Assembly: GCA_033439295.1 (NCBI GenBank) | Contig: JAVTLE010000003.1 | Coordinates: forward strand, 682,001 to 746,000 | From: Deuterostichococcus epilithicus | Lineage: Eukaryota; Chlorophyta; Trebouxiophyceae; Prasiolales; Stichococcaceae | Direction of reading: 5' to 3' | DNA length: 64,000 bases | Part shown: one piece after another, positions 1-64,000 of the stretch | Numbering within the stretch: position 1 is the first letter of the stretch | Layout of the letters: every line of letters starts with the position of its first letter | The notes under the pieces: generated by a model | Seen by the model: the letters and a program-made list of their open reading frames with translations, nothing else | Told to the model about the DNA's origin: nothing | Databases searched by the model: none | Made by a program: the position numbers and the translations under genes

Positions 1-912
1 TGAGATTGGGAGCATGCCATGAGGGACAACAACTCTGGAGATTGAAGCACTTGCCTGGAAGCTCATGGCGCTGAGTTGAGGTGGAGTCTACTCTAGGATG
101 GCATGGACTGGTGCCATGACCAGGAAAAGGTCTCTGTACTCCTGGTTCCACGGCTCCAGCAGAGCCAGGCCACGCTCGAGTCTGACTATGACTGACCAGC
201 TCTGCTTTGTGGAACAGAGATGCCGGTACACGCAGTGAGCAGCAAAGCCGGAAGAACAAATTTCACTGACTCCGCTGGTTCCGCCTGCAACACTGGACTT
301 TGCCGCGCAAGCAGCACAGAAGCGAACACCTCCTCAAAAGGTTACGTGAGGCTGCATGCGGGGTGTTTAAAGTTCTCACCCTGTTCGCGGAGCTGCCACG
401 TCAGCGTCTCTGCGTCTCACCGTGCTGGCAACCTCGACATGAGTGCCATATCTATCACTCGATAGATATCGGCACTGCAAGCTTTCAGGACCTGTGACAT
501 ATTGCATATATCTTTCTGATGCAGTCGCGGCTGACGTGCCGCGATGCTGTGGTCGGTGGCATATGCTCCAGGTCACCACAACGGTACTCCCGTTATTGAA
601 TTCGAATGCGCCATTAACAGCACAGTAGCATGACGACGGCAGCCATGGAACCTGGACGCCTGCAATTTGGCCCGGCTGCAAGTGCTTCAATACCCAAAGG
701 CCTCAGGTTGAAAAGCTGTTTGTCAGCCACGGGATGCCAAGTCTGTCGCCATGTTTGAACACGCATCTGCTTGACATTCCTCCGCAAAAGACGGCCTCGC
801 TCTATCTCGCACAGGACTGCTGGGGCATTTGAGTAGCTGTCCTGGGGTACTTTCCTCCAGAGGCCATCGACAGCAGCGCGCATGACAGGAGCACCGGGAG
901 CCTGACCCATTG
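1..912. other. Stretch without a recognisable gene
   Basis: None of the six frames in this stretch resembles a known family, and the open frames are short and mutually overlapping. The first exon or exons of the ankyrin/RCC1 gene that begins downstream should lie here or left of the window, but I could not identify them. The only distinct structure is the hairpin at 442-476, listed separately. Confidence 0.6.
442..476. other. 35-nt near-perfect hairpin
   Basis: Arms AGTGCC plus ATATCTATC (442-456) pair with GATAGATAT plus GGCACT (461-476) around the loop ACTC. A single C is bulged at 470. This gives 15 base pairs with one bulge. It sits in sequence without recognised coding potential, upstream of the ankyrin/RCC1 gene. 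It could be a small-RNA precursor, a cruciform, or a remnant of a palindromic element; nothing in the sequence decides between these. Confidence 0.7.
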
Positions 913-3900
913 TGATCACTCGCAGGGCTCCCTCCACGACAGAAGAAATGAGGCAAAACGTTTTGCTGCACCTGGCGGTAGGTTCTGCATCCGTGGGCGA
1001 CCTGCCTGTGACAGCTGCCTGGCATGCCGCACATGCCGGCAAGCACTGCTTTGTGCTCTGCAGGTGTGGAGAAACGACTTCGAGGCGGCGGAGGGTTTAT
1101 TGGAGGTGGGAATCCAGCCGGACGTTCAGGACGAGGAGTCTGGCTGGTGAGCACTTGCTGCAGTCTGGATAAACACGAGGCAGCTAAGAGTGCTTGCCTC
1201 TGCAGGCCATGCCCTGCAACTACAAGTCTGCAGCATGGCGGCGAGGTGACGAGGGAGCCTCACAACAGTGCGACGCCGCGCAGGTCGTGCCTGCACCATG
1301 CGCTGTACTGGGGCCACCTCAGCATGGCGGCAAGGCTGCTCGAGGCGGGCGCCTTGCTCCACCTCCCCGACCACCAGGTGGGGTCTTCGATCCCACCGCA
1401 GCTCAATCCGCTGGGAGCTGGCGGTGCGGAATCACAAGCCGGCATTGCCCTGTTGTGCTTTGCATGAATGTGATGTTTGCATGATGGGAGACGGCGGCAG
1501 CATCACGGCCACGGTCACCCAACACTCGCCCGGCAGAAAAGCACTGGCACATGCGGCTGCAGGGGCGCACGCCACTAGATCTGCTCTCGCGGGAGCTGCG
1601 GGGCTACCTGCAGGCGGGCACTTGCACCGAGCTGTTCTCCTGGGGCAATGGCGCCAACTACCAGCTGGGTGTGCGATTCCTTCCGGATGTATTCCACATG
1701 TGAAATGCTGCCTCACCAGACCTCCCATGCAAGGATGGGCTGAGCCATGCCAGACAGACCCCTAGTACTGCACACCAGACGCCACTCGGGGCACGCTCAC
1801 TGCAGTTGACAGGATGCCCCTGACTCGCGCAGCTTGCTGCTGCCCCGCAGGCACTGGCGGCACGGGGCTGGCGTCGGGACCTATTCGGCTGGACGTGCTG
1901 CGCCATGCCGCCGTGGTGGGTCTCGCCGCCGCCAAGTTTCACTCGGCCGCCGTCACCGCGGATGGCAAGCTGCTGACCTGGGGCTGGGGCCGCGGCGGCC
2001 GCCTGGGTGAGTGAGGAGCCTGGACCGGGTCTGTCGGGAACATTCAGTGCAGACAACATGCAGTGCAGACAACCTTCCAACACTGGGGCAGGCACTGCAG
2101 ATGTCACATGGACGATAGACACAGGGCGGAAACGCTGAAGCAGCTGGCGTGCCGACCCCGCAGGCCATGGCGACTATGACATACACAGCGGCGAGAGCGC
2201 CACCATTGTGCCGCGCACGGTGGCTTCGCTGTCGCGGCAGGTGGTGGTCGCGGTGGCGGCCGCGAAGCACCACACGGCCGCCATCACGGCGGAAGGCGAT
2301 CTGTACAGCTGGGGGCAGAACCGCCACTGCCAGCTGGGCTACACAGTCGATACACAACCCACGCCGCGCAGGTCAGCCGAGGTCCAATCCTGATCGCGTC
2401 ACTCTTGCTGGCAGCAGCTTTACCAGCACTGCCCTGTTTGGGCCGGGTCTGCATCCAGCTTCTGAGGGCCATCGGATCTAAGGCACCGGAGGCATTGGAT
2501 CTCGTCTCGATGCTGCGACCTGCCGCAGGATTGCGTCGATACGGGCGCGCTGGGCGGGCGTGGCGGCGGCCAACAAGCACACCGTGGCGGTCACGGACGG
2601 CGGCGCGGTGTATGCGTGGGGCGACAACAGCCAGGGTCAGCTGGGCTACGGCACCAGCGACTCGGCGGCAAATGCCACGCCTCGCATCGTGGAGGCCATC
2701 AAGGTAGGGTGCAGGCCTTACAAGCTCTGGAGGGGGCTGGGGTACTGGGCTGCCGCCACAGTCTCAAGTGCTTTCCGCCCTGCTGCAGTCACTTGGTGTG
2801 CGAGCTCCATGACGGGCTGTGCCTCTGGTGGAACGGAACCATCGGCAGGTGCCGGGAGCGCAGCACTCGAAGCACACTTGGAGTGCTGCCAGTCGTCACC
2901 CTGGTCATCGGACAGGGCTGTGGCGCTGAGCATTTGCGCCTGTGTCTGCTGCAGGGGAAGCGCGTGACCATGGTGGCGGCGGCGAAGCGGCACACGGTGG
3001 TGCGCACTGCAGATGGCGACGTATGGACGTGGGGCCACTGTGGCGTGTCGCCGCGCCGGGTGCTGCTGGCCGGCGCCCGCGACGTGCAGCGCGCCACCCT
3101 CGGGGAGGTGAATGATTGCATGCTGCGCTTCTGTGTCCTCGCACCTGATGTACCACGGCAAATCCCGCCCCTGGAGTCTGACAGTCGTGGCTGTGTCCAC
3201 GCGGTGGCAGTGCTGGTAAAACCCTGCTGCACCGGCATGAAGTCCGCTGTGCACCCAACCCCGATTTGGCGAGTTCGCTTGTGGCACATAACCGTGCTGG
3301 TCGCGCTGCAGGTCGTCTTCCACAAGGGCCAGGCTGCCGTCGCGCGGCCGGTCGCGGTCCGGATCGCCGCCGGCGCTGCGCACTCCAGCTGCCTCACCCA
3401 GGTGGGGTTGGAAAACAAAAGAAAAAGCAGGCGCCCAGACCCGGCGGTGCTCCGGACCATGCTGCACATCAGTCTCAGCACCCCAGCCTGTCACTGTCCC
3501 GCCCCCAGTGAGGCGTGGCAAATTCTGGCTGACACAGGATGGTGTGGTGCTGGCGTGGCGGTCGGCGGACCCGCAGCTGCACGTGCAGGAGGTGTCTGGC
3601 GCCCTGGCCGGCCACACCGTTGTCGACATCTCGGCAGGTCGGCTGCCTCCTTCGCGCGCCGTGTCTCCACGGGCTTTGCCAAGACTGCAAGCGGCCGATG
3701 CAGCCGCAGATGCGGGCGGTCCGACCGGCCATGGTCTCGCAGCCGGCTTGGCACGCGGAAGGTGCATGATGTCAGGATGCATCACGCACATCACCATGCC
3801 GGCTCGCAGGACCACAGCCGGAGAAGACGTCTCGTGACCCCAAACTCGGGCGATCTTTCACAAACCCTCTGCTGCCCCCGCTGTACAGGCAAGTACCGTA

Positions 3901-6900
3901 CGGCAGCGGTCACAAAGGAGGGCACCATCTTCATGTGGGAGGGCTGGTCCAAGCCGCTGGAGGCCGCCTGGGGCGCCAGCGGTGGAGCCGGCGGCGCCGG
4001 CGCCCGCCTGTGCGCCGCCCCGCCGCCGGCGACGCCGCTCGGCACCTCGCCCGGCACCTCCGCCAGCTTCCAGGTGGGCAGTGGGTTGGAGAAATGATTC
4101 GATTGTTTTGGAAGGGTTTGGGAAGGACCTGTGCATGGACACGTGCACTCTTGGGGAGCAGTGCGGGCCATCGACATGGCGCTGCCGCTGTCAAGTTGCA
4201 GCGTTGATGCAGCTTTCCATGAGTGTTCGTCTGGCGCAAATGCTGTCTGAGCCCTTCAACCTTCCTTCGCCCTGCGTGTCTGTGCTGCGCTGCACGCAGC
4301 TAATTCATGCTCCCATCCGCTCTGCATCATTTACTTGGACCGTTGCCTGCAGAAGCGGCACAACAACCGGGCACGAGCAGCTCGGCTGGCAGAGCAGGTT
4401 GAGCCGGCCAGGGTGGAGGGCCTGAAGCGCACCGTGTGCGTCGCCGTCGGCGAGAAGCACTCGCTGGCCATGCAGGCGCGCTGCGACGCCTTGCATCCAT
4501 CCTCGTCTGAGCAATGCAGCAAGAGCGATGCAGCTGTTGAACGGCTGTCTTTGGTCACAAAATTGAGCGTGTTGCTTTTGGAAGCTGCGGCGTTGATTAC
4601 CGCTGGGCTGCGCCTAGACCTTGCAGTGCAACTGACAGATTGTGACCTTTCCCAATGTGTTGCGTTCACAGGCCTGGTGTTGCAAGCCACTTGCGGCGTG
4701 GCCCTTTGATGGCGAAGAGTTACATGAGCCGTCGCACAATGACATGGTCGAGCCGGTGCGCTCTTGCTCATCATGCTGACAAGTGCATGTGCAGTCAAGT
4801 CGAGCCAGCACCTGGATCCTGAAGTCGAGCAGCCTCAAAACTTGTTGCATGTTGACTCCAGGCAGTGAACAGGGCACGCAATTAGACCCTGCAACAGCCG
4901 TGGCTCTGTCAGTGTTGCATATCTACTGCCGCTTGTGCACAGGAGGCGCCGGCTGCATGGCCGAGCGCGCAGCCACGACAGAGCGGGCACTTCCCCTGGT
5001 GCGAGCCCTTTGTGCCGCAGAACCTGAAGCGATATGACTCATTCGTCTCTGCGAGACGCTGGTCGCGAGGCAGTCTTCGTGTGCACGCGGCAAGAGCATG
5101 TCTGCATGATTACTGACCCTTCTGCAGCCGCTGCCGCTGCATGAGACACATGTGCTCGGGTCCGGCTGCTCTACAGCCGACAAGTGCGCCGTCGACACTG
5201 CAGGGACACGAGCGCGGGCGTGCCGAGCCTGCAGCGTGCATGTGAACGCGCTGTGGCAAAGCAGCTGGTGGAGCCGCGGTCGGCGTGCGGCGTGCTGCTG
5301 TACGCCGATGCCGCCGGCGCGACCATGCTGCGCCGCTACTGCCTGGTGCGCAGGCTTTGCAGGATGCAAGGCATTGTCGGGCTGGACGGGCTGGCTGCAG
5401 CTTGCGCACATCGCAGTCATGCGCCTGTCTTCCCCAGCGTCCTGCTCCTGCTGCCAGAAACTGTCGCGGGTCCGCGCCTGAAAGTGCTCTAGCATGACAC
5501 CTCCTTTGGAGCGTGGCAGTCTGGCGAGCATGTCGTTGGCGTGCGGCCGTGATCGAAGCCTGCATGGTGCTGCAGTGCCGCAGCATTGGCAGCATCAACA
5601 TCACACTGCAGAGCCAGCCTCCCTTGTCCGCAGCTCAACTGTGGCGCTCAAGCGTGACAGCTGCCGCTTCCGGCGGCAGTGGCGTCCAACCTGGATGCCG
5701 TCCTGCTGGAGGCGCCACTACAACACGGCGGACTGCTGGGCCCACACCATTGCTTGGGGCCGGCAAGGATGGTTTCTGCTCCCTGCAGGCGGTGATCGTG
5801 TCCAACCTGGATGCCATCCTGCTGGAGGCGCGCGAGGCGGTGGAGGCCCTGCCGTCGCACCTGCTGGCCGACCTGGAGGCGCTGTTGCGGGCGCGCTTCG
5901 CGACCCTCCCCGCCGGACGGGCGCCGCCGCTTGACGGGGCGGCGGCGGCCGTGGAGGGCGGTGTGCCGGGCGCGCCGATCGCGGGCACCCGACGCCCCAC
6001 GGCGGCCGTGCCCTCAGGTGGGGGTGCAGAACAGCCGCACGGCATTTTCATGAGCCGGTCATGAGGCGGTTCTGTCGATGGAAACCCCTTCTGGGCTGAC
6101 GATGGACCCGGCTGTGGCAGTAACACTGGTTCTGGCGCCTTCCACTCCGCGCAGAGGACACCGGGCCCGACTCGGGTCGCGAGGGTGCGCTGTCCAGTCC
6201 CGCCAAGGCGGCACAGCGGCCGGCGTCGGCGCAGCTGCCAGATCCGGCGCTGCTGGAGCGCGAGCGCAGCTTCAAGAGCGAGGCGGACGCCACGGAGGAC
6301 GCCGCAGCCTTCCGGCAGGCACGAGACAATGAAAAGGGACTAAAGCAGCCAGCATCCCACCATGCGGCAATGCGCCAGCCCATGGCTTAAGACACGGCCA
6401 CCGACTGGAGCTCTCCTCTGTGTGCAGTGCTCTGCTGACGTCTCTCCGTCCCAGGGCCCGATCTGCTTGCCGCCATCTGCCGGATCCAGCTTAAAGAGTC
6501 AGTGCCGAGGCCGCCGACCTGCGCCGCAGGCGCGGCACCTGCGGAAGAAGCTGCAGCAGATCGAGGCGTTGGAGGGGCGCCTCGCCGCAGGCGACGCTCT
6601 CAACGCGCAGCAAGCCGCCAAGGTCGCCCAGCGGCCTCAGGTGCCCCCCAGACCCCCGCGGCCTGCGACACTGCGCCGCAAGGAACGGTCACGCTGCTGG
6701 CGGATCCTGGTGTTGCTTGGATAGGCTAGGCATGCAGTTGCCAGGGTGCGGCCGCGGGCGCGGAATTCCGACTGCCGGACGTTGCCACTGACCGCGCTGG
6801 AAATCCTGCCCCTGAGCAGCGTCACAAGCGAGCATGTACGGATGCCTTTGGACTACCTGCGCTCAGGTTGTGGCCGCACTGGCTGCGCTGTCCAGTGGGG

Positions 6901-9900
6901 CGACCGTCGCGTCGCTGCAGCGGCTGCTATCGCCCCTGGCCTCTGCGTCGCCCAGTCGCCAGCAGGACGCCGGCGCCAAGCCCCTCGGCAGCCTCGAAGC
7001 GAGTGACAGCCAGCCTGTCGGGCTGGCAGGCGACGGCAGCGCGCGGGCGGGCCGGCAGCAACGCCGCCAGCGGCGGCAGGACAGTGAGCGGGCAGCCGGC
7101 CCGGCTGCGGAGTCTCTGGTGCCGGCCACATGCGCGGACGCCCTGCGCGTCACGTCTGACGGTGGCCGGCCAGGCGCGGGCAGCCCACCGGCGGCGGCGC
7201 TGCCTGCAGCAAGCGCCGGCTTCCATGATGGCAGCCTGGCCGCTGGTGCCGCTGTGCCATCCACATCCGGCTTCAGCGTGGCTGCCTCCCCGCCTGCTCT
7301 ACCGTCGCCGGTGGTGCGCTTCTGCCATGATTTTTCCTACGTTTTATGCGTGCACGTCTCCCCGCCGCACCTCTGTCGCCAAGTGGCATGGCATGGCTGC
7401 TGCCGCCTCGCCGTAGGCCTGGTCGCTCCGGGGCACACTTCCTTGTCCGATACCGACCTGGGACTCCGGTTCTTCCATACGGCAAGTCCAGATCTAAGGT
7501 GGTGTCTCGTCCGCAGGCGCGCAAGAGCAGCAGCAAGGCGCAGCGCAAAGGAGGCCTGTCGCTGTTCCTGCGCGGCGACTTGGACAAGGATGCTGCAGCA
7601 GCCGCGAGCGTCGACGCAACGCCAGCGCCGCGGGGCTGGGGATTGCCCGCAACGTCGGCCCCTGCTCCTGCAGCCGAAGCCGCGGCTGTAGCCGCTTCCC
7701 CAGCTGCCGCGCCGCTGTCGGCAGCCTCGTCGGGCCGCAGCACAGGCACCGCCGTCAGCGGCCTGACCGCCGGCATCAAGCGGCAGCAGGAAGTGGACAG
7801 CAGAGCCGCGGAAGGTGCGGCAGTCATCTGCTGTGCCCCAGTGCTCGGAAAGCATTTGCACGAAGGGCCCGCCAGCAATGAGCACATCCTCACATGGGTG
7901 TGCATTCACCAAAGAAGTGCGAAGTCGTCGCCGTTGTTCAGCACGGTGCAGCGTGACGGCCCGCACCCAGAACCCAAGCGTCCCGCAAGCATTGTGCCCA
8001 CGGTTCGTCACCTGCTGGCCTGCAGGTCAGTCGCCCGTCATGCTGCCGGCGCGCTCGCGCTCCGGCGCCCGGCCAGGGCCTCTCGCCCCCGGCGCGGCGG
8101 AGCTCCACCCGCAGCCTGCGCCGGCGCAGCCGCCGGGCGAGCCCGGCGCCAGGGGCGGCAGCCGCCGACTGTCACTGGCGGACTTTGTGTCCCCCAAGTC
8201 GGCGCCGATCCCGGTGAAGGCCGCGGCGGCGGTACCCGCATGGGGGGCCGCCGGCACGAGCCCCCCCGCCGGCGCTCCCAGCCTGAAGAGCATTCAGGTG
8301 CGTTTAAGCATCTGGGAAGCATGCTCATGCAACTGTCCACTGTAGTCGATGTCCACGGCCACCGCCCATGCCGCCAGTAGGCATTCGACAGGGCAAGGCC
8401 ATTTCTAATTGCGATTGCACAATCTGGCCCGCAGGCGGCGCAGGAGCAGCACCGAGAGAGCGTCGCGGCAAACTGGGTCCCGCTGGGCAGCTCGCCGCTG
8501 GGCAGTGCCCCCAGCGCCTCCTGGCGCACGTCGCCCCTCAGCGCAGCGGTCGCCGGCACCTCACCCGGCGCGCTGTTCCCCGCCGGCACCTCCCCCAGCG
8601 GCAGCAGGCAAGTTATTGTGGGGCGAGCTGCCTCTGTCTAGTTCCCATGATCCGCAGGGACTGCATTCGGCCGCCCACGGTCCTTGCATCGTCGCGTGTT
8701 GACATGCAAGCAGGGCACAGGGTGCACAGGCGGCCGGTCGCCCCTGCTTGCTCCGGGCGTCAGGAGCCGCCCGCTGACAGGCGGATGCCACAGCGAGCGT
8801 CAGCACAAGCCTGTTCGTCGATGATGCAGGCGCACACCGCAGCGAGAGGCGCCCAGCAGCAAGTGGTTTGTGCCGGAGGAGCACGTTGTGGTGCCCCTGC
8901 GCGAAATCGAGCGGGAGGCGCAGCAAGAGGCGGCACGGGTGCAGGTGCCATGTGTCCCTTCATACGTTTGCATGGGCATTGCGCACGACGCTCATGCATG
9001 CAGAGCCTGGCAGGCACGTGATGGCTGTTTTCAACCTCACGCAAGTCTCGACATGTCCAGAGCCGGAATGTCATTACCAAACTCCACAGGAGGAGGCGGA
9101 GGTTGCCGCCAACATTGCCGCCGCCAAGGCCGCCGCAAAGGCGCACAGGCGGTCAGAGGCCAAAGGGCGCGCCCGCGCTGCAAAGACGGCAGCAGCTCAG
9201 GCGGCTGCCGTCGCGGCGGTCACGCCAGAAGTGGCCGCCGCTACTGCAGCGCCTGATGCGGAGGAGGCGGTCCGGGCGGTGCCCGCTGCGGAGGAGGCAG
9301 CTCGGGCGGCGCCCAGCGACGCAGCTCCTGCAGCTTGCGGCCAGGACGGCACGCCAGAGGCCGCCAGCTCGGACGCTGCCGTCAAGCGGCGGCCCCGTCT
9401 GTCGAGGCCGCGGGGCGATCGGCGGCGGCAGGCGGGTGCGGGGCAAGACGCAGCGCGGCATGCAGATGGCGCAGGTTCCGGCTCTGCGGCGCAGCTGGTA
9501 GCTGCAGCGGCTGAGCCGCGTGGTGATGCGGCCCGTCGGGGCCCTCGGGTAGCTGCCGGTGGCGGGGCAGCTGCTGCGGAGCGTCCCAGACACCCAGAGC
9601 GCGCCCAGCGGCGGCCTGCGCCGCCACAGCAGCAGCAGCAGCATGCGGCAGACTCGCAGCAGCTATCGCCCGGCTCCGGGCGACCGGACAGCCAGCAGGG
9701 CGCCGCGTGGGCGGCAGCGCCGTGGGAGGCGACGGCACCGCCAGCCCCCACACCGTACAGGCAGCCTGGCAGCCGTAGTAGACCCCCCGCTGCCCGGCGG
9801 GTGGGTGACCCTCCAGGAGACATGACTGCCGACCGCGGCGCCAGGCAGCCCCGGCAGGATGGCACATCCCTGATGCCTGCTGCTGGAGCCGAATCGCCAG

Positions 9901-9905
9901 GGTGA
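913..9905 (+). CDS. Ankyrin-repeat / RCC1-repeat protein (IBtk-like, plant type), 5' end incomplete
   Basis: This is a large multi-exon gene of the plant family that joins ankyrin repeats, RCC1 propeller repeats and an IBtk-like C-terminal half. Exons 913-977, 1064-~1147 and ~1271-1377 carry ankyrin repeats (LHLAVWRND, LHHALYWGH). RCC1 blades lie between about 1580 and 4480, with signatures such as FSWGNGANYQLG, YSWGQNRHCQLG and YAWGDNSQGQLG. A BTB/BACK-like segment (CERAVAKQLVEP, about 5240-5360) and the SNLDAILLEA segment (5800) follow. Further on are the coiled LRKKLQQIEALE motif (~6540), GGLSLFLRGDLD (~7550) and FVPEEHVVVPLREI (~8870), in the order I recall for Arabidopsis AT3G03790. The C-terminus from 9090 is Ala-rich low complexity. 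The start exon was not found; 913 is the first exon I can place. RCC1/ankyrin proteins of this type are probable scaffolds; the substrate is unknown. Confidence 0.85.
5677..5717 (+). repeat. Echo of the exon at 5791 inside the preceding intron (IBtk-like gene)
   Basis: GTCCAACCTGGATGCC, one differing base, then TCCTGCTGGAGGCGC is present at 5684-5715 and again at 5800-5831. That is 31 of 32 identical bases at an offset of 116 bp. The downstream copy continues into the conserved family sequence (EALPSHLLADLEALL), so it is the real exon. The upstream copy diverges right after the match. A GGCAG that could act as a splice acceptor precedes the copy. Confidence 0.85.
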
Positions 9906-10393
9906 CCGTGTGATAGCATGCAGGCGTTTTAAATTGCCGGGCCGGAACAAGCAGGGTGGGTGCGGCGGACGTGATCATGATTGGTTTCCGCACGTGCTGG
10001 CATGACAGATTTTGGCAGCGTTTCGCAGGGCAAAATAAGGAGGTGAAATAAGCTTGGAGTGGGTTTGTGAGCTTCAAGAGCCACGCCGTCTGTACAGCAA
10101 CATGACAGTGTCATTTGGCATTGCATTGCTGCCAATTGGTCTGCTTTCGCTGCAAACCCACGCTCTAGCACTCTCCGACGGCTTCCAGCAATGTCTGGTG
10201 CATTTCAGTCAACGTCAGTGCTGCCCTTTGGCTGCGTCAGTGTTCCACCGATTTTCCGACCAAAACCACCAACTGAACGAAGCTCATACCCCTACAACAA
10301 CGAATGTCATCTGCTCTGTCACGTTACAGTCCGCCTGCCGGCGCGTCAATCAGGGTTCCTCGTTGTGCTTGCTGTTTGCACAGCGCTCCTGCC
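9906..10393. other. Convergent intergenic stretch
   Basis: This is the 3' region between the IBtk-like gene on the plus strand and the WD40-like gene on the minus strand. I see no conserved frame here and no clear RNA gene. Confidence 0.6.
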
Positions 10394-13300
10394 TCAGCTG
10401 CTCCACCTGTGCACCAGTCCTTCTGCGTTGCCGGTATAGATCTCGCCGTGCTCCTCGTCCATGAACAACGCCGTCACATCTGCGCCGGGCAGGCGCATCC
10501 GCTTGGACACACTTGCCAAATGACACACGCACATGTGCGGTTGTAACATGGTATGCACGGTGTGATTAGTAGCCCGACAGCTGTGCATTCCCTTGAAGAC
10601 GTGGCCAGGTGGAGGAGCTTGACAGATCGAGGCCATCATGCTGCACCAGCCGGGAGGCTTAGGTGCAGCTGGCCCTTCACAGACCGTCAGCTGCATAGCC
10701 CGCGATCAGCCAGACGCACCTCGCAGCGCCGATTGAGCGGCTCGCTCCGCATCGCTCTGGGGCAACGCCGCCGCCGCCACCTTGGCGATGCAGCGGCCGG
10801 TCAGCAGGCACGAAACGTTGATGCTGCCCAGGCAGCCGTTTGCCCCACTTGCCGGCGTCTTGGCGGCGCCCTCCTTGGGCTGCAGGAAGGGGGCGCCGGT
10901 TGCATCTGCCAGCATTGAATTTCGACGGCTGACTCGCATGGCATTGCCTCTTGTTTCGCCGTCCCCGGGAAGAAGAGGATACAGCTGCATGCTTGCAACC
11001 CAGGAAGAATGGCTGCACACAGCAGAAACGACTGCACAAAGCACGTCCTGGAACCACGCACAGTCCGGTCGACCGGCTCCCAACGACCTACCCTGCACCA
11101 GGAGACGATGGTGTCCTGCCGCTGGTTGATGTACACATTGCTGACGTGGCTGTCGGGCCGCAGCAGGGTGTGGTCCTCAAACACCGTAACCTGCTGCCCC
11201 TGTATTCGTGTCGACATGCTCGTCGACTTGCTGGACAACTTTTCGCAAATTGAGTGGCAGCCAGTACGACTGGCTCACTCAAGCACATCGGCAACAGGAG
11301 TGGTGCAAGCGGCGGGCCGGCGGCACATGGCTTGGCGGCGCGGAACCAAATGCAAAACCCGAAAGCCGCGCTCTGAGACCCCGACCCGACTTCACACCTG
11401 GAAGCTCCACACGGCGACGGTGTGCTGCAGCAGGCTGAGGAACAGGTTGCGCTCGTACAGGAAGATGAATGCTGCTGGCGTGGGAAAGTCAGCCGCCGCG
11501 ACTGCCGCCGCGTCAGGCCGCAGCACGTCTACTATCCGCAGCGGCTGCCCCTCCTGTTTTAGAAGTACTGATGTTTGCAAACACAGCGATGTGGTGGTTC
11601 GTGTATAATAAGATATCCATCTGCATGAGAGTGTGGCGCCTACTTGTGACGAGGAGTGTGACGAGGTGCTGATCAAGGGCCTATGGCGCCCCAATGTGAT
11701 GGCCAGCCGCAGCGAGCACCGGCGCACCATCACACAGCAGGCGCATTACCGGCACCTGCTGCGCAGCTGCAGCAGCCTAGGCGCCGGCGCTGCTCAAGAG
11801 CGTGCCAGCCCACCCGCTGACATCACGCAGCCCTGCAAGTTCTTCCCGCAGCAGCTGCGGTGGAGCACCGGAACCAGCAACGAAGCAGGGAGCGCCCACC
11901 TGCTTGACGACGAGCGCATTGTTGAAGAGTTCGATGAACTCTGGCTTGTGGCCCGACACCAGGGGGTGCCGCAACTCCTGTGGCAGTTTTAACGTTCAGC
12001 TTTGCAGCTAGCTACGTTGAGCTTTACAACGATGGAAGGAATACAGCGATACATGCAGCCTTGCTGACTGCGAGCTGTGGGACGCCCAGCCCGCTGTGTT
12101 TGAAAGCCAGAATACACCATGTCCGCACGCGCCTCAAGAGTCTGTCGCCAGGCGGCGCGCAGCGCGGCACAGCCGAGATCCGGCCCACAGGATCCAGAGG
12201 TCCCGAAGCAGACGGCTTGCGGCGCGGCCGGGCCGTCTTCTTAATCCTCAATGCGCTCCTTGCTCATCCCTGGACCCTTAGAATCAACACCGAAACTCTC
12301 ACCTTCAGCAGCGTCCCGTCTTCGATGCTGTGCACGCGCAGCGGCACGCAGTCGCCGCGGCCGGCGCCCGCCTCACGCTGCATGACCATCAGCAGGATGC
12401 CCGGCGAGATCTGCGCCAAACACGTGAAAATGCGTTTAGACTTAAAGCCAGGGGCCAGGACTGCATTCGCTTGCGACATTCCACTCGCAGTGTTCGAGGA
12501 CAGCTCGACAGCTGGGCTGCGGTGCAAATCGCTTTTGCGAATTATATGCACCTTGACTTCCTGCACTGCGGCGTTGTCCAGACAGTACAGCTTCCTGTAG
12601 CCCTCCAGATCGTACACGGTGTAAACCCTGCACGTAGCAGAATCCGCAATGTCACACGGTCAGCCAGGAGGTCGGAACACAATCCAAACGGACATGCGGG
12701 GGATTCCCAGGCCGATCGGAAAACGCTATTTGTGTCCTCGTGGCCGGCAGACCGCACAAGCGGCATGGGAAGTGGGCTGCACCTGTTGGCGGCATTGTAG
12801 GTCAGCACTTTGCAGTTCACGTCGTCGAACTCGACGAAGCCGGGCCACTGCAGAGCTTCGCCATCAAACAGCGCGCAGCCGTCCTGCGGCCGCCCTTGCC
12901 GTATGCACCTGTGGGGTCACAAACGACATGAATGGGCTGCACCGCTGACGAGCACCAATGGGCGGCACGCAAACGGTGTGCAAGAGCCTGCATCATGCAG
13001 GCCAAAACGCCTTGGCATTGTGCAATCGGCAGCCTTGTATCAGGTGGTCAGACGCACTGTGCGGGCATCGAGCGGCAGTTGAGCGAGCTGCAGCTATCCG
13101 CCAGGTGCACGCTCACCGTGATGAGGCACCTGCACAGAAACACGAACCACAAGTCCCACACATGGTGGGGTGGCATTCTAAACTCGGGTTGTCGAGTGGA
13201 GCCGAGCCACGCTGTAAATCGCCTTGCGGACCACGCTGCAAAGTTCCCGGAACAGCGGCAGGCGTGCAAGGAGCGGAAGCACATGTATGAGCAAGGGATG

Positions 13301-14016
13301 CGGACGCACCCGCGCAGCTTGTTCCAGAAGAGAGACCTCACGACCTCGTCTCGTCGCACATTCAGGTGGCAGAGCCGCTCCCCGCTGACTGCGGTCATTC
13401 AGGTGCATGGGATATACCAGCAGGCCCTCGTTCCGCACAGGCAACATGCTGCCAAGCACAGGGGCAGCACCAGCGGCAGCCGCAGCCCACCTCGGTCAAA
13501 TGCGCAGCACGTGCCGCTGTGGCAGAGAACCATGAACATGCCGCCTGCCGCGATGATCTCGCTGACCTTTGACCGCCGGGACTGCAGCGGCAGCTCCGTC
13601 AGCCGCTGCGTGTCGAGACTGTCATACTCGCCCTGCGGCGCATGACGACCGTGTCTGAGATGTCTTGCGGGCTGATGCAGCTGGCCAGGACAGCAGCTCG
13701 GTAACCTGTGCGGCAGGTGTGCACCACGCTCCGTTGACTGAATCGACTGGTGGACGTGGCGCACCTGCAGCCGCATGTGCCGGAAGGCCTCCGCGGCATC
13801 TCGCCTGCGCGCTTGCCGTCCCGCCAAACCGCCGCAGCAGCCCAGCTGTCGCTTTAGCAGTTTGGCCGCGAGGTTTGAGGGATCCTCTCCAATGCGGTTC
13901 CGTTTACACGCAGCCTGTACTCTCCGTGACCCTGCGCAGACAGCAAGGTTCTTAGACTCAAAGGGCTCACCGACAACGACATGATGACCACCCCCAGTAC
14001 AGACAGTGAGGTCCAT
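10394..14016 (-). CDS. WD40-like beta-propeller protein of a plant/algal conserved family
   Basis: The ATG at 14016-14014 opens MDLTVCTGGGHH. Exons then read, towards lower coordinates: VVHTCRTGYRAAVLASCI (~13720), the GEYDSLDTQRLTELPLQ exon (~13640-13490), CHLNVRRDEVVRSLFWNK (~13360), LITVSVHLADSCSSLNCR (~13110), WPGFVEFDDVNCKVLTYN (~12840), VYDLEGYRKLYCLD (~12600) and ISPGILLMVMQRE (~12400). They continue with HKPEFIELFNNALVVKQ (~11930), FIFLYERNLFLSLL (~11450), VFEDHTLLRPDSHVSNVY (~11170), GSINVSCLLTGRCIAKV (~10790) and the C-terminal EEHGEIYTGNAEGLVHRW (~10420), with the stop at 10396-10394. From memory this order matches an uncharacterised plant transducin/WD40-like family. No catalytic motif is visible, so a protein-interaction role is inferred only. 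Further upstream coding exons cannot be excluded. Confidence 0.8.
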
Positions 14017-14658
14017 ATATCTGCGCTGCCAGGGTACCTGTTGCGGACTGTGGGCTGACGCTGGGGAGGCCCGAAGGCACCTCAGCCTCCAGCATATTTG
14101 CCGAAATCTGCCTTTGACCTCTCAGCTCATGTTCACTACCAGCAAAACACGACTTCAGCGGCTTGGGGTTGCTCACGATTTTCCGTTGAAATTCGTCCGC
14201 ACTGGCGTGTGCTCAGATCTGCTGCCAACTTGTCAGAGTGTCGAGAATGCGCTATGTTTGTGATATCCGACACCAGGTTTGGCTCATCTGGTCTCGAAAT
14301 CGCGAGGCTTTGCAATTCCCATCCGTGTTGTGGACTGCAGACCACCTAGGCAAGCTAGGGTGCCGCAGCTAGCGTATTATGTAAATGTACAGCAATTCTG
14401 CTGCAGCGAGGTTGTGGCTTGTTGCAGGTGGATGTGTGAAAGGGAACGAGAACAGAGCGTTTCGGAGCGACAGCTCAGCGCTGATTGTATATGTTACCGC
14501 CCAGCAACTCCAAGACAAGGGCAATGCAGTTGACGAGCAATCAAAACTTCCGCAACTGCTCATGTCCGATGTCAACCTCTGTGACATGGTCTGCACAACA
14601 AACAGTATAAGCTTGCTAGAATACACGCAAAGAATACATGCGACACTCATGACTCTGT
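14017..14658. other. Intergenic / leader region between two minus-strand genes
   Basis: This region lies upstream of the WD40-like start and downstream of the membrane-protein gene. A possible spliced leader or extra exon (LEAEVPSGLPSVSPQSA, about 14105-14040 on the minus strand) sits between an AG and a GTACC donor. I could not decide whether it is coding. The rest is AT-richer than the genes and shows nothing recognisable. Confidence 0.45.
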
Positions 14659-17252
14659 TCAACGATAGTTCTGGTTGCCCCGCTCTGTGCCTCCCACCGC
14701 GCCCAGTCCTATCAAGCTGATGGACCGCCGCCCCTGCGGATCGACGACGACTCTTGCGCGTGTGGCGTTCTGCAGAATCACGCTGTCGCGCTGCAGTCCA
14801 GCACCGCGGTTCCACACCAGCTGTCTCGTCTGCCCGGTCGAGTGAATGTGCTCCCCTGCACAGTGACAACACCATGCTATCAGCAGCCACCGTTTACTAC
14901 AACCAAACGTGTGAGGGCACGCAGGGCACAAGCTAGCGCCGCCTGCGAGACTTCAAAGTGGCATCGTCCATTCTGTCAGAGCACAGTGTACGCTTCCGTC
15001 ATGCTGCATGCGATTCAGCGCAACACAGGCCATGTGGCTAACGGCAGCCCACCGAGCTGCAGACTGACGCTGCTGCGGCCGAGCCGCGGCTCCTGTCGTG
15101 GCGCCTCGACGTCGCCCTGCCCCACCGTCACGGTCTCCGGCCTGTCGCGGCGGCGCAAGCGGAAACAATCGACCATGCTGCTCCAGCGTGGCAGGCGCAC
15201 TGAGGCAACCTGCTGCCGCAACTGCGTGAAGAAGGGCGGGTGCACGCCGTGCTGCCATCGGACAACTCCCGCGCGGACCTGGCAGGCGCAACAACGAGAG
15301 TGTGAGCTCCCAGGGGCCAGCCGATGATGCGGAGTAGAGGGCAGCTCCATGCCCACCCGAGCGACAGTGGGAGGCAGGGGGACCGTCAGACACAGCCTCT
15401 GCCCAACTGCGCCGTCGCAGGACCCTGCATCAATGCCGCTATTGACGGATTGCAGCCGCACTGCAGCGCGATGGTGCAAACATGAACCTGCAAACGGCGC
15501 GTACCTGAAAGCCAAGCACCAGCACTATGAGGCGCAGCACGATAACGGGGCTCAGCACCGACGCCGTGCCCAGCACGAAGACGATGAACATGCCCATGAG
15601 CGCGGACGACAGCATGTCCGGCCGTTGCAGCAGCGCGCCCATGTAAGCAAACGCGGTCACCGCCAGCGTCACCGCCTGTGCAGACGCCACACGCTTCGCA
15701 TCGGCAGGGTGGGTGGAGTGAAATTGTTCTTGTGGCCGTTTTCGGTCTGCTTGACAAAATGGTAAGGTTCTGACATTTCGATTGAACACAGCCGACTGAG
15801 CAAAGTGGCTTCAAAACTCGACCATGTCAGCGATGCACTCCGCCTCAGCGTTGGAGAATGCGAAAGCAAAGTCGCGGATCCAGTTGTGTCGCAGCGCACT
15901 GCTGCCCCAGGCTGACGAGCCTGCGGAGGACGGCTGGCACCATCAGCAAAATTTACATGGCTACTGCTGCTGGTCACTGCCGGCCACAACAGCAGTGCAG
16001 CACTGACGTTCAAGGTGTGTTACGAAGCAGTCCGCAACATGAAGCGCTGCAAAGCTTATATTCGAGATTTTCAAACGGCACATCATGTCGAATCATTCAG
16101 CTGGCCAGCTTGTAACGAGGACCCTACAGCATGTTTGCGGCGCAGCAGCAGACTCACTTCCGTTGTCGGCAAATTGCCTCGGCGCAGTGGCGCACAGGAT
16201 GAGCAGGACGGTGTAGAAAATAAATTGTCCAACCATCAGCCACAGCCACAAAGTCCGCCGCCGTGCAAACGCGCGGTGTTCCGAGCCCTGCAGCAATGAC
16301 GATTTGTACGCTTTGTGCAAGCATGGGCAGAGCAGCACGCGCCTTGCGCATACCTGCACCATCGGCAGACCTGGCGCTGGCTGGTTCAAGCCACACCTGC
16401 AGCGCGATGACCGTGGTGCGTCGCTGATCTTCCACTGCAGACACCGCGCCCTGCAGCAAGTGGCAGTCGCTGCATCAGCACATCAGGGAGCTGGCGGGCG
16501 CAGCGTTGCAGCGGTTGGCAAGCAGGAGCACCCGCGTCTGGAGCTGCAGCCAATGCCTGAGATTGGTGACAAGGAAAGCCATGCCCGTACACTCCATACA
16601 AGATTCATGCTCTACGTGTTGCGCCCAACCTGCGCACGCCGCTGCTCCGACAATTGAGTCGCCGCAGCCGCCTTGAGCTCCTGCAGGCGCTCGATATGGA
16701 TCCCGACATCGATCGCGCCATCTGGCTGCCGCACTATGAAATGCGTGTTGCAGACGGTCAGCTCGCCCGCCGTGGTGTCGCCCACGGCCGCGCTGACAGG
16801 CTGTTGCGGCGCAGCCGCGCTGGCTGCTGCAGTGCCTGATGCCACCGCCGGCTGCGGCGGGGAGCTCGCATTGAACCCCGCCCATTCCGGTCCTAGCACC
16901 ACCCTGCATGAGGTTCAGCTGCTGATGAGGTAGCAAGGATCTCTCACCACCCTTTTGACCATTATAAATGGTGCGGCAGCGCCGGAGATGGCGCAGAAAC
17001 TCACTCTGTATACGTGATGACCCGGTCATCAGTCTCGGGACTGCCGCCTGAAGACGGCACAGCGTCGCCCTCTTGACGACCAGCTTCACCGTCAGGCGAC
17101 AGAGCTGCATGGCTGGGTGCACCGGCTGAATCTACAGGAGGTGTCCCGCTGTCAATCCTGCTGTCCGGCGAAGGGGGTGCGCTGTCTGCCGCCTGCAAAG
17201 TCGTCGAAACATCGTTGCCGGCGGGAAGACCATCTTGTAGCTGCCTTGCCAT
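14659..17252 (-). CDS. Multipass membrane protein, family not recognised
   Basis: The chosen start (17252) opens MARQLQDGLPAGND, a Ser/Pro/Asp-rich soluble N-terminus ending DDRVITYTE. It splices in frame to VLGPEWAGFNASSPPQP (~16900) and HFIVRQPDGAIDVGIHIERL (~16720). Membrane segments follow: LWLWLMVGQFIFYTVLLIL (~16240), a segment around AQAVTLAVTAFAYMGALL (~15690) and MGMFIVFVLGTASVLSPVIV (~15590). A basic soluble exon (FFTQLRQQVASVRLP, ~15230) and a last exon (QLVWNRGAGLQRDSVILQ, ~14810) lead to the stop at 14659. The model therefore has about three or four transmembrane helices flanked by hydrophilic ends. No family signature was recognised, and exon edges between 16660 and 16150 are uncertain. 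Confidence 0.5.
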
Positions 17253-17792
17253 GCGAGCGCTGGAGTGAAGCTCCGTGTGCCTTGCCGAAGCGGTCAACAG
17301 CGCACCGGATGCCGAGCGTGCATATTGGCGTCTTTCAGGTGCGCTTGAATGACAACCTTGCCATGGACAACGCACAGGAAACACGTAAAGCGCTGCCCGG
17401 CTAGCGTCGGAACCGCGGGATGCTCGGACGCTACGTCACTGCTGAGCTGGCAGCTCTCGACATGCAGACAAGCAAGGATATAATTGTTGACAAAGCTGTT
17501 CCTGGCCACAGCACTTACATACTCAGCTACTGATAACGGTACTCACTGGCTTGCGTGTTTGCGCGGCAGTATTTGAATATCTGTTGAGCATCCTCAACTT
17601 CACATGTCCATGCGACATGAGCAGCTTGCAGGCCCCCGACGGTGTGCACACTGCGGCAGACATTCCGCTCGAATGGGATCAGCCCTTAAAGGTGGGCAGA
17701 TGCCTCGTCACCACCGTCTACCTCGATTCTAAACGGCCGCGGTGAGCCGCTGGATCGCCGATTGATGCTGTGCCTGTACCAGACACATACAA
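17253..17792. promoter_or_regulatory. Divergent promoter region (membrane protein / TGS1)
   Basis: The minus-strand membrane-protein gene starts at 17252 and TGS1 runs the other way from about 17793, so the promoters of both must lie in this stretch. A short plus-strand frame starting at the ATG at 17617 (MSSLQAPDGVHTAADIPL) ends at a GTGGGC donor-like site and may be a 5' TGS1 exon. Its phase does not join the next exon cleanly, so it was left out of the model. Confidence 0.4.
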
Positions 17793-19976
17793 ATGCCCCT
17801 GCAGCTTTTCGAAACTCTTTGTGGACCTGTAACGTCGTGCTGCGCCCGTAGCGGGCGCATCAGGCACCGCGCTATCAAGGTGGTGGAGGCTGAGACAGGC
17901 GACGCTGCGGAAGTCGACCCCGCTGATCTGCAGCAGCTGGTGGCCCTTGGACTGCCCACCAGCTTCTCTTCGTCCCAGGTGAGGTGGCTGCGGCCTGAGC
18001 GGTGAGTGCATGCCGGTTACCTCATGGTGTGTGGCCAAGACGCTGATCGCCAGCACCGTGGCACTGACATGCGGCCCGATGGTCCACACAGCTTGTCGTG
18101 TTGTGTGCAGCACCAGCCGCCGACAGAGCTGCGACAACAACTGCCGCCGCCGCAGCATCCGCAGCCGCAGCAGCATCTGGCTGCCCGTGCAAACAGCGGC
18201 GGCTGGACAGGCGGCGTGCGGTCAGACGGCAGCTCTCAGTGGCTGCAAGCCATTGATGCCGCCACAGGGCGGCCGTACTACTTTCAGGCGGGCACACGGC
18301 TTGCGCAGTGGGACGCACCTCCGAAAGGCACCATCTGCCTGCCAGCACCCTTCGCCTGGAGAGCCCAGGTCCACGAGCTGCGGCCCGGACCGCCGCCGCC
18401 AGCAGCGGCTGCAGTGGCAGCAGCTGAAGCGCTGCCTTCTGGGCTGCCGCCTGCAGCTGTCGTGGCGTCAGCGGCTGGCGGCCGGTCCGACACGGCGTCC
18501 GAGCAGGATGGCGGATCGGGTCCAGGCGCGGATGCTGCCCAACCGCATGGTGATGCTGCTGGCGGCACAATTGGCGGCGGCGCTGAGGGGGAGTGGCTGC
18601 GGGGGCCGCTGCCGCGGAAGCTGTGGAAGTACTGGATGCAGCGCTACACGCTATTCGCGCTCTTTGACGACGGCATCCTGTTGGACGAGGAGGGCTGGTT
18701 CTCCGTCACGCCCGAGGCCATCGCTAGGTAAGCGGCCAGAATGTGCGAGCTGCTGGCTCTGGGCTGAGAGAACATCAATCAGTTCATCAAAGCAGCATCG
18801 CGGCCCGGCCGGTACACAGTAGGCTGAGTGTGCTGTCTGGCTGTTGTGACGCCCACCACTCCGCATGCACTGCTGCCTCCACAGCAGGTGCGATGCCTGC
18901 CCGTCTTCCCTGTCACTGTGTCGGTCAAAATGTGCAGGCACCATGCGGAGCGCTGCGCCTGCGCCGCGGTGCTGGACCCCTTTGCCGGCGTCGGGGGCAA
19001 CGTGATCCAGTTCGCTGCCACCTGCGGCCGCGTCATTGCGGGGGAGCTGTCGCCGGACCGCGCTAGCCTGATACGCCACAACGCTGGCGTGTATGGCGTT
19101 GCGGAATGCGTTGAGGTCCGATGCGCCGACTTCTGGGACGTCACCGGCCGCGTGCAGGTGAGCGGCCCAGCGGTGCTAGGCAGTATGATGAAGATTGCTG
19201 CAGCGCTGAAGGTTGCCCAGCACACTACCCATGTTGTGAGATATCAGCGCTGCACGGCTCTGACTCTGGACGCTGCAAGATGCGCATGTGCGGCAGCACG
19301 GCCGTGGCCCGCTTCACGCTGCCCCTTTCTGTCTGCTCTGGTATCCGTTCACCCTGCATCAACACCGACCATCACCCATGCACCCGAGAACCGATGAGGA
19401 GGCGTCATCCTCGACGTCTCCAATTGGCCGCAGGCGGACGTCGTGTTCCTGTCGCCGCCATGGGGCGGCCCGCAGTACCTGGCGCGACACGCCTTTTCCG
19501 TTGCACCACAGCTGGGCAGCCTGGGCGCTTCCCTGGCGCAGCTGCTCGCGGCGTCGCGGCGGGTGCTGCAGCGGGGTTGCAGCAGCGGCGGCGGCAGCAG
19601 CGGCGGTGACAAGGATGCAGTCGGCGGTGCCAGCAGCGCACCCGTGGATTCATTGGCGGGCGGCCGCTGCGGCATTGCAGACGCTGGATATCAGCGCAGC
19701 GCCAGCAGCAGCGCGCGCGCTGCCAGCGGCAATCCTTCAGGCACGTCCACCTTTGGTGGCGCGCCAGATGGCGACGGCGGTCCTGCGCCTGAAAGCTTAG
19801 AGCCAGCCAGCCCGCAGCGGCGCGGCCGCAGGGGTGTGGTAGCCTTCCTGCCGAAGAACACCGACCTGGGGCAGCTGTCGGAGCTGGTGCCAGAGGGCGT
19901 GACTCTCGAGGTGGAGCGGAACATCCTGGACGGCTTCTTCAAGGGCATCACCGCCTACTTCTGGGAGGATGCCTGA
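17793..19976 (+). CDS. TGS1: Trimethylguanosine synthase (TGS1) with WW domain
   Basis: TGS1 converts the m7G cap of snRNAs and snoRNAs to 2,2,7-trimethylguanosine using S-adenosylmethionine. The N-terminal exon holds LVALGLPTSF, typical of plant TGS1. A WW domain (WLQAIDAATGRPYYFQ, then LAQWDAP) lies at 18239-18325. The pre-catalytic element KYWMQRYTLFALFDDGI (~18628) and EEGWFSVTPEAIA lead into the methyltransferase fold. Motif I is VLDPFAGVGGNVIQFA (~18970) and motif IV is the diagnostic SPPWGGP (~19450). The protein ends GITAYFWEDA at 19976. Between motif IV and the last strands there is a Gly/Ser/Ala-rich insertion of roughly 80-90 residues (about 19570-19830) that I do not know from other TGS1 proteins. 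The start at 17793 is the least certain part. Confidence 0.88.
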
Positions 19977-20268
19977 TTGTGGAGGACACCTATTGGAGTT
20001 CCCTTGACGTGCTTTCTTGAAGATGGAGGTCTTTTTGTTGCGCTGCGAAGTCAGAAGGCATGTGAAGCATGGTGGCACGGTTCACCATTTGGCCAACAAC
20101 ACGACGGATTTACACACAGTTCCACAGATTCACACAGCTCTCCTCACCCTGAGACATCAACGGTCACTGCATACCCTGGTCGACATTGCCTTAATGACAG
20201 CGCGTCACTGTGGCTTCACAACCAGGAACGCCTGTCATTTCCTGAAAACTACCAAGAGGCCGCAGTGG

Positions 20269-21255
20269 CTACGGTGTGCCGTCTCCGCAGACGTCAACGT
20301 CCACGTTTCCGCCTTCCACCCGCATGCCGGTTGTCTGTGGCCGCCGCAGCCGCTTGCGTTGCACCTGTCACACAACAGCAACTGTCAATCTGACTGTCCC
20401 CATGCCGAGGTGCACATACCTCGGCTAACGCATGAGCGTCTCTTCATGCTTCGCCTGATCGAGGTGTCGGATGAATCCAAGCAGAGAACGAGCATCCAGG
20501 CTTACCTCGAGGGTGTGCTTGGCGTTTGCCACAGGCTTGCCGCCTGCCGTGGGCTGAAAGCTGGACTCTGCCAGAAACTGCTCCGCCACGTCGCCGTCGG
20601 CATCCTGCTGCAGCCGAGCCTTGTACCACCTCAGGCCCTGCAGTAACGCCCAAACTGTAAGTTTGCTTGCTATCCTGACGGCTTTCAGCCCCTGGCAGCG
20701 ATGGGGAGGGAGCTCCGGTGCAGGGCTCCTTTTGGCACAGTGTAGCCATTGGAATTGTCAGTCCGCAGGGTGTGCAGAGGGCCGGCCTTCTGCCGGTGCA
20801 AGTCGATGTCAGCATTCCTTGAGCCATGCTGAAACCGACCTGGACGCCTCCCGAAGTGCCGGCGTCGACATCCTGTATAATGCCCGGGCCGCGCGGCAGG
20901 GCCGCTGTGGTCGGCAGCTCGTCGACCGGCGGCACGGTACCGCCAGATGGTCGGCTCCGCCGCCGCTGCTGTCGCTGCTGTTGCTGCTGATGCTGCTGCG
21001 CTGGTGACCCGCGCCGGGCTGCCGGCTGCTCAGCTGGCCGCGGCGCTCTTCCCTCTGCATTGGACGTAGCAGGGCCGCCGGCTGCCTGCTGACCGTCAAC
21101 AGACAGATCCTGCAGAAAGGCGCAGAGACTGTCCGCCGCAATGGTGTCTGGAACCTCTTGATGCACCCGCAAGTGGTGCGGCACCATTCTGCGGACATGT
21201 CGCATGGCCGTACCTCTCCGTAAATGTAGTCTTTGACCTTCCTGAAGAAGTCCAT
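20269..21255 (-). CDS. Unrecognised protein with Gln-rich linker
   Basis: The first exon opens MDFFRKVKDYIYGE at 21255 and ends at a GTACGG donor. The following segment reads VHQEVPDTIAADSLCAFLQD (~21170) and runs into a Gln/Arg/Ser-rich low-complexity stretch (~21010-20940). A further exon carries GLRWYKARLQQDADGDVAEQ (~20640-20500). A last exon (RKRLRRPQTTGMRVEGGN) reaches the stop at 20269. Frames of exons two to four are supported by splice sites; the junction after exon one is not resolved. No known family was recognised. It is convergent with TGS1, with about 290 bp between the stops. Confidence 0.45.
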
Positions 21256-21885
21256 CACCGCATGCGCCGCGAAAAGCTAATGGCGCAAGCGGCGGGTGCG
21301 TGGGTCACTTTGGACACTGTCCAGCCCTGTGTGCGACCAGGCCAAGATGAGCGGGATCCGCCTGCAGGACTCAACAGGCGCTTCGTCTATGGATCGTGAT
21401 TGTGCGTGCGTTCTGGCGGACCCGGTAAGCAAGGCCTTGTCGAGTATGGCAGTGCCGGAACAGGTACCGCTTGCTGGCCGTTGAGAAGTGAACCGATATG
21501 TGAGCGAACTGCAAAGTGCCTGGGAGCACGCGGCTCGCAATCTTGTAACCGGTTCCCGAGTTGCGAACGCCTTGCAACCAATGACCGGAATCTGTGGAAT
21601 CTGCAATCTGGTGTCGGGAACTCGAAAGCCTCCTCAGTGCTCAAACTGGCTTCACAATGCTATGACTACTGCCTGCGTATTGGTTCAAAGGCTGTTCACA
21701 GAGAGATCGTTCAAAATTGCACAGTTGGATTGAAACGGACTGGCAGCCACTTGCTTTGCCAGGCGCAATCCTCTTTTCAGGCACAACTACTGGTGTTGTG
21801 TGCAGGAAGCAATCAGTAGTTGTGGATCAGGCAACCTGATATCTTGTGCAGTTTCGAGAGGAACGTCTCATCGATAATGGCGAGA
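21256..21885. promoter_or_regulatory. Divergent intergenic region
   Basis: This 630-bp stretch separates the minus-strand gene starting at 21255 from the plus-strand propeller gene. It must hold at least one promoter. I see no conserved coding frame and no distinctive motif. Confidence 0.4.
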
Positions 21886-24115
21886 TGAGCGTGGACGCTG
21901 CGGTGCTGGGCGTGGACGTCCGCCCTGTGCGCAGGACACATGCAGCGGTCGATGTGCTAAACAATCAGGACCTGCTCCTGCAGATCCTGCCCCTCCTATC
22001 CGCCAGAGACACTGCCAATGTGAGATGCACAGTCTATCATGCTCCCTTGAAATGGTGCAGCGGCACCACTGCCGGAAAACCAGGTGGCAGCTTGTGGTGA
22101 CTGCTATGCCCTCCTCAGTCTAATATGCACTGAGGCTCGCATGGTCTGGGATGTCACAGGCTGCCGCGACGTGCATATCGTTTGCACTCGCCGCGCGAGC
22201 GCTCCTCTTGCAGCGCGTTTTTGTCGTGGACTCCCAGGCGTCACAACTTTTCGAGGCCAACTTCGTGTCAGGTAGCTGGTCAGGCACGTTGTCGTGGTGC
22301 ACTCACGATTAGCGTGCAATCGCGAGCCAAGTATCAGTCCCGCAAGAATTTTGAAACTAATAAGTGGCACCTGAGAGGTCCCTTCTGCCTGATGTATATG
22401 CAGGTGAGATCTGTGCTGCGGGACCGGCGCATCGTGGCAACAAGAAGGGCAAGCGAGCAAAGAAGAGTCGCTGGCCGACGGGGGTGGCGCTGTCGCCATA
22501 CGACGGCGACATTTATATCGCCGCCTACCAGGTTTCTGTCTTGGAGCTGCGTGTGTTCAAGCAGCGTCATGGCATCCCTGTAATGTCATGCACCCGCGCA
22601 GGAGCTATTCTACACCCTGCAGAGCTACCCCTAACGTATTGACGGGTCATGGATGACTGCTTCATTCATTATCCTTTGTGCAACAGGACTTTGGCGTGCT
22701 GCGCTTTGATGGCATCAGCCTGGCATACCGCAGAATTCACTCCAGCAGCAACAAGCTCACCTCAACGCCAGAGGGCCTTACCTTTGGTTACAACAGTTTA
22801 TACTGTGCGAAGTGAGACTTGCGTCTTCCACCGAGTGCTGTAACCCCGGTCACGGCGGCGCTCGTTTGACCTCAACGCAGGGCTGCCTGTGCGCCTCTGC
22901 CGTTGCGACATGGCAGGGCCTGCTGATCTATCCCTGTGTGTGACCTTGGTCTGATCGTTTCCTTTATGATATTGCAGTGTTGACCCCGGGTCTATCCTCC
23001 GCATCCGGCTGAACGGCACGCGGCAGCAGGTGGTTATATGCCTCTGGCTGGCCGAACGTGTCAGGCAAATCCTGGCAGCACCATCTGCAGACATGCGTGC
23101 GACCGACGACGGACGACAGAGCTGCTGCCCTGCTGTTCTTGCATGGATTGCTTCCTGAGTGCCCGGCTCTGAATCCCTTCATCAATGACGCTCGGGCTGT
23201 GTCTCACACAGGTGCTGGACCTCGGTCAGCTGGTGCCCTGGCAGCTGGTGCAGGGGCCAGATAGCATGCTTTACGTCACGACCGACCAGCCGTCTTGGCG
23301 CAACGAGTCCTACGGCGACCCCGCCGGGTTGAACGACACAGGCAGCGTCCTGCGGATCTTGCTGAAGCCAGACGGTGCGGTTTGATTTTTCAAGCTCGCG
23401 AGCGAGCCAGAGAGCAAGCACAAGCTCTCCCTGGTTGCTGACTTGCTGAATACAGTCACTGGATCGTTGCATCGTTGGGCATCCTGCTGTCAGCGGAATG
23501 ACCGTCTGATTGCACGCAGGCACGATGTTGGGGGACTTTCCGTTCGTGCCACCTGGCAGCGGCCTGGTGCGTCCCAGTGGGCTGTGCTTTGACGCAGCAG
23601 GCGACTTGTTCGTGACCAGCCTCACAGACCAGGTACGTGACTCGAGAACATACAACTTTTGATGAAATGTCATGCAAAACTCGTGATATTCCAGCCGCTC
23701 ATGACACTTTGGCAAATGTGGCCACAGTCCCAATGTCTCATAAAGTGTCACACACTGCCAGCCACGACCTGAAACCCGTCAAACGTAGCGTATGGTCTAT
23801 TTCAAGAATCGCAATACACAAGCACGATAATATTGACCACTGCAGGTGCTGAAGTTTGCTGGCCCACTGCGCAACAATGCCGGCGAGTGCCTGGGCGAGT
23901 TCTTTAACACCGCCCAGTTCGGGCTGGCCCGCCCATTCGACGTCCGGTGGTGCAGCCACGGCCTGGTGGTCACGACTCATATGGCCCAGCCGACAAGGGA
24001 TCGCAAGGACCATCGCGCGGCAGTCAGCCTGTTTGACGACAAGGGCCTGCTGGTCCGCAGCCTGACGTCAGAGCGGCTCCAGCACCCGAATTGCATCGTT
24101 TGCAGGCCTTGCTGA
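21886..24115 (+). CDS. NHL/SMP-30-like beta-propeller protein
   Basis: Exons joined in frame read RVFVVDSQASQLFEANFVSG (~22214-22273), then the exon with RWPTGVALSPYDGDIYIAAY (22405-22531). They continue with FGVLRFDGISLAYRRI (~22690), VDPGSILRIRLNGTRQQ (~22980), LGQLVPWQLVQGPDSMLYV (~23220), GLVRPSGLCFDAAGDLFVT (~23560) and PFDVRWCSHGLVVTTHM (~23930), ending CIVCRPC at 24115. The repeated pattern (P.G..F/D..GDL/I.V) is that of NHL-type six-bladed propellers. No catalytic residues are assigned. The 5' exon MSVDAAVLGVDVRP (21886) is a guess; the firm model begins near 22214. The substrate or partner is unknown. Confidence 0.6.
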
Positions 24116-24140
24116 GAAGGATTTGCAACGCTCGGCTCTC

Positions 24141-25123
24141 TCAGCTGTCGAGTAGCTCCTCCATCACCTGTCGAGAAGATTCCACGCCAATAGAACTAAA
24201 CTTGCCGATGCATGCTGCCAGACTCTTGGTAGACACAACATGCCAAAACAGACAATCCTTCAACGACATGTCACATGGTAAGCAACACTGAGGCTCATGC
24301 CGCACCTTGTAGTGTGATGTCATGCCCAGAGCCGCATACTGAGGGACAGATCAAGCACATGTCAGTTTTTCCCGAGCAGCTGCCAGCAAGCACAGGCAGC
24401 AAACAGTTGAGAGATGCTGCAGGGGCGGCTGCAAGAGCCTTGCCGTGGCTTGGGCAGCGGCATTGGCAGTGTCTACATACAGTCGCACGCCAGCCGCTCC
24501 GTCCTCTCTTGCGCGCCGCTTGACATGCGCATAGAGTTGCCTGCGCATACAGTGCCCGGAGCGCACATTGTTGTTCGATGAGGATATGGCAACACTGACT
24601 GCCAACACTTGCTGCATGTCTCAGCGGCGCAGATGACGCACCTGAAGATTCCCTGTCTACGGTGCTGCTTGACCACGAAGAGCGACTGGATCCACCAGTA
24701 GTTTGCATTGCGCCAGTCAGACCATTCAAATGTGACGAGCAGCTCCGCTGCCGGGCTCCCGTCAATCTGCACCAAGACATAAAAGTCAGACTCGACTGCT
24801 GCGATCAGACTACAGAACTTATGTATCTCGCCCCATCTTTGTACTCGCCTCAACAACATAGTACTGGCCCTTCGATGCATCCGCCAGCACAGCCTCAACG
24901 CCACAGCGCACGGTGTCAGGGTCCAGCCGCAGATCTTCTATCTCCTGCAGAAAAGACAGGAAATGGTTAGCGTGTGTCCGTGTGTCTGAATCATCTCGTT
25001 GTCGTCATCAGAGCCTCGCACCAGAGCATGGTCGAGGTTGCAACGCGTCAGGAAGGCGGCATCGCCTGGTGACGCCAGCCTGATGAAGCCCGGCCCGGCA
25101 GCTTGTGCCAACCCGTTGGCCAT
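24141..25123 (-). CDS. GNAT-family N-acetyltransferase
   Basis: Five exons fit in phase. Exon 25123-25022 reads MANGLAQAAGPGFIRLASPG and ends at a GTGCGA donor. The exon with EIEDLRLDPDTVRCGVEAVL (~24956-24850) follows, then AAELLVTFEWSDWRNANYWW with VKQHRRQG (~24765-24640), the R/Q-x-x-G-x motif-A signature that binds acetyl-CoA pyrophosphate. The exon GVRLYVDTANAAAQAT (~24530-24435) is motif B. YAALGMTSHYK (~24345-24305) then joins the last exon VMEELLDS (24167-24141). The final junction is clear because the donor GTGCGG and the acceptor TCGACAG restore a typical GNAT ending. The acceptor substrate is not predictable. The start is 220 bp from the divergent RimM gene. Confidence 0.8.
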
Positions 25124-25343
25124 TCTGCACAAGCGAGTAGGGAAATTTCGAAGGAAGGAGTGATGGGTATCAGGCTGTGCTTCACGTGTCGTGCACAGTC
25201 GAAGTTCAGTTCCGGAACATGTCGGATCTTGGATTGTTCCGGCAATGTTGCAATCAGCGCACCGCTCGCGCGGTCGCGCCACGGCTCACATTTGGAAAGG
25301 CCAGACCTGTGTCTTGAGCCTTTTGCACACGGCGGACGCCGCC
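25124..25343. promoter_or_regulatory. Compact bidirectional promoter (GNAT / RimM)
   Basis: Only 220 bp separate the divergent start codons at 25123 (minus) and 25344 (plus), so both transcripts must start in this interval. A GC-rich imperfect palindrome (ACCGC-TCGC-GCGGT, 25261-25274) lies in it. No TATA-like element is obvious. Confidence 0.5.
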
Positions 25344-27397
25344 ATGCCCCTGCAGCAGCTGCATTGCCAGTTCCATGCGCACCCGGCGGCGGCTGCGCGC
25401 CATGGTGACAGACCGCAGCACCAATGCAGCGCCAGATGCTCAGGCGTGACTTTCAGGCCACACATGCTTGCTGCAAGCGATTCGTGCGGCTATTGTTGCT
25501 TTCTCGTTTTAAGCAACTATGGGCATCCACAGCCATTGACAGCCCTTGCCGGAGTGACTGCAGGTCTGGGGGGCTGGCCTCGCCGTGCGGCGTGCAAACC
25601 AACTAGGCATCATAATGGTGGCCTGCGGATGGCCTCCAGCAGCCACTTCTTTGCTGCTGCTGCTGCAGCTGCACCAGGCAAGCGGCCCACATCCGGCACT
25701 TGCACATAGCTTCACGTGCGGCTGCGTCGTTGGCGTGACACGCACGCCGTAGCCACTGCACAACTTGTGATGCCCGAGTGCAATTATACGAGGTCCTGGA
25801 ACGGCAATGATGATGTGCTACTGCTTCGACGCTGCACTCATGCGCACTGGCCCGCAGACGGCAGCAGGACATCCGACGGCGGCGCTGCCCCTCTGGACCC
25901 CAGTCGGTCGGAGGCGAACGGAGCAGCAACGCCGGCACTTGAGTGGGTGGAGGTGGGCCTGATTCGGTCGGCGCATGGCCTCCGCGGCGAGATGAAGGTG
26001 GAGCCTCTGACAGACTCGCCAGAGGAGCGGCTCGGCACATCAGGCACACGGTGAGCGGTTCTGTGTGGGCTGGAATGTCTTTCCGTGACGCTTCGCCCCT
26101 CTCACACGCAGAGACCGGGGGCGGTCGGCAGCATCCCAGATTGTCGTACTGCGGATGAATCCTGCAGCAATCATTGGTGTTGCCGCCGGCTGCATGCCGG
26201 GCCTTCTGACAAGGTAATTGGGAATCCCCGCCCGACTAGCGCATAGGAGAGAAGGCAGATCGCCTCAACCTTGCTTGATGATCATCTGAACTGGCGCAGG
26301 TGGTTGCAGCAGCCAGAGACCGCCGGCCGCCGGCAGAACCTGCCGCCGCCCACGGAAGTCCAAATTCAAGCGGGCAGGTCGACCATCAGCAAGGTGACAT
26401 GCCGCCGCCCTGTATGCAACACAGAGGCCTTTCACATNTGGGCTGTTTGCGACTGCGCTGGAGAGGGGGGGAGAGAAACCTCAATAGCGATGACGGAGGG
26501 ACCTCAGCATGAGTTACGAAAGTGAGGGCTGCGAACGTGATCGGGCGACCCTGCACCGCATTTTGAACCCGTGCAGGGCAACGAGGTGTGGCTCGTGAAG
26601 CTGGCGGGCACGGACTCCCCCGAGGCGGTTGACCTGCTGCGGGGGTGTAAGCTGCTGATCCGGCCCACCGACCGCGCGCCACTAGAGGACGAGGACGAGT
26701 TTTATGCCCAGGTGGGTTTGCGCGCTTGAGGGTTGCTTGCCTTTCCTCCTTATCCTTGGCTCAGTCCTGGTCGGCACGCAGCCCTCCGCGAGTGCTGCAG
26801 CGATGTGAGCATGGGAGCAGATACACGACTCTGTGCATCACGCGCCTCCGGGAACATGCTCACACAGCCTCTGACCCTACTACGCTGTGTCTTGGCGGTA
26901 GGACCTGGTGGGCATGGCAGTCGTGCAACAGGGCAGCGAGGAGGCCCTTGGCAAGGTCTTGGACATCTATGACGGCACAGGTGCGATGCCCTGAGCGCCT
27001 CGCAGGCCGCACCTCCTGGCGCCGCTAAAGGATCCCTGTCCGAGCACCTTGCGCTGCAGCTCATTGTAATGCGTCCTCCTTGGCAAGCGAACCTCCATGT
27101 TGAACTGTTTCTGTTGGGCGTGAAACATGCAGTGCAGCAGTGGCCGAGGAGCGACCCTAAACCCAGTTTTGATGCCGTCCCGGTGCAGGCACCCACGATG
27201 TCCTGCGAATTTTGCTGGAGGCGGCAGATCCCAGTGACGCGCGCACGGTGCTGGTGCCTTTCGTCAAGGACATCGTGCCGGCCATCGACCTGCAGCGGCG
27301 GGTTATGACGATCGCGCCACCGGAGGGCCTGTTCGACATCAGCGTGCCGGCGAGGCGGAAGCGGAAGAACCCGCGCAACAAGCCGCCAAAGCTTTGA
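25344..27397 (+). CDS. RIMM: RimM-like 16S rRNA processing factor, probably plastid-targeted
   Basis: RimM binds S19 and assists 30S head maturation in bacteria and plastids. The short first exon (MPLQQLHCQFHAHPAAAARH, 25344-~25403) looks like a transit-peptide start and joins in phase to DGSRTSDGGAAP (25855). The RimM core follows: WVEVGLIRSAHGLRGEMKV and LTDSPEERL (25945-26050). The next exon gives RWLQQPETAGRRQNLPPP (~26300), then VWLVKLAGTDSPEAVDLLRG (~26590), DEDEFYAQ, DLVGMAVV with LGKVLDIYDGTG (~26900), and the PRC-barrel end LVPFVKDIVPAIDLQRRVM (~27250). The basic tail ends NPRNKPPKL at 27397. The EEFYAQDLVG core, as in bacteria, makes the call secure. The intron at 25404-25854 is long and could hide a further exon. 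Confidence 0.9.
26108..26137 (+). repeat. Echo of the RimM exon that starts near 26301
   Basis: CAGAGACCGGGGGCGGTCGGCAG inside the intron resembles CAGAGACCGCCGGCCGCCGGCAG of the true exon at 26314-26336, about 204 bp downstream. Roughly 21 of 27 aligned bases agree. The copy follows a GCAG that could serve as an acceptor. This is weaker than the other echoes. Confidence 0.5.
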
Positions 27398-27520
27398 TCG
27401 GAGGCTGCGGTTGTGAACGGCAGGAATGCAAGTTGTGAGGCCGCGCACGAACGTCAGCCATTGCCAACGCAAATTGCCCGATTCGAACATGCGACAGCAG
27501 GTCAGGGGCCCGTCAATATG
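27398..27520. other. Short convergent spacer
   Basis: Only 123 bp separate the RimM stop from the stop of the minus-strand gene, so the 3' untranslated regions probably overlap. Confidence 0.5.
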
Positions 27521-29438
27521 TCATTCTGCTATCCTCTCTTTCTTTCGTTTGTGAGTCTTGCCGTCCTTTCCGGCCTTCAGCTTCTGCTTGGCCTTTTTCT
27601 TCTTCTCTCTTTTCCTCGCCTTCTGCGCCGCAGCTATGGCCGCCGCTGCTGCGTCCAGCGCTGCGGTAGAAGGCTGCCGGCGCTGCACTTGTGCCGCTGC
27701 TTCGCTTTCCTGCCGCCGCCGCACCCACTCCGGCACGTCGGGTCCTTGCCTCGGCCTCGGTGCTACTGACGGCTCCTCGTCATCCTCACGGAAGCCTGCA
27801 GCATATGAGACCAGGCTTTGCCTCAGCAACCAGGCAGTGAGAAGGGCAGCATCGCTCGCTTGCGAAGCACTTCAGTTTGCCCCTGCTGTGGCCCGCCAAG
27901 GTTGTCAGGGAACACAGGGTGCAGAATGGAGAAGCAGCTCCTTAGACGCTGGCAAGTCCTGATGCGATGCGAAGGCAGGCAGCGCACCCTGGGAGGGTGG
28001 CAGGAAGGGGCCCGGCTCGTCGGCGCGGGAGCCGATCGCGCCGCGGCCTTTCACGCGCTTGCGGGCCAGCAGGTCCAGCACCTCCAGCTCCCCCAAACCC
28101 TGCATGAACAACACTGTCGTCATGCACAAGGTTTATGCAACTGGGTTGATGACAGCTGATCAGCAGGACAGGTGTGGCATCTCTAGCTCCCCGTAGCCCC
28201 GCTCCACCTGAACAACAGGTGTCAGAAGGAAAAGTTGGGTAATCAGGCAGATGGCAGCTGATCGGACCGAGGGGTCCAGCAGCTCGAGATCCCCCAGCTG
28301 CAACACCTGGACAACATCATGTGAGACCGGATGAATGAGAGACAGCAACAGCATGCAGAAGAGAGAGCATATATCAGGTTGAGGCACAGCTGAGCAGCAC
28401 GTCCAGCTCTCCCAGGCCTGCTCCTGGACGGCACTTGCGAGAGCGAATGTCAACGAAGGAAATGACAGCACATCCCCTGAGCCCTGATCCAGATGAACAC
28501 CTGGGAGAGCCAGCACGTCAGTGAGTTTGCGGCAACCGGGACAGCCCAAAAGTTTACCACTGCTGGGTCTGGACAGTGGGCGAGGCGCCAGCAAAGTGTG
28601 CCAGTCCTGTGGATCTCGTTCATGCCAAGGCTTCCGTTCCCTGGCATTGGCGCACAAACATGGAGTACAATGCCGGCTTGGCAGCCTCTTGCCAGATAGC
28701 ACGCGTCTTTTCAGGCGTTGCAACAGCAAGCAGACTGTCAGAATGGCCAGCTTACCTGCTCAGCGTCATGATGCAGCCGCGCAGGAGGCGTCCCCTCCCG
28801 GTCATCATCTGCTGCACGTTCACACAGCGGTCAGCACAGTACGGCTAGGCTCCCCCCCTACAGCTACAGCTATTCGAGGTGCAGGAGTGACTCAAGGCTC
28901 GTTTGATGCGAGGCTGCGGCGTGCCGCACCATCCGATGAATCAGCGGACGGTGATTGTGACGCCTCCTGCGAGCGCCGCCGCCGCTTTCGGTGGGCCTGC
29001 CACAACTCCGCTTCCTGTGTCCTGCGGTTGGCTGGGCCAGGGCAAAGGGCGTCATCAGACACCACTGTCTGTCGGCCGGTGGCAGTTGACAGTCGTTGAT
29101 AGGAAAGGGCGCCGCAGAGCAATAAGTGCTGGCAGTCTCACAGCTTTGCACGCCGCGTATCGTCGATTTCAGGAACCGCTCGTTGAGGCGCTCGCGCTGC
29201 ACGGGGCGCTGCAGGTACGCTGTGACCCCCTTGTCTGCGGCATTGCAGGAGATGCCGGTGAGCAGAGCGCAGGGCGAAGTACGCCATCATGGAAGCGACA
29301 TGATTCAAACCGCTATGCAGCAGCCGCACCAAGAGCCGCCTCGGTCAGCTGCTGCACGTCTCGTTGAATGAGCTCCGCCAATACTGCCTCGCTGACTTCA
29401 TTGACCCTCTTCACTGCTTTCGCATACGCCTGCGCCAT
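27521..29438 (-). CDS. Conserved green-lineage protein of unknown function, basic C-terminus
   Basis: The start codon at 29438 opens MAQAYAKAVKRVNEVSEAVL, then LAELIQRDVQQLTEAAL. Exon two (~29245-29150) reads RERLNERFLKSTIRGVQS, followed by RTQEAELWQAHRKRRRR (~29060) and SADSSD joined to DDDREGTPPARLHHD (~28790). After the repeat-rich intron region (28160-28530) comes GELEVLDLLARKRVKGRG and AIGSRADEPGPFLPP (~28095-28010), and a last exon ending at 27521 with a Lys-rich tail (KARKREKKKKAKQKLK). The ERFLxxT..G.QxxNR motif, and the RGRGA.GSR.DEPGP.L motif, recall an uncharacterised plant protein. The basic tail suggests a nuclear or nucleolar location. Exon boundaries between 28530 and 28110 are uncertain. 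Confidence 0.6.
28060..28530 (-). repeat. Degenerate tandem array, unit about 105 bp, 4-5 copies
   Basis: On the minus strand, CAG followed by a GGGGAGCTGGAGGTGCTGGA-like block recurs near 28100, 28205, 28310, 28425 and, weakly, 28512. Copies near 28205 and 28310 also share GATCAGCTG(T/C)CATC downstream. The copy near 28100 is the conserved coding exon (GELEVLDLL). The others are decayed and two carry stops in the corresponding frame, so they look like duplicated exon-plus-intron units. Confidence 0.7.
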
Positions 29439-29492
29439 GCTTGCTTGAGCGTACGCCTACGTGCCATACATGCTTTAGCGTACGCCTAAGCC
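29422..29492. repeat. ~28-bp tandem repeat across the start codon of the 29438 gene
   Basis: GC(A/G)TACGCCT recurs at 29422, 29449 and 29478, each in a unit of 27-29 bp that also carries a GCCAT...ATGCTT block. AGCGTACGCCTA is exact at 29448-29459 and 29477-29488. Read on the minus strand, the repeat duplicates the start-codon context into the leader and creates an upstream ATG (ATG at about 29471) that runs into a stop after a few codons. Confidence 0.75.
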
Positions 29493-29889
29493 TGCCCCGC
29501 AGCAACTCCGCTGCTCATAGTCCATCGTGCATGCTGCGGGAGTCTCAACAATATGGCCGGCCTCAGAAACACATCAACCTCACTGTGCGCCTGGATCGCT
29601 GGGAGGTGCGTGCGATTCTGAGCTGAGATGCACAACATATTGTCAAGTTCCTTCACGGCGCTTCTGTTTCTTCACGGCGCTAATCGTAGTGCTGCTTTGA
29701 ATTGCGGAGAGACTCGCACATCAACGACTGCGAGTACGCGACTGCTCTGCCGAAACCAGCTGCGAGGCTTCGCCCCCGTGTGCGGCAATCTTCAAAAACG
29801 GCCTTCTCATGACGTGCCTGCTGTGCTCGCCTGGAAGTGCCCAGGTGCAGTGATGGCTTTGCGCGGTGTAGCATCTGAAATCCGTCAGC
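29493..29889. promoter_or_regulatory. Bidirectional promoter region (unknown basic protein / DDB2)
   Basis: The two divergent start codons are 29438 (minus) and 29890 (plus). The region is AT-richer than its flanks. The decamer TTCACGGCGC occurs twice, near 29652 and 29671, as a tight direct repeat that could be a regulator site. No coding frame is supported. Confidence 0.45.
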
Positions 29890-32800
29890 ATGCCTCGCTG
29901 GGTAGTCGCAGATGACGCAGAGGCTGGCAGCAGCAGTGAGGAGGAGGAGGAGCAACATGAGCAGGAACTCAGCGAGGCAGAAGAAGCATCGGACGACGAG
30001 CAGGAGCAGAACGGCGCTCAGGCGGCGACAGCTGGGCGCTCTAAGATCAAGCTTTCACTGAAGCAGAAAAACAGCGATGTTTGCCACGTGAGTGGCAAGT
30101 CCAAAACGCCACTGTGCATGCCTGTGACCGTGGCACCTGCGCCTTGGAACAGTCGCAGATCAATTTCTCAGCTCTTCAGCTCCTGCTTGAATACGTCTCG
30201 TATCAGCAAAGGTACACGAATTTTTTAATCGCAGCTTGCCAGCCGAAACAGGGCTCAGCAGTATCGTGGCGGCGACATGACGGGGTGCCTGACCCTGCAG
30301 GTCTGCGGAAAAAGCGGGCACTCGGCGGGCTTCATCGGTGGCGGATCCGTGTACCTGGACTGCCCGAACAAGCCCTGCTACCTGTAAGCTGCCTCAGCCA
30401 CCATGTGCATGTTCGCACGCGAGCACACTCAGCTTGAGAGGAGCAGCACCAGCAACACTGCTGTCACAAACAAACAATGCTGTCCTCGTGCAGCTGCAAG
30501 CAGCCTGGCCACACGACAGCGACGTGCCCGCACCGCATCGCGCCGGAGCACGGCTGCGTGCAGGCCGCCTCTGCGGCGGAGCACAACCTGCTGGGCTCCG
30601 TGGCCAAGCGGGAGCGGGACGGCAGGCGAGTCCTTTGCTTGCACTGGAGGACGGTCGCTGCATCTCTAGCACGCTTGCCAAGTCAGCATCCAGTCCATCC
30701 TGCTGCCAGTCCAGCCTGTCACGATGCGGTCTCGGCTGCATACCGCAGGAGACGAGAAACAGCCATCCCCGAGCAGCGGTGGCAGGTTGAAGCGGCCGTG
30801 CTCAAGCTGCACAGCCGGCGATGCACTTGCTTGGAGTTCCACCCGACAAGGGTGCGCTTGATGGTGACGCGGCTGCCGCCGCTTAGGTCCCACGTCCCAA
30901 TTGTGGTGCGCTGATGAACTGCCTTGCCTCATGATGCTGAGCGCGCATCCTGATGCCGCAGGACGACATCGTGTTGAGTGGGGACAAGAAGGGACAGGTC
31001 GCCATCTGGAACTTTGAAAAGGTAAAAGTCATATTCTGGCTGTTGCTGATTCTGCTGAAGGCGCAGCGCCACGGTCCTCTGGATGCGGTAGACGACCTTG
31101 GACGGCCTTGCACAGCGAGCAATTGGCTTCGCTTCAAGGAGCTCACATACACCCAGTCGTTGAATACAATGGTTTGCGACCTTTCGGGGTACAGGTGTAT
31201 GAGCGAACAGTGTACAAGATCCACGGCGCGCTGGTCAACAACATCCGCTTCCTGCCGGGCAGCGACGACCTGTGCTGCACCGCCTCCAGCGACGGCCAAC
31301 TGAGGCTGTTCGACCTGGAGCTGGGCGAGAGCTCCGTACAGGTATGGACGGAAGGGCGGCCGCCGGCGGCCGCCCTGCTCGTCGGCTGTCGTCTCTGGCC
31401 CGCGATTGCTGTTTTTGGCTGGCGAAAGGCCTGGCCTCGCCACCTCACGGATACTGCAATGAACCTTGGAAGCTCATCGCATGTGGCCATGTGACGCCAG
31501 ATGTGGCAACGACCGCTGTGCACCCTCCCGCATAGGTGAAGCTGGACCTCAACCCCGGGGGTTGGGTTCATGGCGTTACCAGTGAGAAGACCTGGGGCAT
31601 GCTTCACGGCATGGATGTCAACCGGGAGGCCAACTTCATTCTGGTGAGCAGCTTTGGATTTGCAGCGCTTGCTGCCTGCCGTGCATGAGCCAATCTCCTT
31701 GTACTGATGCTTGCAGATGCATCCTTTGCGGAACATTCGACTTGTGAAGTCCACGGTTTCATGCATGACCCGAGCGCAGGCTTGTGCTGAGCACTCTAAA
31801 TGGCTCAGTGCAGCAACCGCATGGCCTGTGCGTAGGCGGGTGACACCCGGGGCCGGTTGAACTGCATCGACCCGCGAGCGACCAAGCCCTTTGCTCAGCC
31901 GCAGCTGCACAAGAAGGACAAGGTCAGCGCCCTGTCTCATGTGGTTTCTGCGCAGCCAGGCTTGGACCATACACTATGCGATTCCCTCTGCGCCAGAAAC
32001 ACAGCCCTTTCACCAACCGGCCGGTCATTACTGCTTACGCATAAGTAGGGCTAGCATTACGAAGGAAGCTTTCTTTCCGTTCCGCAGGTGGTCTCGGTGC
32101 AGGTCAACCCAGCAGACAGCAATCTGGTGTTGACAGCCAGCAACGACCACACGGCGCGCATCAGTGACATGCGGCGCCTGTCCAGCAGCTTCGCCTCCGG
32201 CAGCGGCGGCGGCGCATCAGGTGCCCCGGGGCTGTCGCTCAGCTGTCAGTCTGACACGGGGTTGCACTGCATGTCACCCAGCTGCAGTGTCAAGTCACTG
32301 ATTCGACGGCCTGGATATGAACGTCTCAGGTCTGGGGATCACATCCCCAGCCGGCATTCGAGCACCGCTGTCGGTTCCCTGCTCTGCCTGCATGTTCCTT
32401 AGCAGACACCAGCGGCGGTTCCCGACAGATATCCTGCCGCATGGCATGCCTTTGCTGACCCCTGTGTCCGGACGCAGCCGCAGACGACGACCCAGCGCAG
32501 CTGGCGTGCATGGAGCATCCCAAGGTGGTCAACAGCGCCTTCTTCAGCCCCCGCAGCGGCACGAAGATCCTGACCACCTGCATCGACAACAGGTGCGCTG
32601 CGGCGGGTCCTGGCAATGACTGTGCTGTGCATCATGGGAATGACCGCGGTGCGGCTGAATTCACATCCCTGCTGTCGCCTCCATGCACATGGCTATGTGG
32701 CGCCGCATGTGCACCGGCCAGACCACTCTTGCCTCACCAGCCTGTGCGCTTGCACTGCTAGGGCGTTCGCATCATGCGCAGGTTGCGGGTGTGGGACAGC

Positions 32801-34031
32801 CTCTACCGCGCGAACGACCCGGCGGACCGTGAGATCGTGCACAGCCACGACTTCAACAGGTATCTGACGCCCTTCCGGGCGGAATGGGACGCCAAGGACC
32901 CCTTCGAACGGGTGACCGTGGTCGGCAGGTGCGCCCCTCACCGGGATCTGCCTCCCATTCGCTGTGCTTCCCCCTCTGCGGCGCCCCAGCCTGTCAAGTA
33001 GCGCACTCGAACTGCCCATCGACACTGCAAGGGACCAGGTAGCGCGCATGAACGGGCGAGCAAGAGGCGCTTAGCCGCTGACACATGCCCCTGACTGCGT
33101 TCGTCACCAGCGACCGTGCCAAAGTCGCGACGGCTCCAATGGGAAGCCAGCGGCGCCGCGCCTCAGGTACATCAGCCATGATGGTGATGGGCGTTGCAAA
33201 GGGCGTTACTGGTGCCTCCAGAATCCAGAAACGTCAGCAAGGACTACGACAGCGCTGACAGGGAGGAGTGCTGCAATTCCAGGTACATCAGCGAGGACTT
33301 TGACGGCGTGGCGTTGCACCCGATCGACCTGTACGATGTGTCTACTGGGCGGCTGCTGGGCCAGCTGACGGACGCCAATCTGACCACCATCTGCCCGGTG
33401 CGTGCACCTGGCGCCCCCACAAAGCTTGGTTCGACATCGAGGAACGAGCGGCCGCGCCCCGAGACAAGCGCCTTCTTGAGCGATCGAGAAACGCAGCTGC
33501 GCTGGCCGGCGCCCATCTGTCATGCCAACTCCGAGTCGCTCACTTCCCCAAGGGGTCTCGCCTCTGCCTTGCCTCACCCCATGTGCGTGTGCACAGGTGA
33601 ACAAGCCCCACCCGAGGCAGGACGTCATAGTCAGCGGCTCCTCCCGCTCGCTGTACGCTTGGCGACCCAAGCCAGCAGGTGTGCCGCGCTCTGGTGTATC
33701 TGTCGTTGTGGAAAGAGCTGTGTACACGTGATTTGCGCCAGTATCAGTCTAACGCTGCTGCTTCGCCTCAAGTGATGGTGCTCATATGCACAAGGCACAT
33801 CTCACGAATGCTAGCAAATTGAACGCATGCTGCTTGTCTTGAGCAGACGAGGAGCGGGAGCAGGTGCAGACAGCGGCGGCAGAAAAGCGGCGGGAGGAGA
33901 TGGGGCCTTTCCGGCTGGACGGCGCCGGCGGCTACCTGTTCTTCGATGCCGACGACGCGGCGACTGAGAAGAAGAAGCGCAAGGCGAGCGGGGCGGCCGG
34001 GACTCCTGCCAAGGGCGGCAAGAAGAAATGA
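29890..34031 (+). CDS. DDB2: DNA damage-binding protein 2 (DDB2), plant type
   Basis: DDB2 is the lesion-recognising WD40 subunit of UV-DDB, working with DDB1-CUL4 in nucleotide-excision repair. An acidic N-terminus (29890) leads to two zinc knuckles: CHVCGKSGH (spliced at ~30088/30301) and CYLCKQPGHTTATC (~30373/30490), as in plant DDB2. The propeller follows: EAAVLKLHSRRCTCLEFHPT (~30790), IVLSGDKKGQVAIWNFEK (~30965), ALVNNIRFLPGSDDLCCTAS (~31230), GWVHGVTSEKTWGMLHGMD (~31560), ASNDHTARISDMRRL (~32140), KVVNSAFFSPRSGTKILTTC (~32520), RVWDSLYRAND with HDFNRYLTPFRAEWDAKDPF (~32790-32900), YISEDFDGVALHPIDLYD (~33283) and SGSSRSLYAWRPKPA (~33633). A Lys-rich tail ends at 34031. One intron uses a GC donor at 30626 (phase-checked). 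The DWD-box Trp is Ser here (ISDMRR). Confidence 0.93.
33161..33262 (+). repeat. Two echoes of the DDB2 exon starting at 33282
   Basis: CAGGTACATCAGC of the true exon edge (33280-33292) is repeated exactly at 33164-33176, where it is followed after a degenerate stretch by GGCGTTGCA, also present in the exon. A second, weaker copy lies at 33223-33259 (TCCAG....TCAGC.AGGACT). Both lie in the intron upstream of the exon, at offsets of about 116 and 57 bp. Confidence 0.75.
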
Positions 34032-34538
34032 CGCTGGCTGCCTGGCTCCGTTGGTGTGGCGTCGCGTCGTCGGCGCGAGCGAGCGCTAATTCTATTTTTG
34101 GGGTCCCGCCGTTCGGGCTTCTGACCAGATTCTTTTGCGGTGATGATTTTGCGGTGGTGTACATCATGATTTTTGCGCTGAAAGTGGCAAAACCCTGCCA
34201 GCCAGATCTCTCTCGGTCACAGGCTCACAGCCACGTGCGAGTGTCGAGGCGCTGGATCTTGACTGAACGTTGGCCAAGCGTGCTTTGGTGATTCAAGACA
34301 TCGAGCAGACGCTCTCAATCCATCGTGCGGTCTCGTGGAGGTTGAAGCAACGCATTGGTCAAGTGCACCGATCGCTGGTGCAACTCGTGTACGCACCTTC
34401 CAGTGGTGAGCAATTCCAATCGGCCTTGGAGTTGAGTGATACTCGGCGATCGAACGCTGCATCAGCGGCTCGACTGCACCATTGGCCCTTGCGATCACTT
34501 AACCTCGGTTGTGACCTAGACCTACAAGCAGTTTGAGG
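34032..34538. other. Intergenic region between DDB2 and the deaminase
   Basis: This 507-bp stretch holds the DDB2 3' end and the deaminase promoter. Both genes run on the plus strand. No conserved frame or RNA gene is evident. Confidence 0.5.
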
Positions 34539-37500
34539 ATGGCACCGCCAAGGGCAGGCGTCGCCCGTGCCGTTCCTCAGACGACAATACTTGCCAAGAA
34601 CATCCAGAAACTGCTAACACTGAGCAGCCTGGGTGAAGTGGACGATGCGGCCATCTACGTGCAAGGCAACGTCATCCAGTGGGTGGGCAAGACCGCGGAC
34701 CTGCCCGCTGAGTATCACACAGCGGATGAGGTGTTAGACCTCGCGGACCGGGTGGTCATGCCGGGCCTGGTCAATACGCACCACCACATGTGCGCTCGCA
34801 TGCGACTGCCATACGGCGCCATGTGTGTGACGCCCTAGTCTGGCATGACGCTGCGCTGACAGCACCACCGAGCATCGATGCGAATGCATGTGGCCTGCTG
34901 CGCCCTCTTCTCACGTGTTTCACACATGCACGATCCACAGGGTGCAGTGCCTCACGCGATGCGTCGCTCAGGTGCGGCACCGCTCCAGGCCACTTCCCTC
35001 ATGATCCACCACTGCAAGCATCGTACACGGCCATCCATTGGCGTCTAGCAATATCTCTGCTTGCTTTTGCGCCATGCCCGATGGTGGGCCATGCCGCATA
35101 ATCTGGGGCCTGCCTGAACCCTGATGCGGCGGTGCCATGCAGGAGGACCTGCTCTTTGGTTGGCTGACGACGCTGTACAAAGGCTGGGCGCACCTGACGG
35201 TGAGCCACACCAGCCCGGTGCCCACCTTTAGGCGAGACGACCAGCCAGGCCAGTGGCGGCAACTGGATCCTGCCGCATGGTTGCGCCGTCGCACCCAATG
35301 CATGCAGCAGCCTCTGCGTTCCTGCATGCGACGCACTCACCGAGGCTTTGCTGCAGCGTTCCGAAATCCGTCAGGCAGCTTGCAAAGGTGTTGAAAGCTC
35401 ATCGAACGTTCTGCAGGGCGACGATGTGCACACGGCCGCCAAACTGGCAATGGCAGAGCTCATCATGTCGGGGTGCACGACAACGTCTGACCATCTGTAT
35501 ATCTACCCAAACGATGTCACGTGAGACCTCGGCGCTTGGCGTTCACACGCCAGTTTCGTACTCCTGTGTCAATGCACATATCGACAGCATACTTCGTGCT
35601 CCATCTTGCGGCAGCCGCGTCTGAGGCACATCAACAGCAACACATGGATGCTCTAACCTCGGGAGGGGGCAGCTGTGTGTTCCCTGCGAGACCGTCAGCG
35701 CGCATGGCAAGCCTCTCAGTGTCTGAGCAGTTTAAGAGCGACCGCAGAGGCTTCACTGGTGCTGTGCCATTCAAGTGTTTTCAAGCTTTGTCAAGGGGCT
35801 CGTGTCCACGCTGCAGACTGGACGACACCATCCGGGCGGCGCGGGACATTGGCATCAGGTTCCACCCCACGCGCGGCGCCATGAGCCTCGGCGAGTCCAA
35901 AGGCAAGCCTAATCGTGTCAGCGACTCACCGCAAAGGACCAGAGATCAATTGCTGTTGATGTACAGAAACCGCTGCTGAGTCGAGATTGTGCAGTGCCGT
36001 GAATCCCAACCGTGTCTCGCCTGTGGTTTTCATCCTTCGGCTGCCAGCCGCTGGCGACGCGGCAATGCCGGCCCCAGCCACATAGGTCAGCGGCAGCACA
36101 ACACCGAAAACCCTTAACGATATTGCAGGCGGCCTGCCGCCGGACAGCGTGTGCGAGGAGGAGCCCGCGGTGCTGGAAGACATGCAGCGCCTCATCAACG
36201 AGTTCCACGACAACTCCAAGTAAGCTGACGGCGCAAAGATGCCTGCTGCTGCCCCTGCTGCTGGCCTGTCCGCTGCACTTTGCCGTCATGGATCTTGGCG
36301 CTCGAGCCGAACGCCGATCCAGCTCAACGTGAGGCAGCATCCGCCATTGGATATATAATGTGGCACGACTGGTGGGCACGCAGCGGGCATGGGCTGCTAT
36401 CTTGTCTGCACCTTCTCGCATCTGGCAGGACCTTGCAACCCCAAACCCGGGAAGCATCTCTGTCACTCGCAGGTACTCGATGCTGAAGGTCAGCCTTGCG
36501 CCGTGCTCGCCGTTCACCGTGACCAACGACCTGATGGTGCGCATTTCCGCTCCCTTGCCGCAGGTTTTCCATGCTGCGGATGAGCCTGGCGCCCGTCGCC
36601 CGCTTTGCTGTAAGCAATGACCTGATGGTGCGCTTGGGATCGGCACAGCCGCCTCAGCCACTTCAAGCCTGGCCCCAGGCGCCCCACAACGCTCTGCAAC
36701 GCGGCAGCATGCCCTGCAGACGGACCGCGAAATGGGTTGCACATCGAAAAAGCTTGGAAAATTGACGCAGTGCACAGGCGATCCAACCGAACGAAGCGCA
36801 CACACTGAGCCGGCTGCCCCCTCGCCGCCGCAGATAGCGGCGGCGGAGATGGCGCGGAAGCACCCAGGCGTGCGGCTGCACACGCACCTGGCGGAGAACC
36901 AGGAGGACGTGGACTTCAGCCTGAAAACCTACGGCTGCCGCCCCGGAGAGTACCTCAAGTGCGGTTTCACGTCAAGTCTTTTGATGAAATGAACTTCGGG
37001 AACCTAGTCTCTTGTCTGCCACGCTGCGCATGCTAGAAGAACCAGAAGGACGTAAATGGAGCTGGAGGCTTGTGGACGCCGCCTGGGGATACTGCTGGAG
37101 TGGTGCGTATTGACCCTTCCTCCCCTGGAGCCCCTGAATCGTGCGCGCTGGAAGATCGAACATCTGGTGGGTCGCCAGCCTCAATATCGGTAGCTGCCGC
37201 CGGGGGGAACCCCTCAAGTGCGTATCTTCCATGTTGGGTTCTCTCCGCAGAGCAGCCTCTGTAGTGGTGTCAGTCGAGGGGTGGGTGCCTGCACTGGCTT
37301 CTGCAGGCTCCTCCGGCCGCTGCACACGCACGTGGCTGGCTTCTGCTGATGCACCTTGCAGCTCAGTAGGAGTCGCAGGCAAGCGCCAGGCCGCAGACCC
37401 ATGACCGCATCCCTGTACACCTCAAGCAGTGTCAGACCGCCGCCGCGTCCCCTTGCGCCGCAGGCAGGTGGGCTGGGACCGCGACGACTGCTGGTTCGCG

Positions 37501-39106
37501 CACTGCTGCATGCTGGACGAGGCGGAGCGCAAGCAGTTCCACGAGGGCGGCCTCGGCATCGCGCACTGCCCCTCCTCCAACCTGCGCCTCGGCTCCGGCA
37601 TCGCCCCGGTGCGCCGCCGCGCCACGACAAGGCCTCCCCACAGCAGAACCAGTGCAAGTACAAAGTTATCTTCCAATCGACCCGTCTCCAGGCATCCAGG
37701 CACCGCTTTCTGAGGCCGCGATGTGCTTGCGCGGCGACATCCCTGCATGCCTCGGTGGGGACGGAGGCACTGCGGGGGTGCATGTGCGCACTGAGCATCA
37801 GACACTCCTCAGCATCTCCATGCAGGCTCGCCCTCGAGCGCTAGCCGAAAGTCGATTGCACTGGTGCGCGGCTTTGTGTACACTCGGGAACGGCCTCGGG
37901 ACCTTGGTAGCTCTCACAAACGGTGTGAAGGCTGCCGCCTCGGACGGGTCAAGGCGCTGCTGGAGGCGGGCGGTACCGTGCGGCTGGGGCTGCGACGCTA
38001 GTACCTCCCACGACGTGGAGGCAGCCTCGAAACCTGGAGGCCTGGCCACGTTGATAAATGGAGCTGAACATCCTGTCAACAGGTCAAGGCGCTGCTGGAC
38101 GCCGGTGTGAATGTGGGACTGGGCGTCGACGGCAGCGCGAGCAACGACTCGGGCAACCTGCTCAGCGAGGCGCGCCTCGCCTGCTTCCTGCAGCGCGCTG
38201 GCGGCGACGTGTCTGGTGCGCTTGCAGCTCGAAGAGCTGGGGGAGTCTCCTGTTTTCAACTCTGCGCTCTGCAACATCGAACACCATTCCCGCGTGAGCA
38301 GTAGCGGACTCCCACCTTGATTCTTGCTGCGCGCTGGCTGCATTATGGGGCTGTTGCAGGCACAGCTGCCCTGAGCTGTGCCACACACAGGCCAGCAACG
38401 GCTCACCTCTGCATGTCGAGCATCACGCAAGCAAAGTCGTTGGCCTCGATAACGTTGTCCCTCTCCACCCTGCAGCCATGACGGCGCGGGATTCGCTGAC
38501 TTTGGCGGTCAAGGGCGGTGCGAAGAACCTGGGCCGGGACGACATCGGCGAGATCGCGCCCGGCTTTGCGGCGGACTTTGTCGGCTTTCGCACCGACACA
38601 CTCGCTTTCGCCGGCGCGCAGCGCGACGTCATCTGCGCCCTCATCTTCTGCTCCCCAGGCGCCGACCAGGTGGGGTTTGGTTTGCGCAGCCGCCCCTATG
38701 TGTGTGGCCAGCTGCACCCGGCCCCGCCCAATTCGGACGCCTGCGGCTGATCCTGGGCAACCATGTCACCTCGAGGGTTGCTGCCGTCCCCGCCGCCCGC
38801 TGCCGCCACCACATCTAATTGGTCCTTGCGAAGCATTCAATGGCACCGTACGGAGAGAGAGAGAGAGGATGACGTACGCGCCAGCCTCACTCGGGCTGAA
38901 AGACTGGAACGGATCAACACGCACTCTCAACCCTGAGACGCCGCTGGTGCCTCCTATCCTGGCAGGTGGACCTGTCGGTCATCAATGGGGAGGTGGTGGT
39001 GCGTGACGGGCAGCTCCTGACGCTGGACGTGGGGTCGCTGGTCAAGGAGCACAACAGGCGCTCCGCCCACATCTGCTCCTTCATCAAGGACAACATCACA
39101 GCGTGA
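34539..39106 (+). CDS. 8-oxoguanine / guanine-deaminase-type amidohydrolase
   Basis: The family comprises zinc amidohydrolases that deaminate 8-oxoguanine, guanine or chlorotriazine derivatives. Exon one (34539-34789) reads [12 protein letters not shown], with the metal-binding HxH. A 31-nt exon (34941-34971: [10 protein letters not shown]) joins in phase to [19 protein letters not shown] (35143). Then come [17 protein letters not shown] (~35470), [18 protein letters not shown] (~35840), [17 protein letters not shown] (~36145), [20 protein letters not shown] (36473-36536), [19 protein letters not shown] (36834-36955), [13 protein letters not shown] and [18 protein letters not shown] (~37465-37610). 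The exon from 38083 contains [14 protein letters not shown], followed by [20 protein letters not shown] (38478). The last exon ends IKDNITA at 39106. The HTHLAE, FAHC and DGSASND motifs fit bacterial 8-oxoguanine deaminases best. Substrate is inferred from family only. Confidence 0.85.
34941..34971 (+). other. 31-nt micro-exon of the deaminase
   Basis: This exon is flanked by CCACAG and GTGCGG. It completes the Met codon of the NTHHHM motif split at 34789 and adds [10 protein letters not shown], aligning with the YQTLTR-like segment of the family before the ELFGW motif. Phase is preserved on both sides. Confidence 0.75.
36564..36627 (+). repeat. 64-nt duplicate of the deaminase exon 36473-36536
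   Basis: Both segments are exactly 64 nt, begin after CGCAG and end at GATG followed by GTGCGC. The first encodes [20 protein letters not shown] and the second [20 protein letters not shown] in the same phase, with no stop. They are 27 bp apart. The first keeps the family motif LAPCSPF, so it is taken as the regular exon. The second could be a mutually exclusive alternative exon or a decaying copy. Confidence 0.85.
37036..37222 (+). repeat. Two decayed echoes of the deaminase exon 36834-36955
   Basis: At 37040 GAACCAGAAGGACGT resembles GAACCAGGAGGACGT of the exon (36897). At 37185-37222 CTGCCGCC....CCTCAAGTGCG resembles the exon end CTGCCGCCCCGGAGAGTACC with its donor CTCAAGTGCG (36935-36964). 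Both copies lie downstream, inside the following intron, and neither keeps an open frame. Confidence 0.65.
37948..38017 (+). repeat. Echo of the deaminase exon starting at 38083
   Basis: GTCAAGGCGCTGCTGGA (17 nt) is identical at 37948 and 38083, an offset of 135 bp. The copy continues with a diverged version of the [10 protein letters not shown] region (a GACGCTAGTACC-type match shifted by an indel) and has a stop in frame, so it is not a usable exon. Confidence 0.8.
38858..38870. repeat. GA microsatellite
   Basis: A short run of GA dinucleotides lies in the last intron of the deaminase gene. Confidence 0.8.
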
Positions 39107-39569
39107 CTGGCACGCGGAATGACGACACACGCACAATATGGTCGGCGGGCGTGGACGGCGCGTCTGTGACATTTTCGATTGACTTGTGGACATCTCCTCC
39201 AGTTTCATTGCTGCCACCTGTGGCTTTGAGGGGAAGTACCGGACGAGTGACATTACATATTTTTTGTGGCGACCATTTCAGCAGCTGCTCTCGTTGTGGT
39301 TTGGGCGGGTGGGCAAGACATAGCTGGCAACGCATGTTGCCTAAACCGCAGCAGGCTTGCCTTTAGTGCTCCATTGCTTGACGGTAATGGTGGAAATCGA
39401 GTGCTTGCATCAATCGAATGCAGTTTTCTATATGACTTCAACATTACCATGTGAAACTATATCACCATGTGCAGTTTGCCAGCAGGTGATCCAATGGACT
39501 TCGTTCGACCAGAACGATGCCTGAGCGGAACACGTTCAGAATTGCCAGCAGGGAATGAGCTCATAGAGC
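39107..39569. other. Convergent intergenic stretch
   Basis: This stretch separates the deaminase stop from the stop of the minus-strand membrane protein. It is AT-richer than the genes. Nothing else is recognisable. Confidence 0.5.
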
Positions 39570-40880
39570 TCATAGTTGCTTTGCGCAGGCCGAATGCACA
39601 TCTCTCCTGGCACCCAATATCCGCTCTTTGATCCGCTGCATCACGATGACGCACCTGCACATGGCAGTGGAGGTTTGTGGAGTCTCGAAGTAGCACACCC
39701 AGTTTGTGTGCAACACCCTACTAGTCTCAATGAGATTCTGCAACAAGCGATTCAGTTGGCAGGCGACGCACCCGAAGAACAGCCAGTGTCCCAAGAACAA
39801 TCCAATGTAGGCGAACGGTGCCCACGGCTTCTCCCAATTGAGGAAAGGGTACAGCCACAGGCCGCTCACGTGGTGCCACACCACAGCCCAGACAGTGTAG
39901 GCCGCGGACCAGAGGCCCACATAGCCGAGCATGTACCCGTGCACCGGGATCGCATTCAGGCTGAACTCAACAAGCATCAGCAGCGCGTTGCCGCCGTGCT
40001 GCGTGTAGCTCGTGAAGCACAGCATCAGGCCCTGCAGCCGCTCCAGCTCGGCGCCTGCGGGCGCAGGGCTCAGGAGTGGGCGCACGATCGGAGAAGGCGC
40101 AGTGTGTCAGTCACGTGCCGGCCGTGTGCCACCATGTCATTTCGCTCTTGCCCCACACATGCCAGGTGCGCTAACAGCCATGGTCTGCGAATCAATCTGT
40201 TGAACAAATGTTGAGCCCCACCCGTCGTCGTCCGCTTGATCATGGGCCACAGCACCTAACAGATATCAAAAAAGCTTAATCTCGTATGTTGCAGGTCGAC
40301 TGCTCCTGAAAACACACTTGCATCATCGAAAACTGTACTGAGCTCAGTCCACACCGTCCATGTGATGGTGTCCACGATTATCACCGTCTGCACGCAACAG
40401 GCACAACACGCTTGCTTGTCATCTCAACAGCCAGGCAGCTGGCACGTGATGCAGTCAAGTGTAAGGACAGCCTGCCCTAGAGCTGCCGGTGAACACCCAC
40501 CGTGAGAACCACATGAAGCAGCGCAATGATCGCATACTCCTGCCGGTTCACAGTCCGCGGCTGGCTTTTGGCCGGCTCGCGATGGAGGAAGCGTCGCCAG
40601 CTGGCAGCCGCGACGCTTCCAAAATATAGAATCAGCAGCGAGAAGGACCTGCGCAAGTAGCAAGAGGTTTTAAAGCATCGGAGGGGCGAGCACAACAAGG
40701 GAAACGGACAGGCACGGCGTCATCCGAATTGGGGCTGCATTATGAGAACAGATCTCACCAGACAGTGTAAAACTTGAAGGAGATGATGCCAATGCGAGCT
40801 ATCTGCGCGATGACGACCGCTAGGGCAAATATGAATGTCGCTGTGCGCGTGACCAGCAGCACAAGCGGAGAGCCTGCATC
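39570..40880 (-). CDS. Plant-type multipass membrane protein, 5' end incomplete
   Basis: Exons from high to low coordinate: LLVTRTATFIFALAVVIAQI then GIISFKFYTVW (~40875-40760), a membrane exon SFSLLILYFGSVAAASWRRF (~40655-40515), VIIVDTITWTVWTEL (~40394-40300), and the largest exon from ~40063. The last of these contains HGGNALLMLVEFSLNAIP, YTVWAVVWHHVSGLWLYPFL and PFAYIGLFLGHWLFFG. It probably splices at GTGCGT (~39756) to a short basic end (RIKERILGARRDVHSACAKQ) stopping at 39570. HGGN..L...E..LN.IP and W.YPFL match an uncharacterised Arabidopsis membrane-protein family (AT5G62960-like, from memory). I count about six hydrophobic segments. The first exon was not found. Confidence 0.65.
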
Positions 40881-41821
40881 ACGGCCATGTCCAGTGCTGG
40901 AGACCTTTGAGGTGTCGCAGCCGTGACGAATCAATGCCAGGACATCAGCATGCAGACAGCCACCGATTCGTCAACAGCAGCAGCTGCCGCACCGAATGAC
41001 GTGTCTGTGATGGCGGCGGCATCCGTGTTCCAGGCTCCGTTCGGGCTACAAGGGAAACAACCTGTATCACCCTCTGTTCCTGACCTTCGCCGTGGGATGC
41101 TGGCCTTCAGCATTTTGGACGCACCTTTTACTCCATGGCCGTTGGGTCAGCAACCAGCCGCTCTGAATAATTCCACACACCCAGACTGCGGCGACTACGT
41201 ACGGCCCCAGCATTTGGGGTCCTGCTAGATGGTCGGCCGGACGCAACGTCGCATGTTGCTATCGGCTTGCGCAAAGTTGAGGATGGTGACAGTGATATCT
41301 CAGAAGTTATGGCACAAAAAGATGCTTGACGATGCGAGGCGAGCAGAAGGTGGCGCAAATGGATTGTAAGAGATCCAGTCGCGATGGATGTCCTGCTGAA
41401 GCGCAAGCTCCTCTAGACTCGACGCAAAGGCATCAAAACAAATTTGTCCGACATGTCTGACAAGCATGAGCTGTGCACGGGCGGCAGCGGTGGCCGTCGT
41501 TTGGACGATGCTGCATGATCAGTCTCAGACTGTCTGCAGTCGTGCAGCGTGTCCTTGTTCATTTGCTTACAACCGCCAAAACACACGAGCAGCCCCGAAG
41601 CTGCGCCAACCGCAACCACACCGGCAGCGCCAGGCAGCTTTGCAATCGCAATCACTCATCCAGGTTCATGGGTTGCACAGCCGCGGCTTCTTTACGGAGG
41701 CCTGGCGCCGGTGCCACGAATGTGACCTGCACTGACCTCGAGCAGGTCAGGCGACGAGTCGTCATTGTCCATGACTCGATCAGGCCAGGCCCGCAGCCTC
41801 CCATGAATGCCGTGTGCCTTC
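40881..41821. other. Region with no assigned gene
   Basis: This should contain the first exon or exons and promoter of the membrane-protein gene and the 3' flank of TML. A plus-strand frame at 41046-41168 (YKGNNLYHPLFLTFAVGCW) looks protein-like but stops at once and has no supporting neighbours. It was not annotated. Confidence 0.4.
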
Positions 41822-44800
41822 TCAGAGGTGCACCATCTCCGCCTGCGCGGTCAGCTCGCCGAAGAAGGCCTGCTCCGAGACGGGCTCCAGGCTGTCAGAG
41901 TCAAGGCCCGCCTCCAGCCCGGCGCCCGACAGCGTCGAGCGCGGCGGCCCCGTGAAGTGCACCCTGCACACGAGTTACAGAAGCTCACAGGTTCAACTTG
42001 TGTGGCCGCTGGGATCCTAAGGCAGCGCCACAAATGCAGCGTAACAATAGACACGAGCTGAATTGCAACCTTGGCTGCTGTGCCTTCACCCTGAGCCCCG
42101 TCCTCGAGCCGCATTTTTGGACTTCCATGCTGCCGTTCAAGTCGGCATAGCGAGATTTGACCCAGTGAAAGCCCGCTTGCCTGCAGACGGCCTCCTCGAT
42201 GACGGAGGCTGTCAGGCCACCGCGCTTGCCAGCGGCGGCCACCGCGTCGCCCACGGCGTCCGGCTCAAAGTACGCCTTCACATCGCCAGAGGCGCCGGGC
42301 GCCAGCGGCGGCAGCCGCCACTGGACCCGCTGCTGCTTGCCGGCCCACAGCGCCGTCGGCGACACCTGTGGCGGGGGGCAGCCGCCCATGACGATGCGGT
42401 CAGGAAGGGATGGCCCCTCGGCATGCATTGAGGGCATGCCTACTGTGCTGACTGGACACAATGATGTGTCGAGCTAGGTATGCGAGTCAGCGGGCATGCA
42501 GGAGGGTTCCGATGCAGCAGCTTCCCGGCAGGGTGAGAGCTGCCCCCAGAGAGCGCACAGCAGCATGCCGTTGCAGTTGCACAGCGTTTTGCATGGAGCC
42601 CCGACCTCGTCAGCCTCATCACAGGAACACAGTGCCTTCGAAAGCCGCCCACCAATCAACAAAGGACGGCCAGCTGCACCTTCAACAGCCTCCAATTAGC
42701 GATGGGAGATGAGAAACAGCTGCACACCTTGAGGGGCTCGCCGAGGTGGGGGTGCAGGTCCATGTCGACCGTCACGGCGTAGAGCGGCAGCAGCGACGCG
42801 GGGTTGACCACGTAGCGCAGCACCAGCGTCAGTCGCCGTCTCGTCGACAGGGTAACCTTTGGCAAAGCAGCCGCGGGCAGCGGCGCTGCCACGGTGCTGC
42901 TTGCGCGCTTGGATGCAGCCTCCGCTGGCGCCGCCTCTGCCTCGTCCCCTGCCGCTGTAGGTTCGGCCGCCTCGCCATTGCCGCCCGCTGCCTCGCCGTT
43001 GCCGCCCAACGCCTCCTCCATGCCACCAGCCGCATCCTCCATGCCGCCAGCCTCATCCTCCATGCCGTCGTCTACCGCCTCCTCTGCGCTGCTGTCCTCG
43101 GCGTCTGCTCCGCCCTTGCCGTCGGCCGCCTCGTCTGCTGCCAGGTCCATGAGATCAGCCTCTGGTGCCGCAGGCTCTGCCGCCTTTGCTTTGATCTCCT
43201 CCTCCTCGTCCAGCGGCTCGCTGAGCACCGCGATGAAGCGCACCTGCACGCAGCAGCAGCGGAGGTGCGGCCCCAGAAACAGGACACACTGCTGAATTGA
43301 CGCTTTAACCAGAGCGTGACGGAGCGTCCTAGCCTTGCCACGAACGCTCGTGCCTGCTCCTCAACATGCAGATTGTATGAGAGACAGAGCTGGATTGCAT
43401 GCGGTCTGACCTTCCGCAGGGCTCCGGTCTCGTAGCACACTACGAGTTGCTTTGGTTTCGAAGCAGATGTTTGACTAGTTGATTGGCGGCAGGACGGCCG
43501 CAGGCAGCCGGTGCTGCAGGAAGACAGGTTGCTGTGGGAGAACAACACGACATAGAACAAAACAAGAAATTGCAAGCATTGCATTTGCTGCACCTGGATG
43601 GGCGGCGCCAGGATCGCCGCCGGCAGCCGGTACTGCAGGAAAACCGGCTTGGCCCTGCCGAAGGTGGCATCGAAGGCCGCGACATGACAGCCACTGTCGA
43701 ACCAGCCGTCCGGCCGCACCGTGATGCCGCCGTCATGCTGCGCCGCCGCTAGCGCCCGCTGCACGCCCGCCGGCGCATTTGGCGGCTGCCGCAGCCTGCG
43801 AGGACGGGAGTGTCCATTCTTTGGCAGGCATCTGATGCATTTGACGCAGCACTTAAGTTAAGTTCGGAAATCACACACTATGTATGCCCTGTGTAGCATG
43901 GCCACCGCAGCCTGTCGGAGTGAAGAAGATGAGCTGAGAACACTTGTGTAGACAAGCCGGCGTGAGATCGCTGCGCTTCGACTTTCGAGCGAACTCCGTG
44001 CAGGAACGCGCCTGAATGTGGTCTTGAGGTGCTCCTTGGTGAGCGGCACCGTGCCCAGCACCTGCCCCAAGGTGCCCGCCTTCTGGATGTCCCGTCCCAC
44101 GACATGGCACCGCCATATCTCCTCCAGCCACAGTCCTCGCGGCCCTGCGGCAATGTGTTGTGATCTATATACATTCTGGAGACAATGCACACACACACAC
44201 ACAGGAGGAAGTCGTGTGTCTATCGGGTATATCGGAAATGGTAACCATTAGATACTGTCAATATCATGAATACAGTCATTTTCTTGGAGAAGAAGCCCGT
44301 GAATTGGTGATGTTATCTGGGCGTGGGTGTCGAACGCAAGGTAGTGAGCGGAATAGCAATGGGATGCAACAGGAAGGAGCAAGGTGAAGGGGAGCAGAGT
44401 GAAGAAGCGACGCGCACCGGTGGGCGTCGCGGGAAAGTCGATCTGGTCGATGGGCGGCGCATCGGGACGGGGCCCCTCCGGAAACGAGTTCCACATGTCC
44501 CCCCCCTGCAGCAGGCAATCCTGCATCCGTCAACCGCACACGCTGTGTGCAACCGTCCGGAGGGAGGCCCGGACATACATGCCCCCTGTCCTTAACCATG
44601 CAACCGTTTCACTTCCCAATCATAACAGTCTGCGCATGGCCAGGCAGCAGGCATGTTTGCATTGGCGCAACCGCGAGGCGAGGAAGCAAACTAATAGATG
44701 AGCTGAAGGCGGCAGAGCGCGCACGATGGGCTCCGAGGGGCCGAGCTCGGCGGCCTCTGCGGCGGCAGCGGCCTCCGCCTCGGACGCCGTCGGCGACAGC

Positions 44801-46665
44801 GTCTGCAGCCGGTACCCGGACATGTCCCAGCCGGCGGCGGGCGCCGCGGAGGGCGCCTCCGGCGCCACGTACGCCAGCGGCGGCAGCGCGTCCTCTGGCA
44901 GCTTGAAGGTGCCCACCGTCAGCGGGTCCACCTCCTCGGCCAGCGACCTGCGGTGCGGCAGAGCTGGCGATCCAGTCGACTGTGTCTGGTACTCTAGTCA
45001 TGTGTTTAATTTGATGCTGTGAGGACTTGCCCGGTCCACCTCCTCCGCCAGCGACCTACAGCACATGGTGTTTGACATATCAGCATGAGAGAGAGACGAT
45101 GTGCCTGTTTGCGGTTCTCGCTTGTTCTAAGTGGCAGGTTCACCACGTCCGCCGGTGGCCTGCGGCGCAGAAACATGGTTTACTTTATGTGGTTGGTGGT
45201 CTTACTCAGGAGCAGGAAGCGCACGAGGCGGGGGTCCTCTCTGGGAAAGTGTCTGGCCCATCCCTGCAGTACAGCGCAGCGGAGCACAGCGCAGCAGGCC
45301 AGTTGTGCGTCCCGGCAAGCTGCAGTGCGCTCAACTATGTGTGTGTGTTCAAAGAACCAACTCCTACCTGGGGGCGATGTACAGGGGCGCCGCCTCGGGG
45401 GCCGCCTTCTTCTCACCGCCGCGCAGCATGGCCAGCGGGTTGGTCACGCTGCGCCGCATCTGCTTCATGGCCTTTGTGGCCTCGCTGCTGATGGAGTCTA
45501 CTGCCGCCTCCGCCGCGACCGCTGCCGACTTGGCCTGCCCGCCATTCGCCAGCAGAGCAGCCACCGCCAGGTACACCTGTGGGCAGGGTTCGGGGTATGA
45601 TGGATAAACCTACTTTACAGGTTGCCAAACGATGGACCAGGGGTGCGCTACACACATGCTACTTGCTGGCGCGTCCGCTGGACTGGGACTGCAGCACTTG
45701 CATCTAGCCCCTCAGGTGCTCCAGACGTAGGGCTGCCCACCCTCTCGAGGCATGCAGTGACACGACTGCAGGAGGAACTTGCACTGCATCAGGAAGCACG
45801 GGCGACGTTGGGGAGGCATCTGTGGGCATGCCTCGGGGAAGCGGCCCGTGAGCTTTTCGGGCGTCAGGTTGACGCCGCGGTTGATGGTGCACAGCTGATG
45901 CACGACGGAGTTGACCAGCTGCGTGCTGAAGAAGATGTTCATGAAGGCGGGCGCGACAGCCATGACGTAGACCTGCGACACCAGCCGGTACACCACCCGG
46001 AACCTGCAGGCGGCACCAGGGTTCAGGGTTCCGAGCCGCCCCACTGCGAGGCTTGGAGGGTCTGCGAGGCTTTGCGGGCGACGAGAGGGCCCCACCCTGT
46101 GGACGCCTCACGCTTGGGGCCTGTCAGGCCCTGGACCGTTTCCAAGCACACAGGTCGCGGTTCACGGAAGGCGTTGCTTGGGGTTGACTGCCAGGCAGGC
46201 GGCCAGTGCATGTCAGGGCAGCACAGGCGCGCGGGGAACCACCTGTCGTTGCTGGCGGGCATGTCGCCAGAGGCGTAGCCCGGGGGGTTGTCGCCCGACC
46301 TGTATGAAGCAACAGGCGTGAGTGAGTAAGAATTGTCCGGTCTGCTGGCTGGCATCTGCAGTGCCAGCCACTAGCTCGTGCCCGGCTCGCAACCGCTAGC
46401 GCACCCGTCATCGTCCTTGGTACCGGACGCGTGCGCAGCCAGCAGGTCCACGACCTCGTAGGACGCATCCACTGCCGCCTTGATATCCACACCGCGTCTG
46501 CAGATAGAAGAAGGATCGATCGAGCACAGGCACTGACGCAGCAGGTACGGCGGGTGAATGCACGTCACACATGCCAGGTCACCGTACAGAATCGCACGTC
46601 TGTGTCAGTAATGCTGGCCCACGCTTGGAACGCAGCACTATGGCTATCTCGAGGCCCGCGACCAT
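41822..46665 (-). CDS. TML: TML, muniscin-like subunit of the TPLATE complex
   Basis: TML is a longin/mu-homology-domain subunit of the TPLATE (TSET) complex, which acts at the plasma membrane in clathrin-mediated endocytosis. Exon one (46665-46598) reads MVAGLEIAIVLRSKRGPALL and joins in phase to RGVDIKAAVDASYEVVDLL (46499). The conserved core FRVVYRLVSQVYVMAV with GVNLTPEKL (~46005-45845) follows, then VYLAVAALLANGG (~45576), TVGTFKLPEDALPPLAYV (~44925), RCHVVGRDIQKAGTLGQVL (~44110), PVFLQYRLPAAILAPPIQ (~43650), a Glu/Ala-rich acidic insert (~43200-42900), RRRLTLVLRYVVNPASLLPL with VTVDMDLHPHLG (~42840-42740), and RVQWRLPPLAPGASGDVKAY (~42330). The last exon reads LEPVSEQAFFGEL and stops at 41822. 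Order and motifs follow Arabidopsis TML (AT5G57460). Confidence 0.88.
44191..44205. repeat. CA microsatellite
   Basis: A run of about seven CA units lies in an intron of TML. Confidence 0.8.
45033..45061 (-). repeat. Echo of a TML exon edge (44925-44953)
   Basis: GGTCCACCTCCTC.GCCAGCGACCT is present at 44925 and 45033, with 26 of 29 bases identical and an offset of 108 bp. In transcript sense the copy lies upstream of the exon that starts GTCGCTGGCCGAGGAGG, inside the preceding intron, and follows its own TAG acceptor-like triplet. Confidence 0.85.
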
Positions 46666-47464
46666 CCTGTCTGTGCTGCACCCGAGCGCACTGGCTCGTC
46701 AGGGCCGCGGCTTCTGGCAAAATGGAGTCCTGCTCGGCCCAATCGGCCGTGACCCCACCCGAATCACTTCACGTTTCTCGGCATTACATAACGCGACATG
46801 AAGAGCTTGACGTGCTGTGCGGTTTCTGAATCTACTGACTGATCGGAGCCAATTCCTGCCCTCAGAACCGTGCCAGCGAAGGGATGCGGGAGTGAACTAA
46901 GAACTGCACTGGAAAGGCGACGGCATGTGCCGGGAATGAGACTGGTAACGGAACTTCTGCGGCTTCAGAAGTGCAGGCTCAGCCTCTGGTATTGATGACA
47001 ACCTTGCCTCCCTGTGCGAGACATAGTACATCATGCCCCTTGGTGTTGTGGGCACCCTGGAGCCGGCCGCGCCTGCTGCTTAGTCGTGCTGCATTGGGTT
47101 GCTTCACCGGTCGAAGATCGAACACTTGCCGCCCGATCTGCGGCGCTGTCAGCTGGAGGCCGCCGCAGTTGCTGAGGTTGCACCCGCAGTAGCCTGATTA
47201 GTGATTGTGGCAGGTACTTCTGCCTGTCTGGCCCTTGAAACGTGCGTCAGGAGGTGCAATCCGTAGTGCCCTGCCTTAAAGATACCTTGCGATATCGCAT
47301 CCACAGGCAACCACGGGGGCCGAGTGAAGTCCCGTCTCGTCACTCACACTCACACACAACCGGTCTGCCCACTGTGCTGCAGGTGGTGATGCACCCCTCG
47401 TGAGTGCGAGCTGACGTAACATCTGCCGCACCGCGCTCATCCGAAGGTGCCCGCACGGCAGGCC
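46666..47464. promoter_or_regulatory. Divergent promoter region (TML / hnRNP-like gene)
   Basis: The two start codons are 46665 (minus) and 47465 (plus). This 800-bp interval must contain both promoters. I see no conserved coding frame and no distinctive element. Confidence 0.4.
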
Positions 47465-50400
47465 ATGGTGAGCACCAGAACCCGCGCCGGCAAGGTGGGC
47501 CAGGCGGCTGCGGCGACACCTGCCATCAAGCCCGAGGCAGCTGCTGAGGAGGCAGCGGCAGTGGACGCAGCAGCTGCGCATCCGCCTGAGCAGCCTTTGT
47601 CACAGCACGCAGAGGTCCGTTGAGCCTTCATCGTGCCTGCATCATGTCTGGCAGCAACAACCCCATACAACCCCATGTTGCATGATGCTGAACCCCAGCT
47701 GTGATCACTGTTTGTCCACCTGTTGTTGAACAACGAACCATCGCAGCTTCTTAGATGCGAGTTCACTGCGCGCATGAAAATTAAAAATCAATGGCCTGCA
47801 GGCCTCTGGAATGGCGATTGAGGCAGCCTCCGCTGAGGGCGGCAGCGCCGCTGACACGCCTGCCGCCTCCGTGCCTGCGGACTTGCCGAAAGAAGTGCAG
47901 GAGCTCGCGGCGGACGCGGCCATGAAGGCGCTGGATGCGGGCGCTGACGCGCAGGAGGCCATGGAGGTGGCGGCCGAGACCGCAGCGGATGCAGTGGAAG
48001 CTGCCGCCGTAGAGGAGGCTGATGCCCAGGCGGAGGCGGCAGCGACGGAGGCGGCGCCCATGGAGGCGGACGCTGTGGACATGGTTGACGAGCCGGTGGA
48101 GACCGAGGGGGCCGAAGATGCCATGGCGGACGGCGTCGGGCTGGCCGCCGGCGACGCAGCGGCTCCTTCTGAGGAGGGTGCAGCACCCGCAGTGGGCGAC
48201 GCAGCAGCGGGAGTTGACGGCTCCGCTGCCGCAGACGACGCTGACCTGGCTGCAGTTGCTGCGGACATGGTGGCTGTGAACACGGCGGAGCCCGTCGGTC
48301 CCGCTTCCGGCGCCGCCGCCGCACAGCAGCAGCAGCAGCAGGCGCAGCCGCAGACGCTTCGGCAGCGGCAGCAGCAGCCGCCGGAGGAGTGGGAGCAGAT
48401 GGACATCCCGGACGAATGGCGGCCTCTGCCCCTTATCAAGGTGCATTGCTGCTGCCGGCTGAGCTATTGCCACCTGTGCCCAACTGGGATTCTTATCAGC
48501 GCGATGTGGCTTTGTACAGTTTCGTACAGTCATTGGACTGCATATGTCACATGGAGTCCAATTGCATCAGGCGCTTGTTATTGCCCACTGTGCTGTGCCT
48601 GCGATAATTCGTCATCTGGCGATCGCTCAGATCGGGCAATGTGATTGGGAGGCAACAGCACAGCGACTACGCTGCAGCAGCAGCAGGCAGGACCACTTTG
48701 GGCCAGCCTCCTGTTGACCTTCCAGCATGGTTTGCCATTGTGCAGGTAGGCAACATCCCGGAGGCCGCAGCAGAGGCGGATCTGCGAGAGGTCTTCACTG
48801 CTGCCAAGCTGGACGTGCGCTTTGTCTCTTTTGACGCTGCCAACCTGGGCGTCAAAACTGCCTTCGTGCGGCTGCAGCCGCCGCCGCTGCCGTGGCTGGC
48901 CGACGCCGCNGCGGNGGCGGCGGCGGAGGCGGCGCCGGCGGCGGAGGCGGTGCCGGCAGACAACAGCGGCGCCAGCATGGAGGCGCTGAAGGAGGCCATT
49001 GCGACCGCAGAGCTGGTCCTGGACGGAGGCGGCGTCAAGGCCGAAGGTGTAACCGTATGACTGTCATACGAGATATGGTTTCTGGTCGGGCGTCCATTGC
49101 TGCTTCCAGAAGCACTTCTCAGTCTGCTGGATGGGACCTACCTGTGACTGAATCACGTCGTGGGCTACTGGATGCATGCTGTCCTGGGGCAGCTTCAGCT
49201 GGAGCTGCAACTGTGCACAGCCTCAGTCTGGGCGGTGTGCACTGGAGTGCGGACTCGGCGGCAGCTTGCAGGTCGCATCCCAAAGGAACTTGCGCTTTGG
49301 GGAGCAAGCACGCGCCTCCTGAGCAGTACACACGCATGCTGCAGCCGAGCCTGCCATCGTCAAGGCGGAGGAGGAGACGTCCGCTGCAGCCCACCCGGCT
49401 GCCATCAAGGCCGAGCCAGACGCCGTGGTGAAGAGCGAGGCTGCGCCCGGCAGCAGCGGCGGCGACGCCACAATGGAGCCGGCGCCTCCAGCAGATGCCG
49501 CGGCTCCAGCAGACGCCGCTGAGCAGGCAGGCAATGCGCAGCCAACCCTGGAGGACCTGCTCAAGGCCGCCGGCGCCCGTGGCGCGGGCGCGCCTGCAAA
49601 GGGCAACCCGCGGGCAAATGGCCGCGAGGGCGGCGGCGCCCGCAACCAGCGCCAGAAGACCGACGTCGTGCGCGTTGGCGAGGTGGTGGCCCCCGTTCGT
49701 GTTAGTAAACTTCTGTAGACGGGGCTTTGGGTTGTCTGACCGGTGTGTGCGTCCTGCATGCGGGCGTTGATGGCAGTCAGGCCGGCGCAGCATATGTGTG
49801 GCTGCAAACGTCACCTCGCTGTCGCTGGGGTTGCAGCCTTGCGCAGGCTGGCAGGCACCCTGGGCCTCGCCTTCGTCTCTCACCTTCGTCTCTGGTGCCG
49901 TCTTCAACTGGTCACCTCGTGTGTCCTCCTTGCATGCAGGCTGCGGCCAAGGCACTCAGCAGGGCCAACCCGCAGCTCGGCGGCAGGGCGCTGGCCTTCG
50001 ACGCGGCGCCTGTGCCGACGCAGTTGTTCCTCGGCAACGTGAGCAGCGGCTGGGCCGACGCCGCGGCGATGCGGGCGGACCTGGAGCAGTATGGCGCTGT
50101 TGAGCGCGCATTCATCATGCACAACCGGGAGGGCGTCAGCAAGGTGTGCGCCGACCAATGGAGCGCCATAAAAGCCTGCGACAGGACTACATTGGAGCCG
50201 CATGGGTGATCTCGGGTCTCTAATTCTACGGCTGCGCTTGGGCTCACGAACAGAGCTTTTGATTCTCATAGATGCACTCTTGTCACTACTCGTGGTCTGC
50301 GCTTCGGCCTTTACCAATTTTGCCTTTGATCGTGTGGAGCAATGCTCAATCAAAGCAGCATTGTGTCAAGGCTGGGCCTGTCTCACATCTGCACTTCTCC

Positions 50401-53400
50401 AATCGCTCGACTGCAGCACTGATGATCGAGAGTGCTGCAGGACTATGGCTTCGTGGAGTTTTCGCAGCCGGCGGTGGCGGCGGCCGCCAAGGCGGCGCTC
50501 GAGAAGCGGCACTCCGGCCGCGGCGGCGCCGCCGCGCCCGAGCCGGTCGTGACGCTGCGCAAGGCGACGATGACAGTGGCTGAAAAGAAGGAGCAGGAGC
50601 GCATCGCAGAGGAGGCGGCAGCAGCGGCGGCGGCAGCACCCTCGGCTACCGCCGCTGACGCAGCGCCCGCGGCTGGCAACTTCGCTCCGGCGGCCAACGG
50701 GACTACGTCGGAGGCGGCAGGCGAGGACGGCGCCACAGCATCAGACCCGCCAGCAGAGGGCGCGGCCGCGGCGGCCCCGGCAGCTGCGCCTGTGGGGCAG
50801 CCAGCGCCGGCGGCGCCTGCAGCGGCCAAGCCGGCGCAGCGGGCGGGCAGCCAGGTTAAGCTGGTGCAGGTAGAGTGGGCGCAGCCGCGCTCTGTGCCGC
50901 CGCTCTTCAGCCGCATCCTGTACGTCGGCAACCTCAAGCCGGTGTGCCGCCAGAAAACTAACCATTCGACATGTTGCATTCCTCATGCGCTCGTGCCTAC
51001 TCAAGTCTGGTGCCTCCCACTGTCGACTCCCAGTATAACCCGTCAGTCGCCAGGACCGCTGCAGCTCGCAGCGCCCGGCGGCACATAGTTCAGTGTCACA
51101 GGTCATGTGCATGCAAGACGGCACCGCACACTGGCTGCGTCAGGGCGTCGGGGGCTGGTACTGTTTCTGGACTTTGGCATCGCACAGCCTTGACGCGTTC
51201 CTGAGAGTTCATTTTGCACTCCTGGGTGCCGCAGGCGGTCCGCGACAGCGGCTTCCTGAAGGGCTTCTTCCACGTGTACGGCCGCGTGCGCGATGTGCAC
51301 CTGCAGAAGGACAAGGTCACGTATGCCAGCAAGAACTTCGCCTTCGTCACTTTTGCGCGCTCGCAGGACGCGGACAAGTGCGCCCTCCTACTTGAACCCT
51401 CCGCGCCTGCACGAATTCGTCTCCCTTGTTGCAGCAGCGTTGTGATGGCTGAATCTCTGCAGTCCGCTCGCGTCGTGCTGCCAGCTGTCCCCATGTGCAC
51501 CTCTTCCGTTCTTCGTTCTCCAGCCTTCGTGGTTGTGTTCTCATTGTGCCTGGCAGCTGTGGCTCTCGGATTGCTTGGCAGCTGCGGCTCTGTGGCAGAC
51601 TGTGTCGTTGTGTCTCGGAGAAATGGAGAATATTACCCTCTGCCTGAAGCCGTCTCTGACGTCGGTTTGGGCCCCTGCTGAAGGGCTTACCGGGCGCTGG
51701 AGGCCGGCGAAGACCCCAAGCTGGGCCCGGTGCTGGTGTCTCTCGCCAACCCGCTGAAGCAGGTGAGGGCAATCGCACATCTCGGTGCAGCAGTCCGTGG
51801 GAGTCCTAGATTGCCAGGTTCGCCCATGCTGTGGTTGTCCTCGCCTGCATCACCCCAAAGCCTCGTTCACATGTTCTGACGAATCCCAGGATCCCTGGTC
51901 TTGGACACAAGTTGCCTGTTCCTCGGTCTTGACAATCGCCTCATGTGGCCGCAGGACGAGCGCAAGTCGAGGATGGAGCGTGAGGGCGACGGCCGCGGCG
52001 GGCCGGCCGACTCTAAGCGCGGCCGCCGTGACCGCGCCGGCATCGGCGGCACAGGCCCGGCCGACCGCCCGCGGCTGTGGGGCTCGGACGCAGGTCGCGG
52101 CGGCCGCGGCGGCCGCGGCGGCCTGCAGCACCCGCCGCCAGGCACCTTCGTCGGCGCCGGCGGCCGCGGCATGGTGGCCCTCGGCGCCAGCGGCGGCGGC
52201 CGGCTGGCGGGTCCCGTCGGCGGACGCGGCGGCGCTTCGGCGGTCGCGGCGGCCCGCCCGCAGGCGCGGCGATCGGCGGCCCTGCTGGCGGCCGCGGCGG
52301 GTTCAGCGCTGCACAGGCGATGATGGGTCCCGGCGGCGGCGGCCGCGGCCCGATCGGCGGGCGCAGCTACCCTGGTCCCGGCTCTGCGGCCGGCGGCGGC
52401 TATGGCGGCAGCGTCGGGTACGGCGGGGGCGCCTATGGCGGACCGCCGCANGGCGGCCGCGGCNTCGGCAGCCCGCCCGCCGCCGCCGGCCGCATGCCCT
52501 GGGCCGGCGGCCGCGGGCAGCCGCCCCGCCACCGGGCGGCCGCGGTGGCCGCGGCATGCAGGTGAAGCATCGCATGCTGTGCCCCCCCCCCCCACCAATC
52601 GGTGTTGTTAAGCTGTTGTGAGACAGCCTCTCTGCAGCTCAGCTACAGAGCCGTTCATGTCCAGGCGTCATTGAACAGCCAGACCACAGATGAAAGCTAG
52701 ACCTCTTGAAACAATACCACCATCCTCCGCATCTGTTGCCAAACCCTTCAGCTTGCGAGACCTGCCGTGTGTTCAATGGGTGCAGAGGCCTGGCGGGTCG
52801 ATGGGAGGCTACCAGGCGCCGCCACCTCCGCAGCAGTCGGCGATGGCGGCGCAGCTGGCGGNGGCGCAGCGCGCGGCGCAGCAGGCCGCTGCGGACGCCG
52901 CGCGCTACCAGCAGCAGGCCGCCGCTGCCGCCCAGAGGGTGCGCCTCTGCCTCAAGTACTCTGGTACAGATGGTTGAATACTGAATCACTGTTTGGGCTT
53001 GCAAACGTTTGCTGGTTGTAACGGAACCTCTGGCGTGAAGACTCCCTGCCTTGTCCGGCTATTTATGGCTGCTGATGCTGACTTCCTTCAGCCGCTCTGT
53101 GCCTCAGCTGCATGCCTGGATTGTTGTTCGTTTGCTTGCGCTTCTCTTGGCCGCTGATGTGGTGTCCGCCGTGATTGAACAGGCGGCAGCGGAGAGCGAG
53201 GCGAGGCGCAAGGCGGAGGATGAGGCGAGGGCTGCTCGAGCCGCCATCGCGCAGCGCGCAGCCGCTGCTAAGCGGGTGAGTTTGCGCAGCATTGCTTCCG
53301 GATCCCATTTCTGTCATGTTGGACAAATTGCGTGGAAACGGCGTGGAAATGGGCAACATGTCTTGGGCTGGGCATCTCTAGACCCGCCCGAGACACCCGC

Positions 53401-56102
53401 CCAGAGGTGCCTGCACAATTCTGCGACTCTGGCTACGCTCACCCTCGAGGGAGCCGTGCACGTCACGGGGTCCACAGGAGGGTGGTGACTCGCCTTGTCT
53501 TGCCGCTGTCAGCTCTGCACCTCTTGAGCGACGAATGTCCCCCAACGCCGTGACGTCAATCCTTGGACGTTGGACACCAACACCTGAGCATGCATCCTGC
53601 ACAGGATGCCTACCCAGGTGGTTATGGTCACAGCTCCAGCCAGTACGGCCTGGGACAGGGCGGCGGCCCGCAGACAGCGCAGTCCACCTATGGTGGCGGC
53701 GGCGGCGGCGGCTCTGGGTACCCACCCTCCAGCGGCGCCGTGCCCCGCTCAGCCTACATGCAGCAGCAGCAGCAGCAGTCCGGCTACCAGGCGCAGCAGT
53801 CGGGCTATCCCCAGCAGTCGGGATATCCGGCCAGCAGCGCCGCACCTGGCGCATCGGGCTATGGCGGCGGCGGCGCAGGTGCTGGTGGCGCTGGGCAGGA
53901 GGCTGCGCCATGGAGCGGCGGCGGCGGCGGCAACTATGATGAGGCGCCGGCAGGGCAGGCCTCGACCTACGGCGGCGCAGGGCAGCAGACATCTGGGTAC
54001 GGCAGCTCTGGGCAGCAGGGATCTGGGTATGGCACAGCCGGGCAGCCGGTATCTGGGTATGGCACAGCCGTGCAGCCGGCATCTGGTTATGGCAGCACTG
54101 GCCAGCAGTCATCGGGCTATGGCAGCACTGGCCAGCAGTCATCGGGCTATGGCGCTACCGCGCAGCAGTCTTCGGGCTATGGCGCTACCGCGCAGCAGTC
54201 GTCAGGGTATGGCGGCGCCGCGCAGCAGGCATCCGGTTATGGCGGCGCTGCGCAGCTGGCGTTAGGCTACGGCGGCGCTGCGCAGCAGTCGCAGGGCTAT
54301 GCTGCGGGCGGCTACAGCGGCGGCGGCAGCGGTCAGACGGAGTACGGCGGCCAGCAGCAGGGCGGACAGTATGCCGGTGGCGCCAGCACCGGTGGCGGCG
54401 CCACCGGTTATGGCACCCCTGCGGCGGCCGGCCTGAGCGGTTTCTCCAAGGCCAGCACGCCTGAGTTTGGTCAGGTGCTGCACCGCCGCTCACTGAGCCC
54501 TGTGCCACCTTGCCCACACCATCCCTCGGCTTCAGAACATGTGTAACAAATTGTGTCCCATGGGCGGTGCTTCCCCTGTTCTTGTGCTCGTCCGCTTGAG
54601 CCGTCATGAACCTCACTCGGGGATCTTGGTGGACAGGTCACCAGGGTGAAACGTGACGGTTCCTGCTAATGTTCCCCGTCATGTGCGCAGCCGACGCAGC
54701 AGGCGTACGGCGCGCAGGCCGCCGGGTACGGAGGTCAGGCGCAGGAGGCCTACAGCGGTCAGGCCGGCTATGGCGGCGGCTCGACAGCCTACGGCGCCGG
54801 CGCCTCTGGCTACAGTCAGGGCACTGGCCAGGGCGCCGCATACTCAGGTGCATAACCACCAACTGTCGCCGCGTCAGCGTCTGGCTCGACCCACTGATGG
54901 ATAGCACGTCTGTGTCCGAATCTGTGGGCTTGTCTTTACATATGTGGTGGCATCTGTCCCAGCTGAGCGGCTCGCGGGCGCAATGTGCAGCGCTGCAGTC
55001 AGGAAACCGAAGGTGCAGGTGCGGCATTGCTAGTGTCACATGTCGCTCTGCCCTGCTGCAGGTTACGGCCAGGAGGGCTATGGCGGCGGCAGCGCGCAGC
55101 AGGGCAGCTATGACGCCGGCGCGGGCCAGAAGCGCAGCTATGACGCGGCGCAGGGCAGCGGCGGTTACCAGCAGGTGGGCACTCGATCCCGCCCCAGTCT
55201 CACCGACTGCTGTCCTGAAAGCGCATCAGGCTCCGAGAGCAGACCTGTCTGTCCAGAGTCCTCATGCACATGGCTCGGCAATTTGCCGATTCTTCCGTGA
55301 GGCTCGAGCGAGCCGCGATACTGCGGCAGACATCCTGCCTAGTGCAGCGCGGCACAACCTTTAGCACAAGGCATTGCCAGGATGAGAGCAGCCAGTGATG
55401 GTGTATATCAAATAAACTCCTGACACTTGATGAGATTAACATGCTGAGGCTTCTCTTCCGACACGCTTTCCCTCTGTCCCTTGGTTGTCGTGGTCTTCCT
55501 GCCCTTGCACCAGCTGCTGCCACTGGCCTGTGACGACAACTGTCATGCTAATTCCCAGAGTCGCCTTTCACGGCGGCAGTGCTGGCTTCGATCGATAGAA
55601 CTGAGGCCGTGAAGCATGCTGCGCCATGCAGCCATGCTCACACTGCAACTCCAGCCGGTGCACAAGACAGCCATAGACAGCGTTTGTAGCTGAGTTTCGG
55701 CCAGTGACGACAACCTTCATGCTAAATTTTCCAGAGCCGCCGTTCTTGGGCGGCAGTGCTGGCTCAGATCGATAGAACCGAGGCCGCCTGGTGCAGTCAC
55801 TTCACCAGCAGACGCGCAGTTGCTGCATGCCCGTGCATTGATGCTTTGCAGGCAGAACACTGGATGTCTCTGGTAAAGTCGAGCACGCTGCCTTGCTGAC
55901 ATTTTGACAGTGATGCCCCCCCCCTGCCGTGCAGGGCGGCCCAGGATACGACAGCTACGGGGCGCCAGCAGGTGCGAGCGGCGCAACCTGCTGGGACTGT
56001 GCTGCTGTGCCTTCGTCGCCAGAAACAGGAGCTTCCGCTGTTCATCAGGGCGGGCCAGGCTCCAAGCTACCTCGGCGGCCGTGCGAGTGTCTACAAAAAT
56101 GA
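47465..56102 (+). CDS. Multi-RRM, RGG- and SYGQ-rich RNA-binding protein (hnRNP/FUS-like)
   Basis: The gene opens MVSTRTRAGKVGQ at 47465, followed by a long Ala/Glu/Asp acidic region (47808-48440) ending EEWEQMDIPDEWRPLPLIK. An RRM-like exon (VGNIPEAAAEADLREVF, 48749) follows. RRM two reads TQLFLGNVSSGWAD joined to DYGFVEFSQPAV (~50019/50433). RRM three reads RILYVGNLKP and FHVYGRVRDVHL...NFAFVTF (~50911/51266). Then come ERKSRMEREGDGRGGPAD and a Gly/Arg-rich RGG region (51955-52560), Ala/Gln coiled segments (52800-53275), and a prion-like tail of Gly-Tyr-Gly/Gln repeats (53605-54475, 54690-54850, 55063-55173). The last exon (GGPGYDSYGAPAG, 55935) reaches a stop at 56102. It is inferred to be a nuclear mRNA-binding protein able to form condensates. 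Two frame slips in the RGG region look like consensus errors. Confidence 0.78.
52230..52560 (+). other. Frame slips and N bases in the RGG-coding region
   Basis: Frame one encodes Gly/Arg up to about 52235 and then turns Ala-rich. The Gly/Arg character continues in another frame (GGRGGPPAGAAIGG..., 52240-52530) and shifts again near 52530, after which a third reading gives GGRGGRGMQ at the donor. Two N bases (52451, 52464) lie between. Assembly or base-calling indels in a GC-rich repeat explain this best. Confidence 0.65.
52581..52595. repeat. Poly-C tract in an intron
   Basis: A run of about thirteen C lies just after the donor of the RGG exon. It is likely to be length-variable. Confidence 0.8.
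53965..54305 (+). repeat. 30-bp coding minisatellite (SGYG decapeptide repeat)
   Basis: About eleven consecutive 30-bp units encode decapeptides of the type SGYG(S/G/A)xxQQ(x). Units near 54086 and 54116 are identical over their length, as are those near 54155 and 54185. This indicates recent unit duplication within the coding sequence. Confidence 0.85.
55527..55788 (+). repeat. Two-copy ~175-bp tandem duplication in an intron of the hnRNP-like gene
   Basis: GACGACAAC(T/C)(G/T)TCATGCTAA and GGCGGCAGTGCTGGCT with GATCGATAGAAC are present at about 55533-55610 and again at about 55707-55788, in the same order and strand. The block precedes the last exon, whose start GGCGGCCCAGGATACGACAG resembles the repeat's GGCGGC..G....TC/CAGAT segment loosely. 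Confidence 0.8.
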
Positions 56103-57925
56103 CGGCCGCCACTTGCCGCCTGCCGCCCCCTACGTGTGTTCCCCCTGACTGCACGTAGCTCACACGGGCAGGCGACGCGGGCTTCAAAACTTTTCGTTGC
56201 TGCCTCACTGCAGGCTTCAAGCGCTCTCGCTCCGACTACTGAAGCCCCGTGCTGGCGAGCCTCTCGAGTGCCGGGGCGCCGGTTGCGAGGGCAGCGTGGA
56301 CATGACGGCGTCGTCACCGACTCACAACCCACCGCACCAAGAGGTATGGCACTGCAAGCAGGCCCAGAGTCCCTGACAGCTGAGGCACGGTGCCGCGGCA
56401 CATGCGGTGGGCCTGTCGGCTTACTTTGGGCCAGAGGCAGAGGCAAGCGGCGGCTAGCAGCGAGTCTGTCCCGGCAGGCAGAGACGCAGTGGACGAGTTT
56501 GCTGCCTGTGACAAGGCGCCCACTTTGTCTACGGCCGCAAGCATCTGGCCGCTCAAGGGCCATCCGCATCTCAAGGATCCCAAAGATACGCCGAACAAGC
56601 TGGAGGAACTAGAAGCAATGTGTGGTAGCTGCGAAAGGCTATTGACGGGCATGGACCGATGCTTTGTTCTTCTTGAGTAGGCTCTATTGCACATGGGAAG
56701 CGACAGGGATTTGGGATGATTCTTGGCATGCCAACCCCCATCAAGAGAGCGGCCCTGTTGGCACAAGGAGCAATTTGGACGTACACGTACGAAGGCTGGT
56801 TGTGACATGCTGTAAGTGCCAAGTCGTTTGACAGCTAGTTGGTGGATGGCTCCGCGAGTGTCTGGAGCCCTCGTGTGCTCATGTGTACAGCATGAGGGCA
56901 GCGGCGTGCGAGAGTCCCAAACCGTATCGTCTGTGCCGACTTTCTGGAGCGGGACCCACGTGCTCGGTAGCAGAAGCTTAAGGAATAGCTGGTGCATCGC
57001 CGGGCCCAAGCTGTTAGCGACGGCACACAGCAGGTGGCTTTGCAAACGGAGCTCCACCCAAACTCTCAACATATAAAGTGGTGGACATTCAACCAGCGCG
57101 ATGCATGCTGGCAGCTCGGTGGTGCCAGTCAGCGACCTCATGTCGCGTGCATCGAGACCAGCATTTCAGGCAGACTCAGAAAAGGCAGCCCTCCCGACTG
57201 CTGAGGCCAGCAGGCTATCGTCATCATGGAAGAAGGCGCAGACACATTCGAGCCGAGACACTGGTGTGCCTCAGAGATAAACGGTCAAATTGTATACGTG
57301 ATGTCAAAGGTGTGGAGGGGTGTGCCTACCACCGGGGTTGAGTGCGCATAGTGCCTGCTCATACTTTGCTTGGTGTGCAGGACAGCAACCGTGCAGACTT
57401 ACTATACAAGACTGCGTTCCTGTGCAGGCGCATAGAGTGACAGACGGCCTGGCGTGTACCTCTTCTGCGATGAGGCTATGTGGCAATAGACACGAGGTGC
57501 GCTGACTTGACAATGAATTGCCCAGGCTGTGCCCTTTTTATGACCCGACCAACTAGGTGCTGTGCCGCCGCATCTCCACACGACTGCACTGCGTCACGGG
57601 TGGAGCATGATGCCGGAGCCCATGCGCTGCAGGGCAGTGGTCGCGGCCCTGTGCGCAGGGAACAGGACCTGACGTTCCAGCAAGTCCGCCTTGCTGGTTG
57701 TCGTGTTGTTTTCGACGCGCGTGCTTGTAAAACTGCCACTCCAAGCCACTCCGCTACTAATTTCGCCAAGGTTACTCGGTCGACACTGGGCTTCCCCGCT
57801 CTAACACTTGGCTTCTGCCCCTCAAAGCCTGAAACCTGGCGCAAACCGACTCTGGTAATGGCAATGTCCGCATCTCGCAGCGTCGACGCCTCCAAGTCCA
57901 AGATTGTCGGAACATTCTTGCTGCA
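56103..57925. other. 1.8-kb intergenic region, no supported gene
   Basis: This is the 3' flank of the hnRNP-like gene and the promoter of the cobalamin-processing gene. A 275-codon minus-strand frame (57141-56314) has no family resemblance. It looks like chance openness, because the overlapping plus frame at 56390-56680 is also open. I annotate neither. Confidence 0.5.
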
Positions 57926-60900
57926 ATGACGACCGCGGCTCAGGGTTCGCAGATCTCGGCGTTAAGTGCACAGATGAACGCCGATCGAGTCTCTCGCACA
58001 GCAGTACCGGCAGCCAGCGCGGACGCGGACAGGCATCAGAACGGCGCACATGCGCCGTCTCCAGGAGACATAGCGGCGTCGTACGCGGGGCGCCTGACTG
58101 AGAAGCTCTCGATGTTTGGCCTGGACGTCCAAGCGCCTCTGGCACTCCGCTGGTGGGACTCCGATGCCTGCTGCGGATATCGACGCATTCAGCGCAAATT
58201 TGAGCTACCTTCAGATCATACTGGTGTCAGTTGAAGCGTTTGCCGTCACCCGGAACCTGCACTTCGGGGCTCTGAGGACCAAGACAGCTTTGCCGACGCC
58301 TTGAACGCCCGCTTGACCAAGACATGGTCTTTCGCTCATGCACTGCGTTGAATCGCAATCTCGAGGTTGAAGTGCTGCCGTGTCCAGCGTTTGCCAACTT
58401 GCCGTGCCAGTTTCATAGGCACGTGCACCAGAATGATTTGTGCTGTCTCGAACGTTTCGGTCTGACGGGCGGGCGGACGTGCTTGTTAACGCTTGTATCG
58501 GATATGTCAATGCACCGTGCTGTGGCGTTCGCGCTATGAACCCCTGATGTCTGCCAAATGCGCAGGGTTGCATCTGCACCAGCAAGGCGGAGGCATGTCT
58601 ACAAGCTTCAGGAGCCTTTCAGATAAAGTTTTATTTCTGTGGACGTGGTCTGCAGCCTGCGCACGAGGTGTCATATTGGCTGGCACGCAGGTATAACGAT
58701 GCCATTCCGGAGGGACTTGGGGCACGGATACCAGTGAAAGGCCCCGCAGGTGCTGAAATATTTCAATATGCCTGGCCCCACGATCTCCCGGCGGACGTGT
58801 GCGTGGCAAGTGCGGCAGCAGACTGCATCAGTATGTCTGTGCGCCCAGCATGTATGGCCGCGAGCGCCCCGCTACTGAAGCCCCTTCCACTGTGAGCGCC
58901 CTCTGCTCACAGGCCCGGACACCTTCGCGCTGCTGGTGGGCAACACGAAGCAGATGTGGGAGCACTTCCTCATGGCCTGCGCCTGCCACCAGGCGCGCAC
59001 ACATTGCTATTGCCGCAGTGATGATGGATACATGACATGCCATGCCTGCCTACTCACCATTCAAGCGTTGCCAACCCCTCCAGCGGCTCCCCGCGACGCA
59101 GTGTGCCTGGAGGTTCTTGAAACGCCCTGCTGAGATGATCACGAATCCTGTCACAGGAGCTGATGGACCTGAAGGATCCAATGGATACGTACATCGAGCG
59201 ATCTGTGGAGGCGGTGCTGCAGGATGCACTGCCAGGGTAAGTCCCAACGGTTCTGTCTCCAGCTTCGAGCCGAACAGAAGCCTGGCAGGTGCACCCCCTT
59301 GGGGGGTGCCCGAAGAGCTTTGTCCGAAGCTCTGCGCAGTCCGGGCAGCATGTCAGAGTCGTGGCTGCTGTGTGTCTCAGCGCCCCAGCGCTGCACGCTC
59401 TAGCATCGATTCCGCAGCGTCAGACGTGGGCCCCGTGTCGCGAGTGTACGGCCAAGGACGGGGGCCAGCGCGCCGCGCCTCCCCCCTTAACTCCTCCTCT
59501 TCAAGGGAGCGAGCAATTGCTGCCGCACCTCCTCACGCCTGTAGTTTCGGTGCGTGCCGCAGGGTCAGCTGCCGGTGCTACTACGGGCACCGGCAGACGG
59601 CTGACGTGGCGTCAGGCGGCTACGTGGCCCTGCAGCGTCTGGCGCAGGCGATAGGGCTCGCGCACCTGGACTCCGCCTCCCATTTGTGCCTGCACCCCAA
59701 GTTCGGGCCCTGGTTCAGCCTGCGCGCGCTGCTCGTGTTTGACGGCGTGCCATACCGCGGTGAGCTGTCTCAAAGCTGCCTCAACAAAAACCATTGCCTG
59801 CCTCTGGCTGGCAAGGTTGACTCAGGCTGGGGTAGTCATGGACGACAGAGTGCCTTCGCTCAACATATTCAAATGCGTGGCAGGCTCAGTGGCTTGCATG
59901 TGCCGAGAGAAGCAACCGCGCAGGCAGGAGGCAGCAACAGTGTGTACATGCTTTATATTGTTAAGCTGGCGACCCGCGCCCGCACAGGCACCAAGCCAGC
60001 GGAGCTGCCCAACCCGCTGGACGCGACGACGCGGCGGTACATCAGCCTGGCAGTGTCCAGCGCCATGCGCTCCTCCTCCGGCGACCTGGCAGGTGCACAT
60101 TCTCAGGTGTTGAAGATAGAAAGGTGTGCAGCGTGACTGGAGAGTCATGTGGCTTGCTGTGTTGCTGCCGCGCCTGGCGAGCTGGCGACCTGGCAGGTGG
60201 TTCCTACGGCGTCTCTGCTTACATCTCGCACTTGACATCTCGCACACGCACACTGCATTTGAGGTGCCAAGCAACATGCACCGCAATGAGCAACAGCACA
60301 GTGCCGTGCTGCCGGCCCTCAGGATACTGCCGGACATCTCCAGCGGACGCCGCTCATGCATGTGGCCTGTTCGCTGCAGAGGGCTTGTTGACGAACCCTG
60401 GTGCCGTCCCCGCAGCGGTGGCGGTGGAGGCAGACAGCCGGCTGAGGTCGCAGGACGGCACAGCGCGGGCGCCGAGCGTGGACGCTGTGCGCAGCAGCTG
60501 GCAGAAATGGGTGCGCCTTTCTGCAACCCATGCCCATGCCTGCACATGACCCTGCACACGAGAGCTGCTGCAAGTACGGTGCCGCTGCTGTGCAGCCGCC
60601 TGCCATGACGCAGGCGCAGATTGCCACTCGCGCCAAGCAGCAGGGAACAACTGCTCGGTAGCCGCGTCAGTTCGCTGCCCCGATCGCTGCTGCAGGTGGC
60701 TATCCGGGACGCGCCGTGCGCGGGTCACCCCTGGCGCTACTCCAAGCACCAGCTGGTGTACCACTACACGGGCGACCGTGAGGTGCTGCGCCGCCTCGTC
60801 GCCGTCGCCGGCTCGCCCCGCGACGCCCCCGAGGTGTGGCCCGCCACAATAGTTTCTTATCTGGTTTGCCTGAATTGCCTGAACAGACTTCTGCTTCGAG

Positions 60901-61816
60901 AAACCATGACTGTCCCTTCCTCGAGCCCCTGCCACCGCTGCCAGTCGTTGCCGGTGTGCAGTGCGCGCCCAGTACCGCCGCGGCATGGCAGAGCAGCTCT
61001 TTGCAGGCCTCTGCCTGTCCGCTGCCCAGCAGGACAGGCGTGGGGAGGCCGGGCATTGTCGCGCTCTCTGCTGCCTCCTCCCAGTCTCCCCATTGCTGGT
61101 CTTGCAGTGCCGTGCAGCAGTCGAGCCGCAGATGGCGCACAGGCTTGTGCTGTCTTGATCGATGGTTGCAAGGACACGCGCAAGTGAAGGATTTGCGTCA
61201 CGTCGGCCTGCCGTGTGCAGCGCCTGGCGGTGGAGCTGGAGCTGCCAGAGGCAGCGGCGCGACGGCGTTCTCGTGAGCGCAGCCGCAGTGCCAGCGGGGA
61301 GCTTGCGACGCCGCCCGGCACGAGCGACTTTTCGACGCGGTGGGCAGCCTACGCTGCGGCCGCGGACGCCGCCCTCGGCAGCCACACCGGCGGCAGCCAC
61401 GGCGGCGGCAGCACCAACGGCAACCAGAATGGCGGCAGCAACGGCGGCGGCGGTGGGCAGAATGTAGGCAGCTTCTCGCCGACGCGGCGCCGGCCGCCGG
61501 TGGCCGGGCTGCGGGGCGTGTCGCCGCCCATGGGTGTGCCAGACGGATCAAGTGCTTTCACTCCATGCATTGCCCCGCTGGGTCCGCTTGTGCACCTCCT
61601 CGGTTTTCACACGTACCACACATGCCTCCACACAGCAGCCCTGAACTCACATGTGTGATAACATGACCAGCCTGGAGCGTCTGGCGTGCTTCTTGCAATG
61701 CAGAGCAGGATGAGGGGTACCAGGAACCGCCGAAACTGGGCCGCGATAGCATGGGGTCCGACTGCGGCGACGTGGCCGAGGCTCTGGCGCCACAGCAGAA
61801 CGAGTCCGCAGATTGA
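57926..61816 (+). CDS. MMACHC: MMACHC/CblC-like cobalamin-processing protein
   Basis: CblC removes the upper ligand of incoming cobalamin using glutathione or flavin and hands B12 to methionine synthase. Exons that join in phase: 57926-58152 (SYAGRLTEKLSMFGLDVQAP), 58691-58749 (YNDAIPEGLGARIPVKGPA), 58913-58992 (PDTFALLVGNTKQMWEHFL), 59156-59237 (LMDLKDPMDTYIERSVEAVL), and ~59567-59759 (SGGYVALQRLAQAIGLAHLD, CLHPKFGPWFSLRALLVFDG). They continue with ~59988-60092 (LPNPLDATTRRYISLA), ~60416-60509, ~60697-60831 (IRDAPCAGHPWRYSKHQLVY, HYTGDREVL), ~61220-61532 and ~61711-61816. LCLHPKFGPWF and the RDAPC.GH.WRYS...YHYTGD end are the CblC signatures. The last two exons add a Ser/Arg/Gly-rich tail. 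The intron after 58992 appears to use a GC donor. Confidence 0.87.
59291..59309. other. Small GC hairpin in an intron of the CblC-like gene
   Basis: GCACCCCC and GGGGGTGC form an 8-bp stem with a TTG loop inside the intron between 59238 and 59566. It may be only composition. Confidence 0.5.
60184..60199 (+). repeat. Echo of an exon end with its donor in the CblC-like gene
   Basis: GGCGACCTGGCAGGTG is identical at 60080-60095, where it is the true exon end plus donor, and at 60184-60199 in the following intron, an offset of 104 bp. The bases before it are only partly alike. Confidence 0.7.
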
Positions 61817-62700
61817 GGGCCAAGGGTGTGCAGCAGCCCACATACGCACCTGGCCATGCTTTCGACTAGCCACACATACGTGCAGCGGCTGGCCATCAAG
61901 CCGGCCAATTTTGATTTTACCTGCCTTGTTGAGAGAGTGTGGGTGGGCACAGCTTGTGTGCATGTAGCCTGTGTGCATGTCTCAGTGTTGCTTCTAATGT
62001 CTGTGAGCGTGTGGCACGTACTTCTGCTCCTCTCTTGCAGGACGGGGTTATCGTCTGGTATTCCCAGCGCATATATATCGTTCGCGACCAAACACAGACG
62101 TTGAATGTGGGGGTTGCGTTTCCTGCACCACCTACTTACCTATGCTAGATCCGTTGTGTTGGCTCGGCTTTGTGAAGGTTGACGCACATTCATGTGTGAT
62201 AGCTGGTTTCTCTTCCACGACTCGCTGTAACAACAAATTCAGCCCGAACCCTAAGATCCTAAGTGTTCCTTGTTCGCAACTGATGTACAAGCACACGACA
62301 ACTGATTGCACTCGACCGCAAGCGCTGCCATGCGGGCGCGCACACAACAATTCTGAAATCCCTTGCCCATACCACAGGAACTTGGGCTTCTGCCGATGCA
62401 CGTGCACCTTGCATGTGCTGCTCAAACCACGCTTACGAGGTGGCTCTCGTCCGATTATTGGCAGGCACCTGCTGTGGGACGCCAGACCACCCATTTCTGT
62501 GATGTTAGCATCGCCGGACATCCTGCAAAGATAAGCAGGCAACACCCGGCGCCTCGCACCCTGAAAAGGTGCCCTTCGCCGACATCGGGAGCGCTGACGG
62601 CTACTCTTCCCGGGCGACAGCGCTGTCCCTTGACCCTGGTGCTTGCGATCCGAAGCTGAAGGCTGCGGGTAGTATCACATTAGCCAAGTCGGGAGCAGCC
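61817..62700. other. Convergent intergenic region
   Basis: This lies between the CblC-like stop and the end of the last minus-strand gene. The open frame 62142-62534 (plus) is AT-rich, Cys/Thr-rich and unlike its neighbours in codon use. I see no gene in it. Confidence 0.5.
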
Positions 62701-64000
62701 CTAGCGCTGGTGAGCGAGCCAACTGGCATGTGGGTTTGAATGAGGATAATTGCAGAGCGAGCTCACTGATATGTGCAGCACAGGACGCCTGCGCTCCACA
62801 AAGCATAAAAGACTGAAGACTCCAACAGGCCACAAGTCGTTGCTTTGAGTGCACTCCGCAAAGCCCTGCGAGAAGAACTGTGAGAAGTTGCGCGCACCAG
62901 CTAGCTCCACGTCGGGCGAGGCGTCGCAGCCATTGCCCGCCGCCGCCGCCATCGCCGGGACGTCCGCGGCGGCGTGCCGCGCAAGGGAGCTCTGCGCGCG
63001 ACCGGGGCCGTGCCGCCCCGCGCTGCCCGGCGCGGGCGTGAAGAACGGCGTCGCCGGCCCGGCGCCGCCCCAGGTCAGCGCAGAGTCCGGGCTGGCCGCG
63101 TCGTGCCACGGCGTCTCCGCCTGCGCCTCAGCCAGATCGATGCGGCGACTAAGCACCAGGCATATGTATGTGCAGCAGGTGACTGGGCCGCAGGTTCAGG
63201 CGGCGGTTGTAGCGTCCAGCCCAGGGCGGGCCATGCGGTGCACAAGCGGCAGACTGGCGGGGACGCCAAAACCCCCACTGAGACCCTGGGAATCTCACAC
63301 CCCAGCAGCCCGCCGGCAGCTCTCACCGGCAGCGCCTGCAGCCGCGTGGGCGAGGAGGCGGCGCGCAGCGGCGGCCGGCGCGGCGGCGGCGTTGCCGCGT
63401 CGCCGCCGCTGTACCGCGCCCGCAGCTCCGCCAGCAGCACCGCCCGCCTGCGGGGCGGCAGGCAGCGGACGCGAGGTCAGACGCGGCTGGCAGGCTGCAT
63501 GTCTGGTGGTGCTCAGTTCTTCTGGCGTCCTTGATGCATCTAATTTACCCATCTGGCGCTGCAGCGCGCAGCGCCGAGAGCATGTGCCGCCCTCCGCGCA
63601 GCTGTCGTGCAGCCCCAACGCACAGAGAATGCAGCAGCACCTCAACTTGAAAGGGGGAGTACCCTCACCGCTGCTCCGGCGGCATGCCGCCGCCGTCGGA
63701 GTGTGGCGCCTCAGGCATGGCGCAATGCCCGCCGCCGTCGGGCGTCGCACGCCCGCGGCTGGCGGACAGCGGCGGCGGCGTGCCGTAGCTGCCCTGCGAG
63801 TCCGGCGGCGGCCCGGCCGTGCTGAAGCCGCGCCAGCCGGTGCTGAGCGGGTCTGCCACGGCGTCCTCCCCTGCAGTACATAAGGACACCAGCGTTCCGT
63901 CCGCCTCCCTGATTCGGTGGCAGGAGGCTGCATAAAGACGTCCGCACCGACATGCCAAGCAGTGAACGGCACCTTCCCGTGGGACTGGCGGGGCGCTGAT
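62701..64000 (-). CDS. Unrecognised Pro/Ala/Gly-rich protein, truncated by the window edge
   Basis: The gene runs leftwards from beyond 64000. Exons: one ending ~63672 (DPLSTGWRGFSTAGPPPDSQ, ending GGGMPPEQR at a GTGAGG donor); ~63461-63321 (VLLAELRARYSGGDAATPPP); and ~63148-62907 (SRRIDLAEAQAETPWHDAAS, ending DVELAG before a GTGCGC donor). The 3' exon is uncertain; an uninterrupted reading would stop at 62701. Composition is that of a disordered regulatory protein, and the start lies outside the window. No family was recognised. Confidence 0.4.

Follow-up and report, generated by a model that had tools for sequence, protein, structure and literature searches.

A few per cent of the exon ends in the green alga Deuterostichococcus epilithicus carry a decayed second copy about 50–300 bases away in the adjacent intron, apparently derived from short local duplications of DNA. 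The sample comprised 284 kb: one stretch of 64 kb analysed as a whole (the window) and 22 stretches of 10 kb. Gene models were self-trained, and all exons referred to here are predicted. An edge test independent of repeat-finding compared the opening 40 nt of each exon with the intron directly before it and the closing 40 nt with the intron directly after it. Matches were found at 33 of 797 edges, about 8 of which are expected by chance, and they occurred in the window and in 15 of the 22 sampled stretches. The cross-intron, antisense and mid-exon controls matched at 0.3–1.6% (26 of 2391 in the six edge controls; P = 3e-7 against the own-intron sense edges). These copies, termed echoes, had been proposed in a sequence-only reading of the window. 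The pairs that it listed are present in the sequence, and decayed edge copies occur outside the window too, in many genes and stretches and far above chance, as its claim that many genes are affected would have it.

Direct HSPs were counted at a score of at least 16 and an offset of 12–399, and compared with five order-2 Markov resamplings that were low-complexity filtered in the same way as the real sequence. The filter reduced 473 raw HSPs to 110 over the 284 kb, whereas the resamplings averaged 3.6; the excess over randomised controls that the earlier reading requires is thus present. At offsets of 60–399 there were 87 direct HSPs against 3.0 in the nulls. Per base of offset, HSP density stayed roughly constant between 12 and 180, was reduced up to 300 and came close to background above 400. 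At a score of at least 16 and distances of 60–400, the 87 direct HSPs compare with 19 inverted, or 72 with 4 when an array in sampled stretch L020 is left out; a template-switch or end-joining filler, which would act in both orientations, is disfavoured by the latter count. By class, the 110 HSPs comprised 42 exon-intron, 19 intron-intron and 19 intergenic-intergenic pairs (17 of these being the L020 array), 16 within the same exon, 13 between two predicted exons and one exon-intergenic. When pairs of these shapes were placed at random, 32.6 ± 4.8 of them joined exon and intron; the count of 42 alone is only about 2 sd above random, and the edge tests are much stronger. Clustering of offsets near 100–135 bp was borne out in part: 12 of the 42 exon-intron pairs fall there, but 25 span 83–172 and 15 lie at 205–348, several of the larger offsets being further copies of one already echoed edge.

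Acceptor-edge echoes lie 5' and donor-edge echoes 3' in 40 of 42 HSPs and 28 of 30 exons, a compliance of 95% against a geometric expectation of 62%. Copies had been noted on both sides, and both sides do occur, but which side an echo occupies depends on the edge copied. A model of spaced copies made both ways was rejected on the same measure, reaching 68–72%. One exon-intron pair, L023:4386, breaks the rule outright. The echo signal fades by 45–75 nt into the exon, and most echoes represent one exon edge and not a whole exon; arrays picked out by hand contain two to four copies each, counting the exon. Host introns are longer (median 335, n = 28, vs 233, n = 574; P = 0.003).

An artefact of chance matching, low-complexity sequence or faulty gene models would be in keeping with the self-trained predictions, with the removal of 363 of the 473 raw HSPs as low-complexity and with two weak pairs in the window, one in RimM and one (38182/38318) in a deaminase-like gene. 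It is disfavoured by the contrast between 33/797 and 26/2391, by the matched controls of the repeat, side-rule, edge and exon-position tests, and by the fact that four of the six window gene models scanned matched a family above the cut-off, and is considered very improbable.

P values for pairs in the window have a floor of about 0.0025–0.005, because the random comparison stretches can include the locus itself; all the listed pairs other than the two weak ones gave P values of 0.0025–0.0085. In an IBtk-like RCC1/ankyrin gene (plus strand; RCC1 by Pfam), the acceptor edge of the exon that the self-trained model predicts at 5789–6017 is echoed on its 5' side at 5667–5715, with 41 of 49 positions identical to 5783–5831 at an offset of 116, so that the first ~43 nt of the exon are echoed. 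The start of a predicted exon (33283–33397; GR|YISEDFDG) in a DDB2-like WD40 gene (plus strand; WD40 family match) has an outer echo at 33164–33190 (offset 116) and an inner one at 33224–33254 (offset 54), each matching 33278–33308 at 24 of 31 positions; no DDB2 relative turned up when viral contigs were searched. In a TML-like gene on the minus strand, the acceptor edge at 44947 of the predicted exon 44725–44947 is present in three copies, the first echo (45033–45057) being identical to 44925–44949 at 24 of 25 positions (offset 108) and the second lying at 45134–45168 (offset 212). The donor edge of exon 59988–60092 in a CblC/MMACHC-like gene (plus strand) is echoed at 60184–60199, with 16 of 16 positions identical to the sequence at 60080 (offset 104). 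An intronic echo array at 28076–28504 (minus strand) contains three scored pairs with offsets of 102, 285 and 319. The RimM echo (26108/26314) exists only as a weak match (19/23; P = 0.027 when 700 bp were searched).

In an 8-oxoguanine-deaminase-like gene (plus strand), a whole 64-nt exon is doubled: 36468–36542, containing exon 36473–36536 and both splice sites, matches 36559–36633 at 58 of 77 gapped positions (offset 91). The second exon copy (36564–36627) lies 27 nt from the first, with splice sites and frame intact. The first copy scores higher against the family (531.1 vs 514.8 bits) and is therefore probably the original exon. The same gene has a donor-edge echo on the 3' side of exon 36834–36958 (37176–37222 vs 36917; 36/49, offset 259) and an acceptor-edge echo on the 5' side of exon 38083–38215 (37944–37988 vs 38079; 35/45, offset 135), the latter pair not being among the 110 kept HSPs. 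A fourth pair from the scan, 38182/38318, was not significant (20/24, P = 0.06).

The doubling of a whole exon with both splice sites and frame, as in this deaminase pair, is a feature of mutually exclusive exons, and echoes might be kept since they are spliced in as alternative or poison exons that regulate or diversify the protein. Both deaminase copies keep frame, length and both splice sites, 11 of their 21 differences fall at third codon positions, and the gap between them is too short for a normal intron, again as in mutually exclusive exons. Among the 30 echoes examined, 17 retain the splice dinucleotide (AG in 9/15, GT in 8/15), in agreement with the earlier statement that many do; by our own estimate, however, retention in more than half is close to what decay at 20–25% divergence would leave. 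Mismatches by codon position were 18, 17 and 24% (chi-square P = 0.047), a slight third-position excess but a nearly even spread, and therefore suggest little coding constraint on echoes. The majority are, moreover, single exon edges. A functional role for the echoes in general is thus improbable, and they are presumably unused in mRNA.

The origin that we favour, and hold to be more probable than not, is that segments spanning a splice junction are repeatedly duplicated locally, head to tail, with the outer splice site still working and the inner copy decaying. DNA stretches of tens to ~150 bp would be doubled in direct head-to-tail orientation across the genome. A duplication straddling one splice junction would be survivable because use of the first donor or last acceptor leaves the mRNA unchanged. 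The surplus exon edge would then be stranded inside the enlarged intron and decay without selection while selection holds the true exon, and the exon-derived half would therefore stay recognisable longest. Repeated doubling of some edges would give two or three echoes ~90–150 bp apart. The duplication step itself is what we infer from these patterns, and break repair (fill-in and end joining) or replication slippage may be its cause. One clear young full-length case was found in sampled stretch L014 (9178–9443), where two 133-bp units, 92% identical, lie across an acceptor edge; a further copy at 9140 (76–81% over 21 nt) is probably an older echo.

Other observations count against full tandem units. 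Junction-anchored homology was strong in the exon (z 32 at 0–30 nt, z 14 at 30–60 nt), weaker in the first 20 nt of the intron (z 6) and absent at 10–40 nt (z 0.3); it mostly ends within 10–20 nt of the junction, whereas a full unit needs intron matching the offset. Tandem duplications simulated at the age that fits the exon gave an intron score at 10–40 nt of 6.1–6.8 vs 5.4 ± 0.22 observed, and 30–36% of HSPs ending 0–10 nt past the junction vs 57% (23/40) observed; older simulated ages fitted the intron and lost the exon signal. A single-age neutral tandem model with ~0.3 substitutions/site came near the length, identity and exon signal and was rejected for leaving excess intron homology. 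In the window, an intron-intron direct duplication at 55.5 kb (plus strand; 55525–55609, ~86 bp, and 55699–55786; 84% identical, 74/88) has no third copy in the genome. Its ~90-bp spacer matches nowhere else; the duplicated block is therefore shorter than the offset, which also speaks against a full unit. Constant-rate simulations under either model placed 58–65% of pairs at a score of at least 24 vs 19% observed. Young long copies are thus scarcer than predicted, some young echoes being hidden by the gene finder, which calls them exons, and the earlier claim that all decay stages are present is doubtful.

Given how close to the junction homology stops and how few young full-length duplications there are, the edge with its splice site (~30–75 nt) might instead be copied, typically 80–170 bp away and without the intron beyond, by a process linked to splicing, to transcription or to exon-intron chromatin. 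The missing intron homology at 10–40 nt, the 23 of 40 HSPs ending 0–10 nt beyond the junction and a reach into the exon that never exceeds 71 nt are all consistent with it. Intron-end 30-mers are not echoed, save for a small excess 30–60 nt from donors, and a full unit fitted the 10–40 nt intron score and the end positions less well than did a simulated copy with only 2–10 intron nt. At exon-fitting ages, however, that simulation scored too low over the first 20 intron nt (4.4–4.7 vs 5.5). Echo-echo comparison, meant as a selection-free test and limited to 12 pairs from 10 hand-chosen arrays, gave z 6.9 on the exon side and z 2.3 on the intron side at 30 nt, with intron-side homology clear in 2 of 12 pairs, and in 3 at 40 nt. 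L014 and the doubled deaminase exon are full or near-full units, and the comparison of two decaying copies vs one explains part of the asymmetry. We know of no enzyme or precedent for such copying. We consider it unlikely, and slightly more so in the form of a repeated, genome-wide process coupled to splicing or transcription that supplies introns with material from which alternative exons could arise.

Introner-like elements, or introns born by tandem duplication (the Rogers model), would also be expected to give direct repeats near splice sites. Introners would place the same sequence in many introns, but five echo or spacer stretches searched genome-wide matched nothing beyond their own locus (the search skips very common words), and in only 2 of 40 echoes does the offset match the length of the intron to within 12 bp. 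Echoes are mostly interior to introns and therefore do not look like births of new introns. Both mobile elements and Rogers-type birth were rejected on these grounds, and are the least probable of the explanations.

Local tandem duplication has partial parallels elsewhere. In mouse and human cells, DNA breaks whose overhangs measure about 50 bp are described as giving rise to small tandem duplications (PMC8355091); they are likewise short and direct and offer a known source, but the cases described in the available text have no splice-junction link, unlike those in the alga. A potato RdRp gene gained an intron and an exon when an intron-exon edge was duplicated in tandem (PMC4974935, available text); the duplication similarly carried an acceptor and part of an exon, whereas the predicted intron number is unchanged in the alga. 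Direct repeats of 4–30 bp between the two ends of one intron have been read as insertion scars (PMC11782384, available text). These too lie at exon-intron borders, whereas the algal repeats are ~20–75 nt and join one exon edge to the intron interior. No report of exon-edge echoes in algae was found among the publications listed in the literature searches.

The closest parallel is exon stuttering, or sequence stuttering, on the dot chromosomes of birds (Hron et al. 2026; PMC12954441, available text), and the description of the process as undescribed accordingly no longer holds. There, copies of exon edges with splice sites lie in adjacent introns as imperfect tandem clusters; the introns are rich in simple repeats, lengths vary within species, and 190 of the 236 introns are on dot chromosomes. 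In the alga, too, a lateral exon part with its splice site recurs in the adjacent intron, proximal and not distal, the copies are imperfect, the coding region is intact and the setting is GC-rich. Unlike the avian case, there are mostly one to three decayed copies in a plastid-bearing host, and matches are spread over contigs with no concentration on special GC-rich microchromosomes among the stretches sampled. The window has no satellite-like introns, and TRF found in it no multi-copy tandem clusters and no array of period >60 apart from a coding repeat read with a 90-bp period. Should a few per cent of edges indeed carry decayed copies, exon stuttering would extend beyond vertebrates and a link to GC-rich genomes in general would be suggested. 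Introns would form a readable record of short duplications, from which ages, sizes and survival rules could be measured directly, and would provide a continuing supply of cryptic splice sites and of alternative exons.

One donor-edge echo in the window was absent from the earlier list: in a minus-strand gene, the edge of exon 43594–43795 is echoed at 43485–43528, which matches 43604–43647 at 37 of 44 positions with an offset of 119.

The window (contig 3, 682001-746000; GC about 62%) was analysed together with 22 further 10-kb stretches on 17 contigs, with coordinates chosen blind to sequence (numbered with the prefix L, coordinates local to each), so that 284 kb, or 0.6% of the 46.8-Mb, 21-contig genome, was covered. 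A Rubisco large subunit gene lies on contig C21; its product most resembles solved chains including 8q04 and the Chlamydomonas chain 1gk8, and a green alga is accordingly the likely source. Genes were predicted by a splice-aware hidden Markov model self-trained on the sequence (donor CAG|GTGCG, acceptor YGCAG|G), giving 574 predicted introns with a median of 233 bp; young echoes, the copies of exon edges in neighbouring introns, tend to be labelled exons when their splice sites are intact (L003:5762, L014:9278). Four of six window proteins scanned against Pfam matched above cut-off (RCC1, WD40, amidohydrolase, RimM), one matched MMACHC at 23.2 bits, under the cut-off of 27, and one had no Pfam match. 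The names IBtk, DDB2, TML and CblC come from the sequence-only reading, and support was found for RCC1/ankyrin, WD40 and, weakly, MMACHC.

Ungapped direct repeats (score at least 16, offsets 12-399) numbered 110, compared with 3.6 on average over five Markov resamplings; a complexity filter had discarded 363 of 473 raw matches. Echoes had been suggested to be a genome-wide habit. The window does not stand out in this respect, exon-intron pairs being as dense outside it as inside (0.15 and 0.14 per kb). The copies listed by the sequence-only reading are present, the RimM pair (26108/26314) being weak; a fourth deaminase pair added by the present scan (38182/38318) was not significant.

Exon-intron pairs accounted for 42 of the 110, an excess of only some 2 sd over randomly placed pairs (32.6 ± 4.8). 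Of these 42, 31 were at most 10 nt from a splice junction (null 45%, 29-62), and 40 obeyed the rule that acceptor echoes lie upstream and donor echoes downstream (null 62%; 28 of 30 when counted by exon, P 1e-4). The two exceptions are L023:4386 and a deaminase exon, for which the family match suggests that the wrong copy was modelled: the modelled copy scored 514.8 bits against the 8-oxoguanine deaminase model and the alternative 531.1 (cut-off 532), so that the exon was probably placed on the poorer of the two. A second test dispensed with the repeat finder, though not with the gene models. For 416 internal exons, each 40-nt piece was scored in the exon's own intron and given a rank among 99 randomly drawn intron stretches of matching length, with 1% expected. 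Acceptor edges scored in the upstream intron in 20 of 395 cases and donor edges in the downstream intron in 13 of 402, with 26 of 2391 for six pooled edge controls and 8 of 512 for mid-exon sense pieces. The two tests agree that echoes concern exon edges. About 3% of edges are echoed net of expectation, which would extrapolate, if the sample is typical, to some thousands of detectable echoes genome-wide.

Similarity falls with distance from the junction, levelling off to background 45-75 nt inside the exon, and is limited to the first 10-20 nt on the intron side. Intron-end 30-mers had no echo in their own intron, save for a small excess 30-60 nt from donors (2.5% at p<=0.01). Echoes are mostly intron-interior, their introns exceed average length, and several edges have two or three echoes, mostly spaced about 90-170 bp. 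Mismatches at codon positions 1-3 stand at 18, 17 and 24%, splice dinucleotides are gone from 13 of 30 echoes, and the echoes look little constrained.

Head-to-tail duplication is, in our judgement, the rather likelier origin, as indicated by the direct orientation of the pairs, their locality and the edge rule. A unit straddling a donor would be harmless when the first donor is used, and one straddling an acceptor when the last acceptor is used, the surplus edge being stranded in the intron; selection would be expected to produce the edge rule in this way. Neutral full-unit simulation with age fitted to the exon side left more intron homology than observed, and at constant rate predicted many young strong pairs, of which there is a shortage. 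Copying that stops a few bases beyond the junction better matched deeper-intron homology and end positions when simulated, but fell short on homology across the first 20 intron bases and showed the same young-pair discrepancy; lacking a mechanism and leaving the L014 and deaminase cases unexplained, it seems unlikely. Other possibilities are that both kinds of copy occur, that copies whose branch point and pyrimidine tract still work are selected against, or that copying came in a burst in the past.

Two 133-bp units, 92% identical and spanning an acceptor edge, show a fresh instance of the process at L014:9178-9443. Next to this duplication, within L014:9140-9465, that edge has a further echo, which is probably older. 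In the 8-oxoguanine-deaminase-like gene, 64-nt copies at 36473-36536 and 36564-36627, with a 27-nt gap, each retain both splice sites and frame with zero indels; their 21 differences fall 11 at codon position 3 and 5+5 at the others, and the second copy alters the APCSP loop. They are a candidate mutually exclusive exon pair. The pair 55525-55609/55699-55786 is intron-intron by the gene model (84% identity over about 86 bp), its spacer is unrelated, and neither copy nor spacer matched elsewhere in the genome.

In bird exon stuttering (PMC12954441), exon edges reappear, splice sites included, in the intron next to them. The algal echoes share this idea, and differ in the number of copies, the structure of the arrays and the restriction to certain chromosomes. 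Of these, the array feature was absent from the window and chromosome restriction from the sampled stretches; the echoes are therefore kept apart from exon stuttering, though they may work similarly. New relative to birds are the plastid-bearing algal host and echoes that are dispersed and mostly old.

Outside predicted genes, L020:8294-8936 holds an array whose units, ~30-45 nt long with a GCCCTATCCTTTCTYG core, run in both orientations; it accounts for 17 of the 19 direct pairs that are intergenic and for most inverted pairs at short range. A 30-bp in-frame coding repeat (SGYG-type) at 53967-54288 belongs to a predicted low-complexity protein. L012:1248-1272 and 1335-1359, which lie 87 bp apart in separate predicted exons, are identical at 25 of 25 positions, and their flanks show no obvious similarity; this may be a spaced copy of very recent origin. 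Echoes occur at two adjacent predicted exons in L003:7651-8738, exon 8501-8647 being echoed on both sides, and the acceptor edge of exon 63327-63447 also scores as echoed in its own intron (p <= 0.005).
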